This document shows positions 1 to 51,128 of a stretch of 51,128 bases of DNA, one piece after another. The position numbers were made by a program, and so were the translations under genes. The stretch spans positions 1 through 51,128 of the forward strand of contig CADAZU010000006.1 of assembly GCA_902792535.1 (NCBI GenBank), given 5' to 3'. The notes beneath the pieces are model-generated. The model had not been told where the DNA came from. It saw only the letters and a list, made by a program, of their open reading frames with translations, and made no database searches. Numbering within the stretch: position 1 is the first letter of the stretch; each line of letters starts with the position of its first letter. The DNA comes from an uncultured Bacteroidales bacterium. GTDB lineage: Bacteria > Bacteroidota > Bacteroidia > Bacteroidales > Paludibacteraceae.

Positions 1-1
1 C

Positions 2-91
2 GCAATCTACATCGTTTATTATGTAGTTGTAGTGGCTATCCTTGGAACGGCCGGTTTCGCTTGGCTCGAATGGATGAACATGTTCTCCTAA
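2..91 (+). CDS. C-terminal end of a membrane protein (partial)
   Basis: The window opens inside a reading frame (frame 2) that stops with TAA at 89-91. The 29 visible residues form one hydrophobic segment (AIYIVYYVVVVAILGTAGF) followed by a short tail WLEWMNMFS, so this is the last transmembrane helix of a small inner-membrane protein. The next gene is a DUF2752 protein 12 bases downstream in the same frame register. In Bacteroidetes DUF2752 genes are often paired with CD225/TM2-type small membrane proteins, and that identity is possible here, but too little sequence is visible to assign a family. Confidence 0.6.
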   Translation, partial: AIYIVYYVVVVAILGTAGFAWLEWMNMFS

Positions 92-103
92 ACGGCCGAA
101 AGA

Positions 104-379
104 GTGTTCTTGTTACTGCCCTGTGCATATAAGCAACTCTTTGGTATAAGCTGTCCTTTGTGCGGCTTCCAGCGGGCTATTTTGCTCTTGCTGGATGGCC
201 GCATTTTGGACAGCTTGTATCGTTTTCCTCCATGGCCGGTGATGGCTATATGGCTGCTGATACTTGTTGTCATGAGTGTCCGTGGAAAGACACAGATATA
301 CTTGTCTCTTAAATGGCCTTGGATGATATTATTGCTGAGTCTTGCTTGTAATACCATTTGGCAGAATATTACTGAGTAA
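104..379 (+). CDS. DUF2752 family small membrane protein
   Basis: This 91-residue protein has the DUF2752 hallmark C-P-x-C-G-F-x-R-A (CPLCGFQRA, about residues 17-25) followed by two hydrophobic helices (about 44-58 and 73-83). The biochemical role of the family is unknown; it is an integral membrane protein with a conserved cysteine pair. I chose GTG at 104; TTG at 110 is an alternative, since GAAAGAG lies just before it. It follows the previous membrane gene by 12 bases and is probably co-transcribed with it. A run of short repeats begins right after its stop codon. Confidence 0.75.
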   Translation: MFLLLPCAYKQLFGISCPLCGFQRAILLLLDGRILDSLYRFPPWPVMAIWLLILVVMSVRGKTQIYLSLKWPWMILLLSLACNTIWQNITE

Positions 380-386
380 CAAATAA

Positions 387-435
387 TTCACTCATTCGTT
401 CATTCGTACATTCGTTCATTCGTTCACTCGTTAAC
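387..435 (+). repeat. Short tandem repeat, unit about CATTCGTT (family E)
   Basis: Six imperfect copies of an 8-base unit (CATTCGTT with variants CATTCGTA, CACTCGTT) lie between the DUF2752 stop and the following promoter. It is one of several dispersed short-period repeat families in this window. Confidence 0.8.
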
Positions 436-467
436 TAAGGGCTAATTAGGGCGTAAAGGGTCAAACC

Positions 468-499
468 TTTGCGCCTTTCATTTTTTTGTAGTATCTTTG
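468..499 (+). promoter_or_regulatory. Bacteroidetes-type promoter P1
   Basis: TTTG at 468-471 is separated by 20 bases from TATCTTTG at 492-499, matching the Bacteroidetes primary sigma consensus TTTG-N19/21-TAnnTTTG. It would start a transcript near 506, about 100 bases above the structured leader. Confidence 0.65.
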
Positions 500-569
500 C
501 ACACGCAAATCGCGTGGTGGTACACCTAACGTGCGATAGGTAGCAAAAGCACAAAAAAATGCAGAATTA

Positions 570-601
570 TTTGTGTAATTCAAATTTTTATTGTAAATTT
601 G
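570..601 (+). promoter_or_regulatory. Bacteroidetes-type promoter P2 for the leader RNA
   Basis: TTTG at 570-573 and TAAATTTG at 594-601 are separated by exactly 20 bases. The predicted transcript start, a few bases beyond 601, coincides with the first hairpin (604-622). The RNA would therefore begin with a stable stem. Confidence 0.7.
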
Positions 602-603
602 CA

Positions 604-818
604 GCGTCTTTATGAAAGACGCCCCGTGTCAGCGGACACGGACTACATATTTGAAAAATCTAACACACCAATTAGGTTCACAGAAATCTCGCAAGTTTCA
701 TCGGAATCGTATTCAATTGGCGGATGTTAGTACACGTTTGGTGTACTACTTTTGCTGTATTTACGATTCGGGCAATGCGAGAGCCTCTGTGAAGATACAA
801 CAGAAGTAGTACTTTTTT
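604..818 (+). ncRNA. Structured leader RNA or sRNA with attenuator-like terminator
   Basis: Starting at promoter P2, the RNA can form hairpin 1 (GCGTCTTT 604-611 with AAAGACGC 615-622, loop ATG) and hairpin 2 (CCGTGTC 624-630 with GACACGG 635-641). It can also form an extended stem (CTAACA 660-665 and CCAATT 668-673 with AATTGG 715-720 and TGTTAG 725-730) and a hairpin TAGTACAC 728-735 with GTGTACTA 741-748. Finally, an 18-pair helix joins 743-760 to 795-812, with one G-U pair and one mismatch, and is followed directly by six T (813-818). The 728-748 hairpin and the final helix share bases 743-748, so they exclude each other. That arrangement looks like an anti-terminator and a terminator. 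The RNA could be a free-standing sRNA of about 210 nt or a cis-acting leader of the gene at 907. I do not recognise it as a known riboswitch, 6S, tmRNA or RNase P RNA. Confidence 0.55.
743..818 (+). terminator. Intrinsic terminator-like helix of the leader RNA
   Basis: The left arm 743-760 pairs with 795-812 over 18 positions (17 paired, counting one G-U). The loop is 34 nt and six T follow. The large loop is unusual for a simple terminator and fits a conditional one. Confidence 0.5.
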
Positions 819-906
819 GTACGTGTATATGAAAAATAATCTAATATAATGGAGGAGAATGCCGAAAATCCAATAAAGAGTAGGCAATTTTAAAAATATT
901 ATCACT

Positions 907-1713
907 ATGAGTAGAATCTTTTTCTTAAGTCATCCGAATGATGAGCCTTCGTATCGCGGAGTTTCAACTGGCGGAACTATTACTATTTCGTGGAATACTA
1001 AGACGCATAAGCGAAAGTTTATAAAACGAGAAGGAAAATACGTAGATAAGAGCGGCAAAATAACAGAAGACAAACTCTTCTTTTGGGGAGAATATGAGCC
1101 TGACTCTGTTGCAACCGTCATAAGCACCACAAAGCCAATAGCCGTTCATACAACTCTACGCCCTGTGAGTACTTTGCTGCCTATGCCAAATAACGCGGCC
1201 AACACAGATCCGTATGTTTATGGCTGTTTTAGAAATATATGCTGCCGACGCGGGAATACGAAGTACCATCCAGGGGATATTCTTGTATTCGGAACGATGA
1301 ATGTGCAAAAAAATAGTATTGAGGTGGATACGATTATCGTTGTAAAAGAAATTGCGCCCGTGAGTTCTCTGTTGCCAACAGACGAATACTTTCTAGCTGC
1401 TGTAATGCCCATGAAGGAACAGAAGAAAGATTTTGTAGAAGGAAAGATATATGGTTCCGAGAGTGAATATTTCAGTTTTGTTCCATGTCTCCCTGCCGGT
1501 AGTTTGACGGATACTAATGCCGCTAGTGCTTTTAAAAAACCAATAATAGATCTTTATGTATTTGGTACGGTTGTAAAACAAAGTGCCTATGGAAAAGTAT
1601 GCAAAAATGTACCAATAAAGTCAGCTGCCGAATACCGCAAATATTGGGGAATGATTACGAGTGCTGTTTATAAATGCGGTTTGGAATTAGGCATTTATAT
1701 TCAACCTGTTTAA
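907..1713 (+). CDS. Hypothetical protein (268 aa) upstream of the lectin-domain surface protein
   Basis: I do not recognise this family. The protein has no signal peptide and no membrane segment, so it is probably cytoplasmic. Visible features are an N-terminal FFLSHPNDEPSYRG segment, FFWGEYEPDS (about 57-66), a cysteine cluster in GCFRNICCRRG (about 106-116), and HPGDILVFGT (about 120-129). The HPGDILVFGT segment resembles the P-G-D-x-V-x-x-G turn seen in PUA-like and nucleotide-modification-associated domains; that resemblance is weak. The start ATG follows an AT-rich leader TATTATCACT that also precedes galK. The stop is 20 bases before the surface protein gene, so the two are probably co-transcribed. 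Base composition is more AT-rich than the housekeeping part of the window, which hints at horizontal origin. Confidence 0.75.
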   Translation: MSRIFFLSHPNDEPSYRGVSTGGTITISWNTKTHKRKFIKREGKYVDKSGKITEDKLFFWGEYEPDSVATVISTTKPIAVHTTLRPVSTLLPMPNNAANTDPYVYGCFRNICCRRGNTKYHPGDILVFGTMNVQKNSIEVDTIIVVKEIAPVSSLLPTDEYFLAAVMPMKEQKKDFVEGKIYGSESEYFSFVPCLPAGSLTDTNAASAFKKPIIDLYVFGTVVKQSAYGKVCKNVPIKSAAEYRKYWGMITSAVYKCGLELGIYIQPV

Positions 1714-1733
1714 AATATTATAATTAAGTTATT

Positions 1734-4694
1734 ATGAGAAAAAAGATTTTCACTTTTTTGCTTGCCATTGCTGTAAGCGCAGGAACACTCATTGCTCAAA
1801 ACAGCACCAATACCGTTGGTGTGTTTAGCGTAAGCGCGACCCGAAAAGTAGCATTCTCTCCAGGCAACTTGCAGTATAATGCAGCACAGGGTAGTCACCA
1901 GTGTGCTGATGGAACAACCAAACCAGGTACTTGGCGTTTTGCAGAGCACCAGTGGGATTATGTAGGTTCGGCGAACGAGAATGTTTCCTCCTCGTACAAC
2001 GGCTGGATAGACCTCTTTGGTTGGGGCACGAGCGGCTGGAACAATACGGAAAACGATTCGTATGCTGTGAATTATAACCCGTGGTCAACCAGTGCAAGCA
2101 AGGTAAACAGCACCTACAATTATTATGGTTACGGTCCATCGACAAATCAGACGGATAAGAATCTGACAGGTACGAGTGCCAATTATGACTGGGGTGTATA
2201 TAACCAGATAGGCAATGATGCTCCGGGCAGTTGGCGTACGCTGACAAAGGATGAATGGGGATATCTGTTCCATGGTCGTACCAATTATGCCAATCTGTTT
2301 GGTTTGGGCAAGGTAAATGGTGTACAGGGTACGATTATTCTTCCTGATAGTTGGGTAGCCCCTGTCGGTTTGACATTTACACCGAGCACAGGCAAAGGTT
2401 TGTCTTGGCGGGGCAGTGATTACTACGATAGTAATGGCGGCCATTATTCGGACAACACGTACACGTCTTCTCAGTGGGAGTTGATGGAGTCAGCGGGCGC
2501 AGTGTTCTTGCCTGCTGCGGGCTACCGCAGCGGCACGACTGTCCTCGACGTGAGGACGAACGGCGACTACTGGTCCTCTACGCAGAACGGCACGAGCTAC
2601 GCGTACGACCTCTACTTCCACCCAAGCTGGCTCGAACCGCAGGACGGCAGCAGCCGCTACATCGGGTTCTCTGTGCGCCTCGTGCGGGCAGCACAGAACG
2701 AACAAGAGCCTGTATATAGTTTGAGTGTATCCGTTGAAGGTGAAGGAACGGTAACGGGAGCAGGCGAATACAAGAACGGCACAACGGCTACCCTGACCGC
2801 CACTGCTGCAAGCGGTTATACGTTCTCGCAGTGGTCTGACGGCAATACCAACAACCCGCGCACCATTACGGTGACGCAGAACATGACTTTGACCGCCGTA
2901 TTCGCAAAAAATACGTTCCTCATATCTTTTGTCAATTACGATGGAACAGAGTTGCAAAGCAGTGAAGTAGAATATGGCGAAACACCTGTCTATACCGATG
3001 CAATTCCAATCAAACCTGCTGATGAGCAATACACCTATTCATTCAGCGGTTGGACACCGGAAATCGTTGCTGTTACAGACGATGCAACCTACACGGCACA
3101 GTTTACGAGTACGCTCAATATGTATGCAATTACGTTCGTCAATTACGATGGTTCAGAGTTGCAAAGCAGCGAGGTAGCCTATGGCGAAACACCTGTCTAT
3201 ACGGGCGAGACTCCGATCAAACCAGCTGATGCGCAATATACCTATTCGTTCAGCGGATGGGATGCAGATTTGGTTGCCGTAACAGGCGAAGCAACCTATA
3301 CGGCTATGTTTGCAAGTTTGCCGATAGCATCGTCAAACTCAATATTCATCCACAATGGAGAGAATCCAAACTTATGCGATTTGGGGGCACAGAATTTCTC
3401 ACATATTATCATAGAACCGGGTGGAGAATTGAATATAAATCAATCTTGTGTCCATGTTGAAGCAATAACCATTATTTCTACCGGCGTTAAGTCCGGTCAG
3501 ATACATCATGGCAATAATCCAATCCCCACTGACCGTATTTTCATGGAATATGTGCTTAACCCTGTTGGGGAAAACGCTTCGCCGAATCTATGGTACGCAT
3601 TTGCCGTGCCGTTTGAAGTGGATATTGAAACCGGCATCACACGTGCTTATGGCAATAAAAATCACGTTTCTGGTACAGACTTCCTTGTGAAAGAATTCGA
3701 TGGTTCTCTCCGTGCTACGACGGGTAAAGGCTGGAAAAGTAAACTGACGGGTACACTTGAGCCGGGAAGGTTCTACGTGATCGGTATAGACGGCAACTGC
3801 AATCGTTGGCTATTTGAGAAAACGTCAGAGGCTGCTTTTGAAGGTGATAATCATATGAATATATATTACTACTCTGCCAATAACGCAAAAAATAATGGTT
3901 GGAACGGTATGGGCAATACGCAATTGGAATATACGACCATGGATTTGAGCAACTTGGGCATTGAGTACATACTTACCTACAACAGCCAGTTTGACAAATA
4001 CGATATCGGTCTTGTCAGTGAGTCCAGCCTCTGTGTCGGCCAGCCGTTCATCATTCAAACCCCTGTTGCTGGCGAGTTTGATTTTATTCATGGCCACACT
4101 TCTTCTGCAATGCCTGCATTATACGCCGATAGGCAGACACTTAAACCGCTGATGCACTTTACATTAGCGGATGAGACTCAAAGCACCGGAATCGACCATA
4201 TGTACCTGACGATGCATGATGATGCTACTCCGGCATATACCATCGGTCGGGATGTGACACGCATGAGCAACACATGCACAACGGCTGCCCAACTATGGTG
4301 TACCACGGAGGACGGCGTACAACTGAGCGCACATGGCATTGAGATGCCGACCAACTCGACAACCGTTAATCTGGAACTCTTTGCTCCGGCGGCAGGCGAA
4401 TATCTCTTATCGATGGCTTCGCGTGCAATGGACGGTTACGAAGTCGAACTGTTGTACAATGGTACATGGGTTGCCACGCTTAATAACGGACTGCCTTTGA
4501 CCTTGACACTCAACTCCGGTGTTAATAACGGCTATGCGCTCCGTATCACACGACATAATGTACCGACGGACCTTGAAAGCATCACTCCCTCCGATGCCGT
4601 AAACGGCGAGAAACGTATCATTGATGGTGTTCTGTACATCCTCCATAACGGCCGTATGTACGATGCGCAAGGTAAGCAATTAAAAGATAATTAA
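1734..4694 (+). CDS. Large secreted surface protein with DGR-like C-type-lectin domain and InlB-type repeats
   Basis: This 986-residue protein starts with a signal peptide (about 1-21, ending LIAQ). Residues about 26-318 form a Fibrobacter succinogenes major paralogous / formylglycine-enzyme-like lectin fold, ending in DYWSSTQNG and GFSVRLVRA motifs. Residues about 327-393 look like a divergent InlB B-repeat. Two 69-residue Listeria-Bacteroides (InlB) repeats sharing FVNYDG and SSEV.YGETPVYT follow to about 528. The last 400 residues are a Bacteroidales-type surface region. The C-terminus is a short tail (IDGVLYILHNGRMYDAQGK) shared in pattern with three other secreted proteins here. It is probably exported and displayed to bind a ligand. 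Bases 2520-2663 are GC-rich and dominated by NNC codons, as in targets of diversity-generating retroelements. No reverse transcriptase is in the window. Confidence 0.85.
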   Translation: MRKKIFTFLLAIAVSAGTLIAQNSTNTVGVFSVSATRKVAFSPGNLQYNAAQGSHQCADGTTKPGTWRFAEHQWDYVGSANENVSSSYNGWIDLFGWGTSGWNNTENDSYAVNYNPWSTSASKVNSTYNYYGYGPSTNQTDKNLTGTSANYDWGVYNQIGNDAPGSWRTLTKDEWGYLFHGRTNYANLFGLGKVNGVQGTIILPDSWVAPVGLTFTPSTGKGLSWRGSDYYDSNGGHYSDNTYTSSQWELMESAGAVFLPAAGYRSGTTVLDVRTNGDYWSSTQNGTSYAYDLYFHPSWLEPQDGSSRYIGFSVRLVRAAQNEQEPVYSLSVSVEGEGTVTGAGEYKNGTTATLTATAASGYTFSQWSDGNTNNPRTITVTQNMTLTAVFAKNTFLISFVNYDGTELQSSEVEYGETPVYTDAIPIKPADEQYTYSFSGWTPEIVAVTDDATYTAQFTSTLNMYAITFVNYDGSELQSSEVAYGETPVYTGETPIKPADAQYTYSFSGWDADLVAVTGEATYTAMFASLPIASSNSIFIHNGENPNLCDLGAQNFSHIIIEPGGELNINQSCVHVEAITIISTGVKSGQIHHGNNPIPTDRIFMEYVLNPVGENASPNLWYAFAVPFEVDIETGITRAYGNKNHVSGTDFLVKEFDGSLRATTGKGWKSKLTGTLEPGRFYVIGIDGNCNRWLFEKTSEAAFEGDNHMNIYYYSANNAKNNGWNGMGNTQLEYTTMDLSNLGIEYILTYNSQFDKYDIGLVSESSLCVGQPFIIQTPVAGEFDFIHGHTSSAMPALYADRQTLKPLMHFTLADETQSTGIDHMYLTMHDDATPAYTIGRDVTRMSNTCTTAAQLWCTTEDGVQLSAHGIEMPTNSTTVNLELFAPAAGEYLLSMASRAMDGYEVELLYNGTWVATLNNGLPLTLTLNSGVNNGYALRITRHNVPTDLESITPSDAVNGEKRIIDGVLYILHNGRMYDAQGKQLKDN
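2490..2690 (+). other. DGR-like variable region within the lectin domain
   Basis: By hand count, 116 of the 180 bases at 2521-2700 are G or C (64 percent), whereas the surrounding gene is nearer 45 percent. Of the 48 codons from 2520 to 2663, 32 end in C, and they code for very mixed residues (TAC, CTC, GAC, AGC, CAC, ATC, CGC). That is what adenine-directed mutagenesis of AAC codons produces. The segment sits at the end of a C-type-lectin fold (SAGAVFLPAAG at its start, GFSVRLV at its end), the usual place of a DGR variable repeat. The matching template repeat was not found in this window. Confidence 0.6.
2916..3318 (+). repeat. Tandem duplication encoding two InlB-type repeats
   Basis: Two copies with a period of 207 bases (69 codons) share long identical blocks, for example around GTCAATTACGATGG (2931 and 3138) and TATGGCGAAACACCTGTCTA. 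The near-identity at the DNA level indicates a recent duplication or gene conversion. Confidence 0.8.
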
Positions 4695-4706
4695 GCAATA
4701 TACTTT

Positions 4707-4868
4707 ATGAAAAAGACGTATCAAACGACGAAAACGGAAACGGTTCTTATTATGCCTATGAGCCTGATGATTCCCGTTAGTGATCCGAGTGAACCGCAAT
4801 TACTTCCCAAGGGGCATTATGTCCCGGGACCGGGAGCAAGTTACGATCCTCAGGGTAACATTTTGTAA
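4707..4868 (+). CDS. Small protein of 53 aa after the surface protein
   Basis: ATG at 4707 opens 53 codons: MKKTYQTTKTETVLIMPMSL, then MIPVSDPSEP and a Pro/Gly-rich end (VPGPGASYDPQGN). It begins 12 bases after the surface protein stop and is followed directly by a strong terminator, so it is the last gene of that operon. The MKKTY start with a hydrophobic middle is typical of very small Bacteroidales proteins that follow surface or lectin genes, but their function is unknown to me. There is no clear cleavage site, lipobox or metal motif. Confidence 0.6.
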   Translation: MKKTYQTTKTETVLIMPMSLMIPVSDPSEPQLLPKGHYVPGPGASYDPQGNIL

Positions 4869-4870
4869 GA

Positions 4871-4907
4871 AACAAGGGCGGTCATCCAACCGCCCTTGTT
4901 TTTATTT
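4871..4907 (+). terminator. Rho-independent terminator
   Basis: AACAAGGGCGGT (4871-4882) pairs perfectly with ACCGCCCTTGTT (4889-4900) around a 6-base loop, followed by a T-rich tract. It ends the operon that starts at the leader RNA. Confidence 0.9.
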
Positions 4908-5139
4908 TTCATGTCATCAATATCTGCGAAATGAAATTCTCTCAGAGCGAATATTCCATTGACAAAGAATATGAATTACAACTTCGAAACAAAGTCAATC
5001 ATTCTCGGCTACGACCATCGGGCTGTTACCAAAAAACTAAAAAAAGCGCTCCATGAACGAAACAGGGTGTCTTGCCCTACAGATAACGAAAGAAAAGGAA
5101 TAAGAAAAAAGAACCAAAAAAGAATTATAAAAAACTGTC

Positions 5140-5173
5140 CCCGACGTAGTCGGGAGACCCCTGCAAAGCAGGG
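5140..5173. repeat. Twin small hairpins
   Basis: CCCGAC (5140-5145) pairs with GTCGGG (5149-5154), and CCCTGC (5159-5164) pairs with GCAGGG (5168-5173), each with a 3-base loop. The two-hairpin layout resembles the pair at 604-641. Confidence 0.7.
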
Positions 5174-5250
5174 ACGGACTGAGCACATGTATGCGCGCGA
5201 AGCCAAACTGGCGGATAGTTATTGTGCCCTCCTGGTGTAGTCCTTATTAC

Positions 5251-5313
5251 ATGGTCCCGTGATGCTCACGTTGGTCCCATTACCTGCCAAGCACGTGAGC
5301 ATCACGGGACCAT
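5251..5313. repeat. Perfect 20-bp inverted repeat
   Basis: The left arm ATGGTCCCGTGATGCTCACG (5251-5270) and its exact reverse complement (5294-5313) flank 23 bases. Part of the arm recurs as ACATGATCCCGTGATGGTCC at 6151-6170. The GC-rich palindrome in an AT-rich gap suggests a REP-like element or the remnant of a mobile element. Confidence 0.85.
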
Positions 5314-5399
5314 CTTACGAGAAAAGAATAAGAAAAGAGCATCCTCTTTTCGTAAAAAAATGCTCTCTTGATTGAATTTTCAGAATTTTTAACTATATT

Positions 5400-5681
5400 A
5401 TGCTGTACGACAATAAAAGATTTATGACAGACGAAGAATTTACCAAAGAGCAGATGGACGAACAGCGCAAAGAGGTATCCCGTTTGCGGAGCGAACTGAA
5501 AGCCTTCAACAAAGCACGAGCAACCATGTCCAAAGAAGAAAAAGAGCGCACCCGCCAGCAGGCCAATGACTTACAAGATCAATATGACCGTGCGTTAGGG
5601 AGGTTATATACCATGCGTAATTATTTCCTGTGGAACAGTTGTGTTGGCCGCGAGTATATCTCCGCATATGATAAGGATTGA
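5400..5681 (+). CDS. Small coiled-coil hypothetical protein (93 aa)
   Basis: The product is highly charged and helical from about residue 10 to 70 (EEFTKEQMDEQRKEVSRLR onward), with heptad-like spacing, then ends in a short aromatic segment (YFLWNSCVGREYISAY). I do not recognise the family. The start may be ATG at 5400 or ATG at 5424 (MTDEEF). No signal peptide is visible. It stands alone between two repeat-rich intervals. Confidence 0.5.
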   Translation: MLYDNKRFMTDEEFTKEQMDEQRKEVSRLRSELKAFNKARATMSKEEKERTRQQANDLQDQYDRALGRLYTMRNYFLWNSCVGREYISAYDKD

Positions 5682-5732
5682 ATCCCGCTCTTCCTCGTGC
5701 ATGTCCAAATTTGCCCTCTATAAAAATTTGCA

Positions 5733-5836
5733 TTGAGATTCTTGAGACACTTGAGACACTTTTGTCTAATTTGCTCATTTTTAGATGAATCGTTACTCAT
5801 GGAAATCCCAACTGTATCAACTGTCTCAACTGTCTC
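5733..5836. repeat. Inverted arrays of 9-base units
   Basis: The left array has three units (TTGAGATTC, TTGAGACAC, TTGAGACAC; 5733-5759). The right array has three units (AACTGTATC, AACTGTCTC, AACTGTCTC; 5810-5836). The right array is nearly the reverse complement of the left one, with about 50 bases between. Confidence 0.75.
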
Positions 5837-6175
5837 ACATCATTTTTTGTTCTGACCGTTCTGTCATTTTTTTTGCTTTGCACTTTCTCGTTCCAAAGTG
5901 CAAATAGTGCAATGTCATTTTTTAATGCATCAACCAAGTTTGGAACCTTCTAGAGACCCCGAAAATTTTAATTTTTGCGGAGAGCGGAGGCAGGAGTTAC
6001 CTCGTTGATTAAGCGGAGTGGTATCGACTTTGTAACCTCCTTGCAGAACGCGAAGGTGATAGATTTTGCCTCCTTTGTAACTATATATAGAGGGGTATGG
6101 AATATGCTCCGCTATTGTTCTGATTGTACTTTTCTTAGGGCGTCGTCGGGACATGATCCCGTGATGGTCCTGTTC

Positions 6176-6242
6176 TAATCCTCACATTTGTTCGGAACGA
6201 TTATTGCTAATCCTCACACACATTTACTACGGAACGATTATT
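6176..6242 (+). repeat. Tandem imperfect repeat before a promoter
   Basis: Two copies of TAATCCTCACA...CGGAACGATTATT (about 6176-6205 and 6208-6242) lie about 40 bases upstream of the promoter at 6281. They could be paired regulator sites. Confidence 0.65.
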
Positions 6243-6280
6243 TCCCAATAATAGAAAAGTAGCAGAAAATCGCCCTTTCT

Positions 6281-6312
6281 CTTGCATATATCAAAAAAAA
6301 GCAGTACATTTG
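6281..6312 (+). promoter_or_regulatory. Bacteroidetes-type promoter
   Basis: CTTG (6281-6284), 20 bases, then TACATTTG (6305-6312), 20 bases before the ATG at 6332. The spacer begins CATATATCAAAA, shared with the galK and recQ promoters. Confidence 0.7.
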
Positions 6313-6331
6313 CAGGCAAATTTGTGTCGTT

Positions 6332-7009
6332 ATGACATTTGAGGAACTGAAACAGATTACCAAACAACGCGAAAAACGTACGATTGAGTACAAAGAAGCG
6401 TGGAGCGAGTTGCCCGGCAACTTGTTCGAGACCGTTTGCGCGTTCCTCAACCGCGACGGCGGTGTGATCGTTTTAGGAGCACATGACTATACTCCGCATC
6501 CAAAGAATCCGCATTTGGCGAATTTCTTCGTGCAGATGGGACGCGCGGAGCACTTGGGAACCGGCGTGCGTAACTTATACCACTATGCTCCTATTTATCT
6601 CGGAGCCGAACCTACTATCACCGACGATGATATGTTCCGTATCCGTCTAAACATTGCCGAGTCCAAACAAGCAGAAATGGCTATGGGGGGGGCAGAAAGC
6701 GGGAAGAAAGATGCACAGGATGTCACAATAAATGTCCCCCAAAATATCACTGTAAATGTCCTAGAAAACATAGCGGACAAACTAACTGAAAGACAGAGAC
6801 TTATAGTGCAACGCTTACTGGCTACCGGGCAACAGAATGTCCTAGAAAATGTCCTAGAAAATGTCCTAGAAACATCCGCATCACTTGCAAAGTATTTCCA
6901 AGTGGATGCAAGGACTATTCGCCGTGATTTAAACGCCCTTCAATCGCGAGGCATCATCCGTCGTGTCGGGCCGGACAGAGGCGGTCATTGGGAGATACTT
7001 TTACCTTAG
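6332..7009 (+). CDS. AlbA_2/RecG-like ATP-binding DNA-binding protein, internally shortened
   Basis: Residues 1-52 match the start of a Schlafen AlbA_2 (divergent AAA_4) domain (TIEYKEAWSELPGN, AFLNRDGGVIVLGAHD). The text then jumps at about residue 52-56 to the C-terminal part of the usual protein, NPHLANFFVQMGRAEHLGTG (HATPase_c_4 type). A winged-helix segment ends the protein (TSASLAKYFQVDARTIRRD). Full-length relatives are generally 400-500 aa; this one is 225 aa, consistent with an in-frame internal deletion that removed most of AlbA_2 and the middle. Repeated NVLE units precede the helix-turn-helix. Full-length members are predicted transcriptional regulators or helicase-like proteins. 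Whether this short form is active is unknown. Confidence 0.7.
   Translation: MTFEELKQITKQREKRTIEYKEAWSELPGNLFETVCAFLNRDGGVIVLGAHDYTPHPKNPHLANFFVQMGRAEHLGTGVRNLYHYAPIYLGAEPTITDDDMFRIRLNIAESKQAEMAMGGAESGKKDAQDVTINVPQNITVNVLENIADKLTERQRLIVQRLLATGQQNVLENVLENVLETSASLAKYFQVDARTIRRDLNALQSRGIIRRVGPDRGGHWEILLP
6836..6871 (+). repeat. 12-base in-frame tandem repeat (NVLE)
   Basis: AATGTCCTAGAA occurs three times in tandem (6836-6847, 6848-6859, 6860-6871), with a fourth copy at 6754-6765. Copy-number change would add or remove NVLE without a frameshift. Confidence 0.9.
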
Positions 7010-7100
7010 AAACGTTTGAGCCATCAATTCCAAAGTGTCACTATAAATGTCACTATAAACAAAAGTCAAAAAATAATCAAAACACAAATAATTTAACATT

Positions 7101-8753
7101 ATGCAAAAAAGTCCATTACAAATTGCGCGTCAGAGCTATCAGCCGAAAATGCCGGTAGCATTGCAGGGCGCGGTACGCCTTGTAGAAGGCGAGAAAACAC
7201 AGTCGGTAGCAGACCAAGAAGAGATCAAAAAACTCTTCCCGAACACGTACGGACTGCCGGTCATTACGTTTGAGCCAGCAGAAGGTCAACCTCAACATTC
7301 AGAGCCGTTCAATGTGGGTGTTATCCTGTCGGGCGGTCAAGCTCCCGGTGGTCACAATGTTATCAGCGGTCTGTACGACGGTCTGAAGGCTCTCAATCCG
7401 AATAACAAACTGTATGGTTTCCTCGGCGGTCCTTCGGGTCTGATTGACGGCAAGTATCAAGAGTTGACAGGCGAAATCATCGACGAATACCGCAACACCG
7501 GCGGCTTCGACATCATCGGTTCCGGTCGTACCAAACTGGAAGAAACTTGGCAGTTCGACAATGGTATCGAGATCTGCAAACAATTGGGAATCAAGGCAGT
7601 AGTGATCATCGGTGGTGATGATTCGAACACCAACGCTTGCGTTCTGGCAGAGTACTACCTGCAGAAGAAATGCGGTATTCAGGTGATCGGTTGCCCGAAG
7701 ACCATTGACGGTGACCTAAAGAACGAGATGATTGAGACTTCGTTCGGTTTTGACACCGCTTGTAAGGTTTATAGCGAGTTGATCGGTAACATTCAGCGCG
7801 ACGCCAATAGTGCCAAGAAATACTGGCACTTCATCCGCCTCATGGGCCGTTCGGCAAGCCATATTGCGTTGGAGTGCGCGCTGCAGAGCCAGCCGAACAT
7901 CTGCCTGATTAGCGAGGAGGTAGAGGCAAAGAAAATGACGCTGAACGAGATCGTTGAGGGTATTGTGAAGGTCATTGTTGCCCGTGCTAACGCAGGTCTG
8001 AATTTCGGAACCGTGCTGATTCCGGAAGGTCTGATCGAGTTCATCCCGGCAATGCGTGTGCTTATTCAGGAGCTGAATGACCTGCTGGCAAACAACGAGG
8101 AGTTCGCTTCGCTGGAAGGCGACGACGCAAAGCGCGAGTACGTCAAGAGCATGCTGACTCCGGCTTCGTGCGAGCTCTATCGTTCGCTGCCGAAGGGTAT
8201 TGCACGCCAGCTGACGCTGGATCGCGATCCTCACGGAAACGTAATGGTCAGCCAGATCGAGACCGAGAAACTGCTGATTGAGATGGTTCAGAAACGTCTG
8301 GCTGTTCTCAAAGCCAACGGCGAGTACAAGGGTAAGTTCTCGGCTCTCAACCACTTCTTCGGTTACGAAGGCCGCTGCGCTATTCCGTCGAACTTCGATG
8401 CCGACTACTGCTACTCGATCGGCGTGAACGCAACTCATCTGATCGCAGCCGGCAAGACGGGTTACATGTCGCTTGTGCGCAACCTGACCAAGCCTGCGGC
8501 TGAGTGGATTGCCGGCGGTGTGCCTATCACGATGATGATGAACATGGAGAAGCGTAACGGTAAGATGAAACCGGTGATCCAGAAGGCTCTGGTTGACCTC
8601 AACGGCAAGCCGTTCCAGTATCTGGTGGCTCACCGCGAGGATTGGGCAGATCCCGAGACCAGTTATATCTATCCGGGTCCGATTCAGTACTACGGTCCGA
8701 CCGAGGTTTGCGACCAGCCGACGAGAACGCTGTTGCTGGAGAGAGGAAAATAA
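7101..8753 (+). CDS. pfp: Diphosphate--fructose-6-phosphate 1-phosphotransferase
   Basis: The enzyme reversibly phosphorylates fructose 6-phosphate with pyrophosphate in glycolysis and gluconeogenesis. The 550-residue length fits the long PPi-dependent clade. Key motifs are [10 protein letters not shown] (about residues 76-85), GGDDSN with D173 and D174, where the second aspartate favours PPi over [11 protein letters not shown] with K200 and the catalytic aspartates 203 and 205, and [13 protein letters not shown]. It follows the AlbA_2-type gene by 91 bases containing AATGTCACTATAAA-type direct repeats. The exported TPR-like gene follows closely. No dedicated promoter was clear. Confidence 0.95.
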
Positions 8754-8757
8754 ATTT

Positions 8758-8791
8758 AAGTGACCCAGTGACTAAGTACCAAGTACAAAGG
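8758..8791 (+). repeat. Dispersed short repeat, family A copy 1
   Basis: A run built from AAGTGACC, AGTGACTAAGTACC and AAGTACAAAGG units spans the pfp-to-next-gene junction and encodes the first residues of the following signal peptide. Confidence 0.75.
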
Positions 8792-9403
8792 AGTGTTTTG
8801 GGACTACTCCTGATGGTAATCAGCATGACCCTGTCCGCACAAGATTTCTCTGCGGACAGGGGCTTGTTTGACGCCTATCAGCGCGAGGATATGAGTGTGT
8901 GGAAGGAGTATCTGGAAGTACTAAGGGACAAAGTACCAAGTGACAAAGTACGCGATACAAAGGATCTTCTGTACGAATACGGGTATTGCGGATATATTGT
9001 AGCGGAGGCAAAGAAAGAGGGCAAGGAAGCATTGTTGCCCGAAGCCAAGCGGTACGTGCAACAGTTTCGCAAAGACGTAGAAGCAGCGAAAGGATCCTTA
9101 CCGGCAGGACATTACGAGATGTATATGTCAGCCGTCATGGTCTATGAAATGCGGCTTCATATTGCCATTCGCCCTGTCAAAGCAATGTCGCTGGCGAAAG
9201 AGGCAACCAAATTAGCACCCAAAGATCCACTGGTATTGGCGTATTACGGCACGTCGCTCTACTACGCTCCGGCTCCCTTCGGGAGCAAGAAAGAAGCGCT
9301 GCGCTATTTCAAGCAAGCCAAAGAGCTGTTCCAAGGACCGAAATGGGAGTACTGCTGGGTGCGCAAGGCGACAGAGATGTATATTAGGGGAATTGAGAAT
9401 TGA
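8768..9403 (+). CDS. Exported TPR-like hypothetical protein
   Basis: The 211-residue product has a signal peptide if GTG at 8768 is used (MTKYQVQRSVLGLLLMVISM, cleavage after LSAQ). The mature part is helical, with a tetratricopeptide-like stretch (PVKAMSLAKEATKLAPKDPL, then KKEALRYFKQAKELFQG). That suggests a periplasmic protein-interaction role. Alternative starts are TTG at 8798, preceded by AAAGGAG, and ATG at 8813; both give weaker signal peptides. Two copies of repeat family A lie in the coding region, one in the signal peptide and one encoding EVLRDKVPSDKV (8916-8951). The last codons are made by a third repeat (AATTGAGAATTGA). Confidence 0.7.
   Translation: MTKYQVQRSVLGLLLMVISMTLSAQDFSADRGLFDAYQREDMSVWKEYLEVLRDKVPSDKVRDTKDLLYEYGYCGYIVAEAKKEGKEALLPEAKRYVQQFRKDVEAAKGSLPAGHYEMYMSAVMVYEMRLHIAIRPVKAMSLAKEATKLAPKDPLVLAYYGTSLYYAPAPFGSKKEALRYFKQAKELFQGPKWEYCWVRKATEMYIRGIEN
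8916..8951 (+). repeat. Dispersed short repeat, family A copy 2 (in CDS)
   Basis: AAGTACTAAGGGACAAAGTA followed by CCAAGTGACAAAGTAC lies in frame within the TPR-like gene. It is close to copy 3 in rimO. Confidence 0.85.
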
Positions 9404-9415
9404 GAATTGGGAATG
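9389..9415 (+). repeat. Dispersed short repeat, family C (AATTGAG)
   Basis: Three GAATTGA-type units bridge the stop codon of the TPR-like gene (9401-9403) and the start codon of the thioesterase (9413). A weaker relative, TTGAGAGTTGAA, spans the uvrA start at 34430-34441. Confidence 0.75.
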
Positions 9416-10231
9416 AATTATACTCATCAATATTCGATTACGGCAGCGGACATGGACACGCGGTATCGGATGACACCGAACGCAGTGCTGCTGTATTATC
9501 AGGACTGTTGGGCCCGTTTCATGGCGTGTTTGCACCTTGCCGCATTTGATATGGTGAAGGTGAACCGGATGTGGGTGATCACTGAATTCAACGCTTTTTT
9601 CGAAGAAGAGACCGCGTTGTGGTCGGAGGAGATAGAGGTGGAAGTGTGGAACAGCGAGTTATCGGCTTTGCGGCTGTATGCGGAGTTCCGTTTCCGCCGT
9701 CCGGACGGGAAAGAGGTAGTGCACGGCTATGGCTGCTGGACGCTGCTGGACACCGAAGCACACCGTTTAGCACCGCTGACTCCTTTTGCGGAGCAGATTC
9801 CGGTGGTAGCCGAAATGACGACGGAGAGCCATAAGAAGATGCGGTTTGCTAAGCCGTCAGAAATCGACCATCAGCCGTCAGAGGGCAGCCTTCAGATACC
9901 GGAGATCAAGCATCGAGTGAATCCGATCAATTTGGATTTCAACGGTCATGTAAACAATCGGACCTATCTGTCGATTGCGATGCAGCAGGCAGGCGAGGCT
10001 TTTCTGGATGCGCACGCCATCCGTCGGATTGCGATTCATTGGCTTCGGGAGACTTTCCTCGGCGACACGCTGACGTGTAGTTATGAGCCGTCGGAGGTCA
10101 GCGGGCAGCAGGCATTGGGAGTGCTTGCTAATCTGACGCGCGAAGACGGAGAAGTGTCTGCGCAGATTTATACAGAGTGGGCGCCTCGCACAATAGCGAC
10201 GGACATTGCTGCGCAAGCTCCCAGAGATTGA
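9413..10231 (+). CDS. Acyl-ACP thioesterase (FatA/FatB-like)
   Basis: This 272-aa protein has the double hot-dog layout of acyl-ACP thioesterases. It would release fatty acids from acyl carrier protein in the cytoplasm. The N-terminal hot-dog holds RMWVITEFNAFFEEE. The second holds the active-site type motif NLDFNGHVNNRTYLS (about residues 179-193) and RRIAIHWLRETFLGD. I chose ATG at 9413; TTG at 9407 is in frame. The linker between the hot-dogs (about residues 147-162) is coded by repeat family B and is somewhat longer than in Bacteroides relatives. It begins 9 bases after the TPR-like gene. Confidence 0.85.
   Translation: MNYTHQYSITAADMDTRYRMTPNAVLLYYQDCWARFMACLHLAAFDMVKVNRMWVITEFNAFFEEETALWSEEIEVEVWNSELSALRLYAEFRFRRPDGKEVVHGYGCWTLLDTEAHRLAPLTPFAEQIPVVAEMTTESHKKMRFAKPSEIDHQPSEGSLQIPEIKHRVNPINLDFNGHVNNRTYLSIAMQQAGEAFLDAHAIRRIAIHWLRETFLGDTLTCSYEPSEVSGQQALGVLANLTREDGEVSAQIYTEWAPRTIATDIAAQAPRD
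9851..9895 (+). repeat. Dispersed short repeat, family B copy 1 (in CDS)
   Basis: Units AAGCCGTCAG, CATCAGCCGTCAG and GCAGCCTTCAG occur in frame in the thioesterase linker. They are related to 12736-12780 and 33571-33604. Confidence 0.6.
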
Positions 10232-10240
10232 TTTTCCGAG

Positions 10241-10276
10241 TGGCAGAAAGAAGACGTTTATCTGCCAAAATGGCAG
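10241..10276. promoter_or_regulatory. Palindromic operator-like site upstream of clpB
   Basis: CTGCCA (10262-10267), AAA, TGGCAG (10271-10276) is a perfect 15-bp palindrome. A third half-site TGGCAG is at 10241-10246. It lies about 100 bases before the clpB start. A heat-shock role is a guess from the neighbouring gene. Confidence 0.45.
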
Positions 10277-10372
10277 TTATTGGTTGCCGGGTATATTGTT
10301 TGTAGTTAAGAAGGTGACTAGGGTTTCAGGACACTAGGAGAATTGAAATTACTAACTAAACAATATACGACT

Positions 10373-12433
10373 ATGAACGGAAACGGTAACAACAACGAGA
10401 ACTTGAAGAAGTTCGCAATCAACCTCTGCGAGCGGGCTCGTGAAGGTAAACTGGATCCCGTGATCGGGCGGGACGAAGAGATACGGCGGGTATTACAGAT
10501 ATTGAGCCGTAGAACGAAGAACAACCCTATTCTGATAGGTGAACCGGGCGTGGGTAAGACCGCTATCGCGGAAGGATTGGCGCAACGAATTATGCGCGGG
10601 GACGTGCCGGAGAACCTGAAGAAAAAAGAGATTTACAGCCTGGATATGGGTGCGCTCATCGCAGGCGCGAAATATCAAGGTGAGTTTGAGGAACGACTGA
10701 AAGGCGTAGTGAACGAAGTGGTCAATGCGGCAGGCGAGATCATCCTGTTCATCGATGAGATTCACACGTTGGTCGGAGCCGGTAAGAGCAGCGGCGCAAT
10801 GGACGCAGCGAACATCTTGAAACCGGCTTTGGCGCGAGGTGATCTGCGTGCCATCGGTGCCACGACGCTGGACGAATACCAGAAGTATTTTGAGACGGAC
10901 AAAGCGCTGGAGAGACGATTCCAGAAAGTGATGGTGGACGAGCCGGACGAGGCTGCGACGATCTCTATTCTGCGAGGACTGAAAGAGCGGTATGAGACCC
11001 ACCACAAGGTGCGTATCAAAGACGACGCGATCATTGCCGCCGTGACATTGAGCGCACGGTATATAACGGATCGTTTCCTGCCGGACAAAGCGATCGACCT
11101 GGTGGACGAAGCAGCCGCCAAACTGCGTCTGGAGGTCGATTCGAAGCCGGAAGAGATCGATTCGCTGGATCGGCAGATCAAGCAGCTGGAGATCGAGCGC
11201 GAGGCTGTGCGGAGAGATAAAGATGAGGCGAAACTTTCTGCGATTGAGAAGCAGCTCGAAGAGTTGAAGAAACAGAGCGAGGAACTGAATGCGCGGTGGA
11301 ACAAAGAGAAAGGATATGTCGCTACTATCCAGAACGAGAAAGCGCATATCGAGACGCTGAAGCATGAGGCGGAAGTAGCCGAGCGCGAAGGCGATTACGG
11401 CAAAGTGGCGGAGATCCGATACAGCCAGATTCCTGCGGCGGAGGCGAACATCAAAACCGCACAGGAAGCACTGCATGCCATCAGCGACGAGACACTGATC
11501 AAAGAGGAAGTGGACGAAGACGATATCGCCGAAGTAGTAGCCCGCTGGACAGGTATCCCTGTAGCGAAGATGATGCAGAGCGAGCGCGACAAACTGCTCC
11601 ATCTGGAGGAAGAGTTGCACCGCCGTGTGATCGGACAGGACGAGGCGATAAAGGCTGTGAGCGACGCGATCCGCAGAAGCCGTGCTGGACTGCAAGATCC
11701 GAAACGACCGATCGGCAGTTTCATCTTCCTCGGCACAACGGGTGTCGGTAAGACCGAGTTAGCCAAAGCGCTGGCAGACTACCTGTTCGACGACGAGAAT
11801 ATGATGACGCGTATTGATATGAGTGAGTATCAGGAGAAATTCTCCGCGACGCGACTCATCGGAGCCCCTCCGGGATACGTGGGTTACGACGAAGGCGGTC
11901 AGTTGACGGAAGCCATCCGACGCAAACCATACTCCGTCGTACTGTTCGACGAGATTGAGAAAGCCCATCCGGATGTGTTCAACGTGCTGCTGCAAGTGCT
12001 GGACGACGGACGGTTGACGGACAACAAAGGTCGGGTGGTCAATTTCAAGAACACGCTGATCATCATGACCTCCAACCTGACGGAAGAGCAATTACGGGCG
12101 AACGTCCGTCCGGAGTTCATCAACCGAATCGACGAGATCATCCATTTCAGCGAGTTGAGCGAAGAGGACATCCGTGCGGTAGTTGGATTGCAAGTCAGCC
12201 GGATTCACGAGATGCTGGCGGCACAAGGTATCGACCTGCGCGTGACGGACGATGCGATACGTTATATTGCGAAAGAGGGCTACGATCCGCAGTTCGGTGC
12301 ACGTCCTGTGAAACGGGCTTTGCAGCGGCTGGTTCTAAACGAACTGAGCAAGTCGATCATCGCCGGCAAGGTGGATCAGAAGCGACCCGTAATCGTCGAA
12401 TTGAAAGAAGGCGAGTTACGATTTAGAAACTAA
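10373..12433 (+). CDS. clpB: ClpB disaggregase lacking the N-terminal domain
   Basis: ClpB works with DnaK to pull apart protein aggregates using two AAA+ rings. This form (686 aa from ATG 10373) begins just before the first AAA+ module; the roughly 150-residue Clp_N domain is absent. The first module has GEPGVGKTA (about 57-65) and [13 protein letters not shown] long coiled-coil middle domain, diagnostic of ClpB rather than ClpA, follows (about 255-375). The second module has GTTGVGKTE (about 454-462), GYVGYDEGG and [14 protein letters not shown]. Between the sensor segment MTSNL and the arginine-finger segment RPEFINRID only 9 residues remain, against about 29 in E. coli ClpB. TTG at 10343 is in frame but would not restore Clp_N. 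The stop overlaps the next start (TAATG). Confidence 0.93.
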
Positions 12434-13413
12434 TGAATAAAAAAAGCGGCTTATTTATAGGTCTGATAGTACTATTAGCCGGGCTGTTTTGCCTGGACGT
12501 ATGTAGCGGTAGCATGTGGTTATCGCCATGGGGGGAGTTGAACCCCATGGAGCAGAATATACTACATGCTATTCGTTTGCCTAAAGCCATTACGGCGGTT
12601 CTGGCAGGCGCTTCGCTATCCGTAGCGGGACTTATCATGCAGACGCTTTTCCGCAACCCTCTGGCGGGTCCGTACACATTGGGTGTATCGTCCGGCGCGA
12701 GTTTGGGAGTAGCACTACTGACGATGCTGTCTGCGGTCAGTTATCAGATTTCAGCCTTCAGCTTTCAACCGTCAGCATTCGGAATACCGATTGCAGCCTG
12801 TATTGGCGCAACGATGGTGTTGCTGCTGGTGCTCGGCGTGAGCCGGAGAGTGACCAGCAACGTCAGTCTACTGATCGTCGGAATGATGTTCGGTTCGATC
12901 GCAGGTGCGCTGGTGAGTCTGCTGCAGAACTTCGCTAATCCGGATGCGCTGAAGTTATTCATCGTCTGGACTCTGGGTTCGCTCAGCAGCGTCGGATGGA
13001 GCGACATGCAGTTGATGATCCCTATTCTGCTCCTCGGCGGAGTATTTGTGCTGCTGTCGCTGAAGCCGCTGAACGGATTGCTCTTAGGCGAAGACTACGC
13101 GCGCGGAATAGGTATTAATGTAACCCGCACGCGTCTTTATATAGTTTTGGCAACCGGTCTGTTAGCAGGCGGCGTGACAGCCTTCTGCGGTCCGATTGCG
13201 TTCATCGGCGTAGCGGTTCCTCATATAGCGCGAGGGATCTTCCGGACGACCAACCACCGCATAACGATTCCCGCAGCAGCTCTGATAGGCGGATGTCTGC
13301 TGCTGGTGTGCGATGTGCTCTGTTCGCTAGCTATTTACCCGCTGCCGATCTCCACTGTAAGTGCTCTGTTTGGTGCGCCGGTGATAATTTGGATTATTCT
13401 AAAAAAGCATTGA
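12433..13413 (+). CDS. FecCD-family ABC transporter permease
   Basis: This 326-aa polytopic membrane protein belongs to the BtuC/FecCD permeases, which import siderophores, haem or cobalamin together with a periplasmic binding protein and an ATPase. Diagnostic segments are RLPKAITAVLAGASLSVAG, FRNPLAGPYTLGVSSGASLG, GEDYARGIGINVTRTR and FCGPIAFIGVAVPHIAR. It begins inside the clpB stop codon, so it is translationally coupled to clpB. No binding protein or ATPase gene is nearby, so it is an orphan. An extramembrane loop (about residues 102-116, SYQISAFSFQPSAF) is coded by repeat family B. Confidence 0.9.
   Translation: MNKKSGLFIGLIVLLAGLFCLDVCSGSMWLSPWGELNPMEQNILHAIRLPKAITAVLAGASLSVAGLIMQTLFRNPLAGPYTLGVSSGASLGVALLTMLSAVSYQISAFSFQPSAFGIPIAACIGATMVLLLVLGVSRRVTSNVSLLIVGMMFGSIAGALVSLLQNFANPDALKLFIVWTLGSLSSVGWSDMQLMIPILLLGGVFVLLSLKPLNGLLLGEDYARGIGINVTRTRLYIVLATGLLAGGVTAFCGPIAFIGVAVPHIARGIFRTTNHRITIPAAALIGGCLLLVCDVLCSLAIYPLPISTVSALFGAPVIIWIILKKH
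12736..12780 (+). repeat. Dispersed short repeat, family B copy 2 (in CDS)
   Basis: Units GTCAGTTATCAG, ATTTCAGCCTTCAG, CTTTCAACCGTCAG and CATTC run in frame inside the permease gene. This is the clearest member of the TCAGCYTTCAGC family here. Confidence 0.8.
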
Positions 13414-13416
13414 TAT

Positions 13417-14232
13417 ATGTCAGTACATGTACAAAACAGCCGGATGACGACGGCTAAATTACGTCAAATGAAGCAGAACGGCGAGAAGATCGCGATGCTG
13501 ACGAGTTACGATTTCACGTTAGCCTCTCTGGTGGACGAAGCGGGGATAGACATGCTTCTGGTCGGAGACAGCGCAAGCAATGTGGTATGCGGAAATATGT
13601 ACACATTGCCGATCACGGTGGACGAGATGATTTTCCTGACCAAAGGAGTCGTTCGCGCAGCGCAACACGCGCTGGTGGTATGCGACATGCCGTTCGGCAG
13701 TTATCAGGTGAATACCGACGAGGCGGTGCGCAATGCGATCAAGATTCTCAAGGAGAGCGGCTGCGACGCCGTGAAATTAGAGGGCGGCGAAGAGATTATT
13801 GACGCTATCCGCCGCATGGTACAATCCGGCGTGCCGGTAATGGGTCACCTGGGTCTGACGCCGCAGAGCGTGAACCAGTTTGGCGGCTACGGTCTGCGCG
13901 CCAAGGAAGAGAAAGAGGCGGAGAAACTAATCCACGATGCCAAGCTGCTGGACGAAGCGGGATGTTTCTCCATCGTATTGGAGAAGATCCCTGCTGCATT
14001 GGCAGAGAAAGTGACGAAAGCTGTTTCCTGTCCGGTCATCGGTATCGGAGCCGGTAACGGAACAGACGGCCAAGTGCTGGTCTTGCACGACATGCTGGGT
14101 ATGAACCAAGGATTCAAACCCAAGTTCCTTCGCCATTTCGCCAAACTGGCAGACGAGGTGAAAGGAGCCGTCGGAGAATATGTCAGTGCGGTGAAGGACG
14201 GCAGTTTCCCTTCCGCCGAGGAGAGTTATTAA
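13417..14232 (+). CDS. panB: 3-methyl-2-oxobutanoate hydroxymethyltransferase
   Basis: PanB makes ketopantoate from alpha-ketoisovalerate and methylene-tetrahydrofolate, the first committed step of pantothenate synthesis. The 271-aa length is typical. Motifs include MLTSYDFTLASLVDEAGID, LLVGDSASNVVCG (metal-binding aspartate in VGDS), VVCDMPFGSY, VKLEGGEE and GHLGLTPQSVN. It starts 3 bases after the permease stop and closes this operon. A strong bidirectional terminator follows. Confidence 0.96.
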   Translation: MSVHVQNSRMTTAKLRQMKQNGEKIAMLTSYDFTLASLVDEAGIDMLLVGDSASNVVCGNMYTLPITVDEMIFLTKGVVRAAQHALVVCDMPFGSYQVNTDEAVRNAIKILKESGCDAVKLEGGEEIIDAIRRMVQSGVPVMGHLGLTPQSVNQFGGYGLRAKEEKEAEKLIHDAKLLDEAGCFSIVLEKIPAALAEKVTKAVSCPVIGIGAGNGTDGQVLVLHDMLGMNQGFKPKFLRHFAKLADEVKGAVGEYVSAVKDGSFPSAEESY

Positions 14233-14260
14233 AAAAAGAGGCTTGCGAGCCTCTTTTTTT
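14231..14260. terminator. Bidirectional rho-independent terminator
   Basis: The A-run followed by GAGGCT pairs with AGCCTC followed by a T-run around the loop TGCG. It serves panB on the plus strand and the convergent gene 14278-15024 on the minus strand. Confidence 0.92.
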
Positions 14261-14277
14261 ATGCAGATACACATGCT

Positions 14278-15024
14278 TTACGGCATCATTTTCTCTATCT
14301 CAACGGCAATCTCGTCGCGATAGGTATTACCGGTCTCGGGGTTGATCGGCAGCGCGCCAAAGTCGATGGTCACGAACGGATAGGTGCTATTCGAAGTAAC
14401 CAGTTTCAAGTCCTTACGCCCCATACGAACCTCCATGATCTCTTTGAACGGCAGCAGAATACCTTGCGCATAGAGGAGCCCTAACTCGCGGTTCGCCAGT
14501 ACACATCTGCCTACCAGAATATCATGCTGGAACCAGGTCTCATAGTTCTCACCGAGATTCTCCTTGATAAACGCCAGCGCTTTAGGGTTGAGATCTTTCG
14601 CCTCGCGTCTCCATTGCTCGCGTTTCTGCTCGCGTTGCGCCGCCGCCTCGCGCACATGATCCTCATTCTCCGTAACGTAGTCATCGATGGAGGAAATATA
14701 CATTTTGGCACGAGAACGAAGCCCGTACAGCATCAGAAAATCAGCAAGCAGTACCACACCCGGATATGCCAGCGTGCCATAGTACTCACCTAAAATAAAC
14801 GGTATCGGCAGATAGCAAAGCGCCAGCAAGAGACTGACATAAAGGAGAATACGACACTTGTTATGAGCATGACGGATCGCGTGAATCGTCTGCTCACGGG
14901 TCGCCTCACGAACAACCTTTACTTGCGCACGCGCGTCGAACCAATTCCAAATCAGGAAAAACGACACCAGCATCAATCCGATCAGGATAAAGATCAAGGT
15001 GTAGAGTAAAAATTCCAGTCTCAT
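14278..15024 (-). CDS. Conserved hypothetical membrane protein (248 aa)
   Basis: The N-terminus has one transmembrane helix (about 4-27). After a charged stretch, two more follow (about 58-78 and 84-104). A charged coiled segment (about 120-145, rich in E, R, Q) then leads to a soluble C-terminal domain with LPFKEIMEVRMGRKDLKLV, which resembles PH-like membrane-associated domains. I do not recognise the exact family. It is a single gene, convergent with panB and divergent from galK, with about 130 bases of shared upstream DNA. Confidence 0.8.
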   Translation of the reverse strand: MRLEFLLYTLIFILIGLMLVSFFLIWNWFDARAQVKVVREATREQTIHAIRHAHNKCRILLYVSLLLALCYLPIPFILGEYYGTLAYPGVVLLADFLMLYGLRSRAKMYISSIDDYVTENEDHVREAAAQREQKREQWRREAKDLNPKALAFIKENLGENYETWFQHDILVGRCVLANRELGLLYAQGILLPFKEIMEVRMGRKDLKLVTSNSTYPFVTIDFGALPINPETGNTYRDEIAVEIEKMMP

Positions 15025-15088
15025 AGTATTATTTTTTTAAGGTAAATTATGCTGTGTTTTAAATTTTCGCCGCAAAGTTAACACTTTT

Positions 15089-15120
15089 TTTGTATATATC
15101 AAAATTTTTTTGTAATTTTG
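15089..15120 (+). promoter_or_regulatory. Bacteroidetes-type promoter of the gal operon
   Basis: TTTG (15089-15092), 20 bases, then TAATTTTG (15113-15120), 38 bases before the galK ATG. The spacer begins TATATATCAAAA, shared in pattern with the promoters at 6281 and 29207. Confidence 0.8.
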
Positions 15121-15158
15121 CGTCAAATTTTTTCAAATACACTTAATTTATTATCACT

Positions 15159-16340
15159 ATGACGACACAAGAAATGAAAAAAGCCTTCGAAGAGGCTTAC
15201 GGCCGTAAGGCAGAGAAAATCTATTTTGCCCCCGGACGAGTAAACCTGATCGGTGAACATGTGGACTACCAAGGCGGTAGTGTTTTCCCCTGCGCATTGA
15301 GTTTCGGCGCATGGCTTCTGATTGCTCCCAATGCAGAGAGAGTGCTTCGTTTCAAATCGCTGAACATGCCGCAGAGTTATGAGATTCCGATTGACGCCAT
15401 CGCTCCGCAGCCGGATCGCGCATGGTGCAATTATTCGCTGGGATGTATGGATATCATCGCTCGTCGCCACCCGGAGGCGAAGTTGCAGAACGGATACGAC
15501 CTGCTTTATTACGGCAACGTGCCTGCGGGAGCGGGTTTGAGCAGTAGCGCCGCCATGGAGGTTGTGACCGCCAGAGCATTCACCGAGGAGATGGGTGTAG
15601 TCATCGCCGACGACAAGAAATACCGCACGGAGTTGGCTCTCATCGGCCAGGAGTGCGAGCATGTATATGCCGGTGTGATGTGCGGCATCATGGACCAGTT
15701 CGCTTCGGCGCAAGGCAAGAAAGACCATGCGATATACCTGAACTGCGACACGCTGGAGTTCGAGCACGTGCCGGTCAAGCTGGACGGAATCAAGGTTGTG
15801 ATCACCAATACGCATAGCCCTCACCATCTGGACAGCGGCGCGTATAACGACCGCGTTAGTCAATGCAAGCTGGCGGTAGAGCAGATCAGCAAAGTGAAAC
15901 CGATCAAGTTCCTCGCCGAACTGACCGAAGAGGACTGGCGCGAAGTGGAGAGCGCCATCACCGACCCGATTGCGCACAAGCGTGCGCGCCACGTGGTGGG
16001 CGAAGTAGCCCGTACGGCGGCTGCAGTAGAGGCTCTGAAGAGAGGCGAGATCGCTTATTTCGGCGAACTGATGACCGCCAGCCATGTATCGCTCCGCGAT
16101 GATTTTGAGGTAACAGGACCGGAGCTGGACGCACTGGCTGAAGCCGCTTGGCAGGTAGAAGGTGTGCTCGGCAGCCGTATGACCGGTGGCGGTTTCGGCG
16201 GTTGCACCGTCAGCCTCGTCCGAGACGAAGCCATCGAGACCTTCAAATCCTTCGTGGGAGCCGAGTATGAGAAGAAAACAGGTCTGAAGGCTGATTTCTA
16301 TGTAGCAGAAATTGGAGACGGAGTGATGCGCCTGGAGTGA
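15159..16340 (+). CDS. galK: Galactokinase
   Basis: GalK phosphorylates galactose at C1 with ATP in the Leloir pathway. The 393-aa protein has the galactokinase signature GRVNLIGEHVDY near residue 27-38, the GHMP ATP-binding motif NVPAGAGLSSSAAMEV (from residue 120) and the C-terminal GHMP motif RMTGGGFGGCTVSL. It is the first gene of a three-gene operon and is followed after one base by galM. Confidence 0.97.
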   Translation: MTTQEMKKAFEEAYGRKAEKIYFAPGRVNLIGEHVDYQGGSVFPCALSFGAWLLIAPNAERVLRFKSLNMPQSYEIPIDAIAPQPDRAWCNYSLGCMDIIARRHPEAKLQNGYDLLYYGNVPAGAGLSSSAAMEVVTARAFTEEMGVVIADDKKYRTELALIGQECEHVYAGVMCGIMDQFASAQGKKDHAIYLNCDTLEFEHVPVKLDGIKVVITNTHSPHHLDSGAYNDRVSQCKLAVEQISKVKPIKFLAELTEEDWREVESAITDPIAHKRARHVVGEVARTAAAVEALKRGEIAYFGELMTASHVSLRDDFEVTGPELDALAEAAWQVEGVLGSRMTGGGFGGCTVSLVRDEAIETFKSFVGAEYEKKTGLKADFYVAEIGDGVMRLE

Positions 16341-16341
16341 T

Positions 16342-17337
16342 ATGAAACAGATCCAATTCTATACGATCAAGAGCAGCGGCGGTCTGAAGGCGGAGATCTC
16401 CAACCTCGGCGCGAAGATCACCAAACTGCTGGTAGCCAACCGCAAAGGGGAAGTCAAGGACATCGTTCTTGGCTTCCGCACTGCGGACGAATGGCGGACC
16501 AAAGAGACCTATTTCAACGCCATCTGCGGACGGGTTGCGAACCGCATCAAGGATGGCAAGTTCAGCCTCGACGGCAAGCAATACCAACTGCCGATCAACA
16601 ACGGCACGAACAGCCTGCACGGCGGCGTAGAGGGATTCAATGCCAAGATTTGGGAGGTAGTGGAGCAAAGTATCTATGAGATCAAGTTGCACTACCGCGC
16701 GCAGGACGGCGAGGAAGGCTACCCCGGCAATCTCGACGTTTGGGTGACGTACACGGCGACCAAAGACAATCGGCTTGTCATTCATTACGAAGCGAAGACA
16801 GATGCCCCCACCCTCGTTGCGATGACCAACCATGCGTATTTCAACCTCGCGGGCGAAGGCAGCGGAACGGTGCACGAGCATATTCTGCAAGTGAACGCAG
16901 AGCACTACACGCCGTTCGACGAGACCGCTTGTCCTACCGGAGCAATCCTGCCCGTAGCCGGCACACCGATGGATTTCCGCCAGCCGACACGTATCGGAGA
17001 CCGGATCGACGATCCGTTCTTTGCCCCCGGCAGAGGAATCGACAACAACTGGTGTCTCTGCGCAGGCGACGCTCCGAAAGAGTTGCGGCATGCCGCTACG
17101 CTGGAAGCCGACGGGCGGACGATGGAATGTTGGACCACGATGAAAGGGCTGCAAGTCTATACCGGAAACTGGGTTGAAGCCAACGAAGGCAAGAGCGGCA
17201 AGAAGTACGACGTGCAGCATGCCGTGTGTCTGGAGGCGCAAAACTGGCCCGACAGCATCAATCATGACGCCTTCCCGAATATTATCCTCCGTCCGGGCGA
17301 GAAACTGGATGAGATAACAGAGTACAGATTCAAATAA
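16342..17337 (+). CDS. galM: Aldose 1-epimerase (galactose mutarotase)
   Basis: GalM interconverts alpha and beta anomers so that GalK receives alpha-galactose. The 331-aa sequence shows the family landmarks CGRVANRIKDGKFSLDGK, NGTNSLHGGVEGFNAKIW (histidine for substrate binding), TNHAYFNLAGEGSG (catalytic histidine) and VCLEAQNWPDSINH (catalytic glutamate near the C-terminus). No signal peptide is seen, so it is cytoplasmic. One base separates it from galK and one from the next gene. Confidence 0.96.
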   Translation: MKQIQFYTIKSSGGLKAEISNLGAKITKLLVANRKGEVKDIVLGFRTADEWRTKETYFNAICGRVANRIKDGKFSLDGKQYQLPINNGTNSLHGGVEGFNAKIWEVVEQSIYEIKLHYRAQDGEEGYPGNLDVWVTYTATKDNRLVIHYEAKTDAPTLVAMTNHAYFNLAGEGSGTVHEHILQVNAEHYTPFDETACPTGAILPVAGTPMDFRQPTRIGDRIDDPFFAPGRGIDNNWCLCAGDAPKELRHAATLEADGRTMECWTTMKGLQVYTGNWVEANEGKSGKKYDVQHAVCLEAQNWPDSINHDAFPNIILRPGEKLDEITEYRFK

Positions 17338-17338
17338 T

Positions 17339-19735
17339 ATGCTTAGTATTTTATTAGCTGTCAGCACACTGCTGACGAGTTGGCAGTTCCGGCAAGAGCC
17401 GTCGGAACAGATGCCGCGTGTAGATACCGTTTGGCATGAAGTGAGTGTGCCGCACGACTGGGCTATCAGCGGCGAATTTGACCGCGCGAATGACCTGCAG
17501 GAAGTGATCGTAGTGCAGAACGGCGAGAAAGAGCCGACTTGGAAAACCGGACGCAGCGGTGGTCTGCCATGGATGGGCAAAGGGCACTACCGCACGCGCG
17601 TGAAAGTAAATAAGGAGAAGTTCTACACGCTCGTTTTTGACGGCGCGATGAGCCACGCCGATGTGTTTGTCAACGGAGAAGAAGTGGTCTATTGGCCGTA
17701 CGGATACAACACCTTCGATTGCTATATCCTGCCCCATCTGATCACCTCCGACAGCGTGGATATAGATGTCTTTCTGGAGAACAAACCCCAGCAGAGCCGC
17801 TGGTATCCGGGAGCAGGTCTGTACCGGAACGTCCATCTGGTGGAGAGCGATCCGGTTCATATTCCGACCTTCGGCATCCTCATCCGCACGCCTAAAATCA
17901 CAGAGGAGAAAGCGCGCGTGGAGATTGCCGTGGAGTTGCAAAACGGCGTGGAAGAGACCACCTGTGAGCAAGCCGGCGTACGCATTCAGACGGATTTCTT
18001 TTACGACGGTCAGTACGTAGGCACCGCCGAGGGCGCGAACGGATCCTGCAATATCCTCCGTCCGCATCTCTGGAGCCCGGAGGCCCCGCATCTATATGTT
18101 GCCAAAACACGTGTGTTGAGAGGCAATGAGGTGCTGGACGAGAAAGAAACGCGGTTTGGCATCCACACGATCAGTTACACGGCGGAGAAAGGTTTTCAGC
18201 TGAACGGCGAGACCCGCAAATTCAAGGGCGTATGCCTTCACCATGACCTCGGTCCGCTCGGAGCAGCCATTCATAAAGATGCGCTGCGCCACCAGCTGAC
18301 GATGCTCAAGAAGATGGGCTGCGACGCCATCCGCACGAGCCATAACATGCCGGCTCCTGAGCTGGTGGAGCTATGCGACGAGATGGGATTGATGATGATG
18401 ATCGAGCCTTTCGACGTGTGGAACCACGGCAAGACGGAGAATGACTACAGCGTGGAATTCAAAGATTGGTGGAAATGGGACATCACCAACATGGTCAAGC
18501 ACTACCGCAACAACGCATCTGTGATGCTCTGGTCCTCCGGCAACGAAGTCTGGAACCAGGTGCTGCCCGACGGTATCGGCATTGTGACAGAGTTGCAGGC
18601 ACTCTTCCACCAGCTCGACCCCACCCGACCCGTGACGAACGGAATGGATCAAGCCATGCATGTGATCCATAATGGGTTCGGGGCAGCGGTTGAGTTACCG
18701 GGCTTCAACTATCGCACAAGCCGCTATATAGAGGGCTATGAGAATCTGCCACAGAAGATGATTTTGGGTTCCGAGACGGCATCCACCGTCTCCAGCCGCG
18801 GCGTGTATAAACTGCCGGCAAAGATCCAACCCGACGCCAAGTATCCAGACCAGCAATCCAGCGGTTACGACCTCGAATACTGCGCATGGTCGGGTCTGCC
18901 CGAGCAGGATTTCCAGCTCCAGGACGATTACCCCTGGACGCTCGGTCAGTTCGTATGGACCGGATTCGACTACCTCGGTGAGCCTTCGCCATACGACACG
19001 GACGCTTGGCCCAGCCATAGTTCCTATTTCGGCATCATCGACCTCGCGTCGCTGCCCAAAGACCGTTATTGGCTGTATAAGAGCCAGTGGAACAAAAAGG
19101 AAGAGACCTTCCATGTCCTGCCGCATTGGAACTGGCAGAGAGGCGACAGCGTGGCGGTATTCTGCTACACCACGTATCCGGAGGTGGAGCTCTTCGTCGG
19201 CAGAAAGAGTTACGGCAAGCTGCGTTTTGCCACCGCCGAAGAGACCGAACGGCTCGCTAAAGGCGAAACGATCGAAGGCGTGAGCCGTATGCCGGAGGTA
19301 GGTACGTTTGACATCCCCGAATGGGGAAGTGCGCCGCGTCCGGAACTGCTGCCGCGATACAGGCTGATGTGGTTTAAAGTGCCGTATAAGGGTAAATCCA
19401 TTAAGGCCGTGGCTTACGATGAAAACGGAAATGAGGTAGCTAAGCAGTTTGTTAATAAAGCCGGAAAACCGCATCACTTGGAGGTTATCTGGGCGAACGA
19501 GAACGAGCACCCGGAGGAGTTATGCTATATGACCATCCGCGTGGTGGACAAGAAAGGCAACCTCTGCCCCTTTGCGGACAACCTGATCACCTATGAAGGC
19601 GATGGTTTTGTAGCCGCTGCCAACGGCGATGCGGCGTGTCTGGACAGCTTTGTCAAACCGCAGATGCACGCTTTTGCCGGTCAATGCACATTCATTGTGA
19701 AGAAAGGCAGCAAAGGTACCTTCAAAATGCAGTAA
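17339..19735 (+). CDS. Glycoside hydrolase family 2, probable beta-galactosidase
   Basis: This 798-aa enzyme has a short signal peptide (MLSILLAVSTLLTSW), then the GH2 sugar-binding domain (HEVSVPHDWAISGEFD, GHYRTRVKV, DGAMSHADVFVNGE). An immunoglobulin-like domain follows, and then the TIM barrel (KGVCLHHDLGPLGAA, CDAIRTSHNMPAPEL). The acid/base glutamate is E403 in SSGNEV and the nucleophile is E479 in LGSETAST. The C-terminal beta domains are of the DUF4982 / GH2 C-terminal type. Position after galK and galM supports release of galactose from beta-galactosides in the periplasm. No transporter or galT is in the operon. Confidence 0.93.
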   Translation: MLSILLAVSTLLTSWQFRQEPSEQMPRVDTVWHEVSVPHDWAISGEFDRANDLQEVIVVQNGEKEPTWKTGRSGGLPWMGKGHYRTRVKVNKEKFYTLVFDGAMSHADVFVNGEEVVYWPYGYNTFDCYILPHLITSDSVDIDVFLENKPQQSRWYPGAGLYRNVHLVESDPVHIPTFGILIRTPKITEEKARVEIAVELQNGVEETTCEQAGVRIQTDFFYDGQYVGTAEGANGSCNILRPHLWSPEAPHLYVAKTRVLRGNEVLDEKETRFGIHTISYTAEKGFQLNGETRKFKGVCLHHDLGPLGAAIHKDALRHQLTMLKKMGCDAIRTSHNMPAPELVELCDEMGLMMMIEPFDVWNHGKTENDYSVEFKDWWKWDITNMVKHYRNNASVMLWSSGNEVWNQVLPDGIGIVTELQALFHQLDPTRPVTNGMDQAMHVIHNGFGAAVELPGFNYRTSRYIEGYENLPQKMILGSETASTVSSRGVYKLPAKIQPDAKYPDQQSSGYDLEYCAWSGLPEQDFQLQDDYPWTLGQFVWTGFDYLGEPSPYDTDAWPSHSSYFGIIDLASLPKDRYWLYKSQWNKKEETFHVLPHWNWQRGDSVAVFCYTTYPEVELFVGRKSYGKLRFATAEETERLAKGETIEGVSRMPEVGTFDIPEWGSAPRPELLPRYRLMWFKVPYKGKSIKAVAYDENGNEVAKQFVNKAGKPHHLEVIWANENEHPEELCYMTIRVVDKKGNLCPFADNLITYEGDGFVAAANGDAACLDSFVKPQMHAFAGQCTFIVKKGSKGTFKMQ

Positions 19736-19838
19736 CCGTCCATCCTGTCAGCACAAACCGCCCATTCGGTATGCAGTCGCCTCCGCGACCAAGCCGCGAC
19801 CACTTCGTTACCAGTACGCAGGGTCCGAGCACAATAAG

Positions 19839-19866
19839 AATAGCCCGAGCAGATGCCCGGGCTATT
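19839..19866. terminator. Bidirectional terminator between converging operons
   Basis: AATAGCCCGAGC (19839-19850) pairs with GCCCGGGCTATT (19855-19866) with one mismatch and a 4-base loop. A-rich and T-rich flanks suit both strands. The rest of 19736-19909 holds nothing I can identify. Confidence 0.8.
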
Positions 19867-19909
19867 TTGTGTATCAGCCGTGCATGGCTGATTGGAAGGG
19901 ATGTTCGGA

Positions 19910-21232
19910 TTAGCGAACCTGAGTACCCTGTGCGTTGTACATCTTGTTGTCACGAACGATGTAGAGAACACCGTCAACTACTACTTTGTGAGCCTTCTCG
20001 GTCAGAGTAACATTCTCGATACCTTCAACACATGCTTTAAATTGAGCCTCGGCAAGGTCGATAGCGATAACGCCATCCTCTGCACCGTCAGCGAGGTCAG
20101 CTTTGTGGAATGTAGTTTGAGCAAAGCCCTGTACCTCGTTGCTCCAGTCACCGGTGGACTTATCCAAGAACTTGAACTCGTCGGTGTTCTTAGCGTGGAG
20201 AGAAGCAGCACCATCTACTACCTCAACTGCATTAGCAACGTCCCAACCGCAAGCCTCGAAACCGCCAACGATAGCCAGAACAGCCTCGCCGCAAACCGGA
20301 GCGTTAGTTACGGTAATGGTGTAGTCAAACTCTTTCTCCTCGATTTCGATAGGTTTCTCGCAGTTGTTCCATAAATATTTCTCAGGATCGCCAAGGTCGA
20401 ACTCAAGGTCGGTCTGTTCTCCAAGTACCAAGTTTGCGCCACCGTTGTAAGCACTCCATGCATCCTCTTCAGCGTTATATTCTTTGAGCTCGTTGGTCCA
20501 GTCTTTACCCCACTCCTCAGCGGAACGGAATTTGAACTCTGAACCCTCAGCAGCTTTGAAGCTAATCTCGAATACAGCACCCGGGAGGTTGGCCTGCTGA
20601 CGTTCAGCGGTCTTCAGCTCATTCAGGGTCATAGCCTCTTGTGCCCAACCGTTGAAACCACCGGAGATAGCAGGAACTACATAGTCCTCGTCGTTGCAGT
20701 CCGGAGAAATGAAGGTCACGTTGTACACATGATAAACAGCGGTACAAGGATTGTTCTTCCAGCTCTTTACATCAATTACAACGATACCCGGTTGAATGTT
20801 CTTGATATCCACCTCAGTACCATTATTACCGGGGAGCAATTCTGCATTACCGCGAATCAGTTCTGCATCGGGACCAAGCTGATAATCCCAGTTGAACAGA
20901 CCGCTGCCGTCCAATTGGATAGGTTTAGCCTGTACACCACCATGTTCTGCATCTGCGGGATCCGTTGTATCTTCCCAAGAAACGACATACCAGCCCTCGA
21001 AGCCATCTACTGCTACGAAGTCAAGCAGAGTAGCGTGATCGGCAGCATTGGGCCAACCGGCATAGGTACCATTGAGGACGATACCGTTGCAGGCACTCTC
21101 GTTGTAGATACACATCGTGTAGGTTCCTGTTGCATACTTAGCCAGGTCGTCATCAGACGGAACTACCTCACGACTTGCGAACGTAGCAACGCTAAACAGA
21201 GCGACTGCTACAAAAGCGAATAACTTTTTCAT
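19910..21232 (-). CDS. Secreted glycan-binding-like protein with C-terminal tail (SusE position)
   Basis: This 440-aa protein has a type I signal peptide (MKKLFAFVAVALFSVATFAS) without a lipobox cysteine, unlike typical SusE/SusF. The mature part holds repeated beta-rich segments, including SGGFNGWAQEAM with EFKFRSAEEWGKDW and VGGFEACGWDVA with EFKFLDKSTGDWSNE. These resemble starch-binding (SusE/CBM-type) modules. It ends in VDGVLYIVRDNKMYNAQG, the tail pattern shared with three other secreted proteins here. As last gene of the SusC/SusD operon it probably binds the same glycan at the cell surface. Function is inferred from context. Confidence 0.75.
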   Translation of the reverse strand: MKKLFAFVAVALFSVATFASREVVPSDDDLAKYATGTYTMCIYNESACNGIVLNGTYAGWPNAADHATLLDFVAVDGFEGWYVVSWEDTTDPADAEHGGVQAKPIQLDGSGLFNWDYQLGPDAELIRGNAELLPGNNGTEVDIKNIQPGIVVIDVKSWKNNPCTAVYHVYNVTFISPDCNDEDYVVPAISGGFNGWAQEAMTLNELKTAERQQANLPGAVFEISFKAAEGSEFKFRSAEEWGKDWTNELKEYNAEEDAWSAYNGGANLVLGEQTDLEFDLGDPEKYLWNNCEKPIEIEEKEFDYTITVTNAPVCGEAVLAIVGGFEACGWDVANAVEVVDGAASLHAKNTDEFKFLDKSTGDWSNEVQGFAQTTFHKADLADGAEDGVIAIDLAEAQFKACVEGIENVTLTEKAHKVVVDGVLYIVRDNKMYNAQGTQVR

Positions 21233-21243
21233 AATTCTGTTAA

Positions 21244-21279
21244 TTAGTTAATAAAGTTAGTTAATAAAGTTAGTTAATA
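21244..21279 (-). repeat. 13-base AT-rich tandem repeat
   Basis: TTAGTTAATAAAG is present in two full copies and one partial copy, in the leader between susD and the last gene of the operon. Confidence 0.8.
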
Positions 21280-21306
21280 TATTTGGTTAACAAACCATTT
21301 ATTCTA

Positions 21307-23028
21307 TTAGTAACCTATTTCTTCGTTGAGACCTTTCAGGTTCTCATTTGCGGTAACATCTTTGGCAGGAATGGGATATACATTGTATTTCGCATCCTTG
21401 CCTGCTTTATGTCCTTCCCATGTCATGGTAGAGGACGGACCTGCGAATTGTCCGAAACGGATCAAGTCGGTACGGCGGCGTCCTTCGCACCAGAACTCTT
21501 TAGCCCACTCAACCAACAGCGCATCCTCATCCAAGGTAGTAAGCTCCGGCGCATTGGCACGGCGGCGCAAGCAGTTAACAGCCTCTACCGCGGGAGCCAT
21601 TTCTCCTGTACGGAAGCAAGCCTCTGCGTAGGTCAAGTAAGCCTCTGCGAGACGGAACAAAGGAATATCGGTATCGGGCCACTGCGGTTCTCCGACAGGC
21701 GAAGCCCATATCCACGGAGCTTCTACGATAGAGTCATTTCCTTGGGAATCCTTCAGAATCGTGGTCTCGGAGGTCGAGTACACACCTGTGAATTTAAGAA
21801 CCGACCAAGAAGCATAGAAATCGGCTGCTTCATTTCCGGTCAAAGACATCTTCTTTCCTGCGGTGGTCTTGGAAGCCATGATTGCACGGTCATCACCGAG
21901 AGCAACCGGCATCTGGTACTCATTCAGAGAGATAGAAGAAGCTTTGGTTTTGTCCACCCAGTAATATACGAATTCAGGCGAAGAGCGGAAACACGACCAT
22001 GTATCCGTTGAGCCGAAAGGCACATAGTTCGCGTCGCGTACTGAGCTGACGAGGAAGCGTGAACCGCCCCAGTTCTGGGAATGGATTGCATCCTGATAGA
22101 TCATGAAGATCGCCTCATCCTGTGCTCCGTTGTTATCATTATCTCCCATAAAGAGCTGCTGGTAAGCCGAGTAGTACACATGATCAGCGGTACGCTCTTT
22201 AGCCAAGTCTATGGCAGCCTTTGCGGATTTGTCATAGCCATGGAGTTTGTAGGAACTATCCATCAGTTTCTTCGCGTATTGCTTTGCATCCGCATAGCGT
22301 GCCTGACCATCGCGAGCGCCGAGTGCGGACTCATTATATACCTCAGCGTTGAGGTAAAGACGCATGAGTAAGAACCAAGCACAAGCCTGATCGACACGGT
22401 ATTTATTGGTTCTCTGTCCCGCCTGGATAATATGCGGATCAGCAGCCAGTTCCAGACATTCCGTCTCCAGCCATGTAAACAACTCCTGACGCGTAGTAGG
22501 CATCGGTTTGTTCGGCGAAACGGTCAGCGAGAACGGCACGCGATAGAACATATCCAAGAGATAATAGAAGTTGATTGCGCGGAGCATACGTACTTCTGCG
22601 CGTTGCGCCAATGTCTCGTCATCCGTATATTCGGTAGTCTTATCCAAGAACGAATTGCAGAGGGTGATATCGAAGTTCAGACGCGAGTAGAGTCCATAAA
22701 CCAAGTCGTTGCTCGAACTCCACGTCAGGGTACGAATATCCGCCAATCCCACATCGTTCCAGATCCACCAACCTTCGTCCGTACAGAACTCATTCAGTTC
22801 CCAGAACATACGATAGAAGGAAGAAGTACCCTCGTCAATGCCATCCACGTCTCCATTACCATCCGGACCTTTCTGTCCGGTGACGCCGAAGGTAGCGTAG
22901 CATTTAGCGAACACAGCATCTTTATTAAACTTAGTGTCCGTGTTAGGATCCAGCGGCGTTCTATCGAGCGAACACGCTGTCATTCCCATACCTAATAAGG
23001 CAGCAAAGAATATTTTAGTGTATTTCAT
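21307..23028 (-). CDS. SusD/RagB family nutrient-binding outer-membrane lipoprotein
   Basis: SusD-like proteins form the lid over a SusC channel and capture oligosaccharides. This 573-aa protein has a lipoprotein signal (MKYTKIFFAALLGMGMTAC, lipid-anchored cysteine at 19), an early LDRTPLDPNTD, SusD landmarks such as EVRMLRAINFYYLLDMF (helical TPR unit) and a C-terminal NCLRRRAN and LVEWAKEFWCEGRRRTDLIR block. It lies between susC and the SusE-position gene. Confidence 0.95.
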   Translation of the reverse strand: MKYTKIFFAALLGMGMTACSLDRTPLDPNTDTKFNKDAVFAKCYATFGVTGQKGPDGNGDVDGIDEGTSSFYRMFWELNEFCTDEGWWIWNDVGLADIRTLTWSSSNDLVYGLYSRLNFDITLCNSFLDKTTEYTDDETLAQRAEVRMLRAINFYYLLDMFYRVPFSLTVSPNKPMPTTRQELFTWLETECLELAADPHIIQAGQRTNKYRVDQACAWFLLMRLYLNAEVYNESALGARDGQARYADAKQYAKKLMDSSYKLHGYDKSAKAAIDLAKERTADHVYYSAYQQLFMGDNDNNGAQDEAIFMIYQDAIHSQNWGGSRFLVSSVRDANYVPFGSTDTWSCFRSSPEFVYYWVDKTKASSISLNEYQMPVALGDDRAIMASKTTAGKKMSLTGNEAADFYASWSVLKFTGVYSTSETTILKDSQGNDSIVEAPWIWASPVGEPQWPDTDIPLFRLAEAYLTYAEACFRTGEMAPAVEAVNCLRRRANAPELTTLDEDALLVEWAKEFWCEGRRRTDLIRFGQFAGPSSTMTWEGHKAGKDAKYNVYPIPAKDVTANENLKGLNEEIGY

Positions 23029-23072
23029 AACGCTATTATATTTTTAAGTTTCTTATTCTATTAATCCTCTTA

Positions 23073-26000
23073 TTAGAACTGGAGGCTGATACCCATAACG
23101 GTAGTCATGCTACGCGGATAGATGTTATTGTCAATACCTCCGCCGACCTCCGGGTCGAGTCCTTTGTAGTTAGAGAAGACGCACGGGTTGGATACAGTAA
23201 CGTACGCACGTCCCTGAACTTTCGTCTTGTTGAAGCTATAACCGAGCGTGATATTGTCAATACGAAGGAAAGATGCTTTCTCCACGAAGAAGTCCGAAGC
23301 ATACCAGTTGGAGTTCTTCACCAAAGCACCTTTGGAGTCCGTTCCCACTTCGTAAGCTTGGGTTGCATCGTTCCAAACGTACGTGCGGATATCATCGCTA
23401 CGCATGTTGTCTCCATAATAGCAGCTGAAAGCAGAAGTCAGGACAGAGTGGTAACCGCCATTCTGATTCTGGTAAACTTTATCTGCTTCTACCCATTGCA
23501 GGTTGCCAGCCAAGACATCATTGTATACATAGTTTCCGATATTCGAACGGAGCGTGATACCCAAGTCAAAGCCATAGAATTGGAACTTGGTCTGCAGACC
23601 CATTGTAACAGGAGCAGCGGGGTTGTGGTAGATATATTTATCGTTATCGTTGATCTGACCATCCTTGTTGCGGTCCACGAAATAATGACGTGTTACACCT
23701 TGATCATCGGTCATCGTCTTCGTCTCATAAACGAGGAAGGAATAAGCGGCTTCACCTACTTTATGCGCCTGGATCGTGTTACCGGTACCCGAGCTGATAC
23801 CTCCGGTCGGAACGAAGTAATCCGGATCGTCGGAGAGCAGCTGGGTGATCTTGTTCTGGTTCCAAGCTACGTTGTAGCCCAAGTCCCATTTGAAGTTCTT
23901 CGTATCCACGAGCACCGCATTGATAGCGAACTCAACACCTTGGTTGTAGAGGCTACCGATGTTACCGAGCATCTGGTTCTTGAAGTTCGAACCGGCAGAT
24001 ACGTTGACGGTACTGAGCAGGTCTTTGGTACGACGATGATAGTAGTCGATATTACCATTGATACGGTTGTTGAGGAAGGCGAAGTCGATACCGATATTGC
24101 TGGTATATGTTTTCTCCCAAGTCAAGTCGGTGTTATAGACGCCCGGACGGCTGGTATAATATACCGCGTTGCCGTTTGCATCTCTACCGGCGAAGAGAGG
24201 ATTGTCCTCGCCACCATCCAGAACGGGGTAATACGCGTGGTCTTGCGACGTAGCATAAGTCGGCAGGTAGTAGTAGTCCACACCCAAGTTCTGCTGACCG
24301 GTGATACCATAACCGATACGGAGTTTGAGGTCATTGATAGAATTGACATCCTTGAGGAAGGTCTCTTTGATCTTCCAACCGAGCGCTACAGAGGGGAAGA
24401 GTCCCCAGCGTGCGTTCTGTCCTTTCGAGTTATATTTAGCGAAACGAGAGGAAGCATCCGCACGGAAGGTAGCGGTAACGAGGACTTGGTCCCAACCATT
24501 CCAGTTGATACGTCCATAGACAGACTGGAGGGCATTATCCGTGATATAGGTATTGGTATATCTGTTATAGGGTTTTCCTGCCAATTCAGGATCCTTATTC
24601 GTGGTCTGGTAGAAACCGGAACCATCGCTCTGCGTTTTACGGTAGAAATACTGGTTCTCATAACCGACCATGACATCGAAATGCTGTTTCTCTTCTTCCC
24701 AATCGTGTCCGTATTGCGCATAAGCGGAGAACTGGAGGTTGTACTTGCTCATATCGCTCCAACCATCCCAACCGAAATAGTGGTTGTCATAGCTGTAAAC
24801 CGGCAAAGTCGTTTTCTGCTTACCGTAAGAGTAATCTGCTCCGAAGTTTGCATGGATATGCAGATCTTCGAGACCGTGAATCTTGTAGTCCGCTTCGATA
24901 TTTCCTACGAAGGAGCCTGCGTTTGCACGGTCATTCTTGTGTGCCAAAGCAGCAGCCGGGTTGCCGGTAGTCTGTGAGTTTTTGGTATAGGGCCATGCGT
25001 CATCGTTGTATCCGGAAGGAGAAACGATGCGCTGGTAGTATCCGTCGAACCAGTTATCGAGCACGTTCTGGGGTACGAGCACATCTCCGTTGGCGTTTAC
25101 CGCTCCACCTCTAACAGGCATAGTGGGATCCATCGAAAGAGCAGCGCCCACAACGGAAGCAGGATAGCGGTTGTAGATATACATACCTTTGGTATTGATA
25201 TTGAAAGCGAGGTGATTGTCCAAGAAGGACGGGCTGAGGTTCAAGGAAGCGGTAACACGCTGCATCTGGGAAGTCTTGATAGCACCATTCTGGAGGGTAT
25301 AGCCCACCGATGCACGATACGGCATGTCCACGATATTGTTCTTCACGCCACCCATAATTGAGATATTATGGTCGGTAGAGATCGTAGTACGGTAGATTTG
25401 GTCTTGCCAATCGGTACTTGCTGTTCCTAAGGAATTGGTTTTCTCTTCGTTATGGCCCAGAGCGGTAGCGTATCCGCGGAGTTGGTCAGCGGTCAGCACT
25501 TGTGTTCTATTGGTGAGCGTACCGATAGACATGTTACCGGCATAGCTTACTTTGGGTTTGCTGCCTTTTGCACCTTTCTTGGTGGTAATAAGGATGACAC
25601 CATTGGAAGCACGGCTACCATAGATAGCGGTAGCGGAAGCGTCCTTGAGGACGGTAAAGCTCTCGATATCGTTCGGGTTGACCATGGAGAGGGGGTTCGA
25701 TACACCCTGGATACCATTCTCATCCATTGCGAGTCCATCGATGACAATCAAGGGATTATTGGAAGCGTTGAGGGAAGCACCACCACGAATCGTGATTGCT
25801 CCGGCTCCACCCGGCGTACCATCCGCAGCGACTACGTTCACACCGGCAATCTTACCTTGGAGCATGTCTTGTGCGTTGGTCGTCAGACCTTTGTTCATAT
25901 CATCGGGTTTGATCGCAGTAACAGAACCGGTGGCGTCACCTTTCTTCACTACACCATAACCAACGACTACGACTTCCTCCAGCAACTCGGAGTCTTCTCC

Positions 26001-26288
26001 CATCCGTACACTCATGTTCGGCGCAGCCGCGAGTTCCTGGGTTTTATAGCCCATATAGGAGATAGAGAGTTTAGCTCCGGCTTTTACATTCAGTGTGAAG
26101 TTACCATCAAAGTCGGTGATGGTACCATTGGTAGTGCCAATCTCCAAGATAGAAGCACCAATAATGGGTTCTCCGTTCGCAGCATCTGTAACTGTACCGC
26201 TGGCAGTTACTTGCGCAAAAGCTGACATTCCCAGCACGAGAAAACACGAGATCAGCAGCGCGCGCAGATTGAATATATTGTTTTTCAT
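23073..26288 (-). CDS. SusC/RagA family TonB-dependent transporter
   Basis: The 1071-aa outer-membrane transporter has a signal peptide (ending MSAFAQ) and an N-terminal carboxypeptidase-D-like domain (GTVTDAANGEPIIGASI). A SusC-type TonB-box region follows (EEVVVVGYGVVKKGD), then the plug (ITIRGGASLNASNNPLIVID, GSRASNGVILITTKKG) and a 22-strand barrel ending VMGISLQF. It takes up an oligosaccharide using TonB energy. It forms a pair with the SusD gene downstream. The substrate is not evident; no glycoside hydrolase lies in this operon. Confidence 0.97.
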   Translation of the reverse strand: MKNNIFNLRALLISCFLVLGMSAFAQVTASGTVTDAANGEPIIGASILEIGTTNGTITDFDGNFTLNVKAGAKLSISYMGYKTQELAAAPNMSVRMGEDSELLEEVVVVGYGVVKKGDATGSVTAIKPDDMNKGLTTNAQDMLQGKIAGVNVVAADGTPGGAGAITIRGGASLNASNNPLIVIDGLAMDENGIQGVSNPLSMVNPNDIESFTVLKDASATAIYGSRASNGVILITTKKGAKGSKPKVSYAGNMSIGTLTNRTQVLTADQLRGYATALGHNEEKTNSLGTASTDWQDQIYRTTISTDHNISIMGGVKNNIVDMPYRASVGYTLQNGAIKTSQMQRVTASLNLSPSFLDNHLAFNINTKGMYIYNRYPASVVGAALSMDPTMPVRGGAVNANGDVLVPQNVLDNWFDGYYQRIVSPSGYNDDAWPYTKNSQTTGNPAAALAHKNDRANAGSFVGNIEADYKIHGLEDLHIHANFGADYSYGKQKTTLPVYSYDNHYFGWDGWSDMSKYNLQFSAYAQYGHDWEEEKQHFDVMVGYENQYFYRKTQSDGSGFYQTTNKDPELAGKPYNRYTNTYITDNALQSVYGRINWNGWDQVLVTATFRADASSRFAKYNSKGQNARWGLFPSVALGWKIKETFLKDVNSINDLKLRIGYGITGQQNLGVDYYYLPTYATSQDHAYYPVLDGGEDNPLFAGRDANGNAVYYTSRPGVYNTDLTWEKTYTSNIGIDFAFLNNRINGNIDYYHRRTKDLLSTVNVSAGSNFKNQMLGNIGSLYNQGVEFAINAVLVDTKNFKWDLGYNVAWNQNKITQLLSDDPDYFVPTGGISSGTGNTIQAHKVGEAAYSFLVYETKTMTDDQGVTRHYFVDRNKDGQINDNDKYIYHNPAAPVTMGLQTKFQFYGFDLGITLRSNIGNYVYNDVLAGNLQWVEADKVYQNQNGGYHSVLTSAFSCYYGDNMRSDDIRTYVWNDATQAYEVGTDSKGALVKNSNWYASDFFVEKASFLRIDNITLGYSFNKTKVQGRAYVTVSNPCVFSNYKGLDPEVGGGIDNNIYPRSMTTVMGISLQF

Positions 26289-26294
26289 ATAGTA

Positions 26295-27257
26295 TTATTT
26301 TTTCAGGTTATGATAAATCGCGTTGTTCAGCGTAAATGTACTATCCGTACAAGCGGACATTTGCAAAGTCTCATCTGCGCCGTCATCAGTATGTTTGAAT
26401 ATCACATCAAACGCGCCCTCTTTGACCTTAGCAAGACTCCAGTGATTAGCAGAGTCAACAAAGACACGAGTAGCAGGTTTTTCCTCAATAGAGAATGTGA
26501 TGATCGTATCATTCTTGGTAGCGTCCTGTATCTGCGGCAAAATCGTAGTATCAGGTGTAACTACATTCACCTGCTCACCTTTCGACCAAGCCAAGGTCTT
26601 TCTATGCGAAGCATCATCATAGAAGCGGAGATACGAAATCTTCTGGGAAGCGATGCCAACGGGGATTTGCTCCTCATGTTTGAAGCGTCCTGTGATGGTA
26701 TCCACGATGATTTTCTTTCCCTGACGGTGGGTCTCATACCAAGTAGTATCCATGGTCCAGCGGTCCTGCATCACATAAACCGGCTCATAAGCAGCCCAGT
26801 CTGAGTTAGCAATATTCGCAGAAACGGACGAAGCGATGTCAGCGAGCGCAGCCATCTCCGTCAGTTTCACAGATTCCGACAGCGTAAAGACATTATTAAG
26901 ATACAGGACATTCAGCACATCGTCTCCAGCGACGAGACGCGCTTTTCTACCCAACTTAGAATCGGTAAATTCATCCCACACGAACGAATAAGTCTTCGCA
27001 TCAAACGCAGAGGGGACACCATCTCCGAAAGAGAAGGTTTTCTTCTCAACCGTATTGTCTGCATGATTAAAATGGAATTGAATGACATCCATATTGTAGC
27101 CATTCACATCCACATGACTGCAATACTCCAAACCTTGGAAAGTCTCTTCCGAGATATTCTTCAGCTCGTTTTCGATGTCAATCTCATTCTTTTTACAGCC
27201 GGTAAAGGCTGCCATTACAGCTAACGCCATAATTAGAATTGTAGATTTGTTTTTCAT
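26295..27257 (-). CDS. Hypothetical lipoprotein in the SusCD operon (320 aa)
   Basis: A lipoprotein signal is clear (MKNKSTILIMALAVMAAFTG then CKKNEIDIE). The rest is a beta-rich soluble domain without a family I recognise; features include DRWTMDTTWYETHRQGKKI and a C-terminal acidic segment HTDDGADE. It lies just upstream of susC, with 6 bases between them, so it is likely a surface or periplasmic accessory of the same uptake system. Confidence 0.8.
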   Translation of the reverse strand: MKNKSTILIMALAVMAAFTGCKKNEIDIENELKNISEETFQGLEYCSHVDVNGYNMDVIQFHFNHADNTVEKKTFSFGDGVPSAFDAKTYSFVWDEFTDSKLGRKARLVAGDDVLNVLYLNNVFTLSESVKLTEMAALADIASSVSANIANSDWAAYEPVYVMQDRWTMDTTWYETHRQGKKIIVDTITGRFKHEEQIPVGIASQKISYLRFYDDASHRKTLAWSKGEQVNVVTPDTTILPQIQDATKNDTIITFSIEEKPATRVFVDSANHWSLAKVKEGAFDVIFKHTDDGADETLQMSACTDSTFTLNNAIYHNLKK

Positions 27258-27306
27258 AATAGATATTTTGTTTTGTTGTTATTTTCTTATCATATCGCCC
27301 ATATAT

Positions 27307-27366
27307 GGTCGATGCTATTCGGAGATCGCCCAAGTTTGGTCGATGCTATCAGCGGGTCGATGCTAT
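27307..27366. repeat. Three copies of GGTCGATGCTAT
   Basis: Direct copies lie at 27307-27318, 27338-27349 and 27355-27366, between the MFS gene and the lipoprotein gene; the last overlaps the MFS stop. Uneven spacing (31 and 17 bases) suggests protein or RNA binding sites, or another short dispersed repeat. Confidence 0.85.
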
Positions 27367-28706
27367 TCCTTTTCTTTGATTAAGAAGACAGCAGCGGCGC
27401 CGAGGAGGAGGAGTACACCGGCAACGACCAGCATACCTGTTTGTACGTGCGCGCATACATATATAAGGAGTGATCTACCGCAGAGGGCAGCAATGATTTG
27501 CGGAATGCAGATCGTGCAGTTGAAAAGCCCGAGGTAGTATCCCATGTTACCGCCCTTGATAGCGTTGGTTACGATCGTGAAGGGCAGGGCGAGCATAGCT
27601 GCCCATGCAGCTCCGATGAGTGCGTAGCTCAGGAAGAGGACGTATTGGTTGGTAACGAACCAGATAGAGATGAATCCGATTGCGCCTACTATAAGGGAGA
27701 TCGCGTACGCACCTTTGTTGCCGGTATGTTTCTCCAAGAACGGAAGTACCATTGCCCAGAGGAGAGAGCCGATTGCCTGAACAGCGAACACAACGCCCAC
27801 CCAGTCGCCGGCAGACTGATACTCCAGCGCAGCGGTGGATGCTTCGTCCCAGCCGAAGCAGTTAACAGCTATAGCGCCAATCGAATAGGTCCACATATAC
27901 ATGAAAGCCGCCCAGCAGAAGAACTGGACAAGTCCGACAGTCCAGAAAGCGGAGGGCGCTTCTTTCAAGAGTTGGATAAAGCCTTTTTCCTCTTTCTTTT
28001 CCTCCTTTTTGCTCAGATCAACCCCATGGAACTCGGCGTACTCCTGCGGGTTGAGTTCCTTGACGGTAGCGAAGGTATAGAGGCAGCAGAGCACGAGAAT
28101 CGCCGCTCCTATATAGAAGGACCATTTGACGGAATCGGGGATGACTCCTTCGGGAGCCGTGTTGGCAATACCGATCCACGTGAAGAAGATCGGGAAGAGG
28201 TATCCGGCAAGCGAACCTGCATTACAGAGCGCAGACTGGATGGCATAAGCCGTTCCTTTCTGCTCCTCGTTGACCATATCGCCGACCATCATCTTGAAGG
28301 GCTGCATAGCGATGTTGATGGAGGTGTCGAGGAACATAAGGCTGAAGACGCCGAACCACATGGCGGCGTTCAGTCCGAGGAAAGCCGATTGCGCGAAAGT
28401 GAAGTTACCTGCGTTCGGCAGGAGGAGCATTACCGCTACCGCGATAAGCGCGCCCACGAGCAGGTAAGGTTTACGACGCCCGAGTCGCGTCCACGTGCGA
28501 TCCGAATACTTACCCACGAGCGGCTGAACAATCATACCCATGAGCGGCGGAAGGATCCAGAAGAAGCTCAGGGTGTGCGGATCTGCGCCCAGCGTAGCAA
28601 AAATACGGGAAATATTGGCGCTTTGCAGCGCGTACGCGATTTGTACTCCGAAAAATCCAAAGCTCAAATTGAAGAGCTGTGCAAAGGATAAATTCCGTTT
28701 CTCCAT
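27363..28706 (-). CDS. MFS sugar transporter (SLC45/GPH-like)
   Basis: The 447-aa inner-membrane protein has about 12 membrane segments. Its N-terminal features are SFAQLFNLSFGFFGVQIAYA, then GKYSDRTWTRLGRRKPY, the loop motif of the sucrose/maltose (SLC45) branch of the major facilitator superfamily. A charged central loop (DLSKKEEKKEEKG) separates the two halves. I start at ATG 28706 (MEKRNLSF); the longer frame adds 26 poorly conserved residues overlapping the promoter. As first gene of the minus-strand operon it would carry the sugar taken up by SusC across the inner membrane. Confidence 0.9.
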   Translation of the reverse strand: MEKRNLSFAQLFNLSFGFFGVQIAYALQSANISRIFATLGADPHTLSFFWILPPLMGMIVQPLVGKYSDRTWTRLGRRKPYLLVGALIAVAVMLLLPNAGNFTFAQSAFLGLNAAMWFGVFSLMFLDTSINIAMQPFKMMVGDMVNEEQKGTAYAIQSALCNAGSLAGYLFPIFFTWIGIANTAPEGVIPDSVKWSFYIGAAILVLCCLYTFATVKELNPQEYAEFHGVDLSKKEEKKEEKGFIQLLKEAPSAFWTVGLVQFFCWAAFMYMWTYSIGAIAVNCFGWDEASTAALEYQSAGDWVGVVFAVQAIGSLLWAMVLPFLEKHTGNKGAYAISLIVGAIGFISIWFVTNQYVLFLSYALIGAAWAAMLALPFTIVTNAIKGGNMGYYLGLFNCTICIPQIIAALCGRSLLIYVCAHVQTGMLVVAGVLLLLGAAAVFLIKEKE

Positions 28707-28730
28707 GGTAAATGTGTTTAAATTCGGGCA

Positions 28731-28762
28731 CAAAATTACTGCTTTTTTTTCGAACGTGCAAG
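28731..28762 (-). promoter_or_regulatory. Bacteroidetes-type promoter of the MFS-SusCD operon
   Basis: On the minus strand CTTG (28762-28759), 20 bases, then TAATTTTG (28738-28731), 25 bases before the MFS start codon. Confidence 0.7.
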
Positions 28763-28917
28763 AGTTGGGTGCATTTTTTTGCATTTTTTGAGAATTTTGG
28801 GTTCGAAACGTATCGAAAGATTTCGGTTTGGAAAGGGGGAAATTCCATGTTCAGAGGGGGCTGTAGAGCATAGTGAGATTGTACTGAGATTATAGTGTGA
28901 AGCGCTTACTAACCTAC

Positions 28918-28972
28918 GAATCACCTATGAATCACCTAAGAATCACCTATGAATCACCTAAGAATCACCTAT
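28918..28972 (+). repeat. 11-base tandem array, five copies
   Basis: GAATCACCTAT and GAATCACCTAA alternate five times without gaps. The period of 11 bases is close to one DNA helical turn. Confidence 0.95.
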
Positions 28973-29000
28973 AGATGACAGCAAGAAAACAGGTCAAAGT

Positions 29001-29026
29001 CCCCCAGCCCCCTGAAGGGGGAGAGA
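29001..29026 (+). repeat. C/G-rich palindromic element, family G copy 1
   Basis: CCCCCAGCCCCC-TGAA-GGGGGAGAG; the hairpin is CCCCC (29008-29012) with GGGGG (29017-29021). Same plan as 31563-31600 and 31936-31970. Confidence 0.7.
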
Positions 29027-29206
29027 GGACGGCGGAGCGGGGGAGAGAGGACGGCGAAGCCGTGTCCAAATCAGATTTGGACGCAATAGAAGAAAGTCAA
29101 TAACGGATTTTTTATAAGTCAAAAATTACTCAAAATTATCAAATTATTTTAAGAAGAGGAAGGAAGGGGACGGAGAAAATGAAAAATACTAAAAATTGCG
29201 CAAAAA

Positions 29207-29238
29207 TTTGCATATATCAAAAAATATTTGTACTTTTG
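29207..29238 (+). promoter_or_regulatory. Bacteroidetes-type promoter of recQ
   Basis: TTTG (29207-29210), 20 bases, then TACTTTTG (29231-29238). The spacer begins CATATATCAAAAA, shared with two other promoters in the window. The leader to the recQ start is about 135 bases. Confidence 0.8.
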
Positions 29239-29291
29239 TGGCGATTTTACGAAAAAGACAACATTTAAAGATAAAATCACAGAGGAAACAA

Positions 29292-29349
29292 AAGCATAAA
29301 CACAGATAAAATAAAGACAAAAGCATAAACACAGATAAAATAAAGACAA
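29292..29349 (+). repeat. 29-base tandem duplication in the recQ leader
   Basis: Two adjacent copies of AAGCATAAACACAGATAAAA plus TAAAGACAA occupy the transcribed leader of recQ. The period is 29 bases. Confidence 0.9.
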
Positions 29350-29377
29350 AAAAGAAAAATCAAGGATAAGATTCATC

Positions 29378-31561
29378 ATGAATGTAACACATGAAGATTT
29401 AATAAACGCGCTACAGACCTATTTTGGTTTTGACACGTTCAAGGGCAATCAGGAAGCAATTATCCGTAACATTATTGACGGGAAAGACACGTTTGTGCTG
29501 ATGCCGACAGGTGGCGGAAAGAGTTTGTGCTTCCAGTTACCGTCGTTGATCATGGAGGGCGTGGCGATCGTTATATCGCCGCTGATTGCGCTGATGAAGA
29601 ACCAGGTTGACGCGATGCGGAACTATTCGGAGGAAGAAGGCGTAGCGCATTTTATCAACTCGAGTTTGAGTCGCGGCGAGATCAACGCTGTGAAAGAGGA
29701 TGTACTGGCGGGTCGGACGAAGCTGCTGTATCTCGCGCCGGAGAGTTTGCAGAAGACAGAGAACGTGGACTTTCTGAAGGGCGTGAAGATCAGTTTCTAT
29801 GCGGTAGATGAGGCACATTGTATCTCGGAGTGGGGACACGATTTCCGTCCGGAATACAGCCAGATCCGGAGCATGGTGCAACGGATCGGCAAAGCTCCGA
29901 TTATTGCGTTGACTGCGACTGCTACTCCGAAGGTACAAAAAGATATTCAGAAGAACTTAGGCATGCCGGACGCGACTGTTTTCAAGAGCAGTTTCAACCG
30001 TCCGAACCTATATTACGAAGTACGTCCGAAAGACGGCAATATAGACAAAGAGATCGTGCGTTACATCCGCGGAATGGAAGGCAAGAGCGGAATCGTGTAT
30101 TGCTTGGCGCGAAAGGAAGTGGAGGATCTGGCACAAGTGCTGCAAGTGAACGGTATTAGTGCGCGTGCTTACCACGCCGGAATGGACGCGGCTACGCGGA
30201 GCGCGAACCAAGATGCGTTCCTGATGGAGGAATGTCAGGTGATCGTGGCTACGATCGCTTTCGGAATGGGAATCGACAAGCCGGATGTGCGGTTTGTGAT
30301 CCATTACGACATTCCGAAGAGTCTGGAGGGTTATTATCAGGAGACGGGTCGTGCGGGACGCGACGGAGGCGAAGGCCAGTGTATCTGTTTCTACAGCCCG
30401 GACGACATCGAGCGTCTGCGCCGGTTCCAGAAAGACAAGACGCCGAAAGAGATCGGCATCGGCAACCAGCTGCTGTTCGAGACGCAGAGTTATGCGGAGA
30501 GCACGATATGCAGGCGGAAGCTGCTGCTGCACTATTTCGGCGAGGAGTACACGGAGGACAACTGCGGCAACTGCGACAACTGCCGCAAGACCTATAAGAT
30601 GGTCGATGCGAGCGAGATCCTGCAGATCGCGCTGGAGACGATTCAGCAGGTGAACGAACACCACAAAGCGGAACATATCGTAGATATTCTGCACGGCAAC
30701 CAGACGGCGGAGGTGATGAGTTACCACCACGACGAGCTGGAGAACTTCGGCGCAGCCAGCGACGAGGAAGAGAGCACGCTGTTTGCTATCTTACGGCAGG
30801 CATTGCTGCGCGGAATGATCACCAAAGATGTGGACAGTTACGGCGATCTGAAGCTGACCAAAGACGGATTGAAATTCATTCGCAGAGCGGGCAAGTTCGA
30901 AGTGCCGATTGAGATTCACGACGAGGAAGACGAGATCATGGAAGGCGCGGGAGCAACTTGCGCCGCCGCGGACGAAGTGCTGTTCTCGATCCTCAAAGAC
31001 ATCCGCCGCAAAGTGGCGAAAAAGAGCGACGTGCCGCCGTTTGTGATTTTCCAAGATCCGAGTCTGGAAGCGATGGCAACGACTTATCCGATCACGATGG
31101 AAGAGTTGCTGACCATTCCGGGTGTGGGTGTGGCAAAAGCGAAACGATACGGAGACGAGTTCCTGCGCGTGATTAAGGAATACGTGGATGAAAACGAGAT
31201 CATCCGTCCTGAGGATTTGCGGATCCGCACGGTAGCGAAGAAATCGACGCGCAAGAAACAGATCATTCAGGCGATCGACCGCCGTGTGGATCTGGACGAC
31301 CTGGCGGAGAGCTGCGGTATGTCGATGGAAGAGATGATGGACGAGCTGGAGGCGATCGTGTTCAGCGGAACGAAGATCAACATCAATTATTTCATTAAAG
31401 AAGTGGTTGATCCAGACGAGGAAGCCGATATTTACGAGTATTTCAAGAACGCGGAGAACGACAGTATCAAGGCGGCGATGGAGGAACTGGGCGAGGATTA
31501 CTACGACGAGATGCATGTGCGGCTCGTGCGGCTGAAGTTCCATTGCGATTTGGGGAATTAA
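29378..31561 (+). CDS. recQ: ATP-dependent DNA helicase RecQ
   Basis: RecQ unwinds DNA 3' to 5' in recombination and fork repair. The 727-aa protein has Walker A PTGGGKS (residues 43-49), the DEAH box D144-H147 within VDEAHCISEWGHDFRP, helicase motif VI (QETGRAGRDGG), and the zinc-binding RQC block (CRRKLLLHYFGE followed by NCGNCDNC). An HRDC domain is at about 525-600 (FQDPSLEAMATTYP, IPGVGVAKAKRYG). About 120 further residues follow, typical of the long Bacteroidetes RecQ. The ATG is at the end of an A-rich leader. Confidence 0.97.
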   Translation: MNVTHEDLINALQTYFGFDTFKGNQEAIIRNIIDGKDTFVLMPTGGGKSLCFQLPSLIMEGVAIVISPLIALMKNQVDAMRNYSEEEGVAHFINSSLSRGEINAVKEDVLAGRTKLLYLAPESLQKTENVDFLKGVKISFYAVDEAHCISEWGHDFRPEYSQIRSMVQRIGKAPIIALTATATPKVQKDIQKNLGMPDATVFKSSFNRPNLYYEVRPKDGNIDKEIVRYIRGMEGKSGIVYCLARKEVEDLAQVLQVNGISARAYHAGMDAATRSANQDAFLMEECQVIVATIAFGMGIDKPDVRFVIHYDIPKSLEGYYQETGRAGRDGGEGQCICFYSPDDIERLRRFQKDKTPKEIGIGNQLLFETQSYAESTICRRKLLLHYFGEEYTEDNCGNCDNCRKTYKMVDASEILQIALETIQQVNEHHKAEHIVDILHGNQTAEVMSYHHDELENFGAASDEEESTLFAILRQALLRGMITKDVDSYGDLKLTKDGLKFIRRAGKFEVPIEIHDEEDEIMEGAGATCAAADEVLFSILKDIRRKVAKKSDVPPFVIFQDPSLEAMATTYPITMEELLTIPGVGVAKAKRYGDEFLRVIKEYVDENEIIRPEDLRIRTVAKKSTRKKQIIQAIDRRVDLDDLAESCGMSMEEMMDELEAIVFSGTKININYFIKEVVDPDEEADIYEYFKNAENDSIKAAMEELGEDYYDEMHVRLVRLKFHCDLGN

Positions 31562-31562
31562 A

Positions 31563-31600
31563 GAACCCCTCCCCGACCCTCCCCTCAAGGGAGGGAGAAG
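31563..31600 (+). repeat. C/G-rich palindromic element, family G copy 2
   Basis: ACCCCTCCCCGACCCTCCCC-TCAA-GGGAGGGAG fills the gap between recQ and rimO; CCCTCCC (31577-31583) pairs with GGGAGGG (31589-31595). The right arm may also act as ribosome-binding sequence for rimO. Confidence 0.8.
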
Positions 31601-31604
31601 AAGT

Positions 31605-32984
31605 ATGCAGAAAGGCGTAGTAGATTTTATAACGTTGGGATGCTCGAAGAATCTGGTGGATGCGGAGCGTGTAATGCGGCAGCTGGAGGCGGCTGGATGG
31701 CGGTGTGTGCATGACGCAGAGGATCCGAAAGGAGAGATTTGCGTGATTAACACCTGCGGTTTCATCGGCGACGCCAAAGAGGAGAGTATCAATATGATAC
31801 TCCGGATGGGAGAGCGGAAGAAGCAAGGGAAGCTGCGGAAGCTGATTGTGATGGGGTGTTTGAGCGAACGATACCGTGCGGAGCTGGAGGAGGAATTGCC
31901 GGAAGTGGATGCGTATTACGGGAAGTTCGATTTTGAGAACCTCACCCTATCCCTCTCTTTAGGAGAGGGGAATAAAGCCGGATTAAATCCGGCACAACAA
32001 AAGAAAGGGGCAAACGGGTGCGCTTCGTTTGAGCGGAAGCTGACGACGCCGAAGCATTATGCTTATCTAAAGATAAGCGAAGGGTGCAACCGGTTCTGTT
32101 CGTATTGCGCGATACCTTTGATCACAGGCAGGCATACCAGCCGACCGAAAGAGGAGATACTGGACGAGGTGCGATGGCTGGTGAGCCAAGGCGTGAAAGA
32201 GCTGAACGTCATTGCACAGGATCTGAGCAGCTACGGAATGGACCTGGAGGGAGATAAGTCGGGCGTTAGGGGAAAACATCTGTTGCCGGAGCTGATTGAC
32301 GAGATGGCGCAAGTGCCGGGCGTGGAATGGATCCGACTGCATTACGCTTATCCGACGGATTTTCCGGAAGGGCTGCTGGATGTGATGGCGAAGCACGCGA
32401 ATGTGTGCAAATACTTAGACATCGCTTTGCAGCATTGTACGGACCATATGCTGGGGTTGATGCGGCGGCATATAACAAGAGCTGAACAAGACGCGCTGAT
32501 CAAGAGAATACGCGAGAAAGTGCCGGGGATTTGCATTCGCACAACGCTGTTAGTGGGTCATCCGGGTGAGACAGAAGAAGATTTTGAGGAGCTGAAAGAA
32601 TGGGTGAAAGAGATGCGTTTCGAGCGGATGGGTTGTTTTGCGTACTCGGACGAGGAAGGAACTTATGCGAACAAGCATTACAAGGACGATATTCCGCAAG
32701 ATGTGAAAGACGCGCGTGCGGCAGAGTTGATGGCTATTCAGCAGGAGATCAGCGGCGAGCTGATGCAGCGGTTTGTGGGGAGGACAGAGAAAGTGATTAT
32801 TGACCGCGAGGAAGGCGAGTATTTCATCGGAAGGACGCAGTATGACAGCCCGGAGGTGGATTGCGAAGTGCTGATAAGTACCAAGGGACAAAGTACCAAG
32901 TGCCAAGCAGGGGAGTTTTATGAGGTGGAGATCACCAAAGCGGAGGAGTTTGACCTATACGGCGTGATTAAAAGAAAATTATAG
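31605..32984 (+). CDS. rimO: Ribosomal protein S12 methylthiotransferase RimO
   Basis: RimO is a radical-SAM enzyme that methylthiolates an aspartate of ribosomal protein S12. The 459-aa protein has the UPF0004 domain (DFITLGCSKNLVDAE, INTCGFIGDAKEES, VMGCLSERY; cluster cysteines in these motifs). The radical-SAM motif is CNRFCSYC (C161, C165, C168), then the TIM barrel and a C-terminal TRAM domain. Two stretches look inserted relative to other RimO proteins. About residues 112-141 (LTLSLSLGEGNKAG then LNPAQQKKG) are coded by palindromes. Residues 424-434 (STKGQSTKCQA) in the TRAM domain are coded by repeat family A. Reading frame and catalytic residues are intact, so the enzyme is probably active. 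Confidence 0.95.
   Translation: MQKGVVDFITLGCSKNLVDAERVMRQLEAAGWRCVHDAEDPKGEICVINTCGFIGDAKEESINMILRMGERKKQGKLRKLIVMGCLSERYRAELEEELPEVDAYYGKFDFENLTLSLSLGEGNKAGLNPAQQKKGANGCASFERKLTTPKHYAYLKISEGCNRFCSYCAIPLITGRHTSRPKEEILDEVRWLVSQGVKELNVIAQDLSSYGMDLEGDKSGVRGKHLLPELIDEMAQVPGVEWIRLHYAYPTDFPEGLLDVMAKHANVCKYLDIALQHCTDHMLGLMRRHITRAEQDALIKRIREKVPGICIRTTLLVGHPGETEEDFEELKEWVKEMRFERMGCFAYSDEEGTYANKHYKDDIPQDVKDARAAELMAIQQEISGELMQRFVGRTEKVIIDREEGEYFIGRTQYDSPEVDCEVLISTKGQSTKCQAGEFYEVEITKAEEFDLYGVIKRKL
31936..31993 (+). repeat. Family G copy 3 plus adjacent hairpin, inside rimO
   Basis: CCCTCTC (31951-31957) pairs with GAGAGGG (31963-31969). GCCGGATT (31977-31984) pairs with AATCCGGC (31986-31993) around one base. 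Both lie in frame in rimO, between the UPF0004 and radical-SAM domains. Confidence 0.85.
32876..32907 (+). repeat. Dispersed short repeat, family A copy 3 (in rimO)
   Basis: AAGTACCAAGGGACAAAGTA followed by CCAAGTGCCAAG lies in frame in the TRAM-domain coding region. Confidence 0.9.
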
Positions 32985-32995
32985 ATACACATACC

Positions 32996-33274
32996 ATGCT
33001 AACGAAAGAATTAATCGGAATGATCGCAGAAGATGCGGGCTTGAGCAAGAAAGATGCAGAGCATCTTCTGAGCACGATGAATGCCATCATCCGCGAGAAC
33101 CTGATGGCCGAAAAGGCGATACAGTTACAGGGTTTAGGCGTCTTTGAGATCAAGGAACGCCAAGCGCGTGTAGTGGTTCATCCGCGCACGGGCGAACGAA
33201 CCGAAGTACCCAGCAAGAACCAGTTGGTTTTCCGGCCGGTATCGAATATTAAGGACGAACTGAAAAAAGTGTAA
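32996..33274 (+). CDS. HU family DNA-binding protein
   Basis: At 92 aa this is a full-length HU/IHF-type nucleoid protein. It has two N-terminal helices (TKELIGMIAEDAGLSKKDAE) and the beta-arm segment (GLGVFEIKERQARVVVHPRTG) with a proline near the arm tip. It bends and compacts DNA. It begins 11 bases after rimO and stands 3 bases before a second, fused HU-like gene. Confidence 0.93.
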   Translation: MLTKELIGMIAEDAGLSKKDAEHLLSTMNAIIRENLMAEKAIQLQGLGVFEIKERQARVVVHPRTGERTEVPSKNQLVFRPVSNIKDELKKV

Positions 33275-33277
33275 GCC

Positions 33278-34429
33278 ATGGCAGAGAAACTAAGTTGGAC
33301 GGAGTTGCGTCGTGCTTTGGCGGTTCGCGCCGGAGTGAGTGAGAAGACAGCAGGGTTGTTTCTGAACGGATATATCAGCCAGTTGATCAATGGTCTCAAG
33401 GACGACAAGCAGGTGAAGATCAACGGTTTAGGCACATTCAAGTTGCAAGCCGTTGCTCCTCGTAAGAGCGTGAATGTGAGCACCGGAGAGGAGATCGTCA
33501 TAGAGGGTTACAACAAGATTGTTTTTTCGCCGGAGGCAGGTCTGAAGGAGCTGATTGAGAGCCAGAAGCCATCAGGTGTCAGCCTTCAGCCGTTAGTCTT
33601 CAACGACCAGCCGGACGAAGGTGATTTTCCGATTGATCCGATCAAGAAATTAGGCGAGCAGGCGGACGAGATCGTGGGTCTGCTGGCAGAGATAGACAGC
33701 ATCGAAGAGCCGAAGGAGCCGGAGGTTCCTGAGGTGCCGGAAGAGCCGGAAGTTGTTGTAGAGGAGCCGAAGGTGGTTGCGGAGGAACCGGAGGTTGTTG
33801 CGGAAGAGCCGAAGGTGGTTGCGGAGGAACCGGAGGTGGTTGTAGAGGAACCTGAGATTATTGTGCAGGGACCGGAAAAGCCGGAGAAGAAGAAATACCA
33901 TTTCTTCCGGGATGTGCTGATCTGCGTATTGATTTTATTACTGCTGCTGGCAGGCGGATATTTCTTCCTTCGCAGCCAATTAAGCGGTATATTGGAATCG
34001 ATGTTGAAGCCTGAACCGGCGCAAACGGAACAGGTGGAAGAGCAGAAAGAGGACGATGAGGGAGAAGAGGATCCTATGATAGCTCTGATTCCCGAAGGCG
34101 ACATCCCGCAAGAACAGATTTTGGAGGAGTTTAACGCCATTTCGGGAGAGCCGGATGAGGAGGCGTATTCCGATTTGATCACGATAGAGCCGATGCATGA
34201 AGGCAGCCGGTTGACATGGATGTCCAAACGGTTTTACGGCGACAAGCGTTTCTGGCCGTACATATATGACGCCAACCGAGACCAGATTGTCAATCCGAGC
34301 AATATAGAAGTGGGTACTCCGATTCGCGTACCGCGGTTGACACAGGCGCAAATGGACACGACAAATAGCGCAGCCATGGAAGCATTGGAGAAATTGCGGA
34401 TCGAGGCAGAGGAAGCGTGCAAGAAGTAG
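33278..34429 (+). CDS. HU-like domain / membrane / LysM fusion protein
   Basis: The first 95 residues of this 383-aa protein are HU-like (SWTELRRALAVRAGVSEKTA, KINGLGTFKLQAVAPRKSV). A Pro/Glu/Val repeat follows (EEPEVV, EEPKVV units, about 150-200). One transmembrane helix is at about 212-232 (DVLICVLILLLLLAGGYFFL). An acidic linker and a C-terminal LysM-type domain complete it (TWMSKRFYGDKRFWPYIYDA, NIEVGTPIRVPRL, about 305-355). The predicted topology puts the DNA-binding domain in the cytoplasm and the LysM domain, which binds peptidoglycan, in the periplasm. Similar fusions exist in Bacteroidetes but their role is not established to my knowledge. Confidence 0.85.
   Translation: MAEKLSWTELRRALAVRAGVSEKTAGLFLNGYISQLINGLKDDKQVKINGLGTFKLQAVAPRKSVNVSTGEEIVIEGYNKIVFSPEAGLKELIESQKPSGVSLQPLVFNDQPDEGDFPIDPIKKLGEQADEIVGLLAEIDSIEEPKEPEVPEVPEEPEVVVEEPKVVAEEPEVVAEEPKVVAEEPEVVVEEPEIIVQGPEKPEKKKYHFFRDVLICVLILLLLLAGGYFFLRSQLSGILESMLKPEPAQTEQVEEQKEDDEGEEDPMIALIPEGDIPQEQILEEFNAISGEPDEEAYSDLITIEPMHEGSRLTWMSKRFYGDKRFWPYIYDANRDQIVNPSNIEVGTPIRVPRLTQAQMDTTNSAAMEALEKLRIEAEEACKK
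33571..33604 (+). repeat. Dispersed short repeat, family B copy 3 (in CDS)
   Basis: ATCAGGTGTCAGCCTTCAGC followed by CGTTAGTCTTCAAC is in frame just after the HU-like domain (SGVSLQPLVFN). Confidence 0.65.
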
Positions 34430-34436
34430 TTGAGAG

Positions 34437-37190
34437 TTGAAAGAAGATTTTATTCGCATAGAGGGAGCTGACACCCATAATTTGAAGCATGTGACGGTAG
34501 ATATACCGCGCAACAAGCTGGTGGTGGTAACTGGTGTGAGCGGCAGCGGCAAGAGTTCGCTGGCGTTCGACACGCTGTATGCAGAGGGTCAGCGGCGGTA
34601 CGTCGAGAGCCTGAGCGCTTATGCCCGTCAGTTCATGGGCAGGATGCAGAAGCCGGAGGTGGAGAAGATCGAAGGTATACCGCCTGCTATCGCTATTCAG
34701 CAGAAAGTGACAAGCCGCAATCCCCGTTCAACGGTCGGAACCGTGACGGAGATTTATGACTACTTGAAGTTATTGTACGCGCGCGTGGGCAAGACGTACT
34801 CGCCCGCGAGCGGAGAAGAGGTGCGCAAGAACACGATCCGCGACGTGGTACAATACATGGAGGAGCAGAAAGAGGGTGCTCGTCTGTATCTGCTGAGTCC
34901 GATTGTGCTGCCGGAAGGCCGCAGTCTGCAAGAGCAGTTGGCGCTATGGCAAAGCCAGGGTTTCAGCCGAATGATGATAGACGGCGACGCAGTCCGGCTG
35001 GACGAGCACACATGGGAAAAAGCAGAAGGGCACGAGGCTTATCTGCTGGTTGACCGCATCGTAGTGGATCATGAGCAGGCGACGAGTAACCGTTTTGCGG
35101 ACAGCGTGCAGACCGCGTTCTTTGAGGGGCAAGGCGAATGCCAAGTGGAAGTATTAAGTGACCAAGGTCCAAGGACGAAGGTGTTCTCGGAGCGGTTTGA
35201 GGCGGACGGAATACAGTTTATCGAACCGAGCGAGCACTTGTTCGATTTCAACAACCCGGTGGGAGCTTGTCCCGAATGTAAGGGCGTGGGAATGGTAATG
35301 GGTATTGATGCCGACCTGGTAGTGCCCGACAAATCGAAATCAATCTACGAGCAGGCTATCGCTTGCTGGCAGAGCGAACAGATGAAGCCGTGGCTGGACG
35401 CGCTGATATTCAACGCGGCGAAATTCGATTTCCCTATTCACACGCCGTTCTACGCGTTGAGCGCGGAGCAGAAACAGCTGCTATGGAGCGGCAACGAGTA
35501 TTTCCGCGGGTTGCATGAGTTCTTCAAGGAATTAGAGGAGAAGCAGTACAACCGGATTCAATACAAGGTAATGTTAGCGCGGTTCAAAGGCAAGACCACT
35601 TGTCCTGTGTGCAAGGGATTTCATCTGCGCAAAGAAGCGGAGTACGTACAAGTGAACGGCAAGAGCATCCAGCAACTTTGCGCGATGCCGATCACGGAGT
35701 TGGACGAATGGTTCAGCCATATCCAGTTGAACGAGACGGAGCAGAAGACAGCCGAGATGCTGCTGGTGGAGATCAAGAGCCGGTTGCAGTTCATGAAAGA
35801 TGTGGGGTTGAGTTACCTGACGCTGAACCGTCAGAGCAACACCCTGTCCGGCGGCGAGAGCCAGCGTATCAATCTGGCTAAGTCGTTGGGAAGCAGTCTG
35901 GTGGGTTCGCTGTACGTGCTGGACGAGCCGTCGATCGGTTTGCACCCGCGCGACACGGAGCGGCTGATCCATGTGCTGAAGGAATTGCGCGACCTGGGTA
36001 ACACGATCGTGGTGGTGGAGCACGACGAAGATATCATTGCGGCAGCGGACCATATCATCGAGATCGGTCCCGCGGCAGGCAGACACGGCGGCGAAGTGGT
36101 CTATGAAGGCAAGCCACGACCGGAGCTGTTCCACTACGAGATCCCTGCGCAACGGCGGCATTGGAACAATTATATCGAGATCGAAGGGGCTTGCGAGAAC
36201 AACCTGAAGAACCTGACGGTCCGTTTTCCGCTGCATGTGATGACGGTGGTGACGGGTGTGAGCGGTAGCGGTAAGTCGAGCCTGGTGAGCAAGGTGCTCT
36301 ACCCTGCCCTGAAGAAACATTACGGTGGTGTTTTCGCGGAACATACCGGCGATTTCGGGCATTTGCGAGGCAGTCTGCAGTTGATGCAAGATATTGAGTT
36401 TGTGGACCAGAACCCGTTGAGCCGTTCGAGCCGCAGCAACCCGGTGACGTACCTGAAAGCGTACGACGATATCCGGCGACTGTTTGCCGAGCAACCGCTG
36501 TCCAAACAGTTGGGACTCACACCGGCTCATTTCTCGTTTAACACGCCCGGCGGACGTTGCGAGACCTGCCAGGGCGAAGGCACGATCACGATCGAGATGC
36601 AGTTTATGGCAGACCTGGTATTGGAATGCGAGCAATGCCACGGCAAGCGGTTCAAACAAGATATTCTGGATGTCCATTACCGCGGCAAATCGATCTACGA
36701 CATCCTGTGCATGACGGTTAACCAAGCGGTGGAGTTCTTCAGCGAAGACCCCGATTGCGCCAAGATCGTGAAACGGTTGAAACCGCTGCAGGACGTGGGT
36801 ATCGGGTATGTGCAGTTGGGACAAAGCAGCAGCACGCTGTCCGGCGGCGAGAGCCAGCGCGTCAAGCTTGCGTCCTTCCTCGCGCAAGAAGAGAACCGCC
36901 CGACGATCTTTGTGTTCGACGAGCCGACGACAGGTCTGCATCACAGAGATATCGAAGTACTGCTCGTCGCGCTGAACAGACTGATCAGCAAGGGTCACAC
37001 GGTCATTATTATCGAACACAACCCGGCTGTGATTTTGGCGGCGGACCATGTGATTGACTTGGGTCCCGAAGGCGGCAAAGAGGGCGGACAGATTGTCTGT
37101 GAAGGAACGCCGGAGACGATCGCAGCATGCAAAGAAAGTTACACGGGCAAGTATATCGCCCAAATCATACAAAACACAAAGCAACTATGA
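34437..37190 (+). CDS. uvrA: Excinuclease ABC subunit A
   Basis: UvrA recognises DNA damage in nucleotide excision repair and loads UvrB. The 917-aa protein has two ABC ATPase modules, each with Walker A GVSGSGKSS and signature LSGGESQR, and zinc motifs CPECKGVG, CPVCKG and CETCQGEG/CEQCHGKR. The start is TTG at 34437, the only start candidate in position before RIEGADTHNLKHV, inside an AGTTGAGAGTTGAA repeat. Bacteroidetes often carry two UvrA paralogues; which one this is cannot be told here. Residues about 240-247 (SDQGPRTK) are coded by a family A repeat. The last codons overlap the next gene by ATGA. Confidence 0.95.
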   Translation: MKEDFIRIEGADTHNLKHVTVDIPRNKLVVVTGVSGSGKSSLAFDTLYAEGQRRYVESLSAYARQFMGRMQKPEVEKIEGIPPAIAIQQKVTSRNPRSTVGTVTEIYDYLKLLYARVGKTYSPASGEEVRKNTIRDVVQYMEEQKEGARLYLLSPIVLPEGRSLQEQLALWQSQGFSRMMIDGDAVRLDEHTWEKAEGHEAYLLVDRIVVDHEQATSNRFADSVQTAFFEGQGECQVEVLSDQGPRTKVFSERFEADGIQFIEPSEHLFDFNNPVGACPECKGVGMVMGIDADLVVPDKSKSIYEQAIACWQSEQMKPWLDALIFNAAKFDFPIHTPFYALSAEQKQLLWSGNEYFRGLHEFFKELEEKQYNRIQYKVMLARFKGKTTCPVCKGFHLRKEAEYVQVNGKSIQQLCAMPITELDEWFSHIQLNETEQKTAEMLLVEIKSRLQFMKDVGLSYLTLNRQSNTLSGGESQRINLAKSLGSSLVGSLYVLDEPSIGLHPRDTERLIHVLKELRDLGNTIVVVEHDEDIIAAADHIIEIGPAAGRHGGEVVYEGKPRPELFHYEIPAQRRHWNNYIEIEGACENNLKNLTVRFPLHVMTVVTGVSGSGKSSLVSKVLYPALKKHYGGVFAEHTGDFGHLRGSLQLMQDIEFVDQNPLSRSSRSNPVTYLKAYDDIRRLFAEQPLSKQLGLTPAHFSFNTPGGRCETCQGEGTITIEMQFMADLVLECEQCHGKRFKQDILDVHYRGKSIYDILCMTVNQAVEFFSEDPDCAKIVKRLKPLQDVGIGYVQLGQSSSTLSGGESQRVKLASFLAQEENRPTIFVFDEPTTGLHHRDIEVLLVALNRLISKGHTVIIIEHNPAVILAADHVIDLGPEGGKEGGQIVCEGTPETIAACKESYTGKYIAQIIQNTKQL
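35156..35176 (+). repeat. Dispersed short repeat, family A copy 4 (in uvrA)
   Basis: AAGTGACCAAGGTCCAAGGA lies in frame in uvrA ahead of the segment KVFSERFEADG. It is a degenerate copy. Confidence 0.6.
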
Positions 37191-39097
37191 AACTGAATAC
37201 AAGCAATTATCTACCACGATGGGGCGTACTGATGTTGGATTTATTGCTATGCAGTATCGCTTTCTGGCTGAGTGTGTGGGTGGGCAGCGGCTTCCTCCAC
37301 TATCTGGATTTGAGCCAGCAGCCGGTGAATATCGGCATCCAATATCTGATTGTGATGGGTGTGCAGTTGCTGGCGTTTGGCGTTTTTCACACCTATTCGG
37401 GTATTTTGCGGTATTCCACCTTTGTGGACACGATCAAAGTGTTGCTCGCCAATCTGAGCACAGGATTGCTACTATTCATCATCAATATCACGATAGACTA
37501 CAGTTCCGGATGGCATCCTCTGCTGAACACCGTGCTGGCGATCTATGTTCCGACCGCTTTTGTGCTGCTTTTCTCTCTGCGCGTGGGTGTGAAAACCCTG
37601 TGCGAGAGTTTTGAGCGCAGTCAAGGCAGTCCGACGGTCATGATCTACGGTACGAAGACAGCAGGATTAGCGATCGCCAAGATGTTACGCGCAGTGGGCA
37701 ACAACCCGTATCGTCCGGTGGGTTTCATCGCCGATACCGAAGCGCGGGACGGCTATGATTTAGCCGGATTGAGGGTGTACGAACTGAACGAGAAATTATT
37801 CGCATGGATGGAGAAACACAATGTGCGGCATGTGATTATTTCGCCGATGAAGATGAAGGAGATCAATCCCGCCAAAGACTTGCAGGTGTTCATTGACCAT
37901 AACATCCATATTCTGACCACGCCGTATTTCACCCAATGGGAGAACCTCGACAGTATCGACATGCAGCGAATCGGACGTATCGACGCCATCCGCATCGAGG
38001 ATCTGCTGGAGCGTCCGCAGATCTCCATCAATACCGAGAACGTGCGCCATATATTACAGAAACGCGTGGTGTTGGTCAGCGGAGCTGCCGGCAGTATCGG
38101 AAGCGAGCTGGTGCGCCAGATTCAGCCGTACGAACCGCAAGCAACCATTCTGATGGACATCGCCGAATCGCCGCTGCACGACTTGATTCTGGAACTACAG
38201 AAGCAATATCCTAACTCCCGCTTCATCCCTGTGATCGCCGACGTGCGCAACAAAGAACGCGTCGAGCAGATCTTCAGCGAGATGCGGCCGGACATCGTCT
38301 ATCATGCCGCGGCTTACAAACATGTGCCGCTGATGGAGAGTTTTCCGAATGAAGCTATTCAGGCGAATGTATTAGGGACCAAGAACATGGCAGACATGGC
38401 GGTCAAATACGGCACAGAGCGGTTCGTCATGATCTCTACGGACAAAGCGGTCAACCCCACCAATATCATGGGCGCCAGCAAGCGTATCGCGGAGATCTAT
38501 GTGCAGTCGCTTTTCCGCAAACTGCACGAGAAAGACCCGAACTGCACAAAATTCATCACTACGCGGTTTGGCAATGTGTTGGGCAGCAACGGATCGGTCA
38601 TTCCGTATTTCCGCAAACAGATTGCAGCCGGAGGACCTGTGACGGTGACCCATCCGGAGATCATCCGCTATTTCATGACCATTCCGGAGGCGTGTTGTCT
38701 GGTGATGGAGGCGGGCACATTAGGCGAAGGAGGCGAGATATTCATCTTCGATATGGGCGAACCGGTTAAGATTCTGGATCTGGCACGCAACATGATCCGG
38801 CTGGCGGGGTACACGCCGGAAAAAGATATTCCGATCATCTTCACGGGTCTCCGTCCGGGCGAGAAACTATACGAAGAGTTGCTGAACCAGAAAGAGACGA
38901 CCCTCCCCACCGCCAACAAGAAAATCATGGTTGCCCGGGTGCGTGAGTTTGATTTTGACGCCGTCAAAGAGCAGGTGGACCAGTTGATCAAAACCAGCCG
39001 GACGAGCAAGCCTTTTACTACGGTCAAACTGATGAAACAACTGGTACCCGAATATATCAGCAACAACTCCATTTATGAACAATTAGATCCGCAATGA
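37187..39097 (+). CDS. Membrane-bound nucleotide-sugar dehydratase/epimerase (CapD/FlaA1-like)
   Basis: The 636-aa protein starts with four membrane helices (about 12-130). A CoA-binding-like Rossmann fold follows (PTVMIYGTKTAGLAIAKML), then the catalytic SDR domain with GAAGSIGSELVRQI (about 302-315), YHAAAYKHVPLME, STDKAVNPTNIMGASKR (the YxxxK tyrosine replaced by methionine, as is usual in this family) and TRFGNVLGSNGS. Family members are UDP-HexNAc 4,6-dehydratases or 4-epimerases of capsule and O-antigen synthesis. It overlaps uvrA by 4 bases and the next gene by 4 bases. Confidence 0.92.
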   Translation: MKLNTSNYLPRWGVLMLDLLLCSIAFWLSVWVGSGFLHYLDLSQQPVNIGIQYLIVMGVQLLAFGVFHTYSGILRYSTFVDTIKVLLANLSTGLLLFIINITIDYSSGWHPLLNTVLAIYVPTAFVLLFSLRVGVKTLCESFERSQGSPTVMIYGTKTAGLAIAKMLRAVGNNPYRPVGFIADTEARDGYDLAGLRVYELNEKLFAWMEKHNVRHVIISPMKMKEINPAKDLQVFIDHNIHILTTPYFTQWENLDSIDMQRIGRIDAIRIEDLLERPQISINTENVRHILQKRVVLVSGAAGSIGSELVRQIQPYEPQATILMDIAESPLHDLILELQKQYPNSRFIPVIADVRNKERVEQIFSEMRPDIVYHAAAYKHVPLMESFPNEAIQANVLGTKNMADMAVKYGTERFVMISTDKAVNPTNIMGASKRIAEIYVQSLFRKLHEKDPNCTKFITTRFGNVLGSNGSVIPYFRKQIAAGGPVTVTHPEIIRYFMTIPEACCLVMEAGTLGEGGEIFIFDMGEPVKILDLARNMIRLAGYTPEKDIPIIFTGLRPGEKLYEELLNQKETTLPTANKKIMVARVREFDFDAVKEQVDQLIKTSRTSKPFTTVKLMKQLVPEYISNNSIYEQLDPQ

Positions 39098-40185
39098 TAC
39101 AACAAATACAGACATTCTTTTTAGCGCACAGTTATCTGATCGGTCTGGTCAGTTTTGCTTTTGGCATGTTGGCACTCCCTGTGGTGATCCGTATCGCGAA
39201 AGCGAAAGGGCTGGTAGTGCGCCCCAACAAACGGATGAGCCACACCGGCGAGGTGCCCAATATCGGCGGCATAGGTATCTATTTCAGCGTTATGCTCTCG
39301 TATCTGCTTTTTGATTTCGGGCAGGTAGCGAACAACCAGTTCTTTCTGATCGGCGTGGCTCTGATCATGGTGGTCGGGTTTATCGATGATATTCTGGTCT
39401 TGACGCCGCTCGCCAAGCTATTAGGCGAAACCGTTGCAGGACTCGCTCTCATCGGTTTTGGCGACCTGCGGCTGACCCATCTGCACGGTATCTTCGGCAT
39501 TGGAGAAATAGGTATTGTGCCCAGTTATCTGCTGTCGCTTTTTGTGCTCATCGGCATCATCAATGCGATTAACCTGATCGACGGAGTGGACGGACTCGCG
39601 AGCGGTTTAGGGATGCTGTACTGCCTTTTCTTCGCCATCTATTTCTACCTCGTCGGCTCCACCAGCTGGTCGATCCTGGCGATTTGTATGATCGGCGCGC
39701 TGGCGGTGTTTTTCATCTATAATGTGTTCGGCAACCGCGGAAAGATCTTCATGGGCGATTCCGGCAGCCTGCTCTTGGGCTATCTGATCACAGCCTTTGT
39801 GTTCCGTTTTTGCGAACAGAACGCATACCATGTTGTGCCGGAGGCTTATCACATGGACGCCGCTCCGGCGGTAGCTATTTGCGTGCTGACGGTTCCTATT
39901 TTCGACACCATCCGCGTCAGTCTGACCCGTATTAAACATCATTGTTCACCGTTCAAACCGGACAAGAATCATATCCACCACCTGCTGCTGCGCACGGGCT
40001 TGAACCATTTCCAGACGACCTGCGTATTGCTCTCCGTGAGCGTCCTGTTTATCGGGTTGGCGATCTTGGGCAGAAACTGGAATATCTGGCTGTTGCTGCT
40101 GGCGGATTTCGCTTTGGCAACCGCCCTGACGCTCGTCTTATGGCGCATTCTGAATAAGAAGCTATACGGTAATGTTGACGATTGA
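39094..40185 (+). CDS. WecA/MraY-type undecaprenyl-phosphate sugar-1-phosphate transferase
   Basis: The 363-aa protein has about 11 membrane helices and the conserved cytoplasmic motifs of glycosyl-transferase family 4: GLVVRPNKRMSHTGEVPNIG, VGFIDDILVLTP (catalytic aspartates), NLIDGVDGLASGLG, FMGDSGSLLLGY and the histidine motif PDKNHIHHLLLR. It would load the first sugar phosphate on undecaprenyl phosphate to begin a surface glycan. Tight overlaps link it to the CapD-like gene and the ABC-F gene. Confidence 0.95.
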   Translation: MIQQIQTFFLAHSYLIGLVSFAFGMLALPVVIRIAKAKGLVVRPNKRMSHTGEVPNIGGIGIYFSVMLSYLLFDFGQVANNQFFLIGVALIMVVGFIDDILVLTPLAKLLGETVAGLALIGFGDLRLTHLHGIFGIGEIGIVPSYLLSLFVLIGIINAINLIDGVDGLASGLGMLYCLFFAIYFYLVGSTSWSILAICMIGALAVFFIYNVFGNRGKIFMGDSGSLLLGYLITAFVFRFCEQNAYHVVPEAYHMDAAPAVAICVLTVPIFDTIRVSLTRIKHHCSPFKPDKNHIHHLLLRTGLNHFQTTCVLLSVSVLFIGLAILGRNWNIWLLLLADFALATALTLVLWRILNKKLYGNVDD

Positions 40186-41989
40186 CCACATATCCATGGA
40201 GTTCTCGTCCCGCCCTGTGCTGGACGACATCTCGTTCCTTGTCAACCGCAAGGAGCGCATCGCGCTGGTGGGTAAGAACGGAGCGGGCAAAACAACCTTG
40301 TTGCGCCTGATTGCCGGCGAATACCAACCCACCTCCGGACGTATTGCCAAAGAGAACGACATGACCATCGGATACCTGCCGCAGGTGATGCTTTTTCAGG
40401 ACGACAGGACGCTCCGCGAAGAAGTGATGACCGTCGCGCACGAGGACGAAGCGCGCTTTGTCGCCGAAATGGACCGGACGATCATCGGCTTGGGATTCGA
40501 ACGTAAGGACTTTGACCGTCCGTGCAGCGAGTTCTCCGGAGGATGGCGAATGCGTATTGAGTTAGCGAAGATCCTGTTGCGGCATCCCGACCTGTTGCTG
40601 CTGGACGAGCCCACCAACCATCTCGACATCGAGTCCATCCAGTGGCTCGAAGACTTCCTAAAATCCAGTCCGTCAGCCGTCCTCATGGTCAGCCACGACC
40701 GCGCGTTCATAGATGCCGTGTGCGGACGGACGATTGAGATCACGCTCGGACGGATCTACGACTACAACGTCAACTACAGCCGCTTTGTGGAGTTGCGCAA
40801 AGAGCGGCACGAGCAGCAAGTGCGCGCCTATGAGAACCAGCAGAAAATGATCCAGGAGACCGAGGACTTCATCGAACGCTTCCGATACAAAGCGACCAAA
40901 GCGGTCCAAGTCCAAAGCCGCATCAAACAGTTGGAGAAACTGGAGCGGCTGGAAGTGGACTTGGAGGACACCAGCCGGCTCAACCTGCGTTTCCCACCTG
41001 CGCCCAGAAGCGGCGATTTTCCGATTATTGTAGAGGATCTGCGCAAGGATTTCGGTTCCCACAATGTCTTCCGCGACGTCACGTTCACCATCCGCAGAGG
41101 CGAAAAAGTAGCCTTCGTCGGCAAGAACGGCGAAGGAAAAACAACCCTCGTCAAATGTATCATGGGGCAGTTGGACTACATGGGCACGCTCAAGATCGGG
41201 CACAATGTCAAGATCGGCTATTTCGCCCAGAACCAAGCTGCCCTCTTGGATGAGAACCTCACGGTCTTTGAGACCATCGACTACGTGGCGGTGGGCGATA
41301 TACGGACCAAGATCCGCGACATCCTCGGCGCATTCATGTTCGGCGGCGAAGCGAGCGAAAAGAAAGTGAAAGTGCTCTCCGGAGGAGAACGAAGCCGACT
41401 CGCGATGATCCGGCTTCTGCTGGAGCCCTGCAACCTGCTCATTCTCGATGAGCCCACCAACCATCTGGACATGCAGTCCAAAGATGTGCTGAAAGCCGCC
41501 CTGCAGGATTTCAACGGAACACTCATCTGCGTCAGCCACGACCGCGATTTTCTCAACGGACTCGTCTCCAAAGTGTATGAATTTGGCGGCGGCAGAGTCA
41601 AAGAACACCTCGGCGGAATATACGATTTCCTGCGCGCCAAAAAGATTGACTCGCTCCAAGAATTGGAACGCAAAAACACCAACTCAAATAGCAGTCAACC
41701 CCGACAGTCACCCGACGGCAGACCGACGGTCGAACCCGACGCAGGTATGACGCAAGGCGCACTTTCGTACGCCGCGCAGAAAGCCGCAGCGGCGGAGAAA
41801 CGCAAGAAAGAGAAGCAGATCGCGGAGACCGAAGCGGCAATCGCGGAGCTGGAGCAACAGCAAGCGGAGATAGAGCAACTGCTGACGATTCCGGAGAACC
41901 AGACGCAGGAACTGTTCCAGCGGTACGAATCGGTCAAGCATCAGATCGAGCAGAAGATGTACGAATGGGAGATTTTAAGCGAAGCATAA
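40172..41989 (+). CDS. ABC-F family ATPase
   Basis: This 605-aa soluble protein has two ATP-binding cassettes without membrane segments. The first has GKNGAGKTTLLRL, FSGGWRMRIELAKIL and LLDEPTNHLDIES. The second has GKNGEGKTTLVK, LSGGERSRLAMIRLL and LDEPTNHLDMQS. A linker joins them, and the C-terminus is a coiled coil (EKRKKEKQIAETEAAIAELE onward). ABC-F proteins act on ribosomes in translation, and some protect against antibiotics. The first 14 bases overlap the WecA-like gene. A Ser/Pro/Gln-rich linker before the coiled coil (SNSSQPRQSPDGRPTVEP) varies from relatives. Confidence 0.95.
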   Translation: MLTIDHISMEFSSRPVLDDISFLVNRKERIALVGKNGAGKTTLLRLIAGEYQPTSGRIAKENDMTIGYLPQVMLFQDDRTLREEVMTVAHEDEARFVAEMDRTIIGLGFERKDFDRPCSEFSGGWRMRIELAKILLRHPDLLLLDEPTNHLDIESIQWLEDFLKSSPSAVLMVSHDRAFIDAVCGRTIEITLGRIYDYNVNYSRFVELRKERHEQQVRAYENQQKMIQETEDFIERFRYKATKAVQVQSRIKQLEKLERLEVDLEDTSRLNLRFPPAPRSGDFPIIVEDLRKDFGSHNVFRDVTFTIRRGEKVAFVGKNGEGKTTLVKCIMGQLDYMGTLKIGHNVKIGYFAQNQAALLDENLTVFETIDYVAVGDIRTKIRDILGAFMFGGEASEKKVKVLSGGERSRLAMIRLLLEPCNLLILDEPTNHLDMQSKDVLKAALQDFNGTLICVSHDRDFLNGLVSKVYEFGGGRVKEHLGGIYDFLRAKKIDSLQELERKNTNSNSSQPRQSPDGRPTVEPDAGMTQGALSYAAQKAAAAEKRKKEKQIAETEAAIAELEQQQAEIEQLLTIPENQTQELFQRYESVKHQIEQKMYEWEILSEA

Positions 41990-41995
41990 TATATC

Positions 41996-43138
41996 ATGAA
42001 CGAAATCATCGATTACATCATCCGGTGGCTATGCTACGGAGATGAAGAAGCAGCCAAACGCGTAGCGTACACCGCAGACGAGAGTGCGCTGGACACGCAC
42101 GACCTCATCATCGTGCCGAACGGCTTGTTGGGCAAAGAGATCGTGATGCCGGAACTCAAAAAACCGGTGGTAGAGATGCCGAGGAAGGACAAGACCATCA
42201 TTCGTACCGACATCATCTATGCCACCTTCTTCTTCTCCTCGCGCGCCGAAGAGTTGATCAACACGAAGCGGGATGAACACGGACGTTTCGCCGCGCGTTT
42301 CTCTGCGCTGAACGACAAGAGCCGGTTGCTCATTCCGCGGCTGGACGAGTACGCACGGCTGGTGCTCAAGCAACTCAACCTGCCGCTGCCGGATCCCGGT
42401 TTCGGACATGTCTATCTGACCCACGACATAGACGCCATCGAGCAATACCGCCATTTGCGCGGAGCTATAGGAGGCATCCTGCGCGGCGAAGGGAAACAAG
42501 TGTGGGAATCGCTCAAAGAGATACATAATGACCCGCTTTATACCTTCCCGTGGTTGATTGAGCAAGACTCGCGCGTGCCGCAAGCCGATGTGATCTATTT
42601 CGTCAAGCATACCCAGGGAAAAGGCTTCGACTACCCGCAATATCCGCTCTGGGGACGCGATTACAGGAGACTCAAGAAACTGCTCCGACACAGCAATGTC
42701 TATATGGGTATTCACGGCAGTTACTATGGCTCGATTCCGCCGATCAAATACAGCAAGATGTACCGCGCGCACTACTTGCGCGAAGACATCGACCAGATGC
42801 AGCGGCTGGCGGACGCAGGCTACACGGACGATTTCACGATGGGTTTTGCAGACCAAGCCGGTTTCCGGCTCCAGACATCGCGCGCCATCCGCTGGATCAA
42901 TCCCAAGACCATGCAACTGACGCCACTCACGCTCCATCCGCTTATTATCATGGACACCACCCTCAGCAATGAGAACTACATGCATCTGGACGAAGAGGAA
43001 GCCTATTTCCTCTGCGAAAGGCTGATTGACAAAGTGCGGATGCACCACGGAGACCTTTGTCTGCTCTGGCATAACAGCAGCCTCACGCCGGACAAATACC
43101 ATAAATCGCTGTATGAAAAGGTTATTGGTTGTATCTGA
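41996..43138 (+). CDS. Polysaccharide deacetylase-like protein (DUF7033 type)
   Basis: The 380-aa protein has an N-terminal domain followed by a NodB-like fold. The motif GHVYLTHDIDA (H143, D144, D146) corresponds to the metal-binding first motif, VYMGIHGSYYGSI to the second, and DLCLLWHNSSLTPDK to the terminal histidine motif. No signal peptide is seen, so it probably acts in the cytoplasm on glycan precursors or is an inactive relative. It starts 6 bases after the ABC-F gene and overlaps the next gene by 26 bases. Confidence 0.85.
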   Translation: MNEIIDYIIRWLCYGDEEAAKRVAYTADESALDTHDLIIVPNGLLGKEIVMPELKKPVVEMPRKDKTIIRTDIIYATFFFSSRAEELINTKRDEHGRFAARFSALNDKSRLLIPRLDEYARLVLKQLNLPLPDPGFGHVYLTHDIDAIEQYRHLRGAIGGILRGEGKQVWESLKEIHNDPLYTFPWLIEQDSRVPQADVIYFVKHTQGKGFDYPQYPLWGRDYRRLKKLLRHSNVYMGIHGSYYGSIPPIKYSKMYRAHYLREDIDQMQRLADAGYTDDFTMGFADQAGFRLQTSRAIRWINPKTMQLTPLTLHPLIIMDTTLSNENYMHLDEEEAYFLCERLIDKVRMHHGDLCLLWHNSSLTPDKYHKSLYEKVIGCI

Positions 43139-44219
43139 TCCTCCTGCCGCTCCGGGCTATCTGCCGCGACTGCGGTATCTGTGCGACTACTTCGTGCGGA
43201 AAGGATATGATGTGACCCTGCTGACCGAGGAATACCAACCATTACCTTTCGCTCATACATACCCCATTGAGACCGTCCGGATGTACAGCGGCGGCACGCT
43301 CGATTGGCTGTTCAAATCCGTTTGGACGCTCCTCACCAACTGGCATGACCGCGCCTTTGCGCAAAGAGCACTACAAGAAATCGTAAATCGTAAATCGTCC
43401 AATCGTACCTCCTACGACCTCGTCGTTTGCTCCTCTTTCTCCGACTTCCCCTTGGGAGCTGCGCAGCGGATTGCCAAGCAACTGAACGTGCCGCTGGTAT
43501 GCGACATCCGCGACTTGGACGAACAGGTGGAGGACTCGCGCTACCAATACAAACATCAATCGCGATGGTTAATGCCTTTCCGGCGTCTCTACCGCGCAAT
43601 CCATATCCGCCGCAGGAATGCCGTTCTGCGCGCGGCGGACGCAATCACAACCGTCTCGCCGTGGCATGTTGCCTTCCTGAAGCAGTTCAATCCCAACGTC
43701 CATCTGGTCTATAACGGCTTCGACGAAGCACAGTTCTATCCGCAGGACATACAGACAAAGGAGTTCCAAGTCACATATATCGGCAGCTTGTTCGAATGGC
43801 AGAAAGAGGCATTGGCAAAAGTGCAACAAGTAGTGCCGGTAACCATCCACACGCCGCAAAGCGACCCGGTCTCACATAACAAGTTGGGCGATGCCATACG
43901 CGAAAGCAGCATCATGATCGTGCTCACGAACACCAACACACATGGTATGCTGACCACCAAGTTCTACGAAGCGCTAGGGTGCGAAAAAACCATCCTCTGC
44001 GTGCCTTCCGACCAAGGCGAGTTAGCCAAACTGATCCGATACACCAACGCAGGCATTGCCACCGACGATATAGAAGAGATCAAAGCGTTTATCGCCGAGA
44101 AAAAACACGAATGGAAAACCAACGGTTTCACCCGCCAGCAGACACTCCACCGCGAAGAGTTCTCGCGCGAAGCGCAATGCCGACAATTTGAAGAAATAAT
44201 ACAACACTATCTATCATGA
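43113..44219 (+). CDS. Glycosyltransferase, GT4-like
   Basis: The 368-aa enzyme has the GT-B pattern: MKRLLVVSDPPAAPGYLPRL and RYLCDYFVRKGYDVTLLTEE at the N-terminus, DAITTVSPWHVAFLKQF, HLVYNGFDEAQFYPQD and a C-terminal nucleotide-sugar site (TKFYEALGCEKTILCVPSD). ATG 43113 is chosen because upstream residues in the longer frame do not resemble the family; it then overlaps the deacetylase by 26 bases. Residues 89-98 (EIVNRKSSNR) are coded by repeat family D. It overlaps the next gene by ATGA. Confidence 0.9.
   Translation: MKRLLVVSDPPAAPGYLPRLRYLCDYFVRKGYDVTLLTEEYQPLPFAHTYPIETVRMYSGGTLDWLFKSVWTLLTNWHDRAFAQRALQEIVNRKSSNRTSYDLVVCSSFSDFPLGAAQRIAKQLNVPLVCDIRDLDEQVEDSRYQYKHQSRWLMPFRRLYRAIHIRRRNAVLRAADAITTVSPWHVAFLKQFNPNVHLVYNGFDEAQFYPQDIQTKEFQVTYIGSLFEWQKEALAKVQQVVPVTIHTPQSDPVSHNKLGDAIRESSIMIVLTNTNTHGMLTTKFYEALGCEKTILCVPSDQGELAKLIRYTNAGIATDDIEEIKAFIAEKKHEWKTNGFTRQQTLHREEFSREAQCRQFEEIIQHYLS
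43377..43408 (+). repeat. Dispersed short repeat, family D copy 1 (in CDS)
   Basis: GAAATCGTAAATCGTAAATC followed by GTCCAATCGTAC is in frame in the glycosyltransferase and yields IVNRKSSNR. The second copy is at 47956. Confidence 0.95.
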
Positions 44220-45253
44220 AAAAAATACTATTACTCGTAGTACTCAGTACTTTGTCCTTTGGGCTTTTCGCTTGGAACAGCCCGGTTACCATTCCGGACG
44301 TCGGCAACGCACGTCTGCGCATCGTGGGACAGAACGCAGCGAACTATGTATCAAACTTGGAGTCCTCCAACTCGTCCTGCGACACACAGGAAGAGTTTGA
44401 ATCCAAAACCAATAAGATTGCCAATGCCTTTATTGCGTTGCAGGCAGATATTGTTGCCATTTGCGAAGTGGAACGAAACGACGATATTCTCGGCTATATA
44501 GTAGATGCGATGAATAGCATCTACGGCGAGAATGTCTATACCTATATCACGGACGGGCTGTACGCACATGCCTCTTCGGGGAATTACCAAAGTCTCAAAT
44601 CCGGTTATATCTACCGCACGGACAAAGTGACGCCGCAAGGTAACAACACTTCCCCTTACCGCTCCGGCGAATACTGCGCACGGCTGCGCATACAAGCCTT
44701 CAAAGAGAATAGCACGAATGAGAAATTCATTCTCTCTATGAACCATTTCAAGGCGAAAGATTCTTCCGCCGATGCCGGAGAAAGCACCCGTTTGCAGAAT
44801 GTGTCCAACCTGATTTATGCGCTGGGCAACATCACTTCTGACCCGGACATTCTGATCATGGGGGATCTCAATTCATACATGGGAGAAGCACCCATTGAGG
44901 CATTAGAAGAAGAAGGGTTCGAAGAACAGCTGGTACGCTTTGACTCAAACGCTTATTCCTATATCTACCGCGGTCAGAAAGGCATCTTGGACCACGCGAT
45001 GGCGAACAGCACGATGGCAGAGCAAGTCACGGGCGCACGCGTGTACCATATTAATACCGCCGGAGGATATAACTACAAATACTCCGACCATGACGCCGTG
45101 CTGGTGGGACTCAATTTAGGCAAACAGCAACAGAAGTCGGGGCTCGACGACCTCTCGACGACCTCTCGCGCGCACAAGGTTCTTCACAACGGACAATTAT
45201 ACATTGAGATAGACGGTATCCGCTTCACCATAACCGGCACAAAGATCCAATGA
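44216..45253 (+). CDS. Secreted endonuclease/exonuclease/phosphatase family protein
   Basis: The 345-aa protein has a signal peptide (MKKILLLVVLSTLSFGLFAW) and an EEP fold: DIVAICEVERND (metal-binding glutamate), LSMNHFKAKDSSADAG, ILIMGDLNSYMGEAP and a terminal KYSDHDAVLVGL with the catalytic histidine. It would hydrolyse phosphodiester bonds in nucleic acids or lipids outside the cytoplasm. It ends with the shared tail pattern NGQLYIEIDGIRFTITGTK, preceded by a tandem CTCGACGACCT duplication. It overlaps both neighbours by 4 bases and sits between two glycosyltransferases. Confidence 0.9.
   Translation: MKKILLLVVLSTLSFGLFAWNSPVTIPDVGNARLRIVGQNAANYVSNLESSNSSCDTQEEFESKTNKIANAFIALQADIVAICEVERNDDILGYIVDAMNSIYGENVYTYITDGLYAHASSGNYQSLKSGYIYRTDKVTPQGNNTSPYRSGEYCARLRIQAFKENSTNEKFILSMNHFKAKDSSADAGESTRLQNVSNLIYALGNITSDPDILIMGDLNSYMGEAPIEALEEEGFEEQLVRFDSNAYSYIYRGQKGILDHAMANSTMAEQVTGARVYHINTAGGYNYKYSDHDAVLVGLNLGKQQQKSGLDDLSTTSRAHKVLHNGQLYIEIDGIRFTITGTKIQ
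44241..44262 (-). repeat. Dispersed short repeat, family A copy 5 (in signal peptide)
   Basis: TACTCAGTACTTTGTCCTTT then GG is the reverse orientation of family A and codes for LSTLSFG of the nuclease signal peptide. Confidence 0.7.
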
Positions 45254-45921
45254 TCAGCATCATCGTTCCCATATACAATGCCGAGCGCTATCTGGATGGT
45301 TGCATGGATAGTTTGCTTTCGCAGACCGAGAAAGAGTTGCAAATCATTCTCGTGGACGACGGCAGCACGGACGGTTCTATCGCGGTAGCAAAGAACTACA
45401 CGGCGCATGATTCGCGCGTGGAACTATACACACAGTCCCACGCAGGGCAATCGGCGGCAAGGAACGAAGGGATGCGGCATGCCAAAGGTGAGTATATCGC
45501 GTTTGTGGACGCAGACGACAGCCTTGAGCCGGAATGGTGTGCGCAATACCTGAAAGCGATAGAGGGAGTGGATTACGTGCAGGGAGAAGCGCCCCGCAAC
45601 CGATTCACATACACGGTCGTCTGGGGAAGACTCTACCGCCGTAAAGCGATCCAAAACCTGCATTTCGAAGAAGGAATGATCTATGAGGACATCCTTTGGT
45701 CGGTCGATCTATGGCTTAGTGGCGCTACCTGCCGCATGATCGATTACAAAGGTTACCGCTACACGGCGAATCCGCATAGCACCACTTCGCAGCGGCATCC
45801 CGAAGCAGAGAAACGCGTCTTTGCCGAACTCAGGAAGCGCCTTCCGAGGGCTTCGCTAAAAGGAAAAATGATTATTTTATACACTATAATACGTCTAAAA
45901 CTACACTTTATAAAACAATGA
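45250..45921 (+). CDS. Glycosyltransferase family 2
   Basis: The 223-aa protein has the GT-A start MISIIVPIYNAERYLDGCMD, IILVDDGSTDGSI (nucleotide-binding aspartates), GQSAARNEGMRHAKGEY and AFVDADDSLEPEW (DxD). The C-terminal part is short, ending in basic helices (RLKLHFIKQ), so it is a compact member of the family. It probably adds a sugar to the glycan assembled by this cluster. It overlaps the nuclease and the PL9 gene by 4 bases each. Confidence 0.93.
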   Translation: MISIIVPIYNAERYLDGCMDSLLSQTEKELQIILVDDGSTDGSIAVAKNYTAHDSRVELYTQSHAGQSAARNEGMRHAKGEYIAFVDADDSLEPEWCAQYLKAIEGVDYVQGEAPRNRFTYTVVWGRLYRRKAIQNLHFEEGMIYEDILWSVDLWLSGATCRMIDYKGYRYTANPHSTTSQRHPEAEKRVFAELRKRLPRASLKGKMIILYTIIRLKLHFIKQ

Positions 45922-48065
45922 AAAAGCTTTTCTTAACCTTGGTCCTTTGTACTTGGTCACTTAGTCACTTTGCAGCCACCTATTACGCTTCGCCGAACGG
46001 CTTGGGCGACGGCAGTTCGTATTTCTCCCCCACTACGTTTGCTGCGGGTGTGGGTCTGTTGAGCCAACCCGGCGACACACTCTATCTGGTTGAAGGCACA
46101 TACGAATTCACGGACAAATTCAGCATCAACAAGCAAGGTTCCGCCTCCAAACGGATCGTCATCTCCGGCTATCCGGGCGATAAGGTGACGCTGGATTTTC
46201 ACAAAGTGCCGTACGGCACGCGCGGCATTACCGTGCATGCCAACTCGCTCTACGTCCATATCAAAGACCTCGCAATCGCTTGGTCAGGCAAGAACAACCT
46301 CTATAACGAAGGCTCGTACTGTCTCTTTGAGAACCTCGATATATACGGTTCGGCGGACACGGGCTGCCAGATGAAGAAAGGCGGCAATAATGTGATTCTC
46401 AATGTGGACAGCCACGATAATTTTGACTACGAAGAAGGCTTGGCCCCATCTAAAAATCAAAATGGGCCTGCTAACTTCGGCGGTAATGCGGATGGTTTTG
46501 CAGACAAGCAGTTCACCGGAGCAGGAAACCACTATATCGGTTGCCGCGCATGGAACAACTCGGACGACGGATGGGATTTCTTCCAGCGCGTCAGCAATTC
46601 GAATACCATCATTGAGAATTGCGTTTGCTACCAAAACGGACCTGCGTTCTACGACATGAGCCAAAACCCGCGTGCGACAGGCGTGGACAAAGTGTGGTTT
46701 GATCAATATGTGGGGACATCTGTTGTGGATCGATATGGCAATACAATTACTATTTCTTTGGAACAATTTCCGAATTTAGGCAACGGCAATGGTTTCAAGA
46801 TGGGTGGAGATCACACCGACCATAAGATCCTCATTCACCACTCTCTCGCCGTAGCGAACCGCGAGCGTGGTTTTGACCAAAATAACAACAACGGCACGAT
46901 GTGGGTATATAACAACTCGGCGTACGAGAACGGCTATAATTTCGGTTTCACGATCGCCTATGGTACCAACTACATGCGCAATAACATCAGCCTCAGCGGA
47001 AAAAATGCCGACCAACCGAAGTCGCAGAACAATGATGCGAATGACCATAACACATGGAACAGTGGTTTTAATTGCTCCGCCTCGGATTTCCGGTCGCTGG
47101 ACACCACCCAGATACTGGCTCCCCGCATGGCGGACGGTTCGCTGCCGGAAGGCACGTTCATGCGCCTCAACACCACCTCTTCTCTCATTGATGCCGGAGC
47201 GGATGTCAATCTCGGCTATAATGGTCTCGCCCCGGATTTAGGATGTTTCGAGGCTGACGGAGAGCGGCATGACCCGATTCCCGAAGATACGATCCCTGCG
47301 GTGCAACCCGAAGGGACGCACGCCGTTGCTTTTGTCACCATCCTTGGCGCACAAGAGGACAAAGCCTTACTCCACTATCTGCGTCAGAACGACAGCCTCT
47401 GGATCGTTGAGACCGACGCTACAGACGCTACCACCGACTACAGCGGCTACGAAGTGATTGTATTAGGAAGCAAACCGAACAGCAGCGCTCCCGGATTTAC
47501 GCCGCTGAAGGGTTACGACAAGCCGATGGTGTTGCTCAAACCCTTCCTGCTCAAATCCGGAGTATGGGGATGGGGAACAGCCGTTAACACCTCCGACCTC
47601 TCTGTCTCGGTGACGAACAGCAAACATCCGCTGTTCGAGGGACTAACCCTCACCGAAGGCGAGTTGCAACTCTTCAGCCAATGTAACACCAACGCCGTCA
47701 CCGCCATCTCTGCGTGGACCGCAACAGAAGGTGTGGAGACACTTGCTGCCCCCGTTTCCAACAACGAAGCCTCCTCCATCGCCATCCTGCCTGCCGGAAC
47801 CGATTGCAACGGCACTACCCTGCCCCAACGGATGATCATGATCGGCGTGTCGGAATACTCCACCGCGTATCTCTCCGCCGACGGTATGCGCCTCATCGAG
47901 AACGCTATCTGCCTTCAGCTCGGCATCGGGAACAACCACCCTGCCGGCGTGGAAACAATCGTAAATCGTAAATCGTCAAATCGTAAGTTTATATATGATG
48001 GTCAACTCTTTATTCAAGCGGGCGACGCTCTCTATGATTGCGCTGGTCGCCGCGTTAACCGTTAA
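45918..48065 (+). CDS. Secreted pectate lyase-like protein (PL9 type beta-helix)
   Basis: The 715-aa protein has a signal peptide (to about residue 19) and a right-handed beta-helix with PL9 landmarks: YYASPNGLGDGSS, GPANFGGNADGFADKQ, GNHYIGCRAWNNSDDGWDFF, NPRATGVDKVWF and AYENGYNFGF. PL9 enzymes cut polygalacturonate by beta-elimination, with a lysine base and calcium. A second domain (about 480-680) of uncertain type follows. A repeat-coded linker IVNRKSSNR and the shared tail YDGQLFIQAGDALYDCAGRR end the protein. Residues of the signal peptide (7-18) are coded by a family A repeat. The last 71 bases overlap the next gene. Confidence 0.88.
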   Translation: MKKLFLTLVLCTWSLSHFAATYYASPNGLGDGSSYFSPTTFAAGVGLLSQPGDTLYLVEGTYEFTDKFSINKQGSASKRIVISGYPGDKVTLDFHKVPYGTRGITVHANSLYVHIKDLAIAWSGKNNLYNEGSYCLFENLDIYGSADTGCQMKKGGNNVILNVDSHDNFDYEEGLAPSKNQNGPANFGGNADGFADKQFTGAGNHYIGCRAWNNSDDGWDFFQRVSNSNTIIENCVCYQNGPAFYDMSQNPRATGVDKVWFDQYVGTSVVDRYGNTITISLEQFPNLGNGNGFKMGGDHTDHKILIHHSLAVANRERGFDQNNNNGTMWVYNNSAYENGYNFGFTIAYGTNYMRNNISLSGKNADQPKSQNNDANDHNTWNSGFNCSASDFRSLDTTQILAPRMADGSLPEGTFMRLNTTSSLIDAGADVNLGYNGLAPDLGCFEADGERHDPIPEDTIPAVQPEGTHAVAFVTILGAQEDKALLHYLRQNDSLWIVETDATDATTDYSGYEVIVLGSKPNSSAPGFTPLKGYDKPMVLLKPFLLKSGVWGWGTAVNTSDLSVSVTNSKHPLFEGLTLTEGELQLFSQCNTNAVTAISAWTATEGVETLAAPVSNNEASSIAILPAGTDCNGTTLPQRMIMIGVSEYSTAYLSADGMRLIENAICLQLGIGNNHPAGVETIVNRKSSNRKFIYDGQLFIQAGDALYDCAGRRVNR
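45938..45971 (-). repeat. Dispersed short repeat, family A copy 6 (in signal peptide)
   Basis: CCTTGGTCCTTTGTACTTGG then TCACTTAGTCACTT, the reverse orientation of family A, codes for LVLCTWSLSHF in the PL9 signal peptide. Confidence 0.9.
47956..47987 (+). repeat. Dispersed short repeat, family D copy 2 (in CDS)
   Basis: CAATCGTAAATCGTAAATCG then TCAAATCGTAAG is in frame between the catalytic part and the tail of the PL9 protein, and lies just upstream of the next gene's start codon. Confidence 0.95.
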
Positions 48066-49710
48066 TGCGCAAGACGCACAGTATCAGGACGTCCATTACA
48101 CCGTGGACGAATCGCTTCTGACCGCCGAAGTGGGGCTCAACCCGCGCGCCGCAGGAGAAATCTTCATCCCCGAGACGATTGTGGTCGGGCAAAACACCTA
48201 TACCGTCATAGCGGTCGGGGACAAAGCCTTCAAGGGCTGCAAGAACCTGACTGCAATAGTCCTGCCTAAAACGATCGAACGCGTCTATCGCTCCGCTTTT
48301 GACGGAACAGGTATCATGCTCAATAAGGAGAACTGGTCCGACGGCTGTCTATGGATCGACTCTATCCTCATTGCGACGGACAAGACCATCAAACCGCGTT
48401 TTGTCGTTCCCGAAGGGACACGGCTAATCGCCGCAGGTGCGTTCCAAGGCAACAAAACGATCACCCGCGTCGAACTGCCGTCCCGTATCTCGCGCATCGA
48501 CCATGAGACCTTCCGCGATTGCAAGAACCTGCAGAAAGTGGTCATTCCGACGACCATCACCTCTATCGGCGAAGAAGCTTTCACAGGATCCGGGCTCTAT
48601 GCCAACGAGAACAAATGGAAGAAAGGAGCGTTCATAATCGACGATTGCCTGATTGCGACCAACAATGACCTGCCGGCAAAATATATCTTCAAGAACAAGA
48701 TCCCTATTCGCCTCATTGCCGAGCGGGCTTTTGCGAACAAAAAGAACCTCAAGTCGGTCACGATTCCGGCAACCATAACATCTATTCCAACCGCTTGTTT
48801 CTACGGCTGCGAGAACCTGACGGATGTCATCATTCCTGCCTCGGTGCGCACGGTCGGCAACTTCGCTTTTTATAACTGCACGCTGCTGAAGAACGCCCTT
48901 CTGCCGCGCGAGCTGGAGACCCTCGGAGCCGGCGCTTTCTACGGCTGCGTGAACCTGCGCGAACAAGTGCTGAGCGACAAACTGGATATTTTGGGACGAG
49001 CTACGTTCTTCACCTGCCGCAATATCAAAGCCATTACCCTTCCTGCGCACTTGCGCCGCATTGACGCAGGCTGTTTTGCGGGCTGCGCTGCACTCGAAGC
49101 GATCGAACTGCCGCAAACCTTGCTCTTCCTTGGCGACCAAGCGTTTGCCGGATGTGCCACCCTGCGCAAAGTGGTCATACCGAGCGGTATTAACTCGCTG
49201 CCGAAACAACTTTTCCAAGGCTGCACACGGCTCTACCGCGTGGATCTGCCGGACGGGCTGTACGCCATCGGAGACGAAGCGCTGGACGGGTGTCTGGCGT
49301 TGGAGAAAATCAATATTCCAGTCTCTACTTTCCGTATCGGCGTGCGCGCTTTCCATAACTGCCAGCAACTGCGCTCTATCGCACTCGTGGATCATATCCA
49401 CATGATCGAAGACGGAGCGTTCCTGGAGTGTAAGATGCTGGAGGAGATCGCCCTGCCGGAAGGGCTGCAGCGGTTGCATCAGGGCGCTTTCTCGCAATGT
49501 ATCAACTTGCAGAAAGTGACGCTCAACACCCGCCTCAAACGCATTGACGACGGCGCTTTCTACGGTTGCCGCAGTCTGCGCGAGGTGCAATGGAACGACA
49601 GCTTGCAATATATCGGATCCGAAGCGTTCCAAGACTGCAAATATCTCCGCGCTCCGCTCTTCGCGCCCTCCGTCGAAATAGGCAAAAATGCTTTCAAAGG
49701 CACTCGTTAA
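47995..49710 (+). CDS. BspA-type leucine-rich repeat surface protein
   Basis: The 571-aa protein has a signal peptide (MMVNSLFKRATLSMIALVAA, cleaved after VNAQ) and about 18 LRR_5 (BspA/Treponema) repeats with the pattern IPxTxxxIGxxAFxxCxxL, for example ITSIGEEAFTGSGLY and LGDQAFAGCATLRKVVIP. Such proteins bind host or bacterial surface ligands. Unlike the nuclease and PL9 protein it has no C-terminal tail; it ends in an LRR unit (EIGKNAFKGTR). Its signal peptide is read from the same 71 bases as the PL9 tail in another frame. ATG 47995 and ATG 47998 are both possible starts. Confidence 0.9.
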   Translation: MMVNSLFKRATLSMIALVAALTVNAQDAQYQDVHYTVDESLLTAEVGLNPRAAGEIFIPETIVVGQNTYTVIAVGDKAFKGCKNLTAIVLPKTIERVYRSAFDGTGIMLNKENWSDGCLWIDSILIATDKTIKPRFVVPEGTRLIAAGAFQGNKTITRVELPSRISRIDHETFRDCKNLQKVVIPTTITSIGEEAFTGSGLYANENKWKKGAFIIDDCLIATNNDLPAKYIFKNKIPIRLIAERAFANKKNLKSVTIPATITSIPTACFYGCENLTDVIIPASVRTVGNFAFYNCTLLKNALLPRELETLGAGAFYGCVNLREQVLSDKLDILGRATFFTCRNIKAITLPAHLRRIDAGCFAGCAALEAIELPQTLLFLGDQAFAGCATLRKVVIPSGINSLPKQLFQGCTRLYRVDLPDGLYAIGDEALDGCLALEKINIPVSTFRIGVRAFHNCQQLRSIALVDHIHMIEDGAFLECKMLEEIALPEGLQRLHQGAFSQCINLQKVTLNTRLKRIDDGAFYGCRSLREVQWNDSLQYIGSEAFQDCKYLRAPLFAPSVEIGKNAFKGTR

Positions 49711-49722
49711 GTCTCCTACTGA

Positions 49723-50532
49723 ATGCAACCGATTGAGTTTGCCGACATATTGTCAACGGACTTGCAACTCGCTCACACGGGCTACCTGACGCACGCGCTG
49801 TGTCTGCGGGGAACCGCAACGCTCATATTTAACGGAGCGACGCACCCTTTGCAGCCCGGCGATTGCATCATTATGCAACGCAGCGAGAGTGCACAGATAA
49901 CCGATGCAAGTCCTGATTTTCAGACCATTACGATCTACGTCACGCCGGAGTTCATCCAGATGGCGATGCCGCTCTCTAACTACGGTACGCGCGGACACAT
50001 GATGCTTTTCAACGACCCGGTCATGCACCTCAATCCGCGGCAGCAGAAGCGTTGCAAAGAGAATATGGAGTACGTGCGCACACGTTGCGCCGAGGTCGCG
50101 CACCGGTTCTACTTGGATCTGACGCTCAATGCCGTGCAGGGCATGATCATTGATTTCTTTGATTTTCATGCGGAGATTTACGACGAGAAGAACGACCTCA
50201 GCCATCCGAACGCACACCTCATGAACCGTTTCATTGAGATGCTGGAGCGCGGCGATTACCGCACGCACCGCGACATCGCGTACTATGCCGACAAACTATG
50301 CGTCACACCCAAATACCTCTCCGAGACCTGCAAATCCATCAGTGGCTGCGGAGCGGCGTATTGGATCAACCGCTATACGTCCGTCGAGATCTCCCGCCTC
50401 CTGCGCGACCGCTCGCTGACCCTCGCCGACATAGCAGACCGTTTCGATTTCTCTTCCACAGCGTACCTCAGCCGTTACATCCGCCAGAACCTCGGCGTCT
50501 CCGCCTCCGAAATCAGAGGAGGAGAAAAGTAA
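49723..50532 (+). CDS. AraC family transcriptional regulator
   Basis: The 269-aa protein has an N-terminal cupin-like sensor domain (ALCLRGTATLIFNGATHPLQ, PGDCIIMQRS) and a C-terminal AraC helix-turn-helix pair (about 170-265: DIAYYADKLCVTPKYLSETC, then SLTLADIADRFDFSSTAYLS). It lies 12 bases after the LRR gene and ends the plus-strand run, so it could regulate this cluster or itself. The ligand is unknown. Confidence 0.93.
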   Translation: MQPIEFADILSTDLQLAHTGYLTHALCLRGTATLIFNGATHPLQPGDCIIMQRSESAQITDASPDFQTITIYVTPEFIQMAMPLSNYGTRGHMMLFNDPVMHLNPRQQKRCKENMEYVRTRCAEVAHRFYLDLTLNAVQGMIIDFFDFHAEIYDEKNDLSHPNAHLMNRFIEMLERGDYRTHRDIAYYADKLCVTPKYLSETCKSISGCGAAYWINRYTSVEISRLLRDRSLTLADIADRFDFSSTAYLSRYIRQNLGVSASEIRGGEK

Positions 50533-50595
50533 GCGAACACGGTCTTACTCCCGTTCTTAGCCACAGAGGCACGACTATATAACTAGATATATAAA

Positions 50596-50623
50596 CAACA
50601 AGGCGTCTCACGATGCCTTGTTG
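50596..50623. terminator. Terminator-like hairpin after the AraC gene
   Basis: CAACAAGGC (50596-50604) pairs with GCCTTGTTG (50615-50623). No T-run follows, so it may be rho-assisted. Confidence 0.6.
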
Positions 50624-50626
50624 GGT

Positions 50627-50661
50627 GCGTGCATTTACTAGGAGTCATGCACGCTGAGAAA
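50627..50661. terminator. Second hairpin with T-rich tail
   Basis: GCGTGCAT (50627-50634) pairs with ATGCACGC (50647-50654) over a 12-base loop, followed by GAGAAATTTTTAA. It may end the plus-strand run, or the convergent minus-strand genes. Confidence 0.5.
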
Positions 50662-50726
50662 TTTTTAATGGCGTTTGCTTTTCGGGCGTAGTAGGTTGCC
50701 CGTTGGTGTATTCACACCTATTTTTT

Positions 50727-50954
50727 TTAATTTATCTTTGTTATTTCTTCCTCATGTATCCGTTTGCGCTCCGCGCGGTTATGCTTCGTCGTTCGGTAAT
50801 AAGCAAATCCCGCCATCGTGTTATGCCCTCCGAATCCTTCTTGGAAGGTAATATCAGAAATGCGGTCCAATTCCGCCTCTTCCTCCCTGCGGAGTTTGAT
50901 TTCCCGACACCAAAAACGAATGTCAGAGATTAGTCGTTTTGTGTATTTGAACAT
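50727..50954 (-). CDS. Small hypothetical protein (75 aa)
   Basis: The product is short, charged and helical (MFKYTKRLISDIRFWCREIK, then REEEAELDRISDI) with a central glycine-rich segment FQEGFGGHNTMAGFAYYRTT. I do not know a function; the conserved look of the central segment argues for a real gene. It lies 23 bases downstream of the truncated gene at the window edge, on the same strand, so the two are likely co-transcribed. Confidence 0.6.
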   Translation of the reverse strand: MFKYTKRLISDIRFWCREIKLRREEEAELDRISDITFQEGFGGHNTMAGFAYYRTTKHNRAERKRIHEEEITKIN

Positions 50955-50977
50955 AACGGATATACGTTAATTTGTTT

Positions 50978-51128
50978 TTAATGCTTTATGAACTTTCGTA
51001 GTGCTCTGTCTATCGCTCGCACACAGATTTTGTCCTTATAAGGTTGCGTAAGATCCAAATATTGATGAACCAAACGCACATACCATGGACGCGGATCTTG
51101 TATATGATAATATTCCATAAACTCCGGT
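50978..51128 (-). CDS. C-terminal part of a hypothetical protein (partial)
   Basis: The minus strand reads 49 residues to TAA at 50980-50978, including PRPWYVRLVHQYLDLTQPYK and KICVRAIDRALRKFIKH. The 5' part lies beyond the window. The composition is that of a real helical protein, but no family is recognised. Confidence 0.6.
   Translation of the reverse strand, partial: PEFMEYYHIQDPRPWYVRLVHQYLDLTQPYKDKICVRAIDRALRKFIKH

Follow-up and report, generated by a model that had tools for sequence, protein, structure and literature searches.

Short repeats of several unrelated families lie both between and inside the genes of a 51,128-nucleotide stretch of DNA (contig CADAZU010000006.1 of assembly GCA_902792535.1; hereafter the window) from an uncultured Bacteroidales bacterium of the family Paludibacteraceae. 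How can such sequences come to lie, in frame, within conserved proteins? A sequence-only reading had described five families (A to E) and considered a mechanism that spreads them into coding sequence. The copies placed in the present study, together with a palindromic element (P1), are as follows.

392 to 432, plus strand: family E, an octamer array (TCATTCGT, 5.1 copies; TRF score 68), intergenic by a crude ORF map.
8756 to 8780, plus strand: degenerate family A copy, directly after the gene at 7101 to 8753.
8916 to 8951, plus strand: family A, repeating every 15 nt (AAGTACTAAGGGACAAAGTACCAAGTGACAAAGTAC) and translated in frame as EVLRDKVPSDKV.
9390 to 9411, plus strand: family C, three AATTGAG units, comprising the final codons and stop codon of the upstream gene (GIEN and stop); the next start lies just after.
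12744 to 12780, plus strand: family B (TCAGC type), within the reading frame of a FecCD permease (SYQISAFSFQPSAFG).
31577 to 31597, plus strand: palindromic element P1 (CCCTCCCCTCAAGGGAGGGAG), intergenic; rimO begins just after.
31949 to 31969, minus strand: P1-like palindrome (four mismatches allowed), in frame within rimO (peptide LSLSLGEG).
32876 to 32907, plus strand: family A socket in the TRAM domain of RimO (STKGQSTKCQ), with other heptamer arrays in other species.
33575 to 33606, plus strand: family B socket after an HU-type domain (SGVSLQPLVFND).
35149 to 35178, plus strand: family A socket where the UvrA interaction domain ends (VLSDQGPRTK).
43378 to 43407, plus strand: family D socket in a glycosyltransferase (EIVNRKSSNR).
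44246 to 44266, minus strand: antisense family A copy, the hydrophobic part of a signal peptide (LVVLSTLSFGLFA).
45948 to 45971, minus strand: antisense family A copy encoding a signal peptide (LVLCTWSLSHFA).
47957 to 47986, plus strand: family D, close to the C-terminal end of a beta-helix protein (ETIVNRKSSNRK).

The dispersal of the families in the window is real. Family A gave three strong matches (8916-8937, 8931-8952, and 32876-32897; 0.00 expected by chance, 100 shuffles) and degenerate copies at 8756-8780 and 35149-35170 and, on the minus strand, at 44246-44266 and 45948-45971; the six places and both orientations described earlier were all recovered. The copy at 8756-8780 was judged to lie in a gap, provided that the next gene begins downstream of it, and one more weak match (25400-25419) is probably due to chance. 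In the case of family B, we found two exact cores (12751-12762 and 33579-33590), and the third copy that had been claimed did not stand out in the window. The clear copy of family C was confirmed, and the sole further candidate (46610-46623, two mismatches) is unremarkable. Both copies of family D were found as described, and family E, formerly given as 387-435, was located at 392-432. These families are a small part of the whole set, as 36 heptamer classes were distinguished among 65 period-7 arrays in a sample of the same genome.

Genome-wide counts were far above the chance level. A 22-mer of family A (up to three mismatches) occurs at 51 places in the genome, and the reversed pattern at none. 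Within 450 kb sampled from the 2.37 Mb of this genome, we called 107 tandem arrays of 7-8 nt units against three in simulated sequence, and 57 period-7 arrays (score of at least 10) against none. The heptamer arrays are direct repeats of 17-113 nt, and the same unit, in family A as in the array classes, recurs at many unlinked loci. Arrays of many heptamer families occur across one genus of uncultured gut Bacteroidales, where array densities in the other genomes are based on 9-138 kb each. The TAACTGA class, for example, gave one array in each of two relatives (G015 and G035) and no period-7 array in our own 450-kb sample.

Most arrays lie within genes and keep the frame, as the sequence-only reading had stated. 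In the 450-kb sample, 64 of the 107 arrays were in ORFs, 39 of them mid-gene; the 43 intergenic arrays fell in about 9% of the sample, an enrichment between genes, and 30 of them were at most 30 nt from the downstream ORF start. The ORF map behind these numbers consists of the longest non-overlapping frames and is crude; it labels at least one in-frame array, that at 8916 in the window, as intergenic. Of 36 distinct family A copies (from 30 fetched loci and the sample, with up to four substitutions; a part of the 51 genome places), 35 lie in a frame that stays open for 100 codons or more. Their frames were sense 2 (18 copies), antisense 0 (11), sense 1 (4), and sense 0 (2), with none in antisense 1 or 2. 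This usage departs so far from six equal frames (chi-square p 1.7e-8) that a frame-blind reading, in which only the DNA matters, was rejected. All four sense-1 copies have GGGAC or GCGAC, not the variant that yields TGA.

The encoded peptides differ by strand. The sense strand of family A gives hydrophilic loops (VPSDQVPSTK), and the other strand gives hydrophobic stretches (LVLGTLSLGT), six of which are signal peptides. An ATG precedes six of the 11 antisense copies by 30-39 nt, a spacing as in signal peptides, and these translations are plausible signal peptides. Conserved proteins with in-frame repeats include DXS, RimO, UvrA, and the FecCD permease, and further hosts, named from their translations, are presumably CoaE-, LepB-, and DapB-like. 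Placement in loops was read from the indel positions against the structures 2o1s and 4jc0; the RimO of 4jc0 is four residues shorter where the window rimO has the P1-like palindrome. The location of repeats in loops, signal peptides, and gene ends was borne out.

Related species often have arrays at the same sites, but their orthologues mostly lack the same sequence there. With this result and the genome-wide counts, neither of the two outcomes that the sequence-only reading had named as refuting it was observed. At 20 array sites, the relative also had an array in 45 of 132 orthologous comparisons, which are not mutually independent and in which two of the sites had no orthologue; the value was 14 of 976 at 120 random sites. 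Without four weak window copies added by hand, it was 35 of 101. Length differences were a multiple of three (zeros included) in 116 of the 132 comparisons, and control sites had equal length in 908 of 976. The clean insertions with target duplications that mobility had been expected to leave were not seen by eye; instead, unrelated repeats take the place of a loop in relatives, and the edges are displaced by a few codons. By eye, the site alignments revealed no common ends, terminal inverted repeats, or target-site duplications, and many unrelated families were seen at one site.

Turnover is not universal. Six window sites were compared with the sister species G155, in which the HU-type and UvrA sockets are kept. 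The former is 21 nt shorter in all four other relatives compared; at the latter, seven of 17 relatives are 12 nt shorter, five are of equal length, and three of the rest have arrays. At the glycosyltransferase socket, six relatives comprise one with the same content (G018), three with other arrays, and two with none. The beta-helix copy is common to G018, the sole relative compared, so that both family D copies are kept in that species.

DXS gives the most detailed view. In this enzyme, three loops are sockets that, across 30 species, hold unrelated repeats (heptamer arrays or palindromes) or are nearly empty. Identity within the sockets was 0.33-0.44 and in their flanks 0.73-0.81 (30 genes), and four control windows were within 0.02 of the identity of their flanks. 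On the DXS tree, the content class of the three sockets must have changed at least 14, 19, and 20 times, where the classes come from hand-written motif rules and the counts stand without a shuffled baseline. Sister species whose genes are about 94% identical differ in most DXS sockets, and the 38 sockets classified in 13 close pairs comprise 27 that differ and 11 that are the same. The repeats in one loop can differ strongly even between close relatives, which suggests that these protein segments are being swapped. The nearest relative compared is another species, and no single replacement event was caught between strains. The replaced tracts are short: over 34 flanks of differing sockets in the close pairs, mean identity falls only in the first 15 nt, to 0.70, compared with 0.91 where the content is the same.

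Palindromic elements occupy the same sockets as the heptamer arrays. P1, intergenic before rimO in the window, also fills protein loops in relatives, and its palindrome is preserved through paired changes.

Each genome uses its repeats in its own mixture. Sharing of array classes was 0.0317 within genomes and 0.0106 between them (0 of 200 permutations), and the three DXS sockets of one gene shared 6-mers at 0.111 within a genome against 0.038 between genomes (0 of 1000 permutations). Sharing above 0.2 was found in 12 of 66 same-genome socket pairs and 73 of 1884 other pairs; the common vocabulary within a genome is clear yet partial.

As the explanation of these observations, we lean towards the replacement of short patches by copies from a pool of repeats in the same cell, with the tolerance of the protein as a filter. 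The pool would consist of tandem 7-8 nt arrays of many families and of short palindromes, whose copies would overwrite chromosomal segments, most of them some 20-80 nt long, with edges within about 15 nt. The copying step may be short-patch and non-allelic, by template switching or by short single strands that integrate at microhomologies. The data show the dispersal, the rule of the frame, the sites common to unrelated contents, the exchange between sister species, the short tracts, and the sharing within genomes; the copying step, the enzymes behind it, and the cause of the seven-nucleotide unit are inferred. Selection would then remove copies that hit folded cores, break the frame, or bring in stop codons, and because of this removal the survivors would collect in loops, linkers, signal peptides, and gene ends, with AT-rich copies just before starts. 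Loop content would be exchanged because the same permissive loop can receive copies again, and each genome would have its own dialect because most donors would be copies elsewhere in that cell. The copying step would resemble short-patch double illegitimate recombination (SPDIR), in which a short heterologous patch replaces recipient DNA at microhomologies, and the short tracts at differing sockets fit this comparison. RecJ is reportedly a suppressor of short-fragment illegitimate integration in Acinetobacter. Loss of RecJ was rejected as a cause, since 40 of 41 genomes have a match (39 above the cut-off), and so was a lack of mismatch repair, since MutS has a match in equally many (38 above the cut-off); the present genome is included in each case. 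The repeats are therefore not explained by any obvious repair defect.

Other explanations account for parts of the data. Socket alleles might be exchanged between gut species by ordinary homologous recombination, with the socket carried along in a piece of the gene. At the second DXS socket, L364 and its near-identical sister L352 diverge over some 60 nt of left flank, and roughly the innermost 26 nt of that flank match L353, a pattern that allelic exchange between species would give; the edge ACAGACCGAATtacagtacggaaagg is common to L351, L364, and L373 and encloses two different cores. However, the mean drop in identity is confined to the first 15 nt, and such exchange explains neither the vocabulary shared by non-homologous sites of one genome nor the arrival of repeats in new genes, which makes it an unlikely account of the whole. 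Local polymerase slippage alone, with a 7-nt preference and arrays born afresh at each permissive site, is already disfavoured and appears improbable. Period 7 is indeed the highest autocorrelation peak in our sample, and, in the survey by Mrazek 2007 as cited in PMC4679880, heptamers are the most abundant long simple repeats in most genomes. Many of the heptamer classes (122 among 261 arrays) are rare, and therefore local birth by slippage must also occur. Nevertheless, compound units (AAGTACCAAGTGACA) recur at many loci, an identical 34-mer is present twice at L077 (10839 and 14044), the rate at which loci have an array class in common is about 13 times that of random heptamers (0.0131 against 0.00102), and palindromic elements, which slippage cannot make, fill the same sockets.

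A mobile-element system, in which a transposase or reverse transcriptase moves the repeats as RAYTs move REPINs, would agree with the high copy number in both orientations, with the patchy distribution (29 family A copies in G008, none in many congeners), and with the palindrome of P1 kept through paired changes. We consider it a rather unlikely explanation, given the many unrelated families per site and the lack, by eye, of common ends or target duplications. A Y1 transposase was above the cut-off in 12 of 41 genomes; a RAYT was rejected for the present genome (83% complete), whose match of 20.2 bits is below the 23-bit cut-off. Spread by phage was rejected, as the family A pattern was on no viral contig (exact matches to the degenerate pattern). 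It is very improbable that the arrays are kept for a function, as binding sites of translational regulators or ready-made peptide modules. The intergenic arrays close to ORF starts, the plausible signal peptides from antisense family A, and the regulatory role proposed for TAACTGA repeats in PMC4679880 would suit this idea, but site content often changes wholesale between sister species, and of 39 genomes sampled in the genus, seven lacked any period-7 array in their 9-59 kb, among them G028 (59 kb).

The suspicion of the sequence-only reading is partly supported. With short-patch replacement as the preferred reading, we tentatively put forward the broader proposal that, in this genus, a genome-wide and ongoing process replaces tolerant loops and signal peptides in essential proteins by interchangeable short repeats of the same cell, at a pace sufficient to alter the majority of sockets in an essential enzyme from one sister species to the next. 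If true, proteins would change in a third way, next to point mutation and domain shuffling, namely by the swapping of loops through micro-repeats that spread themselves, and every genome would have its own dialect. The sockets would be a natural experiment in which the same enzyme loops have been filled many times with unrelated sequences, and they would provide a direct map of insertion tolerance in proteins, a means of timing short-patch replacement, and access to the question of the origin and spread of 7-nt arrays. A warning would also follow: alignment gaps in these genomes are not simple indels.

In a literature search of mostly freely available papers, we found no paper on in-frame repeats in Bacteroidales loops or on combinations of heptamers and Rickettsia palindromic elements. 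In REPIN/RAYT systems, the elements are also short and dispersed, and P1 is a conserved palindrome of REP size, far shorter than Rickettsia palindromic elements; however, the tandem heptamers are not hairpin doublets, and a RAYT is below the cut-off in the present genome. The small dispersed repeats (SDR) of Nostoc are very small, form palindromic families, and insert in genes and RNA genes. By this description, they are alike in being very small elements within genes, and we know of no case in which they exchange unrelated contents at one socket.

The unit length is not new, although the units had been thought to differ from known systems: PMC4679880 describes heptamer arrays from cyanobacteria, Beggiatoaceae, and some Bacteroidetes, places the TAACTGA repeats of the genome examined there mainly between genes and, where they are in proteins, mostly at the periphery, and states that "no mechanism is evident" for the origin and spread of 7-nt arrays. 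The cyanobacterial STRR and TAACTGA repeats share with ours the short tandem arrays of heptamers at numerous loci, the use of several different heptamers by one genome, and the frequent position just before starts. STRR are mainly intergenic, unlike the arrays here, and in comparison with the TAACTGA repeats, loops here exchange content between species. A family A shared with cyanobacteria was rejected, since the 80 stretches listed of at least 113 were all from Bacteroidales, Paludibacteraceae, or Bacteroidia. Rickettsia palindromic elements are likewise dispersed repeats in frame in conserved proteins, where, according to PMC2229807, their effect is tolerated. However, they are palindromes of 105-146 nt with inverted ends, whereas we found direct repeats of 7-8 nt, mostly below 80 nt in total, in many unrelated families that replace one another. 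The cyanobacterial heptamer repeats and the Rickettsia palindromic elements are the closest known systems, and one defining feature of each fails here.

When the array sites of the window were aligned with those of relatives, we found, unexpectedly, that different species carry different repeats in one and the same protein loop. We refer to such permissive loop sites as sockets. The RimO socket contains AAGTACC/AAGGGAC in the genome of the window (the own genome), AAAGTTG in the sister species (G155), and, in other relatives, AAAGGCG (G034), GGAAATT (G003), TTGGTCA (G015 and G030), AAAGTCG (G102), and a TCAGC-type repeat (G152). It lies at the position of a length difference against RimO 4jc0. 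At 20 array sites, the relative had an array in 45 of 132 orthologous comparisons, versus 14 of 976 at 120 random sites; these comparisons are not independent because of common ancestry, and the array sites include four weak window copies added by hand, without which the count is 35 of 101. Length differences at the 20 sites were multiples of three in 116 of the 132 comparisons. The relatives compared were all other species, mostly represented by draft genomes; as the arrays are shorter than the usual read length and the genes are intact through the sockets, assembly error is unlikely.

Short tandem arrays are abundant in the own genome. In 450 kb of it, autocorrelation peaked at lag 7, where each 100 kb had 8.9 runs of 10 or more matches versus 0.0 in a third-order Markov copy, and minor peaks were found at lags 11, 14, 15, 21, and 22. 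Arrays with lag 7, 14, 15, or 8 numbered 107, against 3 in the simulation. In 19 genomes, 261 period-7 arrays fell into 122 heptamer classes. The probability that two arrays belong to the same class was 0.0131, versus 0.00102 for random heptamers from the own genome, and class sharing was 0.0317 within genomes versus 0.0106 between them (0 of 200 permutations). Across 39 sampled members of the genus, period-7 arrays ranged from 0 to 32 per 100 kb, and seven members had none; in the order's other families (18 samples) the density was 2.4 per 100 kb, with any array in only 4 of the 18.

The repeats named in the sequence-only reading are present in the window, except that its third family B copy and second family C copy do not stand out. 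Family A, searched as a 22-mer, gave 51 matches with up to three mismatches in the own genome (a draft of 2.37 Mb, 83% complete, of which the window is contig 6), and the reversed pattern gave 0. Among 61 genomes (the own genome, 36 congeners, and 24 from the order's other families), the family was found in 22, all of one genus, within which it is patchy (29 in G008, 25 in G034, and 0 in many congeners). Across 84,980 species, with one genome per species, at least 113 stretches carried it; among the 80 matches listed, all were Bacteroidales, Paludibacteraceae, or Bacteroidia records, many from ruminants. This distribution suggests Paludibacteraceae as the family of the window.

On a crude ORF map, the 107 arrays comprised 43 intergenic and 39 mid-gene ones, and the rest were no more than 90 nt away from a gene start (14) or a gene end (11); at least one "intergenic" array (window 8916) is actually in frame within an overlapping ORF. 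Intergenic arrays are AT-rich (26% GC, versus 48% for mid-gene arrays), and a downstream ORF starts within 30 nt of 30 of the 43. For family A, 35 of the 36 distinct copies examined are coding: 18 in sense frame 2 (VPSDQVPSTK), 11 in antisense frame 0 (LVLGTLSLGT), four in sense frame 1, and two in sense frame 0. The two remaining antisense frames are open in the consensus, yet contain no copies, and in all four sense-1 copies one base differs from the common variant such that its TGA stop is not formed. Six antisense copies lie 30-39 nt after an ATG and make up typical signal peptides, such as MKNVLNKLVLGTLFLGTLFFASC. Family A is thus read as loops in sense and as signal peptides in antisense, so that one DNA repeat has two strand-dependent roles. 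Other repeats were as follows.

Further repeats (window coordinates unless an L-numbered DNA stretch is given; L077 is from the own genome)
45143-45168: CTCGACGACCT, 2.4 copies, in frame close to a gene end; C-terminal linker, peptide DDLSTTSRAHKVLHNGQ
6836-6872: 12-nt unit AATGTCCTAGAA, 3.1 copies, translated as NVLENVLENVLE within a 225-aa protein
33704-33876: tandem repeat EEPEVVAEEPKVV with a 21/42-nt period, rich in Glu, Pro, and Val, in the HU-like protein; distinct from the heptamer families
28912-28972; L087 17466-17616; L076 2526-2559; L079 15029-15105: seemingly intergenic arrays with an 11-nt unit
L072 17131; L074 3737, 8614; L075 2705, 3058; L077 9226, 9348: pairs of 11-nt direct repeats
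31577-31597 and genome-wide: palindrome P1, CCCTCCCCTCAAGGGAGGGAG; 34 places in the own genome, 56 in G034, 9 in G038 (another family)

The 11-nt unit, ACCTATGAATC, makes up another tandem family, whose period differs from that of the heptamers and whose arrays reach 151 nt. The paired 11-nt direct repeats are spaced by 11 or 22 nt, a spacing reminiscent of LytTR-type regulator sites. In P1 variants, paired changes preserve the palindrome.

DXS, an isoprenoid synthesis enzyme identified by Pfam, has three sockets, which match positions of length difference against the DXS of 2o1s. We compared the gene of the own species with the best 29 of 177 congeners searched. The sockets contained diverse heptamer arrays, palindromes (CCCTCCCCTCAAGGGAGGGAG, CAGTCCGAAGGACGGTCTG), tandem GACCGGCTTCGCC units, or other sequence, or were nearly empty. 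In these 30 genes, the sockets had mean pairwise identities of 0.33, 0.44, and 0.44, compared with 0.73-0.81 for their flanks; four control windows were within 0.02 of the flanks. On a gene tree built without the sockets, content class changed among the 30 species a minimum of 14, 19, and 20 times, counted from rule-based labels and without a shuffled baseline. P1 is also among the socket contents. The second DXS socket of L346 and that of L369, from two species distant on the DXS tree, hold nearly identical copies of a 73-nt element that has CCCCGAGAGTTCTACGGACGG close to its start and ends with GGGAGGGAG.

The three DXS sockets are non-homologous places, despite the 6-mers that they have in common in one genome. 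Sharing of 6-mers among them was 0.111 within a genome (66 pairs) versus 0.038 between genomes (1884 pairs; 0 of 1000 permutations), and 0.011 and 0.009 in control windows. All three sockets have AATTCAC arrays in G196 and TCAGC-type arrays in G110. The sharing is partial, exceeding 0.2 in 12 of the 66 pairs; it indicates that donors tend to be of the same genome. At one socket (L077 10839-10872), the own genome has GATGTACGAAGGAACGATGTACGATGTACGAAGG and G153 (L352) has GAAGTACAAAGGAACAATGTACAATGTACAAAGG, with CG versus CA in all four units, which hints at a concerted change of dialect.

Contents can differ between close relatives. None of the three DXS sockets has the same content in the own species and in G155, whose DXS cores are 94% identical; between G155 and G106 (95%), the first is shared and the other two differ. 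Of the 38 sockets classified in 13 close pairs (core identity at least 0.86), 27 have different contents in the two genomes and 11 have the same content. Counter to fast turnover, however, G155 keeps the window's HU-like and UvrA sockets, although its RimO socket differs, and G018 keeps both family D copies. Where contents differ (34 flanks), mean identity was 0.70, 0.86, 0.90, and 0.92 at 0-15, 15-30, 30-60, and 60-150 nt from the socket; where they are the same (17 flanks), it was 0.91, 0.88, 0.92, and 0.94. Both sets exclude the short interval that separates the second DXS socket from the third. Replacement is therefore mostly limited to the socket plus little more. As an exception, divergence between L352 and L364 extends about 60 nt, and this tract looks like allelic exchange.

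Dispersal, site sharing, exchange, tract length, the frame rule, and the dialect are established. Short-patch replacement out of a pool of repeats inside the genome, with subsequent selection at the protein level, is the process that the data support best. The copying step would be template switching or integration similar to short-patch double illegitimate recombination (SPDIR). A loss of MutS or RecJ was considered as the cause and rejected, as both were found in the own genome. No RAYT, the Y1 transposase that mobilises REPINs, was found over the cut-off in this 83% complete genome. Thus, neither a simple defect nor a RAYT transposase explains the repeats. As for the period, PMC4679880 cites the suggestion that the polymerase contacts a length of 7 nt.

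According to the same paper, heptamer arrays had been described before in cyanobacteria, Beggiatoaceae, and some Bacteroidetes, and those of the genome described there are mostly intergenic and, in proteins, mainly terminal. Rickettsia palindromic elements resemble the present repeats in their in-frame entry into conserved proteins (PMC2229807) but are longer and palindromic. In the present genus, one and the same loop site can host many short families that are unrelated to each other. In the literature searched on in-frame and heptamer repeats, which covered few subscription papers, we found no precedent for the exchange of content at shared sockets. We place these repeats among the dispersed small repeats, as a variant.
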